Below are positions 1 through 64,000 of a stretch of DNA of 64,000 nt, one piece after another. Location of the stretch: contig JAFCMP010000078.1 in the NCBI GenBank assembly GCA_017506865.1, positions 124,001 to 188,000 of the forward strand, written 5' to 3'. The stretch's first letter is position 1. Each line of letters begins with the position of its first letter. The DNA comes from Tribonema minus. Its lineage: Eukaryota; Sar; Xanthophyceae; Tribonematales; Tribonemataceae. Position numbers and translations under genes: made by a program. Below the pieces are notes generated by a model. The model saw only the letters and a program-made list of their open reading frames with translations, was not told the origin of the DNA and did no database searches.

Positions 1-1777
1 GCGTAGCGGTAAATGCACGACATCCACTGCAGCAATAGGCAGTTATTGTGCATGCAGAGATGGCTGTATGCGATACTTTCACCTCCTCCATGATAACACC
101 AGCGGACAAGTACCTTTATAAATTGTGTTTAACAGACAGTGGTCAGCAGACAGCTGGCTGGCAGGAGCCTCTGAGAGACTGTACCAGTCATGGGTTCCAT
201 TCCATGGCAAACGCGTTTGCAATGCATCTGAGGCGCTGTGCGAGCGGGCCGACCGTGCACCAGTGATGTGCCGTTGTAGCAGTGGCGAGCTTCGCAGCAG
301 CTGCACAGGCGTGTGCGCAGCGGCGGGTGTGTGATGATTCACTGATCAGTATACATACTGCTGCCATCTCCCTGGGCACCGCGCTCAATATGCGCTGAGA
401 TGAGCGTGTTTTCAGTAGTTTTATTGGTAGTGTTTGCTGAATAACTTCAGTGAAGTGCGCTGGTCCCGACAGCAGCACAACAAAACACAATCTGTGCGGT
501 ACAAATGATCAAGTGTACGTTCTTGTTCCTATCTTGCAGGTCAAGTGTACCTCTCACTGTACTAACGCAATGCATTGATGTATGCGTTCACTACTTGTAC
601 TTCAGTATGGTGTTTGACTGCGCAACTGGCGGTGATGCTCACAACTACTAAGTGCAGCGGTGTGTTGTACAAAGTGCTTGCCGTTCACAATGACGCATGT
701 TGTGTGTGGTCGTGATGTTGCAGTGTATGTAGTCACAAGCATGGGTTGAGCACTGCTGCACTCTTGCGCTTTTGCCATTACAGACTTGAGGGGATGACGT
801 TTGAAGAGGAGCTAGCTTACTGGTCAAAGGTGACTGCGGCAGAAGAAGCCTCAGGACAGCGCAGCAGCAGAGCAGGCGTAAAATAGCTATTGTCATTGTA
901 CCCTCAGAGGCTCCTCCCCCCTTTCTGCTTTCCTAGGCTGTCACTTTTGTGAACATAGTCTCTTTTTGCCATGTGTGCAATGCGACTCTTCCTGCAACAG
1001 AGGCGGCTTGCATGTGCATTGTTGAAGACGTCGGAGCCCTTTGACGAGAACGCACGCGGCGCCATCTATGACGCAGCGACAGCGTTTTAATTATAGCAAA
1101 GGACGTGCAGCGGAAAGTCCTCGCTGGCGGCGGTGCTGCAGACACCGCAATCTTTGTGGGACGCTACGACGTGCGAACAGCGGGCAGCATCCTGTATCGG
1201 AACACATTGTGAAGTCGTGTGGCATTGTGGACAAAGTCCTTCTCGAAGGCTGCTCAGTAGTTGGCCTGGCGGTCAGTGAGCGTATAATTGCACAGACAAC
1301 AGCGCTTGTTGTCCATTGCGGTCACAAATGCGTATGAGCACACGCTTGACACGAGCCAAAATACTGCAGGAAAAGTAGGGTGAACTACCCTACTTGCATA
1401 CAACTACACGTGGACCGGTGTGGCTAACCACATGAAATTGCAATAACTGCACATTTGAGATGTGACACGCAATGTGCGACACACACACTGTCGCCGCTGG
1501 TCTATCATCATGAGTCATGCCTGAGATAATCCGTTCAACAAGGCGTTCAACAAGGCATGAATGCTACATCGACTTGCAGCAGAGACAGGCACGCAACACC
1601 AAGAAAAGGTACGGAGTTTTCACGCACTAGTGAAAATGACGATCAATGAAGTGTACGACGAGACTGTGGGCTCAAACACAGTGTAAACCATGGGGGCGAA
1701 AGGTGGTGTGCGGGGGGTGAAACACACAAGAATCAGCACCGCAAGCAACCTAATGGCATGCAGAGCTTGAGCATTGA
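1..1777. other. Intergenic, no recognised gene
   Basis: Only short overlapping open frames are present on both strands, none with recognisable protein similarity, splice-supported continuity or a clear domain. A short direct repeat (ttcaacaaggc) lies near 1531-1555. I see no RNA gene and no transposon end. An exon of a gene starting left of the window cannot be excluded. Confidence 0.5.
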
Positions 1778-2821
1778 TCACAGGGTGCCGAGGGCGTCCA
1801 CGCCATAAGTTTGTTCTGGCAGGCAGGCTGCCAATGCTGACACAGGCTGCCAAATGTCTTCAACTTTAACTTTTGCTGCAGGAACACAACCTCCGTTGCA
1901 CTGGCAGAAGGTGTCTCCAGCAGCACCGCGCTTAGTGTCCTTCGTGCCTTGCAAGCTGCTTGCGTTCACGCTGACCATGCCTGGCGTCTTGTGCGCGCCG
2001 CAGTGCGTGGGGGCCTTGCTCCCGGGCATGCGGAAGGACGCCTGCCTCGTGCACTGGGCGCCCCCCTCGTCCACACCGGTGCACCGCTTGTTTTTGACGT
2101 CGACCATGCCCGGCGTCCTGTGCACGGCGCAGTGCGTGGCGGTCTTATCCCCGGGCACGCCGAAGCTCGGCCACTTTGTGCACTGGGTGCCGCTCTCGTC
2201 CACACCGGCGCACTTCTTGTTTATGACGTCGACCATGCCCGGCGTCTTGTGTGTAGCACAGTGCGTGGGGGCCTTACCGGGCACGCCGAAGGCCGGCTGG
2301 CTCGTGCAATTGGCGCCCCCCTCGACCACACCGGCGCACCTCCTGTGCTTGACGTCCACCATGCCTGGCGTCTTGTGCGCAGCGCAGTGCGTGGCAGCCT
2401 TCCCTCCGAGCACGCCGAAGCTCGGCCACTTTGTGCACTGGGTGCCCCCCTCGTCGACACCGGCGCACTTCTTGTATCTAACGCCGACGCGCTTCTTGCT
2501 TCTGGCACCAACGAGAATTGCGTTGTTCGCCTCTATCCTGTCCACCGCGGCCAGCATTCTTTGCACTTCCGCATGAGCCGGCGGCTGCTCCAGCGTATCT
2601 GTGCCCATGACGAGCGAGGGTGTCGTGGGTGTCCTGGCTCCTCGCCGGGTCACAGACCGCCCCTGTCCGCTTGACAGCAGCCCGGACGATGCGGCAATGC
2701 CGGTTAGTAGGACCGTTCGGTGCCATCCTATACAGCGAGGCGCAGCGACGACCGCTGCTGCTGCCTTCGGGACGCGGCGTGCCGCGGTAACAAAGCCTAT
2801 TCTGAAAGCGTAGTTCATCAA
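1778..2821 (-). CDS. EsV-1-7 cysteine-motif repeat protein, four repeats
   Basis: A single-exon 347-aa protein. Residues of about 110-270 hold four tandem copies of a roughly 40-residue Cys/His motif, each with C-x9-C-x16-C-x2-H followed by about 12 residues that include the signature GMVDV or GMVSV, and an SFG or AFG in the middle. This matches the EsV-1-7 motif of the brown-algal IMMEDIATE UPRIGHT family, except that the usual first spacing there is, from memory, x4 rather than x9. The first 60 residues are rich in Arg and Ala with few acidic residues and could be an organelle-targeting or signal region. A further Cys cluster (CQCNGGC) follows the repeats. The family's molecular role is unknown; a zinc-binding, developmental or regulatory role is inferred. 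The DNA repeats (about 120 bp each) also open long antisense frames, which I treat as shadows. Start chosen as the first Met of the frame, 186 bp from the divergent AIM24 gene. Confidence 0.87.
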   Translation of the reverse strand: MMNYAFRIGFVTAARRVPKAAAAVVAAPRCIGWHRTVLLTGIAASSGLLSSGQGRSVTRRGARTPTTPSLVMGTDTLEQPPAHAEVQRMLAAVDRIEANNAILVGARSKKRVGVRYKKCAGVDEGGTQCTKWPSFGVLGGKAATHCAAHKTPGMVDVKHRRCAGVVEGGANCTSQPAFGVPGKAPTHCATHKTPGMVDVINKKCAGVDESGTQCTKWPSFGVPGDKTATHCAVHRTPGMVDVKNKRCTGVDEGGAQCTRQASFRMPGSKAPTHCGAHKTPGMVSVNASSLQGTKDTKRGAAGDTFCQCNGGCVPAAKVKVEDIWQPVSALAACLPEQTYGVDALGTL

Positions 2822-3007
2822 TGCGTTCGTCGGCTTGCAGCTTTCCCTCTACAACTGACCGAAAGCTTGTCGTCAGGACGAGGAATACCGTAGCGTCTTG
2901 CACTCTCTCAGGGCGTGCTCCTCTCTCTCTGCAAACTTCTTAAAACTTCAAACATCACTTGAAGTGAGTGAAGTGATCAGACAGCCGCTTTTTTCAAAAC
3001 GGCAACA
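2822..3007. promoter_or_regulatory. Divergent promoter between EsV-1-7 gene and AIM24
   Basis: Only 186 bp separate the start codons of the EsV-1-7 gene on the minus strand and the AIM24 gene on the plus strand, so both 5' leaders and core promoters must fit here. The stretch holds a CT-rich run (ctctctctctgc) and a palindromic cacttgaagtg box near 2958. No TATA box is obvious. Function is inferred from position alone. Confidence 0.5.
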
Positions 3008-6000
3008 ATGCTGCCTGCTGTGCGCCGTATCATCACCGTCAATCGCAGAACGCTTCTGCCGATCGCACCACAACTCGGGCATTTACAAAGTGCACAGTGT
3101 CAACATCCCCATCACAAGCAAATCAGGCAACTGTGGTGGCGACGCAGCAGCAATGTCGCGCAGGCGAGCGAGGAGCAGCAACCACAGGTACCGCTGGCTT
3201 TGCCAAGCATGCATGTTTGTCTACTGCTCTTTTCATTTATTGCAAGTCACTGTGACAAATCAGGACATATCATAGTTAGATCAAATTGGTGCCGATATTT
3301 AACTGACACCAAAACCTGTCATGGTCCAGCAAGTTCCTTGTCAGCCAATGACTCACTGTGCTGTGCTCATCAAACACACCAGGTCAGGCTCAGGCTTGTC
3401 CAATTAAGTAAGCTTCACTTGGATGGCGATGTATGTGTGAACATCCTGCGAAAAGGGTGTATGCTCAAACCGCATGCATGTTCTCGTGATTGCAGCTTGA
3501 CCCTAAAATTCCGCCATCAGCAACGGCCTTCCGGAGGGAGCCAACCTATCAACCAGTGGATTTTGATGTTCAGGGTGAGTTTCGGTGACACACACCGCTC
3601 TTAATGAACTGTTGAAGTATGCCTATGTGACTTGCTTGCTTCCATATACTCAGTATTGAAGGCATGGGCGAGTTTCATAAATTTCACTGCCCTCACAAAG
3701 TGAAGCGCCACCCTTTTCTGTGCATCGCAATACTGTTGCGCCCGAAGATTTGAAGCGACATGTCAAAACCTGCAAGTCAGTCACGAAAACTTTCATGTCA
3801 CGTACACTTACACAATCAGCTGCTGCTTGCTGATGCTGCTCAACTGGCTTTATGATGCAGAAAGTATATAGCATGCAACGCCAAGCAGCTCACGCGACCT
3901 GTTGTGGTGCCATGGCCTAACCTGAGCGCTATCGCTGGCGTAATTGCTGCTGCCACCATGTGAACAACACGAAAACAATCTACTCCTCACTCAACACCCT
4001 TTGCCTGCATGATGGTTTTGTATGCGGCCAAATTGAGGGTAGCCTTATTGCATGTGCCGACTGTCCAGCTGCCATACAGGGAGTCGCTACAACTATATTC
4101 ATATATTCAGGCAGCATGCCTGTATGAACACTTTGCACCACACAGTTGTGCGCGTTCTTCTTCATCATGTTTGGCTCTGCTGTATGCCTCAAAACTTTTT
4201 GCGTTGGCGGGGTACCCACGCACCTGACAATCCAAACCTCACCGAAAAATTTCAGTGTACCACTTCCACGCTCCCCTGCGCAGCCAAGATCGAGGGCAAC
4301 GAGACACAGGTGCTGACGGTGGAGCTGCAACGCGGTCAGAGGCTGCGCGCAGAGGCGGGGAACCTCATATACATGACGGAGGGCGTGGTGATGGACACCA
4401 GCACTGGGGGCGGGGTGGGCAAGGCGCTGTCAAGAGTCATCACTGGCCAGAGCGTCATGTAGGTCGTCTATCATACAATCCATGTTCTGGTGTGGCATGT
4501 CATTGCGATTGGTTATGAGAGCGTGGTGAGGGTTAGGGTTAGGGTGGGGTAAGACCAGGGTCATGGACCTGGACACCAGCACGGGGGGCGGGGTGGGCAA
4601 GGCGCTGTCAAGAGTAATCACTGGCCAGAGTGTCATGTATGTTTTCTGACCAATGATAGGTGCTCCAGTAGACAATGTGATTGGAGATGAGGCTAGGGTT
4701 GGGAGTAGGATTGGGATTGTGATGGACACCAGCACGGGGGGCGGGGCGGGCAGGGCGCTGTCCAGAGTCATCACTGGCCAGAGCGTCATATGAGATTCAA
4801 ATGACCGATGCTCTGTGGTATGTCAATGCGAGTGGGCATACGAGTGTGGTCAATTTAGGGTTCGGGGTGGGGTAAAGCTGGTGCTATGATGGACCTGGAC
4901 ATCAGCTCGGGGGGCGGGGGGGGCAAGGCGCTGTCAATAGTCATCACTGGCCAGAGAGTCATGTAGGTTTCCTAGTACACGATTTATGCTTTGGTATGAT
5001 TTATGTAATTGGATATGAGGGCTAGGATTTAGGTTGTGATTCTCAAGGTGATGGACATCAGCACGGGCGGCGGGGTGGGCAAGACGCTGTCAAGAGTCAT
5101 CACCGGCCAGAGTGTCATGTAGGTTTTATAACAGTTAAAAAAAGAGAGAAAAAAATCTTCTGTTTTGTAGAATTTTGCCTCCGGTATGATGATGTAATTG
5201 GACATGAGGGGCTAGGGTTTAGGGTTGTGGTGGGCATAGCGGGTGGACAAGGCACCGTCAAAAGTTGTCACTGGCCAGAACGTCATGTGATATTCAATTA
5301 CCACCGCTCTCGTATGATGGTGCAATTGAGATTGAGCGTGCTCAGCGTCAGGGCTGGGGTAGGGTTAGCGTTATTTATGATGGACTCATGTGGGGCTCTG
5401 GTATGATTATGCGTTTGGGTACGCGGCATGCACGGGGTCAGGGCTGGGACAGGGTTATAATGAACACCAGCAGGGAGCAGAGGTGGGGAGGCATTGTCAG
5501 GCCCTATGCCACCTACCCTGTGCGCCATGCGCACCCATGCACCGGCTACCTACTCTATGCACCCTGCGCTCAACACCTATCTGATGCATCCTAGCCACTG
5601 GTGTATCCTAGCCACCTACATACTCAGTTCATGTGCCGGCTACATACCCTATGCGCTGCAGTGGCTACGTACCCTCATGCGCCGCGTGCTCGCTACCTAC
5701 CTGCCCTACGCACCCCCCATGCACTGGCTACCTACCCTATGCGCCGCAGTGGCTACCTACCTACCCTCATGCGCCGCTATGTACCTACCTACCCTACGCG
5801 CACCCCCCTCCCTCAGGGTCACAGACTTCTTCCTGGAGCCGACATCGCGCCGCACGTCATCGGGTCACGACTCGCGTGTCGGTCAAGTGTGCCTCGGCAC
5901 AAGCATGCCCGCTAAGATCCTGAGGCTGCCGCTGGCGGACTTCGGGGGGTCGGTCGTCTGCCAGCGCGGCGCGTTTCTGGCTGGCTCAGACACCATCGAT

Positions 6001-8956
6001 ATCAGTACGGAGGTAACGCGGCCGATGGCGGGGCTTTTTGGGGGCGAAGGCTTTGTGCTGCAGGTGAGCGCGGTGTTCATCCGTGAGTGCGCGCGAAAGC
6101 AGCGTTGGTGATGCCTGTGTTGTAGCGTTGCTGCGGAATTGGCTGGCGTGTCGACTCTGATAGTGTGGACATGAGCTTGCGGCGGGCCCGTAAGCAACTG
6201 CTGCGGTGACGCTCCGCTTGCCGTGTAGGTAGGTAGGTATGAGGCCAGCACTCACACAATGATGGTGCCATTGCACTGCTGGAATACATGCAACATCAGT
6301 GCTGCTGCGCACCGCTTGGCGCAGAGGGCGGCATCTTCGACAACGCGTGCGGCCCACATCAGTAGGCTCATGTGAACCTCACAGTTTTGCAACTTCAAGT
6401 ATCCACTGAGCGGGAGGGTGGCACATCTACAATTGTTCATGGTGCTGGCATTGATGCGTGCATTCCCATACCCAATACATACCCTGGCACCGCGCAGCGG
6501 CTCAGCGGCGAGGGCGACGCGTTTGTGAGCGCGTGCGGCCACATCATCTAGGAGCCCATACATACATTCGCGTGCAGGATACATACCCTGGCACCGCGCA
6601 ACGGCTCACCAGCGGCGATGCGGTTGTGAGCACGTGCGGCCACGTCATCGAAGAGCCCAGATGTACATGCATACCTACATACATGCATACTTCAAACATA
6701 CATACATACTTTTAAAACTACATACACACACATATACGATACATACCCTGGCGCTGCGCAGCGGCTCAGCGGCGAGGGCGACGCCTTTGTGAGCGCGTGC
6801 GGCCACGTCATGCGGCGCGACCTCAAGAGTGGCGAAGTGCTGCGCGTAACGGCCGGATCGCTGGTGTGCTTCTCTTCAACTGTCGACTATGGGGTCACAA
6901 CGGCTGGCGGCTTGAAGAACATCGTGTTCGGCACGGACGGAGTTTTCTTGGCCACACTTACGGGCCCGGGGACGGTGTACCTTCAGGTATGTAGGTATTA
7001 AATACTGCGACTTTCGCGCAAGCCTACCCTTGCCACTAGAGACCGCCGCTAACGGGCCCGGCACGGTGTATGTATATTATGTGCATCTGCAGGTTTGTTG
7101 GTTTTTGACTCTGTTCTCCCGCGCAAGCCTGAACTCAATCCTAGCAACAGCCGATGGCAGCGAGGGAAAGCGTGCTTTGAGGGACGCGGAACCTTCATGC
7201 TCTGGCAAAAATCTGCTGGCTAGGATTAGCCTGTAAGGCTAGCGCCACTTGCCGCAGCAAGCAGTCCCGCTGTGTAGGGGCTCTGGGGGCTAGCCATGTC
7301 CATGCAGTGGTAGGGTACCGGAGGCGACTGCGTGGATCACTGGAGTGCATGTTTTGTACTCCTGTAAGAAGACGCCTCCCAGATTTTATTTGGCTGCATC
7401 GTGAATGTGTATACTGTCACGTACCTCACAAAACCTCAGCGGCGCAGTGGTCACAGTGGTTAACCACCATGTCCATGTGCTCGGCCTGCACGACCGTTGT
7501 CAATGCTATGATACCATGTTGCTCGGCAGAATAGTGAACAAAATCACTACTCCCTTTCAAGACAAAGCTTCACCCAGTGCTCAGCAGCTAACCATTGCTG
7601 CACTCTTTTGTTGATGGATCACAGGGCATGCCCTTTGACAGGCTGGTTCGAGCGATAGGCAAGGCGCTGCCGCAGAACGCTAGTGGCATGCCTGTGCCTC
7701 CCATCATAATACCAGGCATGGGCGGAGGGGACAGCGGGAATGCGCCACCGGGTACGTAGGTTATCAGCTGATGTTGAAATTATGTCAGCGCCAGCGATAC
7801 TGCAAGGTGCAAATGGTACCTCCGAGTGTTGCTCATAACTCAAGCAAATTTTATCACGCAGCACTGCAAGTGAGAAGGGGAGGCTTCACTGGGACTGAGG
7901 TGTACGATCTGTTTACCCGCGTGCGGTAGGTATAGGGGCATTGTGCTAGAGGCACGATGCGACGTGAGCACATGAATGCGCCATCAGGTGATTTGTAGTC
8001 ACGGCAAGGTTGAGAGGTGCACAGCCAGTAATGACGCGTGCTCGTATGATATCCATTATTTCAGTGCGCATGCCGCCAGCCACACAGCGCATTGCGTACA
8101 GTATTTGTTATCCCTGTCAATGGGTGCACGCGGACACAGACGGAGACCCTACCATGGGGTATGTATGCATTGTAAGGTTCAGTGAACTCAGTTTCACTGA
8201 ATTCAGGTTTGATGAGTTCACTGAACTCTGTTCAGATCATGGTTCAAAGGCGCCACAACCATGATGCCCCGGAGTCACACTTGACTGAGAAGACAGTGCT
8301 GCATAATTGCAAGCAGCGTGCCCTTCGTTCTGCCCGCCAGGCAAGAGCAGAGGCGACTGCGAGACCATGACACGGGCTGTAAGATGCTCGTCGAAATAGG
8401 TGTGTGGTGGCGTCAATGTGTTGCCTAGGGTCAAGATAGGGTTGACAAATTTCGTCACTTAGCCTTAGTCACTACCGATGCAATTTGCGGTGAGGTGAGC
8501 GGGTTCAGGGAAAAGACTGCTGGGAACGTGCAACAACGGTCATGCCTGGCAGCAGCACGCGTGAGGTTCTGTCACTGGTGCCACATGATTGCGAGTGGCA
8601 GTTCCCGTGTGCCGACAGTCTCTGCATGGGCAGAGGCGACAATGAGACCATGCTACTCTTTGTGTCCTGAACTAACCTAAATAACATCACAGTATATAAA
8701 CCTGAACTAGCCAAGTTAAACTATGCTCAGAAGCTCGTGTACTGAAATGAGGTGTGCACATGTGACTCTCCATTCCGTTGCAGGAGAGGCGAAGCCGGTT
8801 GGGGGAGCCGCGCCGCTGCCGCCGGTCGACCACAGCGGCGCGTCGCAGTCTACGACAGACCTATATGGCGATGTCGCCCCGGGGCAGGATGAGATCATCC
8901 AGGGGCACGAGGAGTTCGACTTTGACACGGATGAATTCGACGACGACTACGACTGA
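3008..8956 (+). CDS. AIM24: AIM24-family protein, probably mitochondrial
   Basis: Seven exons: 3008-3187, 3496-3574, 4284-4458, 5817-6063, 6762-6986, 7625-7751, 8784-8956, giving 401 aa with all phases matching. Residues 1-60 look like a mitochondrial presequence (MLPAVRRIITVNRR, Arg-rich, no acids early). The AIM24/TIGR00266 double beta-sandwich follows: QVLTVELQRGQRLRAEAGN in exon 3, VCQRGAFLAG in exon 4, and SGEGDAFV, LKNIVFG and GTVYLQ in exon 5, all hallmarks of the family. The C-terminus is a glycine/proline linker and a very acidic tail (DFDTDEFDDDYD). In yeast Aim24 supports inner-membrane organisation; bacterial homologues are of unknown function. The family assignment is strong; mitochondrial location rests on the presequence. 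Introns 3, 4 and 5 are filled with tandem copies of the flanking exon edges, described separately. Exon 1 is the least certain. Confidence 0.88.
4384..5505 (+). repeat. Tandem array of the AIM24 exon 3 donor edge
   Basis: The last ~75 bases of exon 3 plus the start of intron 3 recur downstream at about 4560-4645, 4716-4798, 4888-4970, 5038-5122, 5228-5290 and, badly decayed, 5459-5505. The core of each is a G-rich stretch (gcacggggggcggggtggg) followed by catcactggccagag and gtcatgta. Spacing is roughly 155-180 bp. Most copies keep the atgtaggt or atgtatgt donor. The intronic part of each unit includes a telomere-like ctagggttaggg stretch. Only the first copy is in the gene model. Confidence 0.9.
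5500..5812 (+). repeat. Degenerate ~30-bp tandem repeat before AIM24 exon 4
   Basis: A run of variants of the words ctacctaccctatgcgccg and cagtggctacctac fills the last 300 bases of intron 3, ending in the pyrimidine tract cacccccctccctcag that serves as the acceptor of exon 4. The repeat is C-rich on this strand and may have been recruited as an extended polypyrimidine tract. Confidence 0.75.
6480..7100 (+). repeat. Copies of AIM24 exon 5 edges in both flanking introns
   Basis: The acceptor and first ~55 bases of exon 5 (ggctcagcggcgagggcg and gtgagcgcgtgcggccac) occur three times: at about 6484-6545, 6588-6655 and the used copy from 6745. Downstream, the exon end acgggcccggggacggtgta reappears as cgggcccggcacggtgta near 7054-7071. 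So one exon has had its 5' edge copied upstream and its 3' edge copied downstream. Confidence 0.85.
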
Positions 8957-10596
8957 GCGCTGCCCCCGCAACATCAAAATTCTGCACTTCAACTTCAACT
9001 TCAAATGTCGGGTAACACGGAGACGAAGCGCGGAGTGGAAGGCCGTTGACTGCATTACTGCTTGCGCACTGTGGGCGGTGGCACAACCGACGTGCGCTTT
9101 GGCGGAACGAATGGATGAGCAGCACCGTCACATGAAGGACCTTCACATTCGTTGAGGGTACAAGCGCATGTACCGCTAAACTGTATTGCGGCCGGAAGCG
9201 CTTTGAAGTGCGCACGGCGCATGTGCAACCGTGATGCGTCATGCCACGTACAACGCAAGTACTGTGCAGCGTCAGCTTCAGTGCTGACGGCAAGTCGCCT
9301 ACACACGATGGCGCGTGTGTGCAGGGCGACACCTGTGATTGCTGTACAATGCCTATGAGGACAGGCTGTGCATAAGCATGGCTTGGCTGCAAGCGCGCGC
9401 AGTGCATGCAGTGGGAGAGCGGGGCAGGCATGTAAGGAACTGCTGTACAGAGTACATGGCAAGTTAAGGTCTGTCACTGTCGTCTCGTGCGAGCGCTTCA
9501 CATCCTCAAGCCGCATCGCTGCTAGCGCTGTGCGGCGCATGGCAGTTCTGGCACATCATACTGCGGCATTCTCTGAAGATGTGCCGCAGTAGCTAGACAC
9601 GGCGTGAAACCGCGCACTCACTGCCAGCTGCTTACACTTTCTGTGCAGCTTTTTGTGTTGGCCTTCTGAATATACGCCGGTGGCAGGCCACCCGCCACCA
9701 TACTGTGTGGAGGTGTGTTGATCATGCTCACACTGTGCTCTTTTTGAAGCCTTGTTGGTGTGCTGTTGACAATAATCACCTGCTGCCTGCATGCATGACA
9801 CTATACCAAATGTATCAGGCCATGCACACATTTTGCTTGGCACAGTCAACTGCCCCACATCAACGGTTGCCAATGCTTGCGTCCAGCTCTCCGCCGGCAT
9901 GAAATTAGTCGAGCACCTGAGTTGTCCGCAGTCTGTGCTGTGCGCGACACACAACGATGCCTGTGCCTGTGGCAGGTTCTATACCTGTCGTCACGATGAA
10001 CATCACAATCAGACGCTGCACGTCAAACTGTGGTTTTTGTATTGGCCATAAAAGCTTGTCCATCAGCGTGGCGTCCAGGCTGTTGCTGTCACTGCGGCAG
10101 CTAGCAACATCTGGATATGTCCTTGCTGGTGTCAATGGGCGCGGCCCAACGATGCTGTGACTAAATGTACATTCACTGTTGTGCTACATTGTGGGCAGAC
10201 CATGAATGCAAGCCAGCACCAGACAGCAGCCGCGCAAACGCACACGAACACCAGTGTTCAGGACCCAGCCCGCTCTCAACACTCTGCATCCTAGAATAAA
10301 TAAAGCATCTACTGCTCACAAAAGCGTGGAGTAGACTGGAAAAAAAATACACAAAAAGAGTCCTCCTGCCATGCCCCTGCCCAGGAGCACAAACAAAAAG
10401 GAGACGTTGACAAAACAGCTTAGCGGTGGGTCGACTCCTTTCAGAATCGAACCCGGGAAAATCTCTTGCAAGACGAAAATATTTCGTGTTTGGTCTGCTG
10501 TGGCCAAGCTTTGAACGTCAACGTGCAAGGTTATCTACAACACATGCACGTGCAGATGCCATCGATATTGCGACGACAACTTGACACAGCGCTTCA
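8957..10596. other. Intergenic between AIM24 and the autophagy gene
   Basis: No exon-like stretch with family similarity. The 3' side of AIM24 begins with (aacttc)3-like sequence at about 8985-9002. Open frames up to 178 codons on the minus strand at 8895-9540 have no recognisable product and mirror base composition. An AT-rich stretch with aataaataaa is at about 10295-10305. Confidence 0.5.
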
Positions 10597-13500
10597 ATGA
10601 GGCCCAACGATCGTGAGTGGAGCTGCGATGTGTGCAGTGCGAGGCTGGACCTGCTGTGCCCTGACTGCTTTCAGCTGCACGTGTCACGTGCCAGGGCGCA
10701 GCTGGAGGCGCTGTCCCAAGCTCGAGGTGCGTGCAGCTCTACCTGGTCTAATCACTAGCACCGTCATCTAGCCGCGGCTTCTCGCCTCGGACCATTTCCA
10801 GGCTCGCGGAGCTCCTGTCGCAAAGCTGCATCTGATTGTAGCTGCTGCGAAAGGGGTGCGTTTTTCCCTGATTTCAGCTGCTGCAAAAACATATCCTTGT
10901 GAGCCTGGCTCACACAAAACCAGAGCGGCCTCATGGGAGGCTGCAGCCTCCTGGTGCACATCACCCTGTCGAGTGGCTGGTACTTGCCACTTTGTATCCA
11001 ATGTCATCTTGACCTTTTGTTGATTTCATTTGTGAACAACGATTGTCGAAAGCATGCTGTTCGGAAGGATGATGTGAAACCACAGTACTGATCTGATGGG
11101 TTACGCGCAAACTGCAGCGGACGTGAAGCAGGAAACGGCGAAGCTGCTGGCGGCCAATGAGGAACCGCTCGGCAGCCTGCTGCATGGAGACGAGCTGAGG
11201 GTGGAGGCAGATCACTTGCGAGAGGAGCTGCTCAAGCTGTCACAGCAGGTCGCAACCGGTGAGCACTGCTGCAACGGACGCCACTGCTCTCTGTAATGTG
11301 TGGATTCAGTCAATAACATGCAGCTCTTCCAGCAGAGGAGGGCAAAGCGGCGCACCAGCGGCACACACATAGTTCCCCAAGCACTGCCTCAGTCACCAAG
11401 CAAAATGGCCCCGCGCTGGTGTCGCCGATAGGGCTTTATGAGTCTGCAAGTCTGCTGTGAAGCCTTTGTCATCACAACGGCGCACGTTCACGTCATTTCA
11501 CATGACTCACAAGCCTGACTAACCCTCCACCAATTGCTCCTGCTCTCCTGCGCCTGTGATGCGCAGAGAGGGTGCAGCTAGCAGCGCGCGCGTTCGCTGC
11601 CGTAGACGCTGAGGCGGCGCTGGTAGCGGCACACGCGGCCTTCGCCGCCTCGACCCGCAGGCAGGAGGCGGAGCAGCAGGCGGTGGATGGCGGGCTCGCG
11701 TGGTACGCCAGCCTGCGCGAGGCAGTGCTCAGGCAGCGGCGGTTACAAAGGGTGAGTCATTGCACTCCCCATGAGAAGTGACTTGTTGGTAGCTGATTTT
11801 TAGGGGGTTCCAAGGGGCGGCATGTGTGCGCGCGCTTGCACGGGGCGTGGTGACTGGCAGGGTATGTAGGCATGCCTGTACGATACATGGTCGTGTGCGT
11901 GTGAGCCGCGGTGCCCTGGACACTCAGTGAGAGATTCCAAAGTAAGCTTATAGTGTGGTAGCACGAGCTATGATATCAGTGCCCACGAATCATTCATGAC
12001 CACGGGCATGTGCTACATGCATGCAGTATCGGACATTGCCTGTCCATGATGGTCACATTGTGCGTTTGGTCAGGTGGAAACTGCGCTTAGGCGCTGCCCG
12101 TTGCAACGCCTGCGGCAGTGTCCTCTTCAGAAACAAACGCATGTGAAGGCGCAAATGGCAGATGTTGCCACACAAGTGCGCTGTGACATTTGATGTGAGG
12201 GCGGCAGTGCTCAGTCAGTGGCGGCGACACAGCGCTACCGTAGCCATCAAATCTGTAGAACACACCATGTTTCTCCCAACATGCCTCCGAAGGCATCTAC
12301 AGGACGCATTCGTAATTTCAACATCTGCCCAGCCGCTGACATCACCAATCATCTCTGGGGATGTTTCACGGCATATGCTCTAGTGCCATTGGGTTCAGTT
12401 GATTACAGGCTGCGCATTACACGTGCTCCTTCACACATTCAGTCTGGCCACAACACTGGGGGCAAGAACGCGAAGGCGTATCATTGCACACTCGACTATT
12501 GCCAGTTGGCATGAACGCCAATTCAACACTGAGTACACATCACTTTTTATCCCGCTTGAGTCCAGGTTCTCCAGCTATACATACTCCTGCCCCTGGAGGT
12601 GTCAATCGACAGCGGAGCGGAGCCGCAGGGCCTCAACAACGGAAATCTTCAAGTTGAAGTTATCAGGCGCGGTCCTGTGGGGGGTGTGGGCGCCATAGCA
12701 GGCCTGCCGTTGCCGCACAACGGCGCGTATGCGGCCGTGCCGGATGACGTCCTGGTGTCCGGTACGCAACGTGCTATTGATCTATTAGTATGTTCTACAC
12801 TGCTCAGAAAGACGCTCGGTGTGAACATGGGCGTGTTAATGGTTCTGACACCTCGCACGTTGGCCGGCAGATGCAAAAGCCATACATAGCGTAATTTGAG
12901 GCATGCCTGTGCATGCAACTACGGCACGTGCTAAACTGCTGATGCGGCGGTGACGCCATTATCTATGCCGCGGTTCATGCTGAGCTTATGCTGCAACGGT
13001 CACATCGTCATCAGCAGGGTGCACGTTTGTCAAATGTACTGATGATATAATACCTAGAAGCAGAAGATCTATGCAAGAGGTCTCGTTGCCCTGCCACTGT
13101 CGCGCGATGCCGGTCTCACATTCACTTTCAGTCCGGATCCTTGCGCAACATGTGTGAAGTCAGCTTCGTGCAGCAAATGCGGAGAACTAATTGGATGTAT
13201 TGCGTGTACTCGCCCGGGATATTGCCTGTTGTCCCCCTTGCTGCATGTTGCAGATCCACTGACCTATGTATGACAGGAGTGCCATGACATGTATGTACGT
13301 ATACATGCAAGTTGCGGACCTCAATCAGTGACCTGCATGCATACACGGCCACACTTGTGCCCTCTGAAGTATATGCCTGCTGTGACCTCTTGCAGACATT
13401 TGACACCACTGACAAGATAATGCGATGCTTGCTGCGCGTTGCCACGTTGCGTCCTTGTCTCGCTGGAGACAGCTCTGTTCTTGATTGCAAGGCTCGTGGA

Positions 13501-15719
13501 GGGGATCGCCAACTTCATGGACTTGAAGTTACCACACCCGCTGAAGACAGGTACGGCAGCAATGAGCATAGCGAAGTGTATATTGCAGGCTAGTGTGCGC
13601 TCTCCCACTGTTTGAACTTGGTGTTTTGAAGTATGTAGTTTTCTGGCCTACCATGTAGTTGCAACACCAGCTTCAGCACATGCTTGGGGTGTACTGACGA
13701 GTGAATCATGACAACACCTGCTGCATCGCTGTGCATTTCTTGACCTTCAAAAACGTGCACATTGGTGGCGGCAATGTGGTCCAGCAGAGTCTTCGCAAAC
13801 AAAAGCAGGCACTGGAGGTACTTTCCCTTGGTTGGATTGCTTGCGAGGCGGGGGGGATATCTCTCGATTGAGTTGTGCTGTTGTGGTGCATGTCGTGCTT
13901 GTTGACCAGCCGGTGGAGCGAGGCGACCTTGCCGGTATCATCAGGTGTCTTGACATAATCTGGTGATAAATGCATGTCCGTGCCATGTGCTTGTGTCGCA
14001 TGAGGAGCAGTGTCATTATACAGCCATTGTTAAAATTGTAACAGCCTTCACAGTGATTTTCCAAAGGGCTGCTTCAAACTGCATCGAACCAGCATGCGAA
14101 TTGTGCACAGAGGGCGCTCTTGATGTCGTTATCTGCTTGCAATTACACCATACTACTGTGTAGAATGCCTGCCAACAATGGCACTCATGCTTTGCTTGTG
14201 TATTTTGTGGTTGGTGTTTCCTCAGGGTATGCATCAGGCAGGGGATATGCAGCCATCTCATCAGGGGCAGGGGGCGGGGGAGCTTCGGAAGAATACCCCC
14301 TGTGTCCCCCTCACACGGTGCGTTGTGTCTTCCTGCACAGCAAATGGCGTGTCATTTTTTGTCGTTGAAGTTCTGCGATGGGTACGCTCTTTCAGTAACA
14401 GTGTATGCGGCCTCACCTGGTGACGACATACTTTATTGTATTTTTGACTTCAGATTGTGCATAACGCATGCTGCTCTAAGTTATACTAGAGCCCTGTTTG
14501 ATCTACTGAGAAACTAGAGCTGCAGCTGAATTGCGGATGCTGCTGCTGCAGGTGGCAGAGGGCGGAGTGATCGGCGGCAAAGCCTACAGCTCTGAGAGCG
14601 CATTCGAGACAGCGCTCGACATGCTGCGGAGCAATGTTGTGACCCTCTGTGTACAAGGCGCTGGAGTGCCTGTCGACAGGTCAGCATCACTTCATGGAAA
14701 CGAATCAAAAGATCGTGGAGCTCTAGGTGACGAGGTGTGGTTAGCCGCAAGTGTCTTCCACAAATAATCGTGGTCGCCGCTGCTGTAGCCATTGGCCACG
14801 AGTCACACAGTGTCACCATAATCACAGTAGTCAATGATTTCTGTGTGCAAGCTTTTTAGCCTTCGAGGCATGGGTGTTCGTAAATAAATGCGCGCAGTGC
14901 AGACTACGCTGCTGCATAGGAGTAACCTTCACCATTGCACGCGGCCTCTCTTGGGGCCTTCATAAGTGCAAGTCAACAAGTAGAAGGGGCGCGGTCATCA
15001 ACTGCAGACCTGCTTGAACGCAGCAGTTCAGTGGCACGGCCATATAATGAAAGCCATGTGTAGATACAAGCCATATAAGCTGAAGCGTTTCTGGGTGTTG
15101 AGTCCGTACGTCTTACAAACTGCAGTGTTCGTGAGTGGAGAGGCAGCAACAGTGCCATTGCTTGTAGTGCAGAGTGCCCAAAGTACCAAGGCTCGGCATT
15201 GGCTCATTGGCTCGTGTGTAGTGATCCACGCAGCGCCTGGTGAGCAGAGGCACTGCTGCCATGTCTGTCTCCCTTTATCGCGAGTCACTTGAGTTGAGCA
15301 ATGGTGCATTGGTTTCACATCGAAAAATTGGCGTTCTGTAAGTGACTGCCGCTGATATCATTCTTGCTGGCGTTCTGTAGGTGACTACCGCTACTATAAT
15401 CCCTACTGTCGTTCTGTAGTTGACTGCTGCTCAAATTCATCATGTCATGGTCTGACGATCACACAGGCTGTGGCCTGCAGAGGCGCTGCTGCTGAACCTG
15501 TGGGAACTGCACAAGCATGTCGGACAGCAGCTGGCAGCATCCACAGCCGCGCTGGAAACCATGCCCAGTACTGCTGCTATGGGCTCCCATCCTGACACGA
15601 GAAACGCGCCACCAGACAATGCTGCTGCTGCTGCTGGAGGTGGCAGTGCACAGCAGCTGTCGTCGCCGCAGCTCAATGATGAGGATGGCGGTTATGCGTT
15701 TGTGGTCATGCGGCGGTGA
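10597..15719 (+). CDS. ATG14/UVRAG-family autophagy PI3-kinase subunit
   Basis: Eleven exons modelled: 10597-10726, 11118-11258, 11336-11449, 11567-11751, 12074-12175, 12566-12787, 13469-13550, 14226-14317, 14341-14394, 14552-14726, 15481-15719, about 511 aa. The N-terminus has a zinc-knuckle-like CDVC-x7-CPDC pair, typical of ATG14. Exons 2-4 are coiled coil (LREELLKLSQQ, RQEAEQQAV). The C-terminal half follows the ATG14/UVRAG/VPS38 domain: IAGLPLPHN, LIARLVEGIANFMDLKLPHP, EYPL, and FETALDMLRSNVVTLC. Such proteins join the Vps34-Beclin complex that makes PI3P for autophagosome or endosome formation. The N-terminal cysteines favour ATG14 over UVRAG. Junctions 3/4, 6/7, 9/10 and 10/11 are the weakest: exon 6 could end at 12761 instead, and an undetected small exon near 13000-13460 is possible. 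The last 45 residues (ending GGYAFVVMRR) are low-complexity and lineage-specific. Confidence 0.75.
15330..15430 (+). repeat. Three ~40-bp tandem copies near the last ATG14-like intron end
   Basis: Three variants of cgttctgta(a/g)gtgact followed by gccgct or accgct occur at about 15331, 15371 and 15411. The copies carry donor-like gtaagt, gtaggt and gtagtt words. No exon edge in this gene matches closely, so this may be an old boundary-duplication array or an ordinary minisatellite. Confidence 0.6.
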
Positions 15720-16354
15720 CACGATCGACAGTTGCGCCTGCGCGCATGCAAATACTGAGTCAGTGAGAATTGCGCTGCGCTGGCGATTCGTCACCAGATA
15801 ACAAAAGCTGTGCGTACTGTATGTGTTCGATAGCTGTGCTTATTGTAACGCTCTACGGTCAGACTAGAAGGAGTGTGTAACAGTTTGTACAAATGTCATG
15901 TCAACAGTGAACGCAAAGTGCTGCTCAGGCTTATGATTGTTTCTTGCGCGCTTGCCATATCACCCATGCTCAGGAACATGTGCGTTGACAAGCATTCGAT
16001 CTTGTCAGAACAATGTTGACAGAATTTTTGAGAACCATCGTGTCTAGATCCGCTGTATAGATGTGTTCCTCCGCCTTCACACGGGTTGAAAAGAACTTTG
16101 TGAATGGTCTCAGCAGACTTGTCGCTGCATGCTACCGCTTTTGAGGTTGCGTACTTGTTTCTACTTGATCCGCAGAGGATGTTTCTTGTTGGTACTGAAC
16201 GTTTACGTCGTTTGAGTGGTTGTCATTGTGACTTTCAGATTGTCACACGACATGTAGATTTCATTCAGCAAGCTTAGAAACCATATAGTCTAGCTGGGCT
16301 TTTCTCGTCGTGAGCGAGAATTGATAAAGTACGAACACGTTGGGCTCAGGCACA
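15720..16354. other. Intergenic, AT-richer spacer
   Basis: No open frame of note. This is the 3' flank of the ATG14-like gene and the 5' flank of the possible small gene at 16355. No promoter motif is recognisable. Confidence 0.5.
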
Positions 16355-16889
16355 ATGGCGTTGGCAGGTGAGCATGTGCATGATTTGAAGTTCGCTCCAA
16401 ACCTTAACTTTGTAAATTCCTTTTACAAAAGTGGTCAGCACAGTCCCGCAACGACGTGCAGGGTATCAACAAGGCTGCTCTAGGTGACAGGGTTGACAAA
16501 TACGGTCGTTTCTATGTCATAAGTTCGTCATATACGTATACCGCCGTGAGAAGCCAATACATACGCAATACGGTCGCCGCAAACTTCAACTTCACATTTA
16601 ACTTCCTGTTGAACTTTTTTTTTGCGTGTGAGAGGGGATGTGTGTGCTGTTGCCAAGCATGGTTTTGTTCATTGAGCACGAGCTGCGCACTTCATAACGT
16701 ATATAATTGCTCACAGCAGTCATTGTACCACCATATGTGCTCTATATCCCGGCTGCGCTGCCTTGGGGCGTTGCTGCTGCTTGCCTGTTGCAAGCATCGT
16801 CTGTATATTCGTCCTGGCGGGACTCACACGTACGCTCATACGGTATATACGGTTCATACGGCGTAGGCCGTATATGTCAACCCTGCTAG
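16355..16889 (+). CDS. Possible small single-helix membrane protein (76 aa)
   Basis: A three-exon model (16355-16367, 16439-16483, 16717-16889) joins in phase 1 at both introns, with donors gtgagc and gtgaca and acceptors tcag and acag. The product starts MALAAQSRNDVQGINKAAL, then has a hydrophobic stretch of about 33 residues (VIVPPYVLYIP, ALPWGVAAACLLQA) and a Tyr/Gly/Ser-rich tail. I do not recognise a family. It resembles the size and shape of small organelle inner-membrane subunits, which is only an impression. The tail may instead be read into intron, and a downstream exon is possible. The (aacttc)-like word at 16583-16596 lies in its second intron. Confidence 0.35.
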
Positions 16890-17667
16890 GTGATGGTGAG
16901 GTCGTCAGTAATTCAGCGTACATACACTCATTGGCAATGGGCAGTGCAACATCCTTTCAACTAGTAGTGTTTGGGCCACAGGCACCATTTTTGGAGCTGG
17001 CATCGCGTTGCATACCATGACACACAGGAGCAGCAGTGTGGCACAAGGATGGATGATCATCTCGGCAACAACTGCCAGATGAGCCAAAGCAGTATATAAT
17101 GTACATGGGAGTTGAGGGTAGGCTATGATTTGCACGCGCATGCTATACAAGCACGTTGCAGCTACACAAACTACTGGGTTTGCTGGTCTTGTCCCCCTGG
17201 CACCCCCCTGCCCTTTACAAGCCGTTGGAGGGAAGCACGCGCAAGCTTCATACGCAAACCTATGCACCCTGCTCTGAGCCAGCCCCAGGGACTGTGCTTG
17301 TGATGGCCACACTCATGGCATGAGCCAGTCACCAGTATCCCATACATGACTGTATGCCCAGCCCTTCGCCCACAGTGAGGCCCCTGACATTGCCAGTGCC
17401 CCTCCCATCCCACCCCCTTGTAATCCAACCATAAACAGACTTGAAATACAACGCTGTCGGTGCTGCTGCTGTCAGCGACGGGGCGCAGCGCCTGATTAGC
17501 AGCAGTGCTCCACGTCCCTTGTGCGGCGACGGAGCTCAGCCCCTGCGCAGCAACAGCAGCGCTCATTGCTATGTGTCAGCAGCATCAGCCACAGCTGTGT
17601 GACAGTGCTGAGTGATTGCTGCGTGTCAGCAGCAACGCTCAGCCACTGCACTGCCGTGTGACAGTGC
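16890..17667. other. Convergent intergenic region
   Basis: Lies between the possible small gene (plus) and the fructokinase stop (minus). At 17480-17660 there are several similar short units around gtcagcagca and tgacagtgctcagc, a small degenerate tandem repeat. Open frames on both strands lack recognisable products. Confidence 0.5.
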
Positions 17668-20600
17668 TCAGCACCTCCCCAGCAGCGCCTTGGACATGGT
17701 GATGCCGGCGGCGGCGAGGGTCAGTATGGCCGCGGCCTTGCTGACCAGCTGGACAAACCGCAGCTGCAGCAAGCAAAACACGCATTTGCGGGGCATTTGA
17801 TGAGCAAAAACGCAGTGCGGGGCATTTGATGAGCACGGGTAGCTTGTGAGGTGTGGTCCAGAGTACATTGCACTGGCCTTTGAGTGGGTGCACATGATAC
17901 GCTCAAAACAATGCTCTCAGAATGTCCATGCTTCAAAGTGTCTTCTCTGCAGGACACGTCAACTAGATCCGGCAAGCGTACCTTTGTACTCTGAGGCTAC
18001 TGTTGATGTGAGACACAGGGGAGGCAATCGTGACTGACGTGGTTTTCAAATGCTGTGATGCCATGACCGCGTCTCCCCCTGCAGTATGCGCACCAGTAGC
18101 AACCGCCCTAGTGAACCAGGCTTGGCAGGACCCTGTCATTGAAAACGCTTCTGTTCGCGACCTTTGGTACATGTCAGGTCCCGAACCTGTTCAACGATAC
18201 CAGCTTGCCTTTCATTGCCCTCATTCGTTTTCAAGATTTGAGCGCAAGCGATCGGTCACGTCAACACGAAACAGGGGCGACTTGCTCGCATTCGCGCCCC
18301 CATGTGCGCTGCGCGGTTCCGGTCATGACTGGGTCTGACTCAGACTCAGACCCAGACTCACCGCGTTCTCGTCGCCGCCCGCCTTCGGCACCGCGCAGCC
18401 GTGCCCCTGCGACCCCTCTTTGGCGCTTACCGCGGCGGGGAAGTGCTCCCGCTTGCCCTCGAGGGCGACGTGCGCTAGCGTGAGCGCCCCCACGATGCCC
18501 GCGCGCTGTCCAAAGTTGGAGGGCGTGATGTAGGTGTCGATGGCGTCGGTGGTGACCTTGGGGTGGTCAATGTAGCCGTGGAGCAGCTCGCGCGTCCACT
18601 TGCGCGTCATGGGGTACAGGATGGTCCTGAGGGGGGGAGGGGGGGAAACAGGGGACGGGAGGGGGGGGGGGGTGGGGGGGGTCAAAGGCATGCTGGGGCT
18701 GCAAGCGCGCGGGCAAGGGAGTATCATGAGTCAGCGAGCGTTGTTCACCCCATGTGGCTGCTGTTGCTGTCTACTGCCTTTGGAGGCTTCTGTAGTCATG
18801 CGTGGAATACCATCACTCTCCTATTATCCTCCTTCTCCCAGTACCTCGCATACGTACATATTGTTGAGCAGGCCACCGCTCAGCACAATGCGTTCGGGGG
18901 ACGCCACCAGAACGATTCCTGCGCGCTCCTGTCGCGAGCTACATGTGCACAATTGCGTTGCATACATGGAAACGATACAAAATATCGAAGAGCGCTATAC
19001 ATACGTACATACCTGTTGAGCACGCCACCGCTCAGCACAATGCGCTCGGGAGACGCCACCAGGACCAGCGATGCACACAGGCTATGCTACATACATACCT
19101 ATTGAGTACGCCACCGCTTCAGCACAATGCGCTCGGGAGACGCCACCAGTACCAGCGACGCGCACAGGCTGCACAATTTGTTATGTACATACATACATAC
19201 ATACAACATTCGTACATACCTATTGAGTACGCCACCGCTCAGCACAATGCGCTCGGGAGACGCCACCAGCACCAGCGATGCGCATAGGCTGCCCAGCGCG
19301 TGCGCAGTGGGCTCCCAGATTGGGTCATCGTCGCTGAGATTTGCCAGCTCGGAACGCTCGCAGCCTGCGACCAGAAGCAGAAGTGCAGTGAAGGTTGTCA
19401 GGAAATGAAATGACGTACTTCGAAGTACATGTGTATTTACATATTTTGTGTCCGTTGTCCATATAAGTTGGCTCATCATCGCTCAGCTTTGCCGGCTGTT
19501 GACACACCAAGAAGTAACGCCGTCAAACCTCACAGATTTCCCCGCTGTAGTTTGCCTGGCAGAGCAAAAGAAACGTGCGACGTCATTCCCACAGGCAGGT
19601 AGAGAGTACAGAGTGTAGGCTGACCGCGGAGACGATCAGTGGCAAGCTGCTGAGCTTTTGACACAGCTCACAAATACCGTGGGACTGTTACAGGAGGGGT
19701 ACGTAGGTACTATATGCGCCAAGCCCCTGCCTAAAGTAGAGTCTAGACGCCCCAAGCAGCGCACCTCATGTGAGCAGCGAGTCTCACAAAACAGCACAGA
19801 GAATGCTCACTGAATGTCGCCTAAATCATGTACACCGCCTCATGTGAGCAGCGAGGCCACCCAGCACAGTACAGAGAATGCTCACTGGATGTACTACATT
19901 TATGTACACCGCATTGTTGTTTGTTAAGGAGAGCTAAGCCGGATGAAGCACGTGGCACTGCTACTGAATATTCACTGCATTCGGTTTCTTGAGGGCTAAG
20001 CATGTTTGAAGCATATGCCACTGCAGTAGCAGCAGACAAGGGTATGTAGGTACCTCTGCGCGCAGCCAAACCCGAGCACAGTACAGAGGGTGCTTACTGT
20101 ATGTACTCGGAATCATGTACACTGCATCATTCTTCTCTTGAGCTAAGCATGTCAAGGAATGTGCCACCGCAGTAGCAGACAAGAGCACGTCAAAAGCGAT
20201 GTCACTTGTCAAACAAGTCCACGAAAACAACTTCAACTTGATGTTGAACAAGAACATCAACAGGTAGGTAGGGTACCTTTGCGTGCAGCCAGCCCCGGGG
20301 TCGCTGCCAGCCCCCTCCACGGAGGCCCTAAAGAGTTCATCAAAGTAAAGCAACTTCAACTTGATATTGAACAAGAACAGGTAGGGGCAACTTCAACTTG
20401 ATATTGAACAAAAACATCAACAGGTAGTAGGCGGTACCTTTGCGTGCCGCCAAACCAGGGGTCGCAGCCAGCCCCTCCCCAGAGGCCCCAAAGAGCTCAT
20501 CCACACCCGCAAAGTAAAGCAACTTCGACTTGATATTGAACAAGAACATCAACAGGTAGGTAGGTAAGGGCAACTTCAACTTGATGTTGAACAATAACAT

Positions 20601-23600
20601 CAACAGGTAGGTACCCTTGCGTGCCGCCAAACCCGGTGTCGCTGCCAGCCCCTCCACAGAGGCCCCAAAGAGCTCATCCACACCCGCAAAGTCGTCTCCA
20701 GCCATACGCTGCAGGCACAGGTGGCCCGCCTCTGCTCACGAGACAGACACAGAAGCGGCAGCAAGCGATGATTCAATTGAAGTTTGACTGCAAAGTTGAG
20801 TTTTTTTCTTATGTGAACGCTTATTTTTCAAACGAGGCGATGAAGTTGAACTTGTCCAGTGAACTTTGAAGTTTGACTAAAAACTTGAAATTTCACAAGT
20901 CAACCTGGTTCGAGCTTGTGGTCGATATGAAGCTGAACTATCTTCACTCCGAAGGAGAGTGCAGCCTACATGATTTGTGAGCGCATGCTGCATCAGCACC
21001 TGTGATTGTTGCGGTGATGCGAATTCGCCGCAAGGCACACGTGGCCCGCCCCTGCTTACACGGCACCCACCAAGCAGGGCAGCAAGTGAGGTGACTTCAA
21101 GTACACAATGAACTTCAAGTACACAAGATGAGTGCGTCAGTGCAAGTGTCAGCACTTGTGTTGCAGTGATGGTTCAACATAATTGCTTGCCAAACTAGCG
21201 TGAAGAGGGTGCAGCTTCATGAAGAGACCCTGCTTGTACAGAGCTTTTGGATTTGCTGTTTCAAGTGCATGACTTGAAGTGCTCAAGTGAGCGTTCCGGC
21301 TGGTTGTCAGTGCTCACAACAATCATATATTGTCGAAGGACATCTGCAGTGTTAATCATTCAAACCAGAGCAATATACAGTGGGGGGGCTTCACAATACG
21401 TGTTGTGCATTTGACATCATCATGTTCTTGAATTCCAGAGTAAAATGCCACAGCGCACATCTGCTGGCCGATGCATCAACTTGCGTTGTGAGAGTCAATA
21501 AACATGCGTACACACCGATTGGCAGGGTCTGCATAAAGGGCCACAGCCAACATACTGAATTTAAGCTGCACCTCAACGCTCATTGTCTAAACTTCAATGT
21601 GCGACAAAGCCGCGCCATGGCTTTGACGGTGCCAACGATAGTCAATAAGCACATCTGTTGCCAACTGCAGCACTGCTCATTGTCACAAAGAGCTTCAAGC
21701 GGTCCAGGTTAGGTGCCACAAATGGCATTACAAAGGCACTTTCGATATGGGGTCGTACTGCCAGCGATAATGAAAGGCGCACATTTTATACATACTGTTG
21801 AAGCTCGTATGGAACCGGCAACACTCGTATTGTCACAGAAGACAGAAGCAGAAAGTGTGGTTTTGGAGCTTCATCTTGAGCACTGATGCACTAACTTCAA
21901 CTATTGTCAGTGAGCCACCGCAACAAATGGTAACATGCTGCCGTAGTGAATGACAGGTATCATGCTTTTTGGCCCTGCTTTGAGCGCGTGGCCAGACCTA
22001 GCATTAGGTCATGAACACGCGCCAATGTACGCACAGCCTCGTACTGCACAAGTCAATCGTGAACGTGTACCTAAGTCTTCAACACCTGCAATATCTCATG
22101 CAAATCGAACATACAGGTGCACCAATTTTAGGTTCCAGTTCATAATGAATAGGGGTTCAAGTCCCTTCTTTGGTTGCGTCTCAATGCGCTCGATATGTAG
22201 CAAACCCACCTGGATGCAGCAGTCCGTGTATGGGTTTGCCATTGACCACCAGACCCACGCCTATGCCCGTACCGACCGTGATGTATGCACAAGAGGTCTC
22301 TCCTTCGGCGCCATTCCACTGCAGAATTGGCGGCACAGCGGGAGGTACGATCAGTGCTGACAGGCGCACAGTCAGGGGACACGAGAAGACGTGTGAAAGC
22401 CACCCGCCGTTCAAGTTGCTTCACATATTGCTGAAGCATGCCATGTGAATTTACGCGATCATGGGACGCTGCTTCGCCTGGCATTTATCAAAGTCAACAT
22501 CAACGGTGGGGGCTGGCTGGCAAGCAGCAGCCCCTACCCCTAATCCTGCACCTAACCCTAATGCTCCTACACCTAACCCTAACCCTCGCCCTGATCTCCC
22601 ATCCACTGCATGCCCCACATGTTTGTGCTGCAGCGCCAACTTCAACTTCAAGTTGAGCTGCATGCAGTTAAAAGCTTGCGCGTCCAGTATCTGTTGTAAT
22701 ATGCACCACATGGCTGTTTGGTTTCTTGTGCAAACATGCATCACACACATTCTAAGCAACTTCCTAGTAAAACTTGATGGTTCCGCCTCTCGATCAAACT
22801 TGCACTACATTGTAGCATCATATTTGCTAGGAACGTCATGGTCAGAAACCTGCCACATGCCAACGATGATGTGATATATATGGCAAGACCAAAATGTAAT
22901 ATATTACATTAGAAGTAAAAAAACACCGTTGTGTACTTCAAGCTATACTTCAAAAGTACGCTGGTGCTCTGTGCAGGCACTGCTCAGCTGAAGGCACAAA
23001 CCTGCTGCGAGCCAGGCAAAGACAGTCAATCTGCACTGTGACTTGTACAATTCATGTGCAGCGCGATGCAGCTTGCCATCAACTTTATAGGCACCGCATG
23101 CGCTCATCCACAAGAAACAAGGAGTACCACGCTGCGGGCACATGAACTGGGTGGTTGTACAGGCGCACGTTATCTTTGACTTGCATGCTGCTGCAGCAAG
23201 TTTGCTATGGAGCCTGTGCAAATGGCTATGGTAGGCGCATTGATTTTCAACAGCATTCATGATGTGTGCCGCGCTCAGTCCCTGGGTACCAGGGGGGCGC
23301 ACTGTGAAACAGTTGCCACTCAATGTAGCAGCAACATTGCTTCTCGAGGTATGATGTCTTGGCACCTGTCGCTGGTTAAACGTGATGATGTATGACATGC
23401 ATGCAGATGGCTCTTCTTAGCGAATCAATTATGATGCGCAGCAGCAGCGACATGTTACTGCCAAGTTCAAACTCACAATCCTTACAGCCTTGCACTGCCA
23501 ACAGAGGCGGCAACTTCACTAAGATTCTGATGTTACCAGGCTACCTAGGCTGGTGGTGTAAACAGATACAGCAGCTTTGCCATTTGAGCAGCATAAGCTC

Positions 23601-23950
23601 ACCATGTACTCCGCAAGAGCGGGGGCGTTGACATCCGTATCGAATGCCACAGGCACGCTGCCATCGCTCAAGGCACCGACCACATCGACATTGTGCCACC
23701 CTGGCTTGGGCGTGGTTGTGATGTACCCATACGTTGAGCTCTTAGGGTTGGGGTCGATGGGACCAAAGGTGGCGATGCCAAGCGTGTCGAACTTGTGGTT
23801 GTCTAGCCACTTGCGGATGACAGCCAGCTGCTCGCTCGCATTGTCCAGAGTAGGGAACACTTCAAGCTCCGTGATGTTCGAGGGGTGGCCCTCTGCAATG
23901 GCCACTCGCCAGGTGGTGCCTCCTCCCTCCACGCCGCAATAGATCGTCAT
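17668..23950 (-). CDS. ROK-family fructokinase (bacterial ScrK/YdhR type)
   Basis: Six exons, 5' to 3': 23950-23603, 22318-22210, 20731-20615, 19364-19220, 18626-18431, 17763-17668; all phases match, 336 aa. The fold signatures are clear: ATP loop GVEGGGTTWRVA at the N-terminus, FGPIDPNP and YGYITTTPKPGW, the catalytic region FDTDVNAPALAEY, ITVGTGIGVGLVVNG, HPEAGH across exons 2/3, EGLAATPGLAARKG, and SPERIVLSGGV. The protein should phosphorylate fructose at O6 using ATP (EC 2.7.1.4); substrate is inferred from the subfamily. The usual ROK zinc motif C-x2-H-x2-C before EGLA is missing: here the aligned residues are D, F and S. The last exon adds a hydrophobic tail of about 30 residues (FVQLVSKAAAILTLAAAG) that may anchor the enzyme. 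This subfamily is mainly bacterial, so ancient transfer is likely. Introns 2-5 carry tandem exon-edge copies. Confidence 0.92.
18628..18690 (-). other. Poly-C polypyrimidine tract before fructokinase exon 5
   Basis: On the minus strand a ~55-base run of almost pure C with a few T, ending cccctcag, precedes exon 5, which starts GACC. On the plus strand this is a G-run tract able to form G-quadruplexes. The DUF1772 gene has the same arrangement, also with an exon starting GACC. Confidence 0.8.
18860..19290 (-). repeat. Tandem array of the fructokinase exon 4 donor edge
   Basis: The end of exon 4 and its donor appear four times: the used copy from about 19290 to 19212, then copies at about 19168-19088, 19082-19006 and 18925-18858. 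Each contains, on the minus strand, gcgcattgtgctgagcgg and ctcaa(t/c)ag followed by gtatgt, except the last, which has decayed. The donor is followed by (gtat)n-like sequence. Confidence 0.9.
19700..20730 (-). repeat. Tandem array of the fructokinase exon 3 donor edge
   Basis: After the used exon 3 (20731-20615), copies of its end (gatgagctctttggggcc, then ggtttggcggcacgcaa and gtacc) occur at about 20515-20428 and 20345-20265, with weaker ones near 20075-20045. The intronic part of each unit carries a palindrome-like word ttcaacatcaagttgaag. Further downstream, units of about 95-180 bp (catgtgagcagcgag, cagagaatgctcact) at 19755-19905 and 20075-20160 continue the array without exon sequence. 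Confidence 0.85.
21025..21075 (-). repeat. Copy of the fructokinase exon 3 acceptor edge
   Basis: On the minus strand gcaggggcgggccacgtgtgcc resembles the start of exon 3 (gcag then AGGCGGGCCACCTGTGCC). It lies about 300 bp upstream of the used exon and keeps a possible acceptor. The copy is short and diverged. Confidence 0.65.
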
Positions 23951-24934
23951 GTCACCTGCGCCACGCCAGATGCTGCTTTCCCCAGCGCGTGTCTAAATCA
24001 GGATCTTTCAAAGTCGGATTGTTTCCTGCACGGTACATACCGTAAGTGAGGGGCCTAATTTTTTCAGTTAGGTTGGTTCACCTACTAACCTACGACAACG
24101 ACATGCAGTGGGGCAAGTTGATTGTCTGTGCAGTTGAATCTGGGTCGCATGTAGAGCACGCAAAGCTTACCTATACGTAGAGCATGGCAAACGCACCACA
24201 GGCCGATTTGGAGCAGTCATCAAGTCGCAGTCAGGCATGCCTACGTCATCCAGAGCAGTTCAGAAAAGCATTGGCGCATACTGAAAACAAAATTCATTGA
24301 CCCTTCACTGAGTATCGGCAAGACCGTGTATTTTCTGACACTGGCAACAGCGTACCTGTCCATCACCTCTCGCCAGTATTCAGCAGCCCAGTGGACCACA
24401 CACAGCATGCCAGTAAAACTCTTGCTCCGTCGCCTGCCACAGGCCCCCCTGCTACTTTACCCAGACCCTAACCCTAGCCGACCCGCAGGCAACTCGTTGC
24501 CGCTGTCAAACACAGATGGGCACATTGCGCACAGCGCAACATGCAGCTACAGCAGCAATGGCCATCTACAGGGGTACACCCCACATATCCTCTTGCAACT
24601 ATCGAAGCACGGAGTATCGCCCCACGGTGCCCGCACGCACATCGCATCTCATGAAGACTTGAGGCACTGACTGAAAACCCGACAGAGGCCTAGACCTATA
24701 TCCATCTCCGACCTTCAGCGGATTTGAGAAGGTGACACCGTCGCCCGTGCCCAAGACGACAGCCGACACAAAACGACTGCGACGATAACCCTCATCAGAA
24801 CGCCAGTCCTCAGCTTCTGTCAGCCACATCTCAAAGAGAAGCTCGTGCCTCGGGCACAGACTGCAAAATCCGCAAGTGCCACAGATCCCGCCCCCCTAAC
24901 CCCAACGCTTAGGGAGAGTGCCCCTCATCATTTC
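23951..24934. other. Spacer between fructokinase and DUF1772 genes
   Basis: Both flanking genes run leftward. A 76-codon minus-strand frame (24599-24829) has no recognised product; it may be a shadow or part of an unknown small gene. No other exon-like segment is seen. The fructokinase promoter must lie just right of 23950; no motif stands out. Confidence 0.45.
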
Positions 24935-26618
24935 CTACTTCAACTTGGCGGCGCGCGCCCCCCCCCCCACGGTCGAAACCACCGCCCACGCGAACGACGC
25001 CAGCGACGCGACGGTGCGCACGTGGTGCCGCGCGCAGAAGCGGCGCGTGATGTCGAGCACCCCCGCCCCCGTGGCACGCCTCAGCGCATCAATGTCCTCC
25101 ATCATGGCGAGTCCCGTCCACGCGACCGTGAAGCCGACGGCGGCGGCGGCGGCGGCGGCGTGCGGCACACGCGCGCGGGCGTAGTGGGTGCCCCACAGTG
25201 CGCAGCAGGCGACGCCGAGGGGGAGCATGAGGTCGCGGCCCGCCGGCCACCAGATGGGAAAGAACCGCTTAATGAGGTCCTGAGGGGGGGGGGGAGGGGG
25301 TAGGGGGGTGGGGGGGGGGGGGGGGGCTTCAGGCACGTGATGCAATTTGTGCCCCAAGTACTACGGGAGGCGGTAGCGCGCTCGGCGTGATGCGGTCTTC
25401 GGGGGGTGACGACGCACATAGCAGAGCGAATGGGGGTGGACAGGTGGAGTGGGCTGTAGCAAAGAGCCATCATGATGATGCTGCGTGGCCGCACAGTATG
25501 GGTACAACAGTTACAAGTATGGGTACAACAGGTACCACACTAACGCAGAATGAGTGTGGCATCTTTTCATCCTTGCAGGACAGCATCACTTACAGTTACT
25601 GATCGAAGTGGGGCGAGTTGCGCTGCAAGCAAGACGCCTCAAGCGACAGCTCAGGTAGGTACACGGCAGAAAGCATCAATGGAATGCGCATTGCATCAGC
25701 CGGATAGAAAGCAGGCCGCGTAGTGGCCACCAGAATGTACAGGTGCATTGCGAATGGTGGCACACGTACCAGGGCTTGCTAATATAGCGATCACAACTGT
25801 ATTTGAGCACTTTAAACACCCACACCCTGAAGGGTGATGCAAGATCTGATCTGCTTGAAAGGCGCATGCCTTTGAGAAAACTGAGTGCAGCACAGAGGCA
25901 AATGTGCAGTACGGCAGTGGTGACCTAGGCAAATGTATGAACTTGCCAGGGCAACAGCTGTTTAGAGGGCTGCTCTGCGTTACGTCCTTCTTCACAACAC
26001 CACTTCATTAGCTACTTGTGTCAGTAGCTGCAAATTATTGCTGTCAGATCCTGGGAAATGGCGGAGAGGCAATCTAGGTGATGAGCCTGTTCTCCGGTGA
26101 TTTGTGGATGTGAAGCAAAACTGGTCATCATCACTGTGTTCCTGGTGCCAACTTCAACTTCATGTTGTCTATCGATCAATTATCTCAAGATCTATTGCAT
26201 GATGAGTCTACAAAAGAGAAATGACTGGTCGATGGCCTGCATGTTCGACTGGTTGATGGCCTGCAAAAACGACTTTGAACAATAACAAAGGTTCGCGACG
26301 CGCTCGCAGTTCGAACTTGAACATTGTGTGTGTGATACTTTTCGCTTTCAGTTCATCAGTTCATCACCGCTACGTGGTGGTTCTCTGGGTTTCTTTTGAC
26401 TGAATCACCAGGTAAGTCATGGCTCTCTGTGACTTCACGGTAAGCAACACTTTTTTTTCAACATTGTGTAAATAAATATACCATATATGCTCTCTTGGGA
26501 TCCTGTGTACCTCGTCTTTGTTGCTGCAGGCTTTCATGAGAGTGCGGGCTGTTACGGTGGAGACGAACAGCATGGCGCCCGCATGCAGCCCATGTAATGT
26601 CAGCGCTGCTGCCTCCAT
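24935..26618 (-). CDS. DUF1772 (anthrone-oxygenase-like) membrane protein
   Basis: Two exons, 26618-26511 and 25279-24935, join in phase 0 to give 150 aa. The order of features is that of DUF1772: an N-terminal helix LHGLHAGAMLFVSTV, a conserved linker RFFPIWWPAGRDLMLPLG, two further hydrophobic helices rich in Ala, the segment VAWTGLAMMEDIDALRRA (the place of the family's MMPTN-type motif), and HHVRTVASLASFAWAVV near the end. Four membrane helices are expected. Fungal relatives include anthrone oxygenases and noranthrone monooxygenases, but most members have no known reaction, and no function is claimed here. The intron ends in a very long poly-C tract. The length matches the family's usual 140-180 aa. 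Confidence 0.78.
25281..25328 (-). other. Poly-C tract before DUF1772 exon 2
   Basis: About 45 bases of nearly pure C on the minus strand lead to ccccctcag and an exon beginning GACC. The plus strand is a G-run array with quadruplex potential. Confidence 0.8.
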
Positions 26619-27794
26619 GGCTCCAAGATCTCCGCTGCCCTGGCACACAGATGTGTGTGTTACTGTCATATTTCACCGGTGAAAAATATTCCGTCAAGCA
26701 GTCGGTGACTCGCCATTCCCGTGAACGTTGCAGCCACACGGGCAGGTTGAGGTTGGCATCGCCCTCTCTCACTCCCTCCTGCAGAAGGTGACTTCATCTT
26801 GCATCCGCTCTCGGCAACCTTCCCAACACACTCTGCATGGTCTCAAGTTGTACTGTACTCATGTAATGAAAATCCCTCACAGGCCTGGTGGAGGGGGATG
26901 CTTTGTTATTTGTTGACAAACAGCTGCACCTGATTCGACCGCCGCCCTTTGCTCTTGAGTACTGTAACAAATGCTTTGCAAGTTGGTTACACTGGCCTGT
27001 AAGTTACAAGCAGTTATCCTGATGAGCTGCAAGATTCAGAGGGAACGCTTGTTGACGTCGTCTGCGCCCCAGTTACACCGATCCAGCAAAGTGGTATCGT
27101 CTGAACTTCGAATTACATGGTTTATGCCGTTTGATGAACCCCATCAAGTGGATACTTTGACCTCTTTCTCAACAAGGGTGAAGTTGCAGTTCGCCTGCTT
27201 GCCACCCTGCAATCATGAGAACCACTTGAAGTCATAGATTTGCAGTCGCAAGGACCCCAAGAGAGGCCCGGGCCCCTCTGTAATCCGGAAGTGCAATCGG
27301 ATCGCACGTTCAAATGCAACTTCAAGTAACAGCGTTGGGCACCTGGAAATGTGGACACGAGCTGTCACACGACGCAATGAGAGCACACACACGTACATGA
27401 CAGGTGGCACTGCACAGCCAGCAGCATACAATAACCACGTTGTGGATTTGTGAAGGGAAGAGTGGGGCCCACTTGTACAGATTGATGACCTTGGCTCAAT
27501 CGTGATGTGGACGCAAGGCATGCTTGCTGTTGAGCATATGTAGTATTTCAGTGTCTCGATTCAACTTGAAGTTCAGCAAGTCGCAGTAACTTGAGTGTCT
27601 GCCTCATCCTGTGACTCTACTGTGGAGCTCTGCGTCACCTGAGTTTCAAGTTGACTGGGCTTGAAGCCGTCTTACTTCCTGTGGTGCGCAACCCGCACGG
27701 CCACAGCAGCATAGTGTGCAACATGTCAAACTTTAAGTTGATTTGTGCATTCCCAGGTCGTGCACTGTAGGGTCACCACTGGTATGCAGATAGT
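26619..27794. other. Intergenic, no recognised gene
   Basis: This holds the upstream region of the DUF1772 gene and the left flank of the LINE fragment. Many acttcaagtt/aacttgaagt words occur (27301-27325, 27561-27575, 27645-27655, 27730-27740). No exon with family similarity is visible. Confidence 0.5.
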
Positions 27795-28841
27795 GTGCAA
27801 TCACTGACAGTGTTCACGGAAATAATGTGCGCAACTGGCGTGGCCTCGCGCCTCGCGATCACTTCAACTTCAGCCGCCACGCAGCTGCGTCGGCTTGAAG
27901 CAGCAAATGCGTTGGAAGCAGTCGCGGCGTGGCGCAGCGGCGCCTCTAAGGGGGCCATGGGTTTCTTGGCGCAATTGCCGAGCACTGACCCAGCGGAGAC
28001 CATGTCCCCGCCGGAATTCCGCGAGACGCTGCGGCGCCACCTGGGCGTGGAGCGCCCCCCCCCCGCTGCGGCGCGGTGCCCCAAGTGCCATAGACCAGTG
28101 GACTCGGGTGCCCACCTGCGCCGCTGCACACAAGGGCTTAACGTCACGCGACACAACTTGCTCGCAGACGCGCTCTTTCAGCTGCTCAAGCAGGTGGCCC
28201 ACCTCCGCGGTCTCGACCGGGACACCCTTGCCCCCTTCCGCCGCTACGCGGCGCGCCACGGGTTCAACAAGTTCATGGACATCGTCTTTGGCAGCAACCA
28301 GGTCTGCCTTCCAGTCCCTAAAGTGCAGCCGAGCGCCGACGCGGTAGCAGCAGGCCGGTGCACTAAACTGCGCGGCGGCTTTGAAGTAGCTTGTTGCATA
28401 GACGTCACCATACGTGACAGCTCATGCCCCTCCCGCCTCCGTCAGGCTCAGGGGGGCGCGCGCGATGTGCAGCGCGTGCTTGAATCGGCTTCGCAGGAAA
28501 AGATAGACACATACGTAGTCTCAGGGGCCCTGGACCCCACTTCACACACCCTATTTTCCGCAGCCTTTGACCACTTCGGCGCTATGTCACGCGACACCCA
28601 AGCGCTGCTACACGCACTCGCCGAGCAGAGCTCGCAGGGCAGCTACAATCTCGCGCAGCGCGTTGCCTTCTGGCGCCGCCGCACCTCCCTCGCGCTACAG
28701 CGCGCGCTCACACGTGTCGTGATCGACAACTGGAACGCAGTCATTGCCCCTGATGGCGACGTCAGCGCTTACCGCCGCATCGCACTGTTGCAAGTGCCGC
28801 GGCCCTCGCCGGCCAGCGCCGAACCGCCGGCCCCTCCGTAG
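27795..28841 (+). mobile_element. 5'-truncated LINE: RT C-terminus, zinc knuckle, RLE
   Basis: An open frame of 348 codons, unbroken, matching the C-terminal part of early-type LINE polyproteins. Order: the post-reverse-transcriptase segment (AAWRSGASKGAMGFLAQLP, PPEFRETLRRHLGV), a CPKC-x8-H-x3-C zinc knuckle, the RHNLL segment, and a restriction-like endonuclease region (FEVACCIDVTI). The reverse transcriptase core is absent, as expected for incomplete reverse transcription. Target-site duplications and a tail were not identified. The frame being open suggests a fairly recent insertion or selection on the domain. It differs from the copy at 51889-55128 and is in the opposite orientation. The Met at 27795 is only the first Met of the frame and need not be a real start. 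Confidence 0.82.
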
Positions 28842-30474
28842 ATTTAGTTATTGCAAGCCCGATTTATCGTGCGCGCAGCCCATGCGGTCCAGGACATAAT
28901 ATACAACTTCAAGTTTGTGACATCACCTCTTCCTTCAAGTTGAGTGCCGCTCTCGAGCTGCGCACCCGCCACCGATCCGGGGTCCCCATGCGCGCACTAG
29001 CGCACCGGCTGCAGAAAAAAAATACTATGTGCGTGAGGAGGAAACCCTTTGTTCTCTCCCGCTAACATTGCTCCGACTGTGCTTCCTAGAACTAACGTTG
29101 CAGGATGTACGTGAATGTATTGGCGTCGGTCCCTCGACAGGATGTCGGGTCCGCGCTCCTTCAGGCGGCGGGCGTCCCTGGTATCTCGAGGAATGGATTC
29201 AAGGGACACTTGGTCCCTCGCGGATCGGAAAAGCCTGTGGGAAAGGCGTTTCATCACACGCCGCGACGGCGTTTGGCACCCCCGGGGCCCCCTCTTGGCA
29301 AAATTTGAGCGCTGAGTCAACGCGCAGGGTAACGTGCAGACGATTCGGAGCACTGCCACATACGCGCGGTGCGCTGAGCACTGGTGACAGTACAGCGGAG
29401 CGTCGCCGCCGCTGCACGGCTGGAAGAGCAGAGCAATGCCTACGCCGCGGTCAGCATCGCTCAGTGGAGCGCCCTTGGAGGTCTCGGAGTGAGAATCAGA
29501 GTCGGCGGAGCGCAGTGCTGCGTCTCACGCGCGAAATCTGCTCCGGCAGTGTGGGCGGCGAGTGACTCATGAGTGACTCAGCCGGACTCAGCAGCGCTCA
29601 TACGGGGAGCTGCTGCTGCGGAGGCGCATACGGCCGGGCCTCCAGCGCCTTCAGCTGCACACAGGACGGCACAGCATCGCAGCAGGCGCGTGCAGTGGAT
29701 AGGATGATAATTGAGTTGGAATGTGGGGTTCCCTGAGACCGAGCAGTGCATGAATAAGCTACGTGTTTCTTGAGACCTCCCTCCTGCTTGGGGATCTGTA
29801 AGCACTGGATTACTACTTGCGAGTAGGCCCACTGCATCTAGAAAGCAGTGTGGCCATATTGTGGCCGTAGAAAGCACTCCTGTAGGCACACAATATACAC
29901 AATTGTTGCGCCGCAACCTTCAGCATTAACCGACAGGTGTATACTTCAAGGACATGCACAACAGGAAGTACAAATATGTATGTTTCCAAGTGCTGCGTGC
30001 AGGTGATCAACACAACAGAACACGTTGTTACATGAGGGTGTAATATGCGTTCTGGTGATGCAATGTGTGTGCACTGATCTGTTGAAGCGCACCTGAGTGC
30101 GTATGTAAGATCATGATGGGCTTGTGAGCACGCCATGTGTAACCTCTTGCTCTTAAACGAGTTGCCTGTCAGCGTGCTACATGTTTGAGAAGTATTATAT
30201 TCGCAACATCTTCTATACTACATGATAAGCCATTATTTAAAGTGGGGCTCAGGCCGGCTACAAAGTGCTGTTCATCAAAGTACATGAAATAATCTGGCGC
30301 ACTTGGCATGTCAGAACGGTTTGTACAAGGGTCTTGTGGGCACAGTCGTGCCATGCTACAGGGTGTGCTATATGTCAACCTCTGCTGCCCAGGGTTACCC
30401 TTAGTGTCCGCATCAGCGCATGACACTGTGTCGTGTGTAATGCAATACATAGTATTACCAATGTTGCAACATTT
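28842..30474. other. Intergenic between LINE fragment and histidine kinase
   Basis: The left part probably includes the LINE 3' untranslated tail. From about 29000 to 29570 the DNA is GC-rich with open frames on both strands that I cannot assign; it could be a remnant of another mobile element. From 29600 to 30474 there is AT-richer spacer that includes the 3' flank of the kinase gene. Confidence 0.45.
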
Positions 30475-31961
30475 CTATCTGAGCGCTGCTGGCATCAGGG
30501 CGCGTACCAATGTGGCCATGTCGATGGGCTTGGCCAGGAAATAATCCGCGCCGCTCTCGTAGACCTGCGTCACCACGGACTCGGCGCAGTTGGCGGAGGT
30601 GACGCACACGTACTGCGCTGAGCGCTGCTGCTGCTGCTGCTGCTGCTCGCGCTCCCACTCCCGCAGTGCCGCCAGAACCTCGAGGCCGCCCATGCGCGGC
30701 ATGTTGAGATCGAGAAGCACCTGGAGGCACAAGGGGGATGAGGGAGCCAGCGCCGCGTTGTTGAAGCACACCATGCAGCACGGCAGACTTGCGGTGTCCA
30801 GAATGCCTCTTCAGTTTGGCAACTGCTGCTGCTGCTGCACTGGCTGAGCTGTGCCATCGCGTCAGTAGGTCTCATTCTCAGAATGCCTGCCTCGAAGCGC
30901 TGCTGCCGCTGCTGCCGCCTGCCCTGGCTGAGCTGTGCCATTGCCTCACTGCGTGCATTTTTCGTACACTACCTCGTACTGTGCTATGTATGTATGCATG
31001 TGCTTGTACAAGATGACCATCATATGTGCGCACCGCGTGGAACGCGCACGTGTCAAGCCCCTCCACGCCACGGCCGCGCACGCCCAAAGAAGTGCAGGTA
31101 TGCAGGTATACACGCATGTACACAAGATGACAAGTGCATACATACATACATACCGCGTGGAACTTGCACGTCTTCATGGCACCGAGCCCCTCCACGCCGT
31201 CGCACGCCACCGTAATTGCAGGTACGCGTATAAGGTAGCTACGTATGTATGCATCGTATGCATTTACACAATGTGACCAGTACATACGTACCGCGTGAAA
31301 GGCGCACGTCTTCATGGCACCGAGCCCCTCCACGCCGTCGCACGCCACCACCACGCGGTACCCGCGCTGCTCCAGCATCCGGTCCAGGAACTTGCGAATT
31401 GACCCCTCGTCGTCCACCACCAGCACCAAAGGCCGCCTGCTGCCAGAGCTAGACAGCGATGCACTAGGCGAGGCCCGAGCGCCCGCCAACGACGGCTGGA
31501 CGTACCGCCTGCCGCTGCTGCTGCTGGCGCTGGCGGCGGGGTCGAGACCTAACGACGCAGTGCTGCCGGCGCTCTCGAGCCTGAGCGATGACATGGCCGA
31601 TGGGAGCGTCACAATTGCGTCAGCGCGCGGCTGCGCGGGCTGTGGCTCTGGTGAGGATGCGCGCTGCTGCTGCAATTCGGGCGGTGGCGCTACTGAGAGC
31701 TGCTGCGTGAGGAGCGGTTGCGAGCGCTGCTGCAGCAGGGGGGCGGGGAAGCGCGGCCGCGGGGGGGCGGTCACGGGCAGCGGGCGCGGCAGTGAAGCAC
31801 TCGCATCCGCGTCGTCTGCTGAGGTCGGCCTGAATGTGGTCACGGCATCCGCGATGGTGTCTGATGCACACGACTGCTGCTGCAGCTGCTGCTGCCCCTG
31901 GTGCTGCTCGTGGTGCTGGTGCCACTCCTGCTGCTGAGTTTCGCGCTGCGAGTGCTGACGG

Positions 31962-31997
<36 letters not shown>

Positions 31998-32105
31998 GGA
32001 GTTTTCTGCAGTTGCCCGTCGCAGCCACATTCGCTGTCCTCCTCGTCCAACCCCTGTTGCTGCAACTGCTGTTGCTGTTCAAGTTGATGCTGCTGCTGGT
32101 GCTGG

Positions 32106-32193
<88 letters not shown>

Positions 32194-35100
32194 CCTGCTG
32201 CTGCCCCTGCTGCTGCTGCTGCTGCTGGTGCTGCTGCCATGGCGGAGTGGATAACACCTGCGCCTCTCTCTCAGTGCTTTGCCCGCCCCTCGCGGCCACA
32301 GCCTCAGCAATGCTGTAGCCCGTGATCACCTCTCCTCCGAAAGTGTTGGCGCGCATGAACTGTGCGCCGTGGTGCTGCCGCCTGGCAGCTGGCGACCTTC
32401 CTCCGCTGCCCTCATGCTGAAACTTCGCACCGTCATGATGACCGCCGGCGGCGGCGACAGGCGTGCCTGTAGAAGACACAGGCGTGCCTGTAGAAGGCAC
32501 GCCCGTGGAATGGCTTTGGGGTAGCTTGGGCGAAAGGCTGATGCCGTGGTGAATCTGAGAGCGGCGCGCCGCGCGGTGAATCAGATGCTCCAGCTCCTCG
32601 CCCGTTTGCACAATGCTGGTGAGGGAAGGCGTTGCGGCACAGGCACACGAAGCATGCGAGTCAGTACACTTATGTTGATGTCGATGTGGAGTCGACATCA
32701 TCGATCAATGGAATGTGTTGGCACATGCTTAAGACCACATTGATGCACGCTCAAGCCCGCTAACCCTAGTCCGAGCCCTACCCCACCGGCCCCCATCTGT
32801 TTGCAAGCCAAACCCAAACCTTCACATTCCCTCGAACCTTCAGTGAGACATGATGAGGAAGTTGATGAATGGGACATGCGTGTGTTGTGGGCACTGCGCA
32901 CGCAGCTGTGCCCACTGCTGCACCGCCATGTCTCACACGTGCCGCACTAACCCTAACCCTAACCCTAACCCTAACCCTAACCCTAACCCTACCCTCATGA
33001 ATGCGCCGCTCTACCACCCTACCCATTCCGACTGGGCCTGCGGGGCTGTAGTAATGTGAACGGCAGACTCAGAGCAGTGCAGATGCCATGGCACATGCGC
33101 TGCCTCACAAACGCCACTGCTCTATTCTCTGGGGCGCCTGCATGGCCTGTAGCGGTGCTGAGTGCGCACTGTCAAGATTGCCGGCACCCAAGTGTCCCAA
33201 TTTGAGAGTGCATTCGCCGCACGATGCAGCGCGCGGCTACCTGCCAAGCCGATCGCTGCACCGAGACACCTCTGAGGTATCCCGTACGGCTTCAGACATT
33301 TCAGAGGATGCGGCCCTCAGGTGACGTACCGCGGAAGCGCCCGCACTTCAACTACAATTAGCGACGTACGTACCTGCGGGAGGATGTGCCAGTGCTGCTG
33401 GCGCTGGTCCCCTGCGTGAACACGCGCGACTCCCTCACAGCAGCCCCAGGCCCCCGTTCCACCAGATCCGCGCCGTCATCCTGGCAGGGCTGATACGGAA
33501 TTGTGAACCAGAACTCTGTGCCGCGGCCGGACCCGTCTGATGGGCTAGTAGGTATCTGAGGCCAGCAGTTGACGCCATAGTCGCCGCCGAGTGCGCGTGC
33601 CTTGACGGAGAGGCTGAAGAGTCCCAGTCCGAGTCCGCCTTGGGGGGAGCGGTGGCTCTTCTTGGCGCCCAGCCTGTGCGATTGAGTGAGCGAGTCAATG
33701 AGTCAGGGCCGTGACTCGTGAGTCAGCGACAGGCCCATTCAGTAAGTACAGGCCACCTGGTCCTAGCTCCAGCCCTAGCCCTTGCCGGGGTGAGTGACCC
33801 CACCACTGACTCTACCCCTATAGCGCAGTGGGCAGCAAAGGGTGTACTACTAGTGGCTCACGTGCAGCACTGCATAGACTGCTGTTGCGAAATGCTGCGT
33901 GTCATGTGCCGCCTGTTCGTTGTGCAGAAATTAAATTGCGCCTGGGTGTGCTACCTAGTCCAAGCTCATTGAAGTTTGAGCGTCACTCACGTGAACTTTT
34001 CGAAAAGCGTATTCGCATAGTCCTCTGACACGCCGCGCCCGTAGTCGCGCACTGTGAACCGCAGCCACCTGCCGTCTTGCAGCGTGACGGTGGTGACGAC
34101 GCGTAGCGTGCCGGTGGCGTGCTTCTTGGCGTTGTAGAGCAGCTGTAGCAACATGTCCTGTGAGCCAGCCATGTGAGCATTACGAGGGGAAGGGGGGGGG
34201 GAGGAGGGGGGGCTGAGAACAACGTGGAGGTAGTAAGAGTGAACCTGGACATGGGCGCATAGACCTCTACGTACGTCAGGTGTCAGCCGAGCTGGTGAGC
34301 TAGTGTGAGAGAGTCGCCTCGTGAGCACTGACGAAAAAGAACACTTTGAAGAGCAGTTGATGTATTCATGAAAGAATGTTTCCAGTACATAAAACTGACA
34401 AGGTGCTTGTTTCCAATTTTTCTACGCGCGCTCTGTGACGGTTCTGGCTGGCTCACATGACGCCAGCGCAAGGCGCGCGAGTCGACTTGAGTACACTGTG
34501 TACTTGAGTTCATTTGGTCAAAGTTGGCGCTGTGCAGGTTGCAACAGACCCCGTGTGTCTGGTCTGCTTTTAAGTGATAGTGCAGCGCAATCAATTACAA
34601 CAAGCTTGAGGTCCGCCCACACGAAACCCCTTCTCAGGGGTCTCGTCGCGCCAAATATGGACAACCAAGGGACCCAAGCAGACACAAGACTAGCGGCTAG
34701 TGCATGTTTTGCTGGAAGCGATCATTGATAACCAGGAGGCAAAACATGAACAGCCCCATCAGTGCCCAACGGGACCCAACCTCAACATGAGCTGAGCTGT
34801 GCGCTGTCAGGGACATTGCAAACATCAACTCCACTCCACAGAATCCAAGACACGCACTGACCTGCACCCAGCTGAAGTCAGTCCTGACAAGCTGCGACAC
34901 CGCCTCTTCTACGTTCCACTCCCACTCGATTAGCACGGCGGCGGAGGCGACGGCGTTGGCGGCGGCGCACGCGGCGCTGTCGCTGTAGCTCCTGCGTGGC
35001 CCTTCAACACCCAGGTCGACGCTGAGGATCTGCATGCATCTATTCAATAGAGAAGGTTGCAGTGTGGCACCAGCGTGCGAGGTGTGAGGAATAATGAGGA

Positions 35101-38100
35101 GAGAGATCGAGATCTGCAGGGGACAGGGGGCGCCCGGGGGCCGGCTTGCGGTCGGCAAGTCACCGCCATTGAAGTTCAGGTCCGTCCTTCCACACCGAGG
35201 TCGACGCTGAGGATCTGCATGCATCTGGTTGGGACGAGAGATGTGCAGTTTGGCACCAGCGTGCGAGGTGTGAGGGACAGGGGGCAGGTCTGCAGGGGAC
35301 AGGGGTAAGGGGGCTGGCTTGCAGTTGGCAAGGCACCGCCATCGGTGTGCAGGTCCATGCTGCTGACTGAAGCGCACATGCAAACTGAGGGCGAGGGACA
35401 AGTTAGCCGGAAATGTTTATGGTTTGAAAGGGATTTAAGCTGGACAGTACCAGCATAGCGGGCATTCCCACCTTCTGTGCCACTCCCGAAGTGTGCGCCC
35501 CCAAAGCGCATGATGACAAGGTGCAGTGCCTGGTGAGACAATGCGTGCCGCTTCTGATTGGTCGCAGCACAGCAGCTCCAGCAGCTGTCCAAAAGCTGCA
35601 GCATCATTCACCGCAACCACTCTGATTAAAATTATTACGTGTACCTGTCAGCAGCATGACCAAGCAGTGCAACTTCAACTTCAACTGAAATGGAGCTTGG
35701 AACGCACCTCCTTGTGACCATCCTGATGCTGCCAGCAGTGAGGGTCGGGATAGGGCTGTGGCCGTTGCTGAACGCTGCCGCATCCAAAGCTTGCTGCCTG
35801 ATAACCTTCATGGCATCCAGAGCCAGGGCCTGCAGTGTATGGGGCAGGTGAAGCGGTATGCATCGCTGAGTTTTGACTGGCTCGGGCTGCACTTTCTCCT
35901 GCCAGAGGGTGGTCCCAAGCCTTACATGATCCAGAGCCAGTGCAACATGAAGGTTTGATTGGCATTTTTGCATAACTGCCACGCATGTTCCAAGCAGTGG
36001 GGGACTTTAAGCAGCTTGAAGTATGAGAGCTGACGTGCACTAACTAGCCCTAGCCCTAGACTAACCCGGCACCTGTGGGCAGAGCACTCCTGTGGCAGCC
36101 ATTTCCAGGGCCAACTCCAAGAGAGTGGCATTGTCAGTGCATGGCAATGGCAAGAGGGTGAGTGCAATCAGCTGCTCACGCTTCGCAGACGCCGGTAGGT
36201 ATGCACTTGGTATGTATGTATCTGCACCACAACCTCATCACAACTTCAAGATTGAAGTTTCTCACCTGCATGTCCAGCACCTGGACCATCTCAGCGGTTA
36301 AGTCAGGGTCCTCGCGCAGCAGTTGCAGTCCCAAGGAAAAAGTCGTCAGCGGCGTGCCAATGTCGTGAGCTACCTGCAGCAGTGCTCACACAGACGGTGG
36401 CAGCGCTCAGCTTAGCTGCCAAATTCTGACACACAGCTGGGCCAGTGTTGGTATACTCTGTAAACAGCAGTTACACGCAGCACAGCTGCACCCGGCATAT
36501 TCTGACACGCAGTTAGGCCAGCGGTGTGCCAAGCGCCAGTAAGCAACCTCGCCGGGCGCTGCTTCACATCTGAGCAATGCCATCTTGCGTTGAGGCCATA
36601 GCTGAGCATCGCTGCAGCTCACAGAGGCTGAGCAATGCTGCAGGTCAAGCTGAACCCCTCCCCCGTGCAGGCAAGCGTGAGTGCGAGTGCTACTGTGATT
36701 GCTGAGCACTGCGCTCTTGAAGTTGACGGACGGCCGAAGCGGTTCATGGAGAGGCCTTGCACGCTCCACATGATGGGTAGGTAGGTTCACAACCACAGAC
36801 TTGCAACCATCTTGGCGGGTAGCCACTCTTCGCTGCAATCGCTTAGCATTTGCTGCGCATTGTGGTGACCTAAACCTCGCTATCGTCTGGTACAGGCAAT
36901 CCCAATTGTACCGCTCAACCTACACGACCAATCTCGGCGCGTCTGCTTTTGCCCCGCTGCTGCTGAGTGCTTTGCGCTGGCATTGTGGTCACGGCAAGCG
37001 CGCCACCGTGGCACGGTCCAAGTCGATGAGAGTACCAGAACAGGCAACTGCATGCACTCTCGCTCCCAATGATGCTCAACAGCCTAGCCTTGGCCTTCTA
37101 TGGGGCAACAGGGATGTGATTAGAGCCAACAGGCAGGCATGATAACAACTTGAAGCAGCTGGGCCCATGCCCGATTGGCCTTCAAACTGCTAGCACCCAG
37201 TCTCTCCCATGCTATGAAGCAGCCATACACATGTACTTTCATTCATCTTCGCTTGAGGGGCGAAAAACCCTGCACACATGTACTGTACCGCTCCCCATTC
37301 TTGTTTGCATTCACGCAGCTGACAGCATACAGAGTGGGCTTGCACTCATGTGTGGACACTCGCGCAAATCCGGCCATGCCGCAGTGTGAGGAGAGTCACA
37401 GTGCTCAACACCAGTTGCAGTGAACTTCAAGCGTGACGCTCAGCACGCGCACGCACACCGTCATACATACATACCTGAGCAATGTACATCTCCTTCTCTG
37501 CACGCACGCCCAGGGACAGCGCGCGAAGCAGACCCTCGGTGGGGCTGGCAAAGAGCTCCAGTATGGACACGTGCAGCATGTACACCAGCGCTGCCACCAT
37601 GCACATGGTGCGCAGCGTGGTGAGCGCTGCCTCCACCTGCAGGTGTAGGTATGTATGTACACGAGAGTTCAATTTGAGTTGATCACTCAGATGACACATG
37701 CGAGTTCAAAGTGTATTCATCAGATATGAGGTTTAGATGCACGCATTGTTGGTGCTTCGCAGCATGCCTTTTGCCTGCAGAGGCAGGCATGATGCGTGTA
37801 AGCTGCACACAAACTGAGGTAATTGAAGAAGCAGGTGGTGAAGCACAACCGACTGTAAGGCCCCTCACTGTTGTCGGCGTCAATTTCCCTTTGAAACCAG
37901 GAAGGTGGGTGTGAAGCAGGCGTGTTCAGCCTGGTGCACACATGGCCCTAGCCACAGTCACCAACAAAAGCTTCGGGTTGATATGCTGGATTGCACAATG
38001 CAATGCTGAACACAACTTTTAATGCAGGCGAACACGTTGAACACGCGCAGGCAAGATGTACCAAGGGTCTGAGTCTCAGTCAGCGTTTTAAGCTTCTGTT

Positions 38101-41100
38101 TGCAGTGCTGGCATACATATATACACATTATGCGACCAATAATCAGGCTGCTGGGGCAGAGCGTAGTCCAAGTCGCAGTGCTCACACCTGCTGCATTTTA
38201 CATAGCAAGGAACCGATCTTGATTGGGACTTGAAAATTCAAGATCATGATTTCTGCCATTGCAAGTACTTCAAAAGGAAAAAGAAGCATCACACCAACGC
38301 TGCTATGCCACAAACTTTGGAAGCATCACTGAAGGCCACAAACCTGCATGGCAAGTCCACAACAAAGGCACAGTGGCCGTCCGTCACTGCACCAAAACCT
38401 GCCAGTGGCTTACAAGCAATTCTGCCCTGCTGCTGCTGCTGCTGCAAAGCCTGCTGAAACCCATCGGAAGCAGCTTGTGCGAGCTCAGACCGCACATCGG
38501 GCACCTTGGAAACATTGGGCGCATCCGAGCGCTGTAGCGCGTTCATGTGCATGCGCAAAACCCCGGTATTTGTTGCATGTATGTACATAATGTGCACTGC
38601 GTCCCGGACGGACTTGCCCCCCCGTGTACCCCGGGCCCCTGATTAGGACTGGCAGGGAGGGTATGTACATCTTGCAGGGTAGGCATAATAATCGGAATTC
38701 ACTAGCGTGGGACGTGAAGCTCACAATTTCCCTACAGATGCTGGTGCAGTGCCTTGTGCTACAGACGCCAGAGTGCCATGAGCTTCTCTGCAACGGCTTT
38801 TTTACACTTGAACCTTCAAATGGTAATTGTGAACTGTCCATGTACCCACCTGCGATAGTCCTGATGAAGTCTGTAGTGCCAGGGCAATACTGATGGGCGT
38901 TGCGATCAACACCTGACAGGGCAACACAATTCACGAGTGTAACAATGAGAAGAAAGTCCATACGTACAACATGTGCTCAGACGGAGGTGCTTGCATGATG
39001 ACATCAGCAACAAATCTGGCAGGCCTCTCGGGGCTTGATGTACTTCAGCAAACATCTTAAGGCGATGGCCTGTCTGAGCAATCCACCCCGTGTGCACACA
39101 CCTATGCAATGAGAATCAGTGCGCCAAGGCAACTACCGCCAGGCACTTCACGTCAGCCAGCCACTTCAATCTTCAACTCCACATTGAAGTTTGATGACGC
39201 ACGCACGCCGCACTCACGTTGGTGAACCAGTAAGGCGCGAGCATGAAGTCAAACACCATGACGATGGTCACGTAGTCGGTGATGGGCGACACGCTGTACT
39301 TCATGGCGGACGCCCCGTCGCGCCCCGCAGCGTTCGTAATGACTAGCGCGAGGATCACGGCGTGCAGCGCAAAGGTCAGGCCGGCGCACAGCGAGCTGAG
39401 CACTGCTTCCGACATCCGCGGCACGCTGCGCGTGAGCGCCAGGAAGGTCGCCGTGCACAGCGTGAACAGGCCCGCTGAGACCTGCGGCGCACGGGGGCGG
39501 CCGCGAGCAGCGAAGCAGCATTGCTCAGCAATGCTCAGCCGAAATTACTCTGATTGTGGTCACATACGAAGAGGGTGCGGCCAAGACTACGTGTGCCCTG
39601 TGAAGATGCTGCGGAACAGGTGGCTGTGGGGGTCTTGCTGCGAGAGCACTGCGAGTGGGCCAGCAGGAGGAGCCTGCCTGTGACGAAGTGATTGAAATCG
39701 AACGATTCATGATGCACATTGTGCTGAGTTTTCCTTTTCACATGTTCATGTGCACAGAAGTTCCGGGCGCAGTACGTGCAAGCGCAGTTCTGTGGCGATT
39801 CAGCCACTTCAATAGCTCGAACTTCAGTATGGCTGCTACGCCAGACTTGTTTTGTGGGAACGAGGAGTACAGCGGAGTACAATCCTGCACAGGTGAATGT
39901 TCAGTTCATAGTATGCGCAGGCAACTGTACTACTTGAAGTGTGCTGTTGAAGTATGAGGCAGCATACGCACAGACAGCTGCGCAACGCATGTGCCAATGA
40001 CAGAGTGCAGCATGCAGGCGGAACGTTTCGCTCGGAGGCAGTCGTACATACATGTGCACGCTGCCACACTTGAAGTGTGATGACATTGCTGAATTATTGA
40101 CGCGTATAACGAGGCAAGCATTCATGCATACATACCCAGTTGTGGTCCCAGATGGCGCTGACCAGTCCAACGGCGTTGCTTATCACCATCACAGCGCAGA
40201 TGAGCGTGAAGTTGAACCTGTGGGCACAACTCCCCAAGTCAGAGTCAGAGTCAGAGTCAGTGTGAAGCTACTGCTGTACTCAAGCCGGACGATCACAACT
40301 ACCAGCAAGCAGGGATGCCGGACGCTTGTTACGCATTCGGGTGGTTTGTTGCTGCCCTCATGGACTTGAAGTTGCAGAGGCCATCGGGTGTGTTTAGAGG
40401 GGTAAAATCCTATGCAGCAGTCTGGTCTGCAATGCGTCCTACGAGCTTGGGCACTGGTGCAGCAATACAGGCCAGCATACGCGCTCTGTGTGCCTGCACC
40501 TTGCTGCCCTCACCTCACAAGTTGAAGAACGGCATGATTCTGATGACATTGGTGCATAAGAAGACGTGGCGCTTCAACTACTGTGCTGGCGATAAACGAC
40601 ATTGTTCATGCATGGCCACCTCTGCATTCGATTGTGGCGGGTGAAACTGTGGATGCGTCGTTACAATTGCACATGCTGTACCAGGACGAGGCAGTGGTTC
40701 TGGCACTTGCGCTGCAAGTGGCACATCAGGAATACTCTGATGCGCATCAAGCTCGAGCGTGCATGCTGTGCTGGTGCAACCACTGCAGTTGCTGCTTGTT
40801 GCATGAATTGTCCTGGAAATCAAATATTTCCAAAGTTATATCACGAGTCTAAGTAGAACTGTGTCATTGTGGCCCCCTGTCATGATATGCATGGGTGAGG
40901 TCTAAGGGTCACCCACCTCCTGAATGCTGCCTTGTGTGAGCTGTGAGCTTTGTCTGAGAAACACACCAAGAAATGGAACAGTAAGGGGGTTTGTCTGAGA
41001 AAATCACCAGGAAAATAACAGAAGAAAGGTCACGGATATACTTCTAGCGCAAGAGTTCACATACATGCGCATGTTGGCATCCAGCGGTTTTCAACTGCCG

Positions 41101-43748
41101 CCGGGGCCAGCAAGCGATGGCAGTCAGAGCAGAAACGGGAAAGTGAATGGTCTACATGCAGCTGCAGCATAACCTCATCTTATGCACTCACGCAGTGGTG
41201 ATGATCATTATTATGCATCATTTAATAATGATTCACCATCATGAATGCAGTGGGGGGCATCGTCATGCATCAATATCATAAACGCATGCCGGGTGTGGGA
41301 TGCTCCGCAGAATCCGGAATTAGCAGTGAGGGGTTCAGCCAACTTAATAAACCCTGTTGGTGGTGACGGATCTCTTGAAGTTTCTGACGGCGTGCCTGAT
41401 TGAAGTTTGTAAAACCAGCAAGAAGGCTGCCAGTGCTCAAGTTCCAGTCATCCTTTCACGCTGTATTGCACTCTGGTCGCACAAACATGCCAGATCTGCG
41501 CCGTTGCAGCATCAAAGTACGCAAGTTAACGTGCTTGCAATCCCTGTACAGCTTTGATACGTTTTTGCGTTGATCTGCACAGGAGCAGGCCCATTTGTTG
41601 CAGCGCTCAAAAAGTCATTTTGTAATAGTTAGGTATGAGTCAGTCTCATTGCCGCACACTCGACGCGCTTTTGCCCGACCCGCATTGGAGTGTTTGGAGC
41701 TGCGGCTACCTGTGCCTCTCCGCGCTACTGCAGGACCATTCGCACTAACCCTAACGCTAACCCTAACCCTAAGTCTGTGACTGACGCATCAGTCGCCTAA
41801 TCATTAATTATCTCCGCCTTTTCATGTCCATCACCATCATCATCATCAGCATGTTTGCTGAGCGCGCTCGGAAGCCCTAAGCCCTGAGACCTAATCATAT
41901 GTGGTTCTCATCAATTTGGCTACTAAAGTGTATATACTAGTCAGACAGCTCGTCCACCATGGATCACCATGAACCCTTCCGCAGTGCGCTCCACCCTGCG
42001 TCGGAGTGTCTGAACCGCAAACACCTCAAACACATCACCTAAACTTCAACTCTACATATTTAGATTGGCAGCCCGCACCACATCATCACGGGAGCCTTCC
42101 AATGAATTCCCCCATAGGACGCTCCTACCTGCATCTGAGTGCTTGAAGCGCAGCAGCCACATGCTCCACTCGAGGCTGCAGGGGCGCCCCTCTGCGGCAG
42201 TGCTCTGCAGTGATGTTGACCAGTGGTTGTCGTCTTGAGGCATGTTGGTCCTCCACGCTGCCTGCAGCTCCGCGCTCGCCTCCTGAGCATCATCATCATC
42301 ATCACGCAGAGTCAGGCCTAACAGTCACTACAAGCCCGAAGTGATGAAAGCCCTACGGCTTTATCCATGTAACATTGTTCGTTTGCATGCCTACTACTAG
42401 TGGTACAGTACCTCACCAGACTGCAAGGCTACCACTGGCAGTGCGCTTTGCACGTCCATTTGACATACTATTAGAAATCTCAGGATGTCATTACCACTGA
42501 CCCTGAAGCAATGTTTCGGCGGCCGGCTTTCACTGCCCTCTGATGTTCAATAGATTCGGTCGCCAACGATCATTATGTGCTTGGTGATGCACATGCAAAA
42601 CTCTGAGACAGCGCTCGGCTCCTATCAGTGATCATCAGCAGGGCAGATCATGATCATGGCAGCTCCTGGTGCAGCATTGAATTCGGACCGTGTGCACGCT
42701 GCACTGATGTTCAGTTTTTATTTCAATCAAGTTGAATACTCCACATCACGCAACACCCCTCAAACCTGACTGTGTACATGGAATCTTTGTTTCCATCTTC
42801 AGGCAGCGGTGGTGCTGAAAGTTCAACAAGTTGAAGTCAGAGTCTGCCCCCGCGCCCTCAGGCTGATCACATTCACAATGGCATCATGATGTGTCACACA
42901 TCTTTTGAAGTGTTACAGGCCGCCTTCAACAAATATTTGACTTGAATGTGTTGTTGGTCTGAGCACAAAAATCAAGTTGCAGCCTGTCTGAGTGTACGGG
43001 CGCGCGCCCTCTGATCTGTAGGCTTGTGTACACACCAGACATTTGCACTGCTTCGTGTCAGCGATGGCGCAGTCGCTGTGTTATTCATGCCATCAAAAAC
43101 TCCCAACAAGCTTGTCGGACAACTTGCAGGACGTTTCCGGTTACGTGCTACTCTATTGGTCACCGGGTGCAATGTAATATCACCGTGACACAAGCATCAT
43201 CATGATAGCGATTGAGCGTTCCCAGGAACTTATTAAGAACGTTTTGCGCTGCTGAACAAATGATTCAGAACGCAACATGATATCATTAGGTTGAGTACCT
43301 GCAGATGGCAGCGGAGAGATGACCATTGGCTTTTGCTCTGCGGACTTCTGCCAGCGGTGCTCGCCTCTTCCCTCTCTGCCGAACCGGACATGCTGGCCGG
43401 GCTCGTGAATGACCTCAGAAATGGAGGCGGCATCGGCTCTCCAGGCGATGACTCCGGCGATGGAGCGGACACCTGACGGTCACGAGCACCGGCATCAGCA
43501 TCTCTCCCCACCGGGGTGCTGTAGAATGCTGGATTGGCGCTAGCGGTCACCAGCGACACGCTGCCTCCGCTCTCCTCATTAGGGTATACCGCTGCTGCGA
43601 GTGCGGCAGCAGCAGCCTGCGGCTCAGCTAGACTGCCACTGGAGATTACCAAGGCGGATGGCAGGGGCTGCAGTCGTCGTGGGCTGAGTACTGTCCTTCC
43701 GAAATCCTGCTGTACGCCAGCTGATGCCTCTGCCCAGACCCTTCGCAT
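30475..43748 (-). CDS. Membrane hybrid histidine kinase with polyQ linker and receiver
   Basis: Fourteen exons, 5' to 3': 43748-43299, 42282-42129, 40953-40917, 40217-40136, 39481-39218, 37636-37475, 36373-36266, 35829-35708, 35529-35472, 35029-34862, 34157-33991, 33673-33374, 32615-31292, 30720-30475; 3642 nt, 1213 aa, all phases agree. Residues 1-210 are Ser/Pro/Ala-rich. About five membrane helices follow (exons 4-6). The HisKA dimer helix has the phospho-accepting H-box AHDIGTPL, then an N-box with LLYNAKKHA, DYGRGV (G1), GGLGLGLFSLSVKARALGG (G2) and GTEFWFTIP. A Gln-rich linker of about 350 residues leads to a receiver with VVDDE, the phospho-Asp in LLDLNMP, VTSAN and the Lys of AKPID. 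It should autophosphorylate and pass phosphate to its own receiver; the signal sensed is unknown because no known sensor domain is seen. The first Met is preceded by an in-frame stop. Exon 3 is only 37 nt. Exon 9 is the least certain. Confidence 0.9.
31030..31365 (-). repeat. Tandem array of the kinase exon 13 donor edge
   Basis: The end of the large exon (gacggcgtggaggggctcgg, then gccatgaagacgtg) and its gcg|gtacgt donor are followed by two copies at about 31218-31152 and 31090-31033. The gene model uses only the first donor. Donor-side sequence is (gtat)n-like in each copy. Further down, 30785-30955 holds an unrelated 85-bp tandem duplication (ggctgagctgtgccat). Confidence 0.88.
31970..32235 (-). 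repeat. CAG tract coding for polyglutamine
   Basis: Within exon 13 of the histidine kinase, the minus strand has an uninterrupted run of about 28 CAG codons (32108-32192), flanked by shorter CAG runs broken by CAC, GGG and CTT codons, and another run near 31966-31998. A pure CAG/CTG repeat of this length is expected to be unstable in length. Confidence 0.95.
32945..32995 (+). repeat. Interstitial telomere-like (CCCTAA)n tract
   Basis: About eight uninterrupted CCCTAA units lie in intron 12 of the kinase gene. Shorter tracts of the same repeat are at about 4530-4545, 22543-22590, 32757-32780, 41745-41773, 57188-57207, 58100-58120 and 60960-60985. Confidence 0.95.
35020..35375 (-). repeat. Copies of the kinase exon 10 acceptor edge
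   Basis: The exon 10 start and its upstream intron (minus strand: gatgcatgcag then ATCCTCAGCGTCGACCT) recur at about 35230-35180 with the same acceptor, and the intronic part (gatggcggtg, tgcaagcc, cccctgtcccctgcag) recurs a third time near 35350-35280. The unit is about 190 bp. Here the used exon is the most downstream copy. Confidence 0.85.
40945..41025 (-). repeat. Copy of the 37-nt kinase exon 3 acceptor edge
   Basis: The words tttgtctgagaaa and caccaagaaa(t) at 40950-40980 recur as tttgtctgagaaaa and caccaggaaaa at 40990-41016, a ~40-bp tandem duplication of the acceptor region of the microexon. Both copies keep ttctcag on the minus strand. Confidence 0.8.
41660..42170 (-). repeat. Decayed copies of the kinase exon 2 donor edge
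   Basis: The exon 2 end, plus strand cctgcatctgagtgcttgaa near 42128-42147, has relatives at about 41997-42016 (ctgcgtcggagtgtctgaa) and 41679-41698 (cccgcattggagtgtttgga). Each is followed upstream by C-rich intron sequence. Divergence is high, so these are older than the other arrays. Confidence 0.6.
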
Positions 43749-45145
43749 GGTGCACCTCGTCCTCGTCCTGAGCTAGTTGCGCCTGCTGTGCTCGCAAGAA
43801 CCCAGCATTGCTTAGAACACCGGCAGCGTGACACAGCCCTTGTTGATGTTGCTTATCTTGGTGTCTACTTTGTATGGTCGTCTGAGAATGGTGGGAAAAA
43901 AAGAGAAGCAACGCCGTTACGTTTGACGAAACGTTGCGGTTGCTGTTCAGACGTTGGGTCATCAGTTTTTTTTGCAATACTTTTTTTCTGCAAAGCCGAG
44001 CAAAGCATTTAAATTTGGTTGCTGAGCTGGCCCGCGATCCACTTGCTATACCAACGTATATTGATATGAGCATACAAAAACACTTTCCGAAATACCTACT
44101 ACACACTTCCGAAGTACTATGGATATTTTTTGTGAAGTGAGAAGCTGGTGTAGTTGGTCCAATCCGAGGCCACGCAAGTTGCAACCATCATGGTGGTCAT
44201 GCGACTCCATCGCTGACTCTGTGCTGCAAATGGAGATGACAACTTCGAACATCCGACTCCATCGCTGACTCTGTGCTGCAAATGGAGATGACAACTGTGA
44301 ACATTCGCTTGCACGACATTCTTGCACAAAAACACTTCAAGTTGCTCTATTCCACGTGTCCGGCTGCCATGCTGGAAAATGTCTCGTCTGCTTGGTGTAC
44401 TTTGAGCCCATAGATCTCGTAATCCTTTAGAGAAATCATGACGTAGGTGACGGCTTCCACAAACATCGCTGCGCGCACCTTCATGCCCCCATGGCATTCG
44501 GCGGCACACTTGGATGTCATTCATCATAAATAATGCAGCGAGTCAGATGGCAACAGCGCACTGCACGGGCACATGTCTTCACTTCAATAAGAAGTCAAGT
44601 TCGGTTAAAGACGCCAGTGATGACTGCATTGCATTTCGGCATCGCACCTCAGGCTGTTGCATATATGGGCGCCCCAGCCAGTGCTAGAGCCTCCGTTGAG
44701 GCCAGGCACATGTATGGAGCTGATTCCTTTTTGCTAGCGGTTCAAGTAAGGCTGTAACCTCAAGTTCGGTGAGTTGACCTGGTGCGCTGCATGTGTTCCG
44801 CCCTGTTCACAGCATTGACATAACCGTTGTGCACCACTGGCAGGTACACGCAGCCTCCTTTCAAGGGACCACTCATTTAACTTTTGAACTGCTCCCTGTT
44901 GCAATGCCTGCTGACCTCTTGCATTTGCGGACTGAGACTGAGCCTTTGCCTTCGTCGAGCAGCGACGGAACCTGCGCAGTTGGAGGTGCTATCAATCTCA
45001 CACTGTGAGGCATGCTGTGGTCGGAACAACCCTAGGGCACACTAACGCAAGGCGTGTCCCAATGAGGGTCTGATTGTGCTCGGTGGCTTGGTCCTCATCA
45101 TCAACGCTCTGTCTGTCATGCGTGTAACTGCCAGCTCCGTAACTG
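43749..45145. other. Spacer between kinase start and DPCD end
   Basis: Holds the kinase promoter (nearest 43749) and the 3' flank of DPCD. A 67-bp tandem duplication with the core gactccatcgctgactctg lies at about 44204-44305. No exon with recognisable similarity is seen. Confidence 0.5.
44200..44305. repeat. Two-copy ~67-bp tandem duplication
   Basis: The words cgactccatcgctgactc and tgtgctgcaaatggagatg, then acaact, occur twice in tandem with few differences, with weak further similarity on either side. No coding edge is involved as far as I can see. Confidence 0.85.
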
Positions 45146-48100
45146 TCACGACTGCTTGCACTCAGGCGTCTCCCCCGCCGCGGCGAGCCCCCCATTCGCC
45201 TTGAGTTCAACTTGAAGTTTGCGCCGGTGTTGACGCTCCTGCTCCTCCTGGTCAATCGCTTGCGGCGGCTTGAGGTAGCGGACGACTAGCGTTGTGCCGC
45301 TGTGCCTATACATACATACCAGGGCAGAGAGAAGAGGCATCACACGACATCATTTTCTTGCCACAAATTCAACTTGTGACGTGTGCACTGCCGCGGCAGA
45401 AGTCACTGAGCAGCTGTTGCGTACCGTGGCACCATGCCGTGCGTACATGCCATGTTGCAGAAGCAGCATGTAGTTGGCTGACCAGCGCTAGCGTTACCTT
45501 AGCCTTCACAGTTTGGGCGCTTGCAGTTGCTATGAGGTCGGCATCAGGTGGAGAGCATCAACGCTACGGTCCGGCAAAGGAAGAGTGACCCTTCAAGTGT
45601 GCGGTAATGGCACATGCTTGCTGTTCTGGTGACGCCCAGTGACTATTCGGTTGTCACCGCCATGTAAGGGCTTGCGCTGCTGAAACTTCAACTTGATGGA
45701 AGCACATGCATACAAATGAAGACATACACCACCGGCGGCATGCAACGCTTTCGCACTGGCGCCTGCCCTTGCGGCATGTTGCGTGTCACCAAGCCCCATA
45801 CTGCACACAACAGGCAACTTCAACTGAGGCATGCCACTCATGCCAGCTGAGCACTGTCACCCACTCACTCACTCACTCACCTACTCACGCACTGTTGACA
45901 TCAAGTGACACGAGCTGAACCGTGCCAGTGATGCTAGCTGAGCACTGTCACCCCCCCTCGCTGGCTCACCTGAAGGACACAGGCGATGCGGCGAGCCGTA
46001 GCCCCAGTCGCGCCATGCCGGGAACTCTCCAGCGTTTGAAGAACTTTCTGTTGGTGGTCCGCAGAACCAGCTCCTGCGTCTCGTCGCTGACGGTTACGCT
46101 GTAAGTGGATTCCTGCATGAGGTGCATAGGTAGGTGAGCATTGGTGCTGCTGCAGTTCAACACCGAAAAGCAGCATCACAGAAGACAACTTCAAGTTGAC
46201 GCGCCTGCCCCCCCTTCCCCCCGCCCCCCCCCCCGACTCATGAGCAAACAAATTGAAAGCACTACGCAACCTGCAGTAAAGTCTAGCCACACTTCAATGA
46301 GTACACCAATTTTAGATCCTGAGACCAGTGCTTTATGCCGAAGAAGGACATCGGCTTGCCTGTGCATGTTGAAGCGCGCAATCTTCAAGTTTGCGCACGT
46401 GGTCAAAACCGCATCTGCAACAGATACCGGTGTCCTGCGGGGTACTGCCAAGGGTGATGGCATGTATGTATGCGGTCCACAAGAAAAAAGAAAAGAAAAA
46501 AAAGGCATGTGCACACTGAAGCACGACGCACGCAGATGCAACTGCACGTGTCAGGCGCAATGCTTGAGCGGTCAAGCACAGTGGGCGGCAGAAGACATGA
46601 TACATTTGGTACGTGTGGAGTCTGCAACACAATCTGTGAGAATATGCGCAATTCTGAAGCAATACCGCCATCACTGCAGCGCCGATTCCGTCCAATTGTT
46701 GGGCACCACAAAACTTTATGCATCCCATCACAGCGTCAACGTATGTAGGTACGCAATCCCAAAGGGTATGCGTACGCATCAATGCTGCAGCATGATGACA
46801 GTGCCACTCCTGTGCACTCATTGGGCTCAATGCATCGACGCGTGCCCTGCCTGGTGCATTGCGCGTAAACTTAATGAGGTTAGGCCAGCTAGTCAGTGCA
46901 GACATCGAGGGTGTTGTACATTCGTACATGTGTGGTGAGAGTGTCCGCCTGTACTTGTGGTAGATTGCGGTGCGGTACGCCAGCGCTGACGTGCACATGC
47001 ATTGACTCAGCAGCCCCAGTTCACCTTATAGAAACAAGTCACAATGGGGAATCATCGCCGGTGCGCACTGCAGAACCAGCGCCCCCGCTCCCTCTTCTAC
47101 GCACCACTCAGGCACGCCCTGCAATCGCATACCTGCCTACCTGCCTACCCCGCAGCACAGACCCTGCAGCAGCGCTCAACTTTATACAGCAGCACTCAAC
47201 TTCACGCGCACCTCATACGGTATGTTGAGCACGTGCCACTCCCACGCATCTGTGGCATCGCGCGCGCACCACACCGGGTTGGCCGCAGCAGCCCTCAGCT
47301 GAGCCGCTGCATCCTTTTGCGGCACGTCCGGCGCCCTGCCAACTTCAACTTCCCAGTCCAATTGGCGGTTCAGGGCGTCACGTGCGCGCCACTGCAGTAG
47401 AGGGGGGGTATGGGAGTCCACCAAGTGGGGGGCGCGACAGGGGGGCATGGTGAGTTCGGAGCAGTGTTTGGGCTCACCGCTGAGAAGTTATTGTGCGTGT
47501 TGAAACAAAGAAGAACTAGGCACGTTGCAATTGGAGCAGAAACAACGCATTGCGGTCGGCAAGACTGCATTGAGCGTCACCTTGGCGCTTCGACAATCCG
47601 CAATGCACAGCGCGAATGAATTTCTGCGGCAGCACGTGTGGCTGATGCTATCATTGACAGTGCGATTCAAAGCATTTATGATGCAAATTACAATATCAGT
47701 GCTTCCAAACAACAACATGAATGCTGCCTCCTACGTGCCTGTATGGCCTGTCTTAGGTGTTGCAGCAATCCCCATCGGACATTGTCTTGACCACCATGGC
47801 GCAAAATCTGTGCCCAGAACGCTTTCACAGTGCTGTGCATTGTGCAGGGGAGAAGCTGCTATCCCAACACTACAGCTTGCTCCTTGCACGTCACGTCCAT
47901 TTTTTTGCCTCCATGACACCGCCCTGACTGCATCTCCCATTAAGCCTACCACCCCTATGCCATGCCTGCCGCGTTCACAACAGCCCTTACATAAGACCTC
48001 ATCCTCCGATGTTCGCACAGTGTAACACTTGAAGCGGTCGAAAGCCGCCCTCACAAGCGAAAAATATTACTGGATTTTCGTGCCGTGCGTGTACCACTCG

Positions 48101-48359
48101 CATCTACCAAAGGAGCATCGTGCGACTGGAAAGTATAATCTCAGACAGTGATCAATGAGCACATGTGATCAATAGAGGCTTTGGGTACACAACCACCCTG
48201 TTTCAAAAGCCTACTGCGCACCTTGCGAGTGAGCAGCTTGTCGGTGGATGCATCGTACTCCTCCACGAGCTCTACCCCATCGCCAAAGGTTGTCTGGACC
48301 CTCAGCTTGCCACCTGCCTCCAGGCCTGTGCGTAATGGCGCAGGATGTGCCGTAAACAT
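45146..48359 (-). CDS. DPCD: DPCD, motile-cilium protein
   Basis: Four exons, 48359-48222, 47391-47212, 46112-45970, 45299-45146, all phases matching; 204 aa against 203 in human. Conserved blocks in order: DGVELVEEYDASTDKLLTRKW (split across exons 1/2), ANPVWCARDATDAWEWHVLNI, TYSVTVSDETQELVLRTTN, KFFKRW, and a TTLVVRYLKPP strand followed by a charged helix EEQERQHRRKLQ. DPCD has a CS/HSP20-like fold and works with RUVBL1/2 (R2TP-type) chaperones in dynein-arm preassembly; loss is linked to ciliary motility defects. It lies head-to-head with DNAI3, another axonemal gene, with 127 bp between starts, which supports joint control during flagellar assembly. The start Met follows from conservation and the divergent arrangement. 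The vertebrate N-terminal ~20 residues differ here. Confidence 0.94.
45850..45965 (-). repeat. Short duplication beside DPCD exon 3 donor
   Basis: The word (c/t)agctgagcactgtcaccc occurs twice (about 45844-45863 and 45933-45951) just past the exon 3 donor on the minus strand, followed in the first case by (actc)n microsatellite. It is a purely intronic duplication. Confidence 0.75.
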
Positions 48360-48486
48360 CACGCTCCACTAGTGAAAACGAGCTCAACCTCTCCCCCTTT
48401 CCTCGCCACGATGTGAACAAACTTCAACAACCGTTTTCCGTTACCCACGTCGTGAAAAAGCACGCTAGGTACTTTTGGCCAACAAC
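48360..48486. promoter_or_regulatory. Bidirectional promoter shared by DPCD and DNAI3
   Basis: Start codons of two flagellar genes lie 127 bp apart on opposite strands, so one compact region must carry both 5' leaders and promoter elements. It contains a CT-rich stretch (aacctctcccc) and an aacttcaacaacc word. I found no clear TATA box and no good RFX-type X-box. Shared regulation is inferred from position and common function. Confidence 0.65.
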
Positions 48487-51400
48487 ATGGCCGAGGATCT
48501 CAGCAGCAAGACCGCAAAGCAGGCGCCTCCAGATGGCGTGAAACCGATATGGATACAGGCCAAGAATTACGCCACCTATGGATTAGGCAGTTTGGAGACG
48601 GGGTATCCTAGCCACGTGCTGCTGAAGAGAGCTGACCTATTGACTGACATAGACAAGTATGGGTTCATGAACGACTTCAACGATTACAAGGTTGACCTCA
48701 AGAAGTACAAGGGTGAGGTGAGACTATGATTTGGCACGTGCCTGTGCGATCAGTTGTTCGATTCAGGAAGCCTTAGTATCTTCAACATGACTATGTTTGA
48801 GCCATATTCTGCCGCATCAAGCGTGTGTATCTTCTGCAGTTGAATCTGCTCATTGAGTGTATGCACTTGGTGTGTGGCCGATCTTAGCTCATTTGAAGTA
48901 AAGTGCCAGTTTAAGCCTCAATTTTGAATACTTGCCTTGCTGAACTCTGACGTCCTTCTCCACCTGCTGCTGCTTCTGAGCATGTGCTGACAGGATGTGC
49001 TGCTGGTGCATGATGAGAAACGCACATATGGCGAGGACTGGTATTTCTGCTTCACACAGGTCAGTTTGTGGCTGGTACAAAAAAAAAAAGGTTCGCAAGT
49101 ACACAACTTGCACACATCATACCACGTCTTGTTGCATGCATGCCGCTTGTTGTGTCGTAGACACCTTCTGTTGGGTAGATCTTGTGCAAGTTCAAGTGGC
49201 TTTAAGCTGCCAGATCCCTGTGCGTTTCATGACTGGTGTTGTGACCACGACTGTAAAGGGGCTGGCTTCGATGATGGTACTTGAAGTATCGCGTATGTGT
49301 ATTGTAGACTTTACGGGAGGCTGACAATTCATTGAAGGCCGACCAATGATTCACCTGACAGCTTTACTTTGAATAAATGCTTCAAGCACGATGAGCTTTC
49401 TCATGCGAGCATGTTGAAGTGCATTCAGCGACTAGCAGGAGCCAGTGCTTCGCAAAAATTGCAACATAATGGCTTGTACATTACCGCCGGGAACACAAAT
49501 TGTTCCTGCGTTTTGAAGTCTTCGCAGGGAAGGTGTTGATCAAAAGCAACGACGGCCAGAGCTGTCGCTATTGCTTCGATGCACACAGCGTTCGGCATGC
49601 AGTGTTGGCAGCCAATGGTGACGGCACATGTAGCTGATGCGGCAGCAGCAACAGCTTCACGCAGCGCAATCAGTGTAACCGATGCGGCAATTCTTCCATT
49701 ACGTGATTGCGCTGCGATAAAGAGTGCGCACACACATCTTTCTCGCATTGCTGCTGCTTGTCGGCTCAACAGGGGCATTGTGCCGTTACACCCTGTTACA
49801 CTAGTGTTTTTGTGCATATGCAAGTGAGCATCAAGCGCACATGCATTCTCTACGCTCTGCTGCTGCTTGCAGGAAGCATACGATGCGCAGTGGCAGCAGC
49901 TCACTGCTGCGGCGGCGGCGGCTGGCGTGGCGGCGGAGGCAGCGGCGGCAGCGGAGGCAGACGCAAAGCTGAAAGCGGAGGAGGAGGCCAGGCCTGTATA
50001 TGTGGACAAGCCAATACTGCCGCGCCCTTGGGCCTCCACAACAAGTGAGTGAGATTTAACTCATACTTCAAGTATGAAGTAATGTTATGTATGAAGTGAG
50101 ATGTAATAGTGCCCCGCCCTTGGGCCTCCATGACAGGTGAGTGAGAGCTAACTAATACCTTAAGTATGCAGTACTGATAGTCAAAGCGGAGGAGGAAGCG
50201 TGGCAGCAGCCTTGCAGAGCGCAGGTTCGCCTGTCGACTCGAGCTGCCCGTGCCAATGAAGTCTGATTGATTGCCACAAGGGTGTTCGAACACGTGGCAC
50301 TTGACACGTGGCACACGCTTCCTCTCTCTCTGTGTGCCTTTGGCTGGTTCCTGGTTTTTGGCTCCCTTCGTGCCAAAATTGCCGAAAACTTTGAGTACAT
50401 GTGGATGAGCCAATACTGCCGCGCCCTTGGGCTTCCATGACAAGTGAGTACGATTCAACTCATGCTTCAAGTAGGAAGTACTGTTATGTATGAAGTGAGA
50501 TGTAATACTGCCCCGCCCTTGGGCCGCGAATACAAGTGAGTGAGGTTTGTCCTATACTTTAGGTATGAAGTACTTCCTCCGTCCCATAAGTATGTTGACC
50601 ATTCTATTGACAATTGTTAACATTTCAGCATCAAGAGCCGTGCAGACCGCCCCTCAATGAACATTGTTAGCCATGTCCAGGACTGCGCTCTCTCAGAACC
50701 TGAGCTCCCAACTCCTCGATTTGGCCGTGTGACGGCCAATACCGCAAGTGCAACAGAATCGTGCCTGTGCAGAGGTGCACACGACCGCATGGCAACCACG
50801 TTGCAGGCATTGTCTGCTGCCAACACTATTTTGGAACCCCATTTGCTGCAGGGTTGTTTCAGGTACATCAGGTCAAGTGACTTAGTCAGTTATTGAGTCA
50901 CAATACCATGTATAGACTGCATGGCGGTGCACAACGGTATTGTCATTTGAGGTTGGTGAAAGCACGCCATGGCCTTCTGAAGGACCATGTGGCTACCTGA
51001 TGGTGCAGACGCCCGTGCAGCACACTAACTGGTAGACCCAAAGCTATAGCAATGTTTGAGCTTTCCAACAAATGCTGGTGACTGAATGCATCAGCAAGCC
51101 ACTATAGCACCTGCCGGTTGCAGGGCATAGTGACAGGTCATCCGATGCTAGGTACGACTGGCAAGAAGCCTTGAAGGCTGCTGTGAGTACACCGGCCTAT
51201 GCCAGTGCCTGAAATCATGCAATAATAGCATGATCTCGAACCCAAGCACTCCACAGCATCATTGAAGCAGTCTAGCCCACAATGTGGCCGACCGGTTTTC
51301 ACGCTGTCGCGTTAGCAGCAACACCAGGGACCTGCTGTGCAGCATGTGTACAGCGCACCTACCGGCGATACGGCTTCGCTGCACGATGTGTGCTGCACAA

Positions 51401-54400
51401 GAAAGCGTTAGCATGCACTTGATGCATGCTGGGCCATCGGGCCAGCGAGATGTACCCACTCGCCTGTCACCCAGCTCCAATCACCACAACCCCGGCTTGC
51501 TGCCCACCGGCGCCTTCTCGCCGCACAGTATCCATATCAAATCCAAAGATAAAGTCATCACCGATAGCTGTGCGAGCTCCCTTCAGTTATGGTGGTGTGT
51601 GTGGTGTGCGCTGTGCATGTGCCGCGATGGTGTGTTCAAACGCAAACTGCAACTCTTTCAGTTGAAAGTTTTTCTGCCGCCAAAACTGGAGCTCGAAACC
51701 GGTTTTGGCGGCTTTGCCGATTTATTTCGCGGTATAAATCTGGTAACTGTCAACATGTTAGGGTATCGGCTGAAGCGTGACACTGTCAGCTTTCAGATGG
51801 GCATGATTTTATGTCATATCATGGAAAATTGCAAAAGTTAGCTTTGACGTCACTTTTTGGTCAACATATTTATGGGACAGAGGAAGTACGTATGGACTTG
51901 TATTTATAAAGGCCCAAGGGAGGCCGGGTTGCCTATGCAATCGAAAAGCTTGCGTCAACGCAGCAGCCTAGTCTGCGCTGTGCCCTAGGAGCTTGGATAC
52001 CGGCGCCGCAACACAGCCCAGCATTCGCGCTCCACGTGTGTACGCCATGACGCGCTCCGCCAACTCCCGCGCCAGCGATATGCTCAGCTCAATGAGGATC
52101 TGACGCTTAGCTAACCCGGCCTTGCGTAACACATCTGCCTTCCCCCCCCCTGAGCACAGTGCTGAGTGCATTGCCAACTCCTTAACAAAAAGGCTTGTCT
52201 GCTTGCCCAGCCGTCCGTACGACTCCTGCACGAATGGCACAAAAGCCCAAGATGACGTCAAGGTGCCGGTGTGGTGCTTGACCTTCGCGTCCTCCCCCAC
52301 CCCAGCAGCATAGCCGTCCGTGTTCGAGGCATTTGTTTTGCCTGTCAGGTACGAGCTCGCTGTGGGCGCGCGCACACTTGTGTCTAGCACTATTCCCTTG
52401 TTACGGTATGCACTGCTAAAGTGCAGACACCCTGGGTCAATGACTGTGTCCGCCCGATACCCCGGTACCTTGAAGACGCTAGCGTCCTCATTGCGGACAA
52501 TAGAGACATGGTGCTGTCTCACGATGCGCTGCAGGCACCGCTTTTGGGCAGTGTGTGTCGCGTTGTGCCCCCGTATGTGCTGGCTGGGGCAGCTGATCGC
52601 ATGCGTGGAGGTGGGGCTCACGTCACTGCACCGCCATGGGCACACCTCGCCCTGTATGCCCCACCCGTCTATGAAGATCGCAATCAAAATCATCGTGGCT
52701 GCTGCCATACTGGACATGGGCGCCGCACCCGGGCGGTCATTGGCAGTGGGTGGCACGCTCATCCACGCCATTGCCCCGGACGCACGCTGGCTGCGCAGCT
52801 GCGCCAGGACCCGTGCGCTAGCCTGTTGGCGGCGGCGGCTGGTGTCGCGCGAGTCACCAATAGGTGCAGCCTGCGTCGGCTTGCCCACGGCACCAGCCGA
52901 GGCAGCCTCTAGGTCCTCCACCAGGCAATCCTCGTATTGACGTCGAAGAACATTTGAAAGCCGGCTTGTAGTCCGTGCGTGAAGTGACCGCGCCGGCGGC
53001 GGGGCACTACCTTCCTGCAGATCTCGTCAGCATAGGCCTCCCAGTCGTCGTCGTCGTCCTCCTGCCCGCCGCTGCAGCTGCTTTCTTCCGCGCTAGTTTG
53101 TGTTTTAGCGGGCGTGGAAGGGGCAGCCGCGGCAGCGGCTTGAGGGCCAGGTACGGTCGCCGCCGCAGCGGCCGCCTCGGCGCCAGGCACAATGCCGTGG
53201 GTGTGTGGGGCTGGCTCAGTGGTCACTGTCTCCGTGACGGCAGTTGCGGCGTAGATCGCTTGCACCGCAGTGGGGAGCGTCGACGCTGCGGCCGTCGTAT
53301 CTGCTGCCCACCGTAGCAACGATGCTGGGAGCTGCTCGGCCACAGCTGTGCGTGATTTTTCGCCGCCATCAGCTGTCAGCGCTCGCGTAGAGCGTCGCAC
53401 GGCCTCGATGATTGGCGGCAGTCCCTGGTCCTCGCGTATTGCGCATGAGTGCTGCGCGAACCAGGTGACTGCGCCGTGTTCGTCAGTGCCAAGCCTCAGG
53501 GCCCCTGCTGCCACAGTGGCATGAATTATTGCCGGCCTCAGTGTTGTGCATGCCTGGGCCGTGTATGCGGCTGGTGCCAGCAGCCCCAAAAGCGGCATGC
53601 CCAGACCGCCTCGTCGCTCCGGCAACCGTGACGCCCGCAGTGGCACTGCGATGTCCGTGAGTTCTGGCGGGCCCAAGCGCGGCAATACCAGCACGCTGCC
53701 ACTGCTGGCTTCCTCATTGTCACCAGCAGTGCAGGCGGCCAGCAGGTGTGACTTCATGGCTGCCGCGGTAGAGCAGCCGTGCAGATGCAGCATGCGTTCG
53801 AGCGTCCATGCACAGAACCCGTCAAACGCGTGCAACCATGTCTCACTCAAAGCCGTGTCAACGACCCGAGCTAAGAAGCCCATGCGCTTCGTCAGTGACC
53901 TGCGTAGAATGAACTGTGCTGCCTGTAGGTGATGCCGCGCCATTCCAGCTAGCTGCCACGACAATCGCCATGTCCCTGCGTCGACAAGATGCTTGCTCAT
54001 GGCAGCGTGCACATAGGCTGGGTGCCCTACCGGTACCCCGACCGACGTAAAGCCCTGACTTGATTCTGGCATGGTGGTGTCCACAAACGGTATGTCAAGG
54101 GCGCGCAGGCGTGCTCTGGCCGCTTCATCAAACACTGTGCCGCGCATGGCGATGGCCAGCGACTTGTCTGGTCGAACGCGTAGGCCCCCTGCCGCCAGCC
54201 GGCGGATCACCTCTGCCACCCCAGCGGCCGCTGCATCGTCGAAGTAGGCAGCTTGCAGCACGTTGAGGTCATCCAGGAAAGCGCAGTGCGGGGCTGGCGG
54301 TTCCGCTGTGCTGTGGCCGTAGGCCGGCATACTGCCGGGCGTCGCATTCACTCCATCAGGGTAGAAGAGTAGGAAGGCCGCTGCCACTGCAAAGTACAGC

Positions 54401-57400
54401 GGCCCTAGAGGGTCCCCTTGCTGGCACCCTAGGTGGGAGCAGATAATGCGAGCTTCACCGTTCACCTCCACCCGCATCTCTGGGGCAGTGTCACCACAGT
54501 ATACGGACTCAAAGTGCGGGAGCAGCTCCGGACAGAAGAGCATAAGCCCCCGCACAATGGCGGCGCGATCCACACTGTTAAATGCGTTCTCACAGTCCAG
54601 TTGGATAGTGGTGCCATACAGCTCGTGCCACACGCGCGCGCGCGCTGCCACATGCTCGACGCCAGACCGGTATCCTACGCCAAACTGCGACATGGAGGCC
54701 AGCAGCCCCGATATCTTGCCCTTGACACTCCGTGCCGCTGTGGACCCGAGGAGTCTGCGCCAGACACTGGAGCAGGCGATCGGACGCCGCTTCTGTCCTA
54801 TGCCTGAGAGGGCCGCGGCGCGGAGAAGCCGTTGCGATTGCTCCGGCAGCAGTTCGGGCTCAACAAGCAGCGTCGTGAACACCTTGGCCAGGTGATGGGC
54901 GAATGCCGGTTCCATCACATCTGATTCTGAATCACCAGCTAGTCCTGGCGAGGCACTGCTCACGGGGCGGGTGGCTGCTTTCACTGGTGCACCAGGCCCA
55001 GCGGCCATCAAGAGGTGTTCATAGCGTAGGCCGTCCAGCCCTCCTGCCTTCCCCGCCCCTGCTGCGGATAAGGTCGACAGTATGTCTGCCGCCTCCACCT
55101 CGAGGCGCCGTCCGGCAGAGGAAGTACTTGTTTTGTATGAAGTGGGATTTAACATATACTTCATGTATGCAGCAATGTGGTGCGTCACTTGCAGTTGAAG
55201 CTTGTGCTGTGCGTAGGTGAGCTATGCGGGCACTGGTGTGGACATAAACAGCGTGTCGGCGCTTGATGCACTTGTTTGAAGTGAGACTTGCAGACGACAT
55301 TTGCTGATAACGCCAATATCTTAGTTCCACATAAGCCCTGAATGCGCATCCACCGCATTGCGCGCCCTGAGGCCAGCTGAGTGGCGCATGCATGTGCGCA
55401 GTGGGCATGCATGCCTCTAGTAATACCTTAAGCTTGGCAGTCACAGGATAGTGTTTACATCACACACAAATTGTGTGACAATGTCTACATCACTTGACGT
55501 GCAATCATGGCGAAATGTTTGTGTGTTGTGTCGCTGTGGTATTCAGTGGAGGACACATGTGCGGAGGTGGAGTCTCTCACGGTAGCGCTGGAGAGGCCCC
55601 TGCTGAGAATCGCAGTCACGCGGCCCAGGTGAGCGCTGACGCGAATGCAACACTTGAAGTAAGTACATGTTGAAGTTGCAGCCGCTTGATGTTGGCACTT
55701 GAAGGAAGACCGCCGCGTGATATCGGTGCAATGTGGCCAACATTAAATAGTGTAAAACCAAGCTAGGTGCGAGGCTAGCCGCTGTTGTCATGATGCATGA
55801 TGCTTGAAGTAAGCACTCACTAAATTGGTAGTAGCCGCAGTTGCTGCCTCCGCCGCGCAGGGGAACGACCTGGCATTGGGCGCTGATGAAGACTAGAGGT
55901 AGACCACACGGAGGGCGTTTAGTGTCCCGCGCAGTCATATGAAAATTCTGTTGCTTGGATTTGCTGACGTTGTGTTTGGTGATGCAACACAGTAAACGCT
56001 GTAGTCTGCGGTCGTAAGGGGGGCGTAAGCTAGAGTACAGCTTGAAGGCCAGTGCTCCGTTTGCGCGTGCTGCATTTAGAACCTGAACCTGAGACCGCAT
56101 TGCTCGATCCCTAGCCCTAAGCCGTAGCGAGCCTGAATACAATATATGTGGCTAAATCCATGAAGCATGCAACGACAGCGACCGAAAATATCTGTTGCTG
56201 TTTGGAGCTGTCGATGGGCAGGCAGCAAGCACGAGCTGAGCAATGGGGCACGTCCGCATTTGTCTCAAATTGAAATAAATAACGAGAACGAGTATACGAG
56301 GCGGGGCTGCAGCTTCAACTTCCACTTCAACTGATTGCAGCACTCTTGGCGGCGCATGCATTCTGGCGACTGCAGGCGAACATTTGGACTGCCGCTCAAG
56401 CTGGGGGACCGCGATGCCATGGAGTGGATGACCGACGAAGGCATGTACAAGGTACATACATACCTAGAAGTGCACAGCATCCAATGTCCCCCCCAGACTG
56501 TTGCATGCAAGCCGCTGCGCATCAGATAATCAATCTCTGGGGGGGGGGGTATTTAGCCAATATACCCCCTCCCCCCCCAAGCTATTCAAGGGGGGGAGGG
56601 CTATTACGGTACTGTTGAAGTCGTAACGCCTGGATCTGGGCCGGGTGGGTGCATTACACATGCAGGCATGTACTGTACAAGGTACCAATACCCTGGAAAT
56701 GCTATCGGTGAAGGCCTGTTGCTGGCTGGCGCATACGTGCAGCAAAAATGCATGCACCTTCTTCACTGCGCCTGAGAACACACAAGTGCTTGAGAACGAG
56801 CCGCTAAGGTGGCGTCAGCAGGGCCTGCTGTCTGGGAGGGAAGCAGACCATACTCTTCAAGGGAGAATGTTTGCATCAGGCGATGCATCCCATTAGTAGA
56901 TGCTGATGACTGCCGACAGGCTGCGGTTTGTGGCAGTTACACCATGGTGACAGTTACGACAGTCACGCGAGCCTCAAATCCTGCACCCACAGTCTGCTGT
57001 CAGGTGGGAGTGAAGATATTTGGCGATGTCGTTTATAAGTGATTGTCAGTGCACATTGAGACACTTTCAAGTCTCACAAGCCACATGTAGATTCTGGTAG
57101 CAAGCCAGGCATGTTCCAGCTGGGCTTTTTCACTCCCTGAGCGATATGTGAAAAACGAAAAGTACATGGACGCGGCGTTCAACACCCAAACCCTAACCCT
57201 AACCCTACCTTCAACCCTGATCTCAACCCTCACCCGGCTGACTGTATGGTATACGTCTTGACGTCTCCCCGACCCTGCACTGCACCTGCACGTGAACTGC
57301 AGGTGGGGGTGAAGAAGTACATGGACGCAGCCTTCAACACATACGATCCGCTCAATCCAGACAGGAGGCTCATGGAGACGGCATGCCAGGCTGCGCCGTG

Positions 57401-60400
57401 CAGCGCAGCACGCGCATCGCAGACCACGTGGCACAGGTGAACAGACCTTTTGCATTGCGTCTTGCTGAATGGTGCACCTTTGTATTGTCCATTCTACTCA
57501 TATGATCATGAATTCTCAGATTTGGCAACAAGCGCAAGCTCAAACTTGCAGCACAGCACGCGCATCGCAGACCACGTGGCACTGGTAAAGAACACTTGTG
57601 ATTGCCGTTTGCTGAATGGTGCACCTATGTCATAACAGGATTATTGTCCAACCATAATCATCATTTGTTAGATTCTTCAACTATCTCAAGCTGGATGTTG
57701 CAGTACAGCGCGCGCGTCGCAGACCACGTGGCACAGGTAAACGGCACTCATGCGTAATGTTGACTTCATTATACATTCACTACCACCGTGGGAGGTACCT
57801 CATTTGATCACGGTATCAGTCAAAGGATTCGTGAACATCACAGACGCATCAACAAAATCAATGTACTTTGCAGCACGGCGCACACGTCGCTGAGTCCCGT
57901 GGCACAGGTGTGAGTCAATTGGCGCTTGGACTTGAAGTTTGCTTGGTGGTGAATCTTCGCTGCGTAGTTCTTACGGAGGGCTTCAATCAATTGATTTCAT
58001 GAACATCAACATGGCATTGCAATGACATCAAGTGTCTAAACAACGCAACGGCGGCGGCCACAGAGCACTCTAACGTATGCCTCATTCTCTTTCCACCTAG
58101 TCCTAACCCTAACCCTACTACTGTGGTCTTGCTGGTATGTATGTATATATGTACAGGCCTGTGTCAGCGTCCGTCCAGTGCGAGCCCATGCAGATGGGAG
58201 AGGCGGATGCTCAGGGACTGCTCAGGACCGGCAACGTCAGCGGCTTTCTCAGGTCAGCAGTGTTCAGCAGAGCTGCTGTCAGTGTATACTACTGTGTGCA
58301 AATGTACCCCGTGTGTGCAAATGTACTCACGACTTGTGAGCTGTACGCACCAGTCAGCGGCTCTGAGGTTGGCAGCGCTCTTCAGAGGGACCTTGCGTCC
58401 CTTGTCCATGTATGCACGTAATGCACCAGGTCAGCAGTCCTCAGCAGACCCCTGTCATGCATGCATGTATATATACATATGCGCCGCTACAGTTCACATT
58501 GCAGTGCGGCATTGTAGCTGCATTCGTATGTGGCAGCTGCTGCATGAGTGCCTGCAGTTCACAAACCACACCCACTCAGCAGGCATCTCACCGCGTCTAT
58601 GCTCTCATACCTTGTTTCAGGCGCGTGCGGCCGCTGGTGGAACAGGCGCTGCAGCAGAACGAGGCCGTCGACATATTCGGCGACCTCTTTGCGCCCGCTG
58701 CAGGCTACGATGCGGCAGCCGCAAGTGGCAAGCAGGCAAGCACGCACGCGCCGCGCAGCAGCGCTCAGCACAATATTCAAATGCCTACTGTATGTATGCT
58801 GTGTGTGTAGCGGTCAAGGGACAGTTTTGAGTTTGACAAGTGGCCTTAGGCACTAGCATGCAAACACAAGTAATGTTATAAGATTTGCGATACATGCCCG
58901 TAAATATCAGGATCGATGAGCTCTTTCAAGGCCCGGCGGCCGCCAGGCAGCAAGCACGCAAATACGAGTACCACGGTGCAGCGGCAGAGAGAGAGTTGAA
59001 GTTTGCTGTCAGCGCTAATTGCTGCAGTGCTCCGCACTACATGCAAATGCCGACTACTGTATGTGTACTTAGTGTACTCGCGTAGTGGTGATTGTGATCT
59101 GCACCCGCATAATCGACGGGGCGGCAACCGTTGCGCTGTCACACTTTGCTTAGAGGAGGTGCCGTTCTCTTGACAACAGCGCTGTTTTCAGCAGATTTTG
59201 TAGTGTGATGTTGACAATGACAGCGCTGATTGTAGCTCTTCACAACTTGAAGTGCAATTGCGCAGATGACCTCAATAATGCGGTGGTACTCTCACACAGA
59301 GGACACCTTTTCCTCATCAATTGCATGGCCTTCCTGGCGTGTATTGTCACATGTGCGCGTGCGTGTACTTGGGAGTGCTGACAAGGCTGGTCTCTTGCTA
59401 AACCTCTGCTGCAGGGTGAAGATGAGCTCAAGGAACTCAGGACTTTCACGGACCTGGTGCACTCCAAGGGAAAGTGAGGCACTAGGTTGCGGTTTACAAT
59501 AAACAGGCAGACCCTACCCCTACCCCCCACCGAAAACTAATTTGTAGCCTCACCCTGACCCTAACCTTGTTAAAGGGCCCTGAGTCACTAAGTTACAGTT
59601 TACAATCACACTTCACCCCGCCGCTGCCCTTGCCTAGCACTGCTCGTATCTAGGGTTGCCGACCAGCGTATAATGGGATTTCCTATATGGCGTATAACGT
59701 ATAATTATAACGTATATATAATCTATACTGCGTATAGCAACTTATATTAATTGGCCAAAATCTGAAGGCAACCTCCGTTTGAATTTTTTTTCTTTACGCA
59801 CAACAGTGTCAACCTTCAAGAATTTGAATTACCCGTCGTATCCTACTAGTTCAAGCATACCTGGAAATTAGCAGCATTGCCACTTGTTCAACTTTGCCGC
59901 CATACCAAACAACCAGCATGAATGTATGCACCCACGCATTCAGTGTATGCGCGTTAAGCTCCAGATTTCAACACAATGTCAGGCTTGTTCTTGTGAATAA
60001 ATAATGCACAAACAGTGGTGCTGCACATGTCATGGCATAGCAATTGCCAATGCACACGGTCAGACTCAGGTGCATCACAGCCAGTCACCAGCAGCAGTTC
60101 AAACACCAAGTATGTGTCAGTCCATGCAATGCAGTGCATGCTCAACATGCTTTGATCCATCCCAACAGTACTGGTCACCAGGCACAAAGCGCAACATCAA
60201 AAATGATCCCTGCAAATGACTGTGGTTTTAAAACTACAAACTGAACCATTTTCCAGCGAATAAACATCAAAAATGATCCCTGCAAATGACTGTGGTTTTA
60301 AAACTACAAACTGAACCATTTTCCAGCGAATAAACTGTCGGCACCATGTTCAACATCGAATGTTGAAGTTACGGGAAGTTCTGGGAAGTTCGGTTCGTCA

Positions 60401-63400
60401 CTTGCACGACCTCAGCACACACGCCACAAACCATCATAGCTGCAGAGGCCTCGCATAGCTGATGATGATCGTAGCCTTACATTCGTCACGCACACCATGC
60501 GTTGAGGAGGCGTTGTCGAGCAGCAAGCCAGGCTTGTGCTTGGAGGTCACCGCTGCAGCTGATTGAATGGACCAGTGAGTGCAGCTCACTGACTACAGCG
60601 TGCAGGTATTGAGGTATCGAGATGTACCGACCCTTCAGATGCTTCGTCCAACGCAGGAGCGTGCGGCAGCAACTCTGCGCTGCTTCCGCATCGCGTATGC
60701 GGCGAAACAGGCATTATAATCCAAAGCGTATATCGAGATCGATATAACGATTATTATAACGTATATATACCTATAACGTATAATATACGTTGTATGCAGT
60801 TGGCAACCCTACTCGTATCCCTAACACCAGCTCTAACCGTAACCCTGGAGGTAGCGCCCTGATTCTCACCCTAAAGCTGAATAGCACTTCCCCTGACCCT
60901 CGCGCTAGTACGTGGCCTTATCCTGATCATATCACTAACCCTAGCCATGCCCCAATCCTAACTCTAGCCCTAACCCTAACCCTAGCGTGAGCATCCTTGG
61001 TTGCCATCCTAACGGTGGCACTTCCCCTTAACCCTGCGCCTGCACGCAGTGTAGTGCAAATTGAACCTTGGCCATGCACCTTTGTAATGTACGTACTTCT
61101 GTAAATGGATGTACATGTATGCATAGATCGATGTATAGCCTCACCCCAACCCTAGCCCTTCTTTCAAAACTCTCATGGCAACCCTTGCGATGTGCGCAGC
61201 GTAGTGCACTTGCAGCGTAAGCACGGACTCTGTGCGCGTAGCCATCTGCCTCGTGGGATGTGCAGCTTCTCTGGTGTGCTAGGATGTGCTCTCTCATCAC
61301 CAATCTTTCCGTGTCTTGGCAACAACACTTGACATACAAAACAGATGCATTGAGAGCGGCCACTGGAGGTTGAAGATCAAGCATTGCTTGTTGATCCTTT
61401 GCACATGGACTCAACTTCAATGTAGTTTGCCCCACCCATACCTCAACTTGTTTGTCAAGAGCGAATTTCCTGCAGCATCCAGCTAACTTCAACTTCAACT
61501 TCAATATGCAGGGCGCTGAGCGCTGTGGAGTGGGTACCGCGACGCCGCGGCATGCTGGCAGTTTCGCCTGTGAGAAACCTGACATTTGATGAGCGAGCCA
61601 AGCTCAGCGGCCAGGTAACGATGACGCAATGACATTAATACTTCGTAGTATGTGCTTGTGATTGCGGCAAGCTTGAGTTAAAGCTCTAAGTTTTATTGCG
61701 ACAGACGTGCACTTCTCAATCCTGTTTGAGGTAGTGCTGTGTGCGGAGGATTGTGCGCTGTCTCATGCTTGAAATGAAATACTAGCATTCGGAAGCTCCA
61801 CTTGTAGTATCAAGAAGCGCCCAATCGCAGCAACTGGGTATCGCCAGGCTGGCGCGCTCGCCTGCCGAGTCGAACTTGAACTTGGTGTCAATTTCATATA
61901 CTTCACCAAGGTGCCCCAGAGTTGCGGGCATGATTTGTGCTTCTGTCACATTTGCCTTGTGGCAGTGTAAGGCTGTGAGTCTGCCTACACTTTGCTCGGC
62001 AACTGCCCTACTGTCACGCATCAACTCAAGGCGCCACAGCCACTTGGAAAACTTCAAGTGTCATGCATGTACTTCAAGCGTCAAACTGCTTTTGTAGTGA
62101 CCCATGATTTGATGCTGCCACGGGTTGTCACACTCCCCTATGTATATAAAGTCACGAATTTCACGTTGAACATGCACACCCATCTCCATTGCACTTTCCT
62201 GCTAATCTGGTCCAAGCTCATGGGCATATGTACACACCTCTGTTGTGCATCGTTTGTTTGTGCATGGCGGTATCAGGTGGAGGCAGCCTTCGTGCTGATC
62301 TGGGACTTCACAGATCTCATCACGCCTGTGCTCAAACTGGAGGCACCCCAAGAGGTCTTCTGTTTCAGGTTCAACCCCACCATGCCCAACCTGGTGGTGG
62401 GGGGCACCCTGAGCGGACAGGTGAACTACGCCTGTGCCGCAGCAGTGTGAACAGAAAGTGGGCTCAGCTTTTTACCTACTTTTGATTGGTTGCACCCCCT
62501 GCTGGATCATTTCTTGTTTGATACAGTAAACTGCTCGACGTGTACACAAGGCTTGCATGCGCAAGACCAGTGCTGGTTCATGGGCCGCGTAATGATGTGA
62601 ACCTTGAGCCCCGCAGCACTCCCGAAGTGACACGCTGGCGCAGGGTTAGTATTTACGGCGCGTGCCTCCTGTGTGGTCATGGCATTGGCGCCGGGCGTTT
62701 TTGCTTTGCTCACCTCAGCTACCTAATGGGCACTTCGAAGGAGGTGTCAGTGGTGAGCGTACAAACTTCAGCATGCACTCGGCAGTCCCAAGCGATGCTG
62801 CAGCCGCAGAGGCTGAAGTGATGGCTTCTGATCATGCTGCTCAAGCTGTTACCTTGCACCTCCTGCTGCGATGGGTTCAAAGACTGCCATCAAACCTTTT
62901 CAAGCACCAGCACCTATCTGAGTCAGGTCACTGTAAAAGCTCCAGGTCGGTGACTCTCCTTCTGGCGCCGCCTTGACATGAACAGGCGCCCGAGCTGGCT
63001 GCGCTTGAAGTGTACACCCTATTGCGCTTTGAATCTGGTTGCATTTGATGGTCCAACTCATTGCGCTTGAACTTCAAACTGCACGCAACCAAACTGCATG
63101 CTCCCATCAGTTGTTCAAGCTGCAACTGTGTGCCTTCAACTTCAACACTTGAAGTACCACTCCAGGACTTGTAACATGCATTGCTCATGTGCCCTGCGCT
63201 GCAGGACGCTTAGTTTTTCTTAGAGCACCTGGGAAACGTCCTACAGGCCGCAGCATTCAGCATAGAACCTCTGCTTGACTGCTCACATCCCGCTTCGACA
63301 TGCTCCCCTCCCCCCCCTTTCTCTCCACCATGGCTTCACTGAACTTCCAGCCCCCATCGCACTTCAACTTCAACCCCCCCATCCCCACCCCCCTGCCACT

Positions 63401-64000
63401 CCCCGTTGACGAATCACAGGTGGTGCTATGGGACACCACGACAGCAATGGAGGCTCTGGACAGGAGGCGCAAGCGCCAGAACGCCACTAATAGGCGCTCC
63501 GCCTCTGACGCCACCGCCGCCGCCGCAGCGAGCACTGTTGCCAGCGGCGCGCTTGGGGAGACTGCGGCATCGGCGGAAGAGGAAGAGGGGGGGGGGGAGA
63601 AGGAGAGGAGGGGGGGGGCGCCATCGCTGACGCCGGTCGCCAGCAGCCACATCGATATGGGCCACAGGTGAACAGCAAATTGCAAGTCGCCGCCGCCGCC
63701 GCTGTCAAGGTACCACCTGGTGTCCTGAGGCCAGTACCCGTTTGCACTACGCATATTGACTAATCTCAGTTCAATTGAGTTGATGTAGAATGTCAATTAC
63801 ATTGTGTTGTCAACTCCGGCAGAGGCTGAGAGCGCAAGCGGACACAACGGCTAGGCTTAAGGTCGGAGCAAATGGTAGGGTGCGAGCGTGAACTACAGTA
63901 GTGCTTGAAGTGTGGTGAGTTTGGGGCAAAGAGTCACCGCTTGACCTTTGCAGATACTGACATAAGCAGGGGTAATGCCACAATGCAATGCACGCGTGTC
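48487..64000 (+). CDS. DNAI3: DNAI3/IC140 (WDR63) inner-arm dynein intermediate chain, 3'-partial
   Basis: Twelve exons in the window: 48487-48717, 48994-49059, 49873-50044, 55547-55628, 56376-56451, 57303-57436, 58157-58252, 58621-58735, 59415-59473, 61512-61614, 62277-62420, 63420-63667, phases all matching, about 508 aa; it continues past the right edge. N-terminal blocks match WDR63/IC140: LLTDIDKYGFMNDFNDYK, VLLVHDEKRTYGEDWYFCF, VYVDKPILPRPW, RRTFGLPLKL, ASQTTWHRPVSASVQ, ALQQNEAVDIFGD. WD repeats begin at exon 10: ALSAVEWVP, LTFDERAKLSG, FVLIWDFTD, FRFNPTMPNLVVGG, VVLWDTT. The protein is an intermediate chain of the two-headed I1/f inner dynein arm in motile flagella. Exon 3 has an Ala-rich insert and exon 12 a low-complexity loop (EEEEGGGEKERRGG). 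Intron 8 seems to use a GC donor (CAG|GCAAGC). Introns 3 and 9 host mobile elements, and several introns hold exon-edge arrays. Confidence 0.92.
50005..50550 (+). repeat. Tandem array of the DNAI3 exon 3 donor edge
   Basis: The exon end (cgcccttgggcctcca, then aacaagtgagtgag) is repeated at about 50108-50146, 50397-50447 and 50508-50546, each still with a gtgagt donor. The unit's intron part has a motif around tacttcaagtatgaagtac. The third copy starts further inside the exon (aaagcggaggaggaag near 50186). The array resumes at 55126 (gaagtacttg, tatgaagtgggatttaac), showing that the mobile DNA between is inserted inside a unit. Confidence 0.9.
50573..51886. mobile_element. Mariner/Stowaway-type DNA transposon, no intact transposase seen
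   Basis: The left end CTTCCTCCGTCCCATAAG continues as tatgttgacc; the right end is its inverted relative (ggtcaacatatttatggg, then acagaggaag), about 26 of 28 positions matching. TA lies at both outer edges (50571-50572 and 51887-51888), the target duplication of Tc1/mariner elements. The end sequence closely resembles the CTCCCTCCGTCCC termini of plant Stowaway/mariner elements. At 1.3 kb it is too short for a complete mariner plus flanks unless very compact, and its open frames (longest 186 codons, 51284-51841) have no DDE-transposase signature I can recognise. It is probably non-autonomous. It lies in intron 3 of DNAI3. Confidence 0.85.
51889..55128 (-). mobile_element. 5'-truncated LINE with reverse transcriptase and restriction-like endonuclease
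   Basis: On the minus strand the first frame (about 55125 to 52909) is a non-LTR reverse transcriptase: GKAGGLDGLRYEHL at the start, motif A QLDCENAFNSVDR, motif B GCQQGDPLGPLYF, motif C FLDDLNVL. The second frame (52921 to 51968), shifted relative to the first and overlapping its end, has a zinc knuckle CPWRC-x10-H-x3-C, GHN, and a PD-(D/E)XK-like region (PGYRADTVI, VLDTSV). Together these are the C-terminal order of early-type LINEs. The change of frame near 52915 is either a disabling shift or a translational frameshift. The N-terminal part is missing, the first conserved RT block lying almost at the 55128 edge. It sits antisense in intron 3 of DNAI3, next to the mariner-type element. Confidence 0.88.
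56530..56605. repeat. Overlapping G/C hairpins in DNAI3 intron 5
   Basis: Two adjacent inverted repeats: gggggtat paired with ataccccc around tagccaat, then ccccccccaag paired with a G run after a short spacer (ctattcaag). The plus strand alternates long G and C runs. A folded tip of a small mobile element or a simple homopolymer-rich tract are both possible. Confidence 0.6.
57000..57915 (+). repeat. Copies of both edges of DNAI3 exon 6
   Basis: Upstream, the acceptor side (aggtgggagtgaagat at 57002-57017; aaaagtacatggacgcggcg at 57158-57177) precedes the used start at 57303. Downstream, the exon end gcatcgcagaccacgtggc and acaggt recurs at about 57552-57584, 57700-57737 and 57874-57909, each with gtaaa, gtaaac or gtgtga donors, at a period of about 150-170 bp. 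Confidence 0.9.
58253..58450 (+). repeat. Short decayed copies of DNAI3 exon 7 end
   Basis: The exon 7 end gtcagcggctttctcagg and tcagcag recurs as gtcagcggctctgagg near 58353 and as aggtcagcagtcctcagcag near 58430. The copies are short and diverged but keep potential donors. Confidence 0.55.
58910..59090 (+). repeat. Decayed copy of DNAI3 exon 8 end and intron 8 start
   Basis: The stretch gatgagctctttcaaggc, then gcggccgccaggcagcaagc and acgcaaat, parallels the exon 8 end (cgacctctttgcgcccgc, gcagccgcaagtggcaagca, ggcaagcacgca), and both are followed by caaatgcc(t/g)act(a)ctgtatgt. The copy is about 220 bp downstream. Confidence 0.7.
59651..60811. mobile_element. hAT-type non-autonomous DNA transposon with 8-bp target duplication
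   Basis: The element begins TAGGGTTGCCGACC and ends GTTGGCAACCCTA, inverted repeats of the CAGGGTTGCC kind common in hAT elements. It is flanked on both sides by the identical 8-bp word CTCGTATC (59643-59650 and 60812-60819), the hAT target-duplication length. Subterminal AT-rich inverted sequences built from cgtataacgtataat lie at 59680-59730 and 60720-60795. There is no transposase frame in 1161 bp, so it must be mobilised in trans. The perfect target duplication suggests a recent insertion. It lies in DNAI3 intron 9. Confidence 0.9.
60194..60333. repeat. Perfect 70-bp tandem duplication inside the hAT-type element
   Basis: Two identical units (60194-60263 and 60264-60333) that start acatcaaaaatgatccc and end ttttccagcgaataa. 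No difference is visible between the copies, so the duplication is very recent or an assembly artefact. Confidence 0.95.

What the first reader, a model, noticed from the sequence alone, without database searches (positions are those of the whole stretch)
4284..63667. Introns grow by tandem copying of exon edges with their splice sites
In AIM24, the fructokinase, the histidine kinase and DNAI3, the end of an exon plus the donor (or the acceptor plus the start of an exon) is copied 2-7 times into the adjacent intron. At least ten separate cases are visible in 64 kb, at different stages of decay, while the genes stay in frame. Published work shows that tandem duplication of segments containing AG|GT can create spliceosomal introns; here it seems to be an ongoing process that enlarges introns and supplies decoy splice sites. 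I know of no genome described with this density.
Basis: partly seen in the sequence, partly recalled or inferred. Interest (0 to 1): 0.9.

Follow-up and report, generated by a model that had tools for sequence, protein, structure and literature searches.

The report
Exon-edge tandem copies inside introns
In a stretch of an unidentified eukaryotic genome, about one splice junction in six has pieces of its own exon edge copied head-to-tail into the neighbouring intron, most likely because ordinary small tandem duplications are hidden there by splicing and stay recognisable for a long time.

Summary
Across 72 splice junctions in seven hand-modelled genes, 12 exon edges have a copy in their own intron (score 34 or more), against 4 of 21,600 shuffles and 0 of 2,268 non-adjacent introns. 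Copies form head-to-tail units (mostly 87-185 bp), each with partial exon, splice site and intron; their exon parts differ by 4-26% from the functional edge, so an assembly error is unlikely.

The one perfect tandem duplication lies inside DNAI3 intron 9, not at a junction. Introns with copies are not significantly longer (P=0.10). The excess at junctions weakens once copies of a conserved exon are allowed twice the detection time: P 0.002-0.05, or 0.0003-0.009 with a stricter control count. There is no consistent sign of selection on the copies.

Best explanation: general short tandem duplication; events across a junction survive because the outermost splice site still defines the exon. Targeting of junctions is not excluded. 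No relative, second genome or RNA was available, so the genome-wide claim stays untested.

The parts
4387..4458 (+). AIM24 exon 1 edge (functional donor AT|GTAGGT at 4458/4459), source of the d1 array
   Evidence: Reading frame joins to 5817 and gives an AIM24 protein; SW score 120 against its own intron
4566..5285 (+). Five diverged copies of the AIM24 exon edge plus donor inside intron 1 (exon-derived parts ~4566-4636, 4719-4788, 4892-4962, 5047-5120, 5228-5285)
   Evidence: Self-BLAST and alignments
6467..6668 (+). Two copies of the AIM24 exon 3 acceptor edge inside intron 2
   Evidence: 6467-6547 is 91% identical to 6731-6811, 6559-6648 is 80% identical to 6719-6811; SW 90
6762..6811 (+). 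Functional AIM24 exon 3 acceptor edge (GCGCAG|CGGC)
   Evidence: Frame and Pfam AIM24
20615..20692 (-). ROK/fructokinase exon 3 donor edge (source of FK d3)
   Evidence: Frame, Pfam ROK; extent by BLAST
20277..20522 (-). Two copies of FK exon 3 edge plus GTACC donor in intron 3 (a further, very decayed one near 20040-20130 by eye)
   Evidence: SW 116
21023..21050 (-). Decayed copy of FK exon 3 acceptor edge (functional 20704-20730) in intron 2
   Evidence: SW 34, reached by 0 of 300 shuffles
19468..19497 (-). Decayed copy of FK exon 4 acceptor edge (functional 19320-19349) in intron 3
   Evidence: SW 35, reached by 0 of 300 shuffles
19220..19295 (-). FK exon 4 donor edge (AATAG|GTATGT)
   Evidence: Frame; extent by BLAST
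18862..19171 (-). Three copies of FK exon 4 edge in intron 4; two keep the GTATGT donor
   Evidence: SW 120
31292..31349 (-). Histidine kinase/response regulator exon 4 donor edge (CACGCG|GTACGT)
   Evidence: Frame joins the REC domain across the intron; Pfam Response_reg 8.3e-22
31034..31212 (-). Two copies of the HK exon 4 edge plus donor in intron 4; frame stays open through them
   Evidence: SW 96; 137 codons to stop
35001..35029 (-). HK acceptor edge (GCATGCAG|ATCCTC)
   Evidence: SW 48
35186..35356 (-). Upstream copy of the HK acceptor edge with its intron
   Evidence: 77% over 186 columns to 35001-35183
49996..50044 (+). DNAI3 exon 3 donor edge
   Evidence: Frame and PDB match to IC140/DNAI3
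50105..50535 (+). Three copies of DNAI3 exon 3 edge plus GTGAGT; the two-unit block 49996-50175 recurs at 50395-50574
   Evidence: 84% over 180 bp; SW 68
57157..57185 (+). Copy of the DNAI3 exon 6 acceptor-side edge (functional 57311-57340) in intron 5
   Evidence: SW 43
57399..57436 (+). DNAI3 exon 6 donor edge
   Evidence: Frame and PDB match
57547..57907 (+). Three copies of DNAI3 exon 6 edge plus GT in intron 6
   Evidence: SW 67
12203..12232 (+).
   Evidence: SW 35, reached by 0 of 300 shuffles; Pfam ATG14 3.7e-10

Best explanation
The copies are short local tandem duplications (units mostly 87-185 bp) that happened to span an exon-intron junction, followed by further duplication of one or two units and by decay. 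Shown: head-to-tail copies, each with partial exon, splice site and intron sequence; in the gene models the functional splice site is the outermost copy; exon parts differ by 4-26% from the functional edge. Inferred: they persist because splicing from the outermost site still gives the normal mRNA, whereas duplications inside exons are removed by selection. They stay recognisable because one partner is a conserved exon, so the pair drifts apart at about half the rate of two intronic copies. The genome seems to undergo such small duplications elsewhere too. The copied splice sites are passive decoys that may sometimes be mis-spliced.
For: 12 of 72 junctions against 4 of 21,600 shuffles and 0 of 2,268 non-adjacent introns. 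Head-to-tail arrays with exon and intron parts homologous. Two-unit blocks re-duplicated in DNAI3 d3 (49996-50175 and 50395-50574) and, from a shared 6-nt insertion, in AIM24 d1, as expected of unequal exchange or slippage rather than fresh copying from the exon each time. Tandem duplications also lie away from modelled junctions, including the only perfect one, 60193-60335 with 3 nt of microhomology, and 44198-44304 at 94%. BLAST-limited ratios of intron-part to exon-part divergence are near or below 2 in FK_d4 (1.0-2.5), HK_d4 (2.4, one alignment), DNAI3_d3 (1.2-2.6) and FK_d3 (0.2-0.5); twofold is expected if only the functional exon is constrained. AIM24 d1 copies look neutral for coding changes (about 8 amino-acid-changing to 4 silent, counted by eye).
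Against: AIM24 d1 has a ratio of 3.4-4.4 in its three long alignments, DNAI3_d6 3.2 in one of two and AIM24_a2 4.4 in one of three, above the neutral bound. With fuller alignments the ratios are higher still in AIM24 d1, FK_d4 and DNAI3_d6. Some junction excess remains after a twofold detection correction: 12 of 20 loci, P 0.002 to 0.05 by assumed unit length, and with the stricter control count 12 of 17, P 0.0003 to 0.009. Copies nearest the functional edge tend to be the most similar (P=0.03), though AIM24 a2 and DNAI3 d3 do not follow. FK d3 is a fairly young junction case. No RNA shows which site is used.
Confidence: 0.62

Rival explanations
1. Junction-directed duplication: something about splice junctions (transcription or R-loop linked breaks, or the GTAT/TACC microsatellites that often start at the donor) raises the local rate of tandem duplication, so exon edges seed arrays repeatedly.
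For: Junction edges are hit at 12 of 72, against 16 of 857 tests in introns without junction copies. Excess survives a twofold correction at P 0.002-0.05, or 0.0003-0.009 with the stricter control count. Nearest copies tend to be the most similar (P=0.03). Tetranucleotide runs lie at FK d3, FK d4, HK d4 and AIM24 a2 (by eye).
Against: The clearest young duplications lie off modelled junctions (60193, 44198). Rotation of junctions within genes gives only P=0.04. Two membrane-protein donors with GTATGTATG have no copies. AIM24 d1, DNAI3 d3 and DNAI3 d6 have no GTAT/TACC run at the donor. A threefold detection correction would give P 0.025-0.23 (0.004-0.06 with the stricter count).
Confidence: 0.2
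2. The copies are maintained: gene conversion from the exon, or use as alternative in-frame extensions or cryptic exons, keeps the exon-derived part similar.
For: AIM24 d1, and DNAI3_d6 in one of two alignments, have exon parts that diverge 3-4 times less than intron parts even in conservative alignments. HK d4 stays open for 137 codons past the donor, FK d3 for 90. HK periods of 138 and 120 are multiples of 3.
Against: AIM24 d1, DNAI3 d3 and DNAI3 d6 meet a stop within 0-1 codons past the donor, and long open extensions also occur at donors without copies (DNAI3 d2 74, HK d1 54). FK_d4 copy 1 has a 1-nt insertion that shifts the frame. FK_d3 shows the reverse conservation. 16 of 18 donor GTs kept is near a rough neutral estimate of 14 (worked by hand, no call).
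Confidence: 0.1
3. Whole-exon tandem duplication followed by decay of the extra exons.
For: The copies in DNAI3 d6 are preceded by AG and followed by GT.
Against: As far as the matches reach (BLAST, 70-nt edges), only about 27-78 nt of exons 117-1324 nt long are copied in 12 of 12 cases. Copies in AIM24 d1 and HK d4 have no evident acceptor (by eye).
Confidence: 0.03
4. Assembly or sequencing artefact, or chance similarity of GC-rich coding-like sequence.
For: Tandem repeats are prone to misassembly; no reads available.
Against: Exon parts of copies differ by 4-26% from the functional edge, not the identical units of an assembly error; chance excluded by shuffles and non-adjacent introns.
Confidence: 0.03
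5. Introns being created by AG|GT tandem duplication (Rogers model) or by introner insertion.
For: Several copies carry AG|GT, the substrate of that model.
Against: The copies lie inside one existing intron; exon 2 does not begin with a copy of the intron start, as the Rogers model would need (by eye). Only four dispersed direct repeat pairs (34-73 bp) link different parts of the window after filtering.
Confidence: 0.02

Closest known systems
[quoted passage not shown] part 1 of 5 of the text read)
   Same: A tandem duplication crosses an intron-exon boundary and inherits splice signals
   Different: There one duplication created a new intron; here many arrays lie inside existing introns and no new intron is evident
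[quoted passage not shown]
   Same: Head-to-tail copies that carry splice-site sequence inside genes
   Different: The source there is exonic and the result is a spliced new intron; here the unit already spans a junction and the copies appear unspliced (gene models, no RNA)
Short direct repeats near intron ends (Rogers and Bendich 2025, PMC11782384; abstract and part 1 of 2 of Results read)
   Same: Repeats near exon-intron borders
   Different: Those are 4-30 bp pairs linking the two ends of an intron, read as insertion scars; these are tandem units mostly 87-185 bp long at one end
Introners (PMC9860276; search listing and start of abstract only)
   Same: A process that changes introns on a genome scale
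   Different: Introners are dispersed copies; these copies are local and gene-specific (0 of 2,268 non-adjacent matches)

Membership tests
Local tandem duplication | Head-to-tail copies of one contiguous local segment | tested here: met
   units with exon and intron parts in order, periods 87-185 bp in the eight BLAST-visible arrays; DNAI3 d3 also has one 307-bp step between two blocks. For the four weak cases only one short match is seen
Local tandem duplication | Copies not dispersed elsewhere | tested here: met
   0 of 2,268 exon edge against non-adjacent intron comparisons reach 34; window only
Intron gain by AGGT tandem duplication | New intron bounded by the two copies of AGGT | tested here: not met
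   Modelled introns run past the arrays to a splice site outside them, as the reading frame needs
Intron gain by AGGT tandem duplication | Relatives lack the intron | not testable with these tools
   No genome held for this window; four viral-contig scans found no relative
Introner | Many similar introns in different genes | tested here: not met
   Only four dispersed direct repeat pairs after filtering; window only
Tandem exon duplication | Complete exon with acceptor and donor copied | tested here: not met
   Only exon edges copied in 12 of 12 cases, as far as matches reach
Junction-directed mutation process | Young duplications enriched at junctions | tested here: inconclusive
   Too few young events in 64 kb

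The most novel reading that the evidence does not exclude
Splice junctions are mutational hotspots in this organism: transcription or splicing promotes repeated tandem duplication at exon edges, newest next to the exon, so that introns acquire ladders of decoy splice sites, a genome-wide substrate for new alternative splice sites and, in time, new introns.
Probability: 0.17. Interest if true: 0.85.

Novelty: new variant of a known kind. Interest (0 to 1): 0.5.

Why it matters
If the density holds genome-wide, this organism shows a common but usually invisible step: small tandem duplications captured at splice junctions, each bringing ready-made splice sites into an intron. That would allow a direct measurement of how often decoy sites become used, and of whether splice junctions are mutational hotspots, both open questions for intron evolution.

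Tried and rejected
Finding more of this genome: no whole genome is held; two pieces of the reverse transcriptase frame gave no relatives in viral contigs, nor did two DNA patterns; no plasmid match for 4000-6500; no Rfam family in the window. The organism is therefore unidentified. DNAI3 matches IC140 of entry 8glv better than the 8j07 chain; I recall these as Chlamydomonas and human, and this does not place the organism.

Strong constraint on copied exon parts: first suggested (ratios up to 9, and 20-35 where the intron part could hardly be aligned), weakened by an alignment-floor control (random floor about 0.73) and by BLAST-limited counts. Kept only as an open point, mainly for AIM24 d1.

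Selection for in-frame copies: HK d4, FK d3 and FK d4 have long open extensions, but AIM24 d1, DNAI3 d3 and DNAI3 d6 stop within 0-1 codons, and some donors without copies have long ones too; not systematic.

Rotation test: 8 of 55 junctions covered; within genes 8 of 54 against mean 4.0 (P=0.04), in the window mean 2.6 (P=0.011). It did not count AIM24 d1, FK a3 and DNAI3 a5, presumably because it needs a BLAST hit reaching 12 nt on both sides of the junction and drops low-complexity hits; the ATG14-like gene was not in its model.

Locus test rests on hand-made counts: 12 junction loci against 8 intronic loci (5630, 15329, 19764, 30825, 45824, 58755, 60193, 60743) or 5 of them (30825, 45824, 58755, 60193, 60743) as a stricter count. 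45824 and 58755 lie close to donors, and 19764 may derive from the FK d3 array. Dropped: the telomere-like run 32947-32995 and the polyglutamine tract. It assumed 31.9 kb of intron; later gave 33.2 kb. The polarity test used distances copied by hand for seven arrays.

Coordinate slips: to DNAI3 exon 7 was one base short, and searches had one-base offsets in the ATG14-like and membrane genes; corrected except that two modelled introns (ATG14-like 5, membrane 2) still end one base late (CAGG); no hit lies there. Phases printed for DNAI3 d7 to d11 are wrong for that reason, so those rows are not used.

Literature searches: no listed title or abstract start describes junction-crossing arrays at this density; three of the eight returned nothing, listings were capped, and only open-licence papers are held.
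Full report
What was checked. The window is eukaryotic, with GT-AG introns: of 34 modelled introns 33 begin GT and one GC; 32 end AG, and the other two are modelled one base late. Supports: Pfam AIM24 3e-57, ROK 1.7e-38, HATPase_c 8.1e-15 and Response_reg 8.3e-22, DPCD 1.5e-52; ATG14 3.7e-10; DNAI3 matches PDB chains named IC140 (2.6e-53) and dynein axonemal intermediate chain 3 (3.1e-47). The membrane protein has no family above cut-off. Exon boundaries follow reading frame and similarity; no RNA was available.

The copies are real. With exon sequence only (up to 70 nt) against the adjacent intron, 12 of 72 junctions score 34 or more, against 4 of 21,600 dinucleotide shuffles and 0 of 2,268 comparisons with non-adjacent introns. 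Seven are donors (AIM24 d1, FK d3, FK d4, HK d4, DNAI3 d3, DNAI3 d6, ATG14-like d3) and five acceptors (AIM24 a2, FK a2, FK a3, HK a0, DNAI3 a5). The best match ends within 0-2 nt of the junction in all seven donors and in three of the five acceptors; FK a3 ends at 15 and DNAI3 a5 at 8. Sixty junctions are below the limit. Weaker candidates not counted: AIM24 d3 (29), DNAI3 d11 (31) and, by eye, DNAI3 d5 (21).

Anatomy. The eight arrays visible to BLAST are head to tail with periods of 87-185 bp, plus one 307-bp step in DNAI3 d3; each unit holds the end (or start) of an exon, the splice site and intron sequence. AIM24 d1 has five extra copies, FK d4, DNAI3 d3 and DNAI3 d6 three each, FK d3, HK d4 and AIM24 a2 two. 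In the models the functional splice site is the outermost copy, as the reading frame requires. Only parts of exons are copied, about 27-78 nt of exons 117-1324 nt long, as far as the matches reach, which argues against tandem exon duplication. Two arrays show duplication of a two-unit block: in DNAI3, 49996-50175 recurs at 50395-50574 with 84% identity; in AIM24 d1 two alternate copies share a 6-nt insertion.

Is it special to splice junctions? With the same score limit, positions inside introns without junction copies reach it in 16 of 857 tests, from a handful of loci. Unannotated sequence reaches it in 40 of 1,224 tests: 24 in an EsV-1-7 coding repeat, 8 in the HK acceptor array and 8 from three other loci. 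Exon interiors reach it in 3 of 67 tests, all in HK exon 4. Introns that carry junction copies reach it in 105 of 689. So junctions stand out. But three effects favour them (inference): duplications inside exons are purged; duplications across a junction are hidden by splicing; and a copy of a conserved exon diverges from its source at half the rate of two free copies, so it stays detectable about twice as long. A locus-level binomial test (hand-made counts, 12 junction against 8 intronic loci) gives P about 1e-5 to 7e-4 with no correction, 0.002 to 0.05 with a twofold correction and 0.025 to 0.23 with a threefold one, for units of 100-160 bp; with a stricter count of 5 intronic loci the twofold figures are 0.0003 to 0.009 and the threefold ones 0.004 to 0.06. 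Rotating junction positions within genes gives 8 of 54 against a mean of 4.0, P=0.04. I read this as a real excess whose cause is not settled.

Age and decay. The one perfect tandem duplication (60193-60335, 70-bp unit, 3 nt of microhomology, in DNAI3 intron 9) and the 94% one (44198-44304) are not at modelled junctions. Exon parts of junction copies differ from the functional edge by 4-26%. In BLAST-limited alignments with at least 12 intron columns the intron parts differ by 7-32%, except FK d3 at 2-5% (11-14%). So small tandem duplication is general here and not confined to junctions; most junction arrays are old, FK d3 less so. Copies nearest the functional edge tend to be the most similar (net 11 concordant of 22 pairs in seven arrays, P=0.03), with AIM24 a2 and DNAI3 d3 against.

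Selection on the copies? If only the functional exon is constrained, intron parts should differ about twice as much as exon parts. BLAST-limited ratios are 1.0-2.5 in FK_d4, 2.4 in HK_d4, 1.2-2.6 in DNAI3_d3, 0.7-4.4 in AIM24_a2, 0.2-0.5 in FK_d3, 1.7 and 3.2 in DNAI3_d6 and 3.4-4.4 in the three long AIM24_d1 alignments. Freer alignments gave much higher ratios in three arrays, but there the copy-to-copy intron parts are at or near the random-alignment floor. AIM24 d1 therefore remains an oddity. Its coding changes look neutral (about 8 amino-acid-changing, 4 silent, by eye). In the six donor arrays aligned, 16 of 18 copies keep GT (by eye), near a rough neutral estimate of 14 (by hand, no call). 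Reading on past the donor meets a stop within 0-1 codons in AIM24 d1, DNAI3 d3 and DNAI3 d6, but after 137 codons in HK d4, 90 in FK d3 and 39 in FK d4; donors without copies also range widely (DNAI3 d2 74, HK d1 54).

Do introns grow? Introns with copies have a median of 832 nt, the others 729 nt (10 against 24 introns, one-sided P=0.10); arrays, with hand-set bounds, make up about 3.5 of 33.2 kb. Growth is plausible for single introns (AIM24 intron 1) but not a demonstrated general effect.

Comparison with what is known. Tandem duplication across an intron-exon boundary is described for a potato RdRp gene, where it made a new intron (PMC4974935, part 1 of 5 read). Tandem duplication of AGGT segments is an accepted route of intron gain, with an in vivo demonstration cited in PMC3443670 (passages seen). 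Direct repeats near intron ends are reported by Rogers and Bendich (PMC11782384, abstract and part 1 of 2 of Results read), but they are 4-30 bp and of another arrangement. What differs here is the density, 12 of 72 junctions, and that the copies sit in existing introns without evident new introns. In eight literature searches no listed title or abstract start described this; that is weak evidence, since three returned nothing and only open-licence papers are held.

Verdict. The most likely cause is ordinary short tandem duplication filtered by splicing and selection. Junction-directed duplication stays open (about 0.17-0.2) and would be of high interest; it needs the whole genome, relatives and long-read RNA.

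Noticed in passing
1778-2848 (-): Open frame with four EsV-1-7 cysteine-rich motifs (Pfam 3.2e-48) made of 129-bp coding tandem repeats, a coding tandem duplication.
   Followed up: partly
52909-55221 (-): Reverse transcriptase open frame (RVT_1 1.4e-07), LINE-like by eye, inside DNAI3 intron 3.
   Followed up: partly
50570-51890 (+): Apparent imperfect inverted terminal sequences (TACTTCCTCCGTCCCATAAGTATGTTGACC near 50570 and a near reverse complement near 51860) suggest a mariner-like DNA transposon next to the DNAI3 d3 array; recognised by eye only.
   Followed up: no
31034-31349 (-): The histidine kinase frame stays open for 137 codons past the donor through the exon-edge copies, with periods of 138 and 120, multiples of 3.
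   Followed up: partly
58736-59414 (+): DNAI3 intron 8 appears to use a GC donor (CAG|GCAAGC), the only non-GT donor of 34 modelled introns.
   Followed up: partly
window, e.g. 4525-4545, 22570-22590, 32947-32995, 60937-60986: Telomere-like TTAGGG/CCCTAA runs scattered inside introns.
   Followed up: no
24935-25360 (-): Open frame with a sub-threshold match to anthrone oxygenase (Pfam 6.5e-05, 23.5 bits against a cut-off of 27.3).
   Followed up: no
20228-20692 (-): FK d3 intron part is better conserved between copies than the exon part (ratio 0.2-0.5), the reverse of AIM24 d1.
   Followed up: partly
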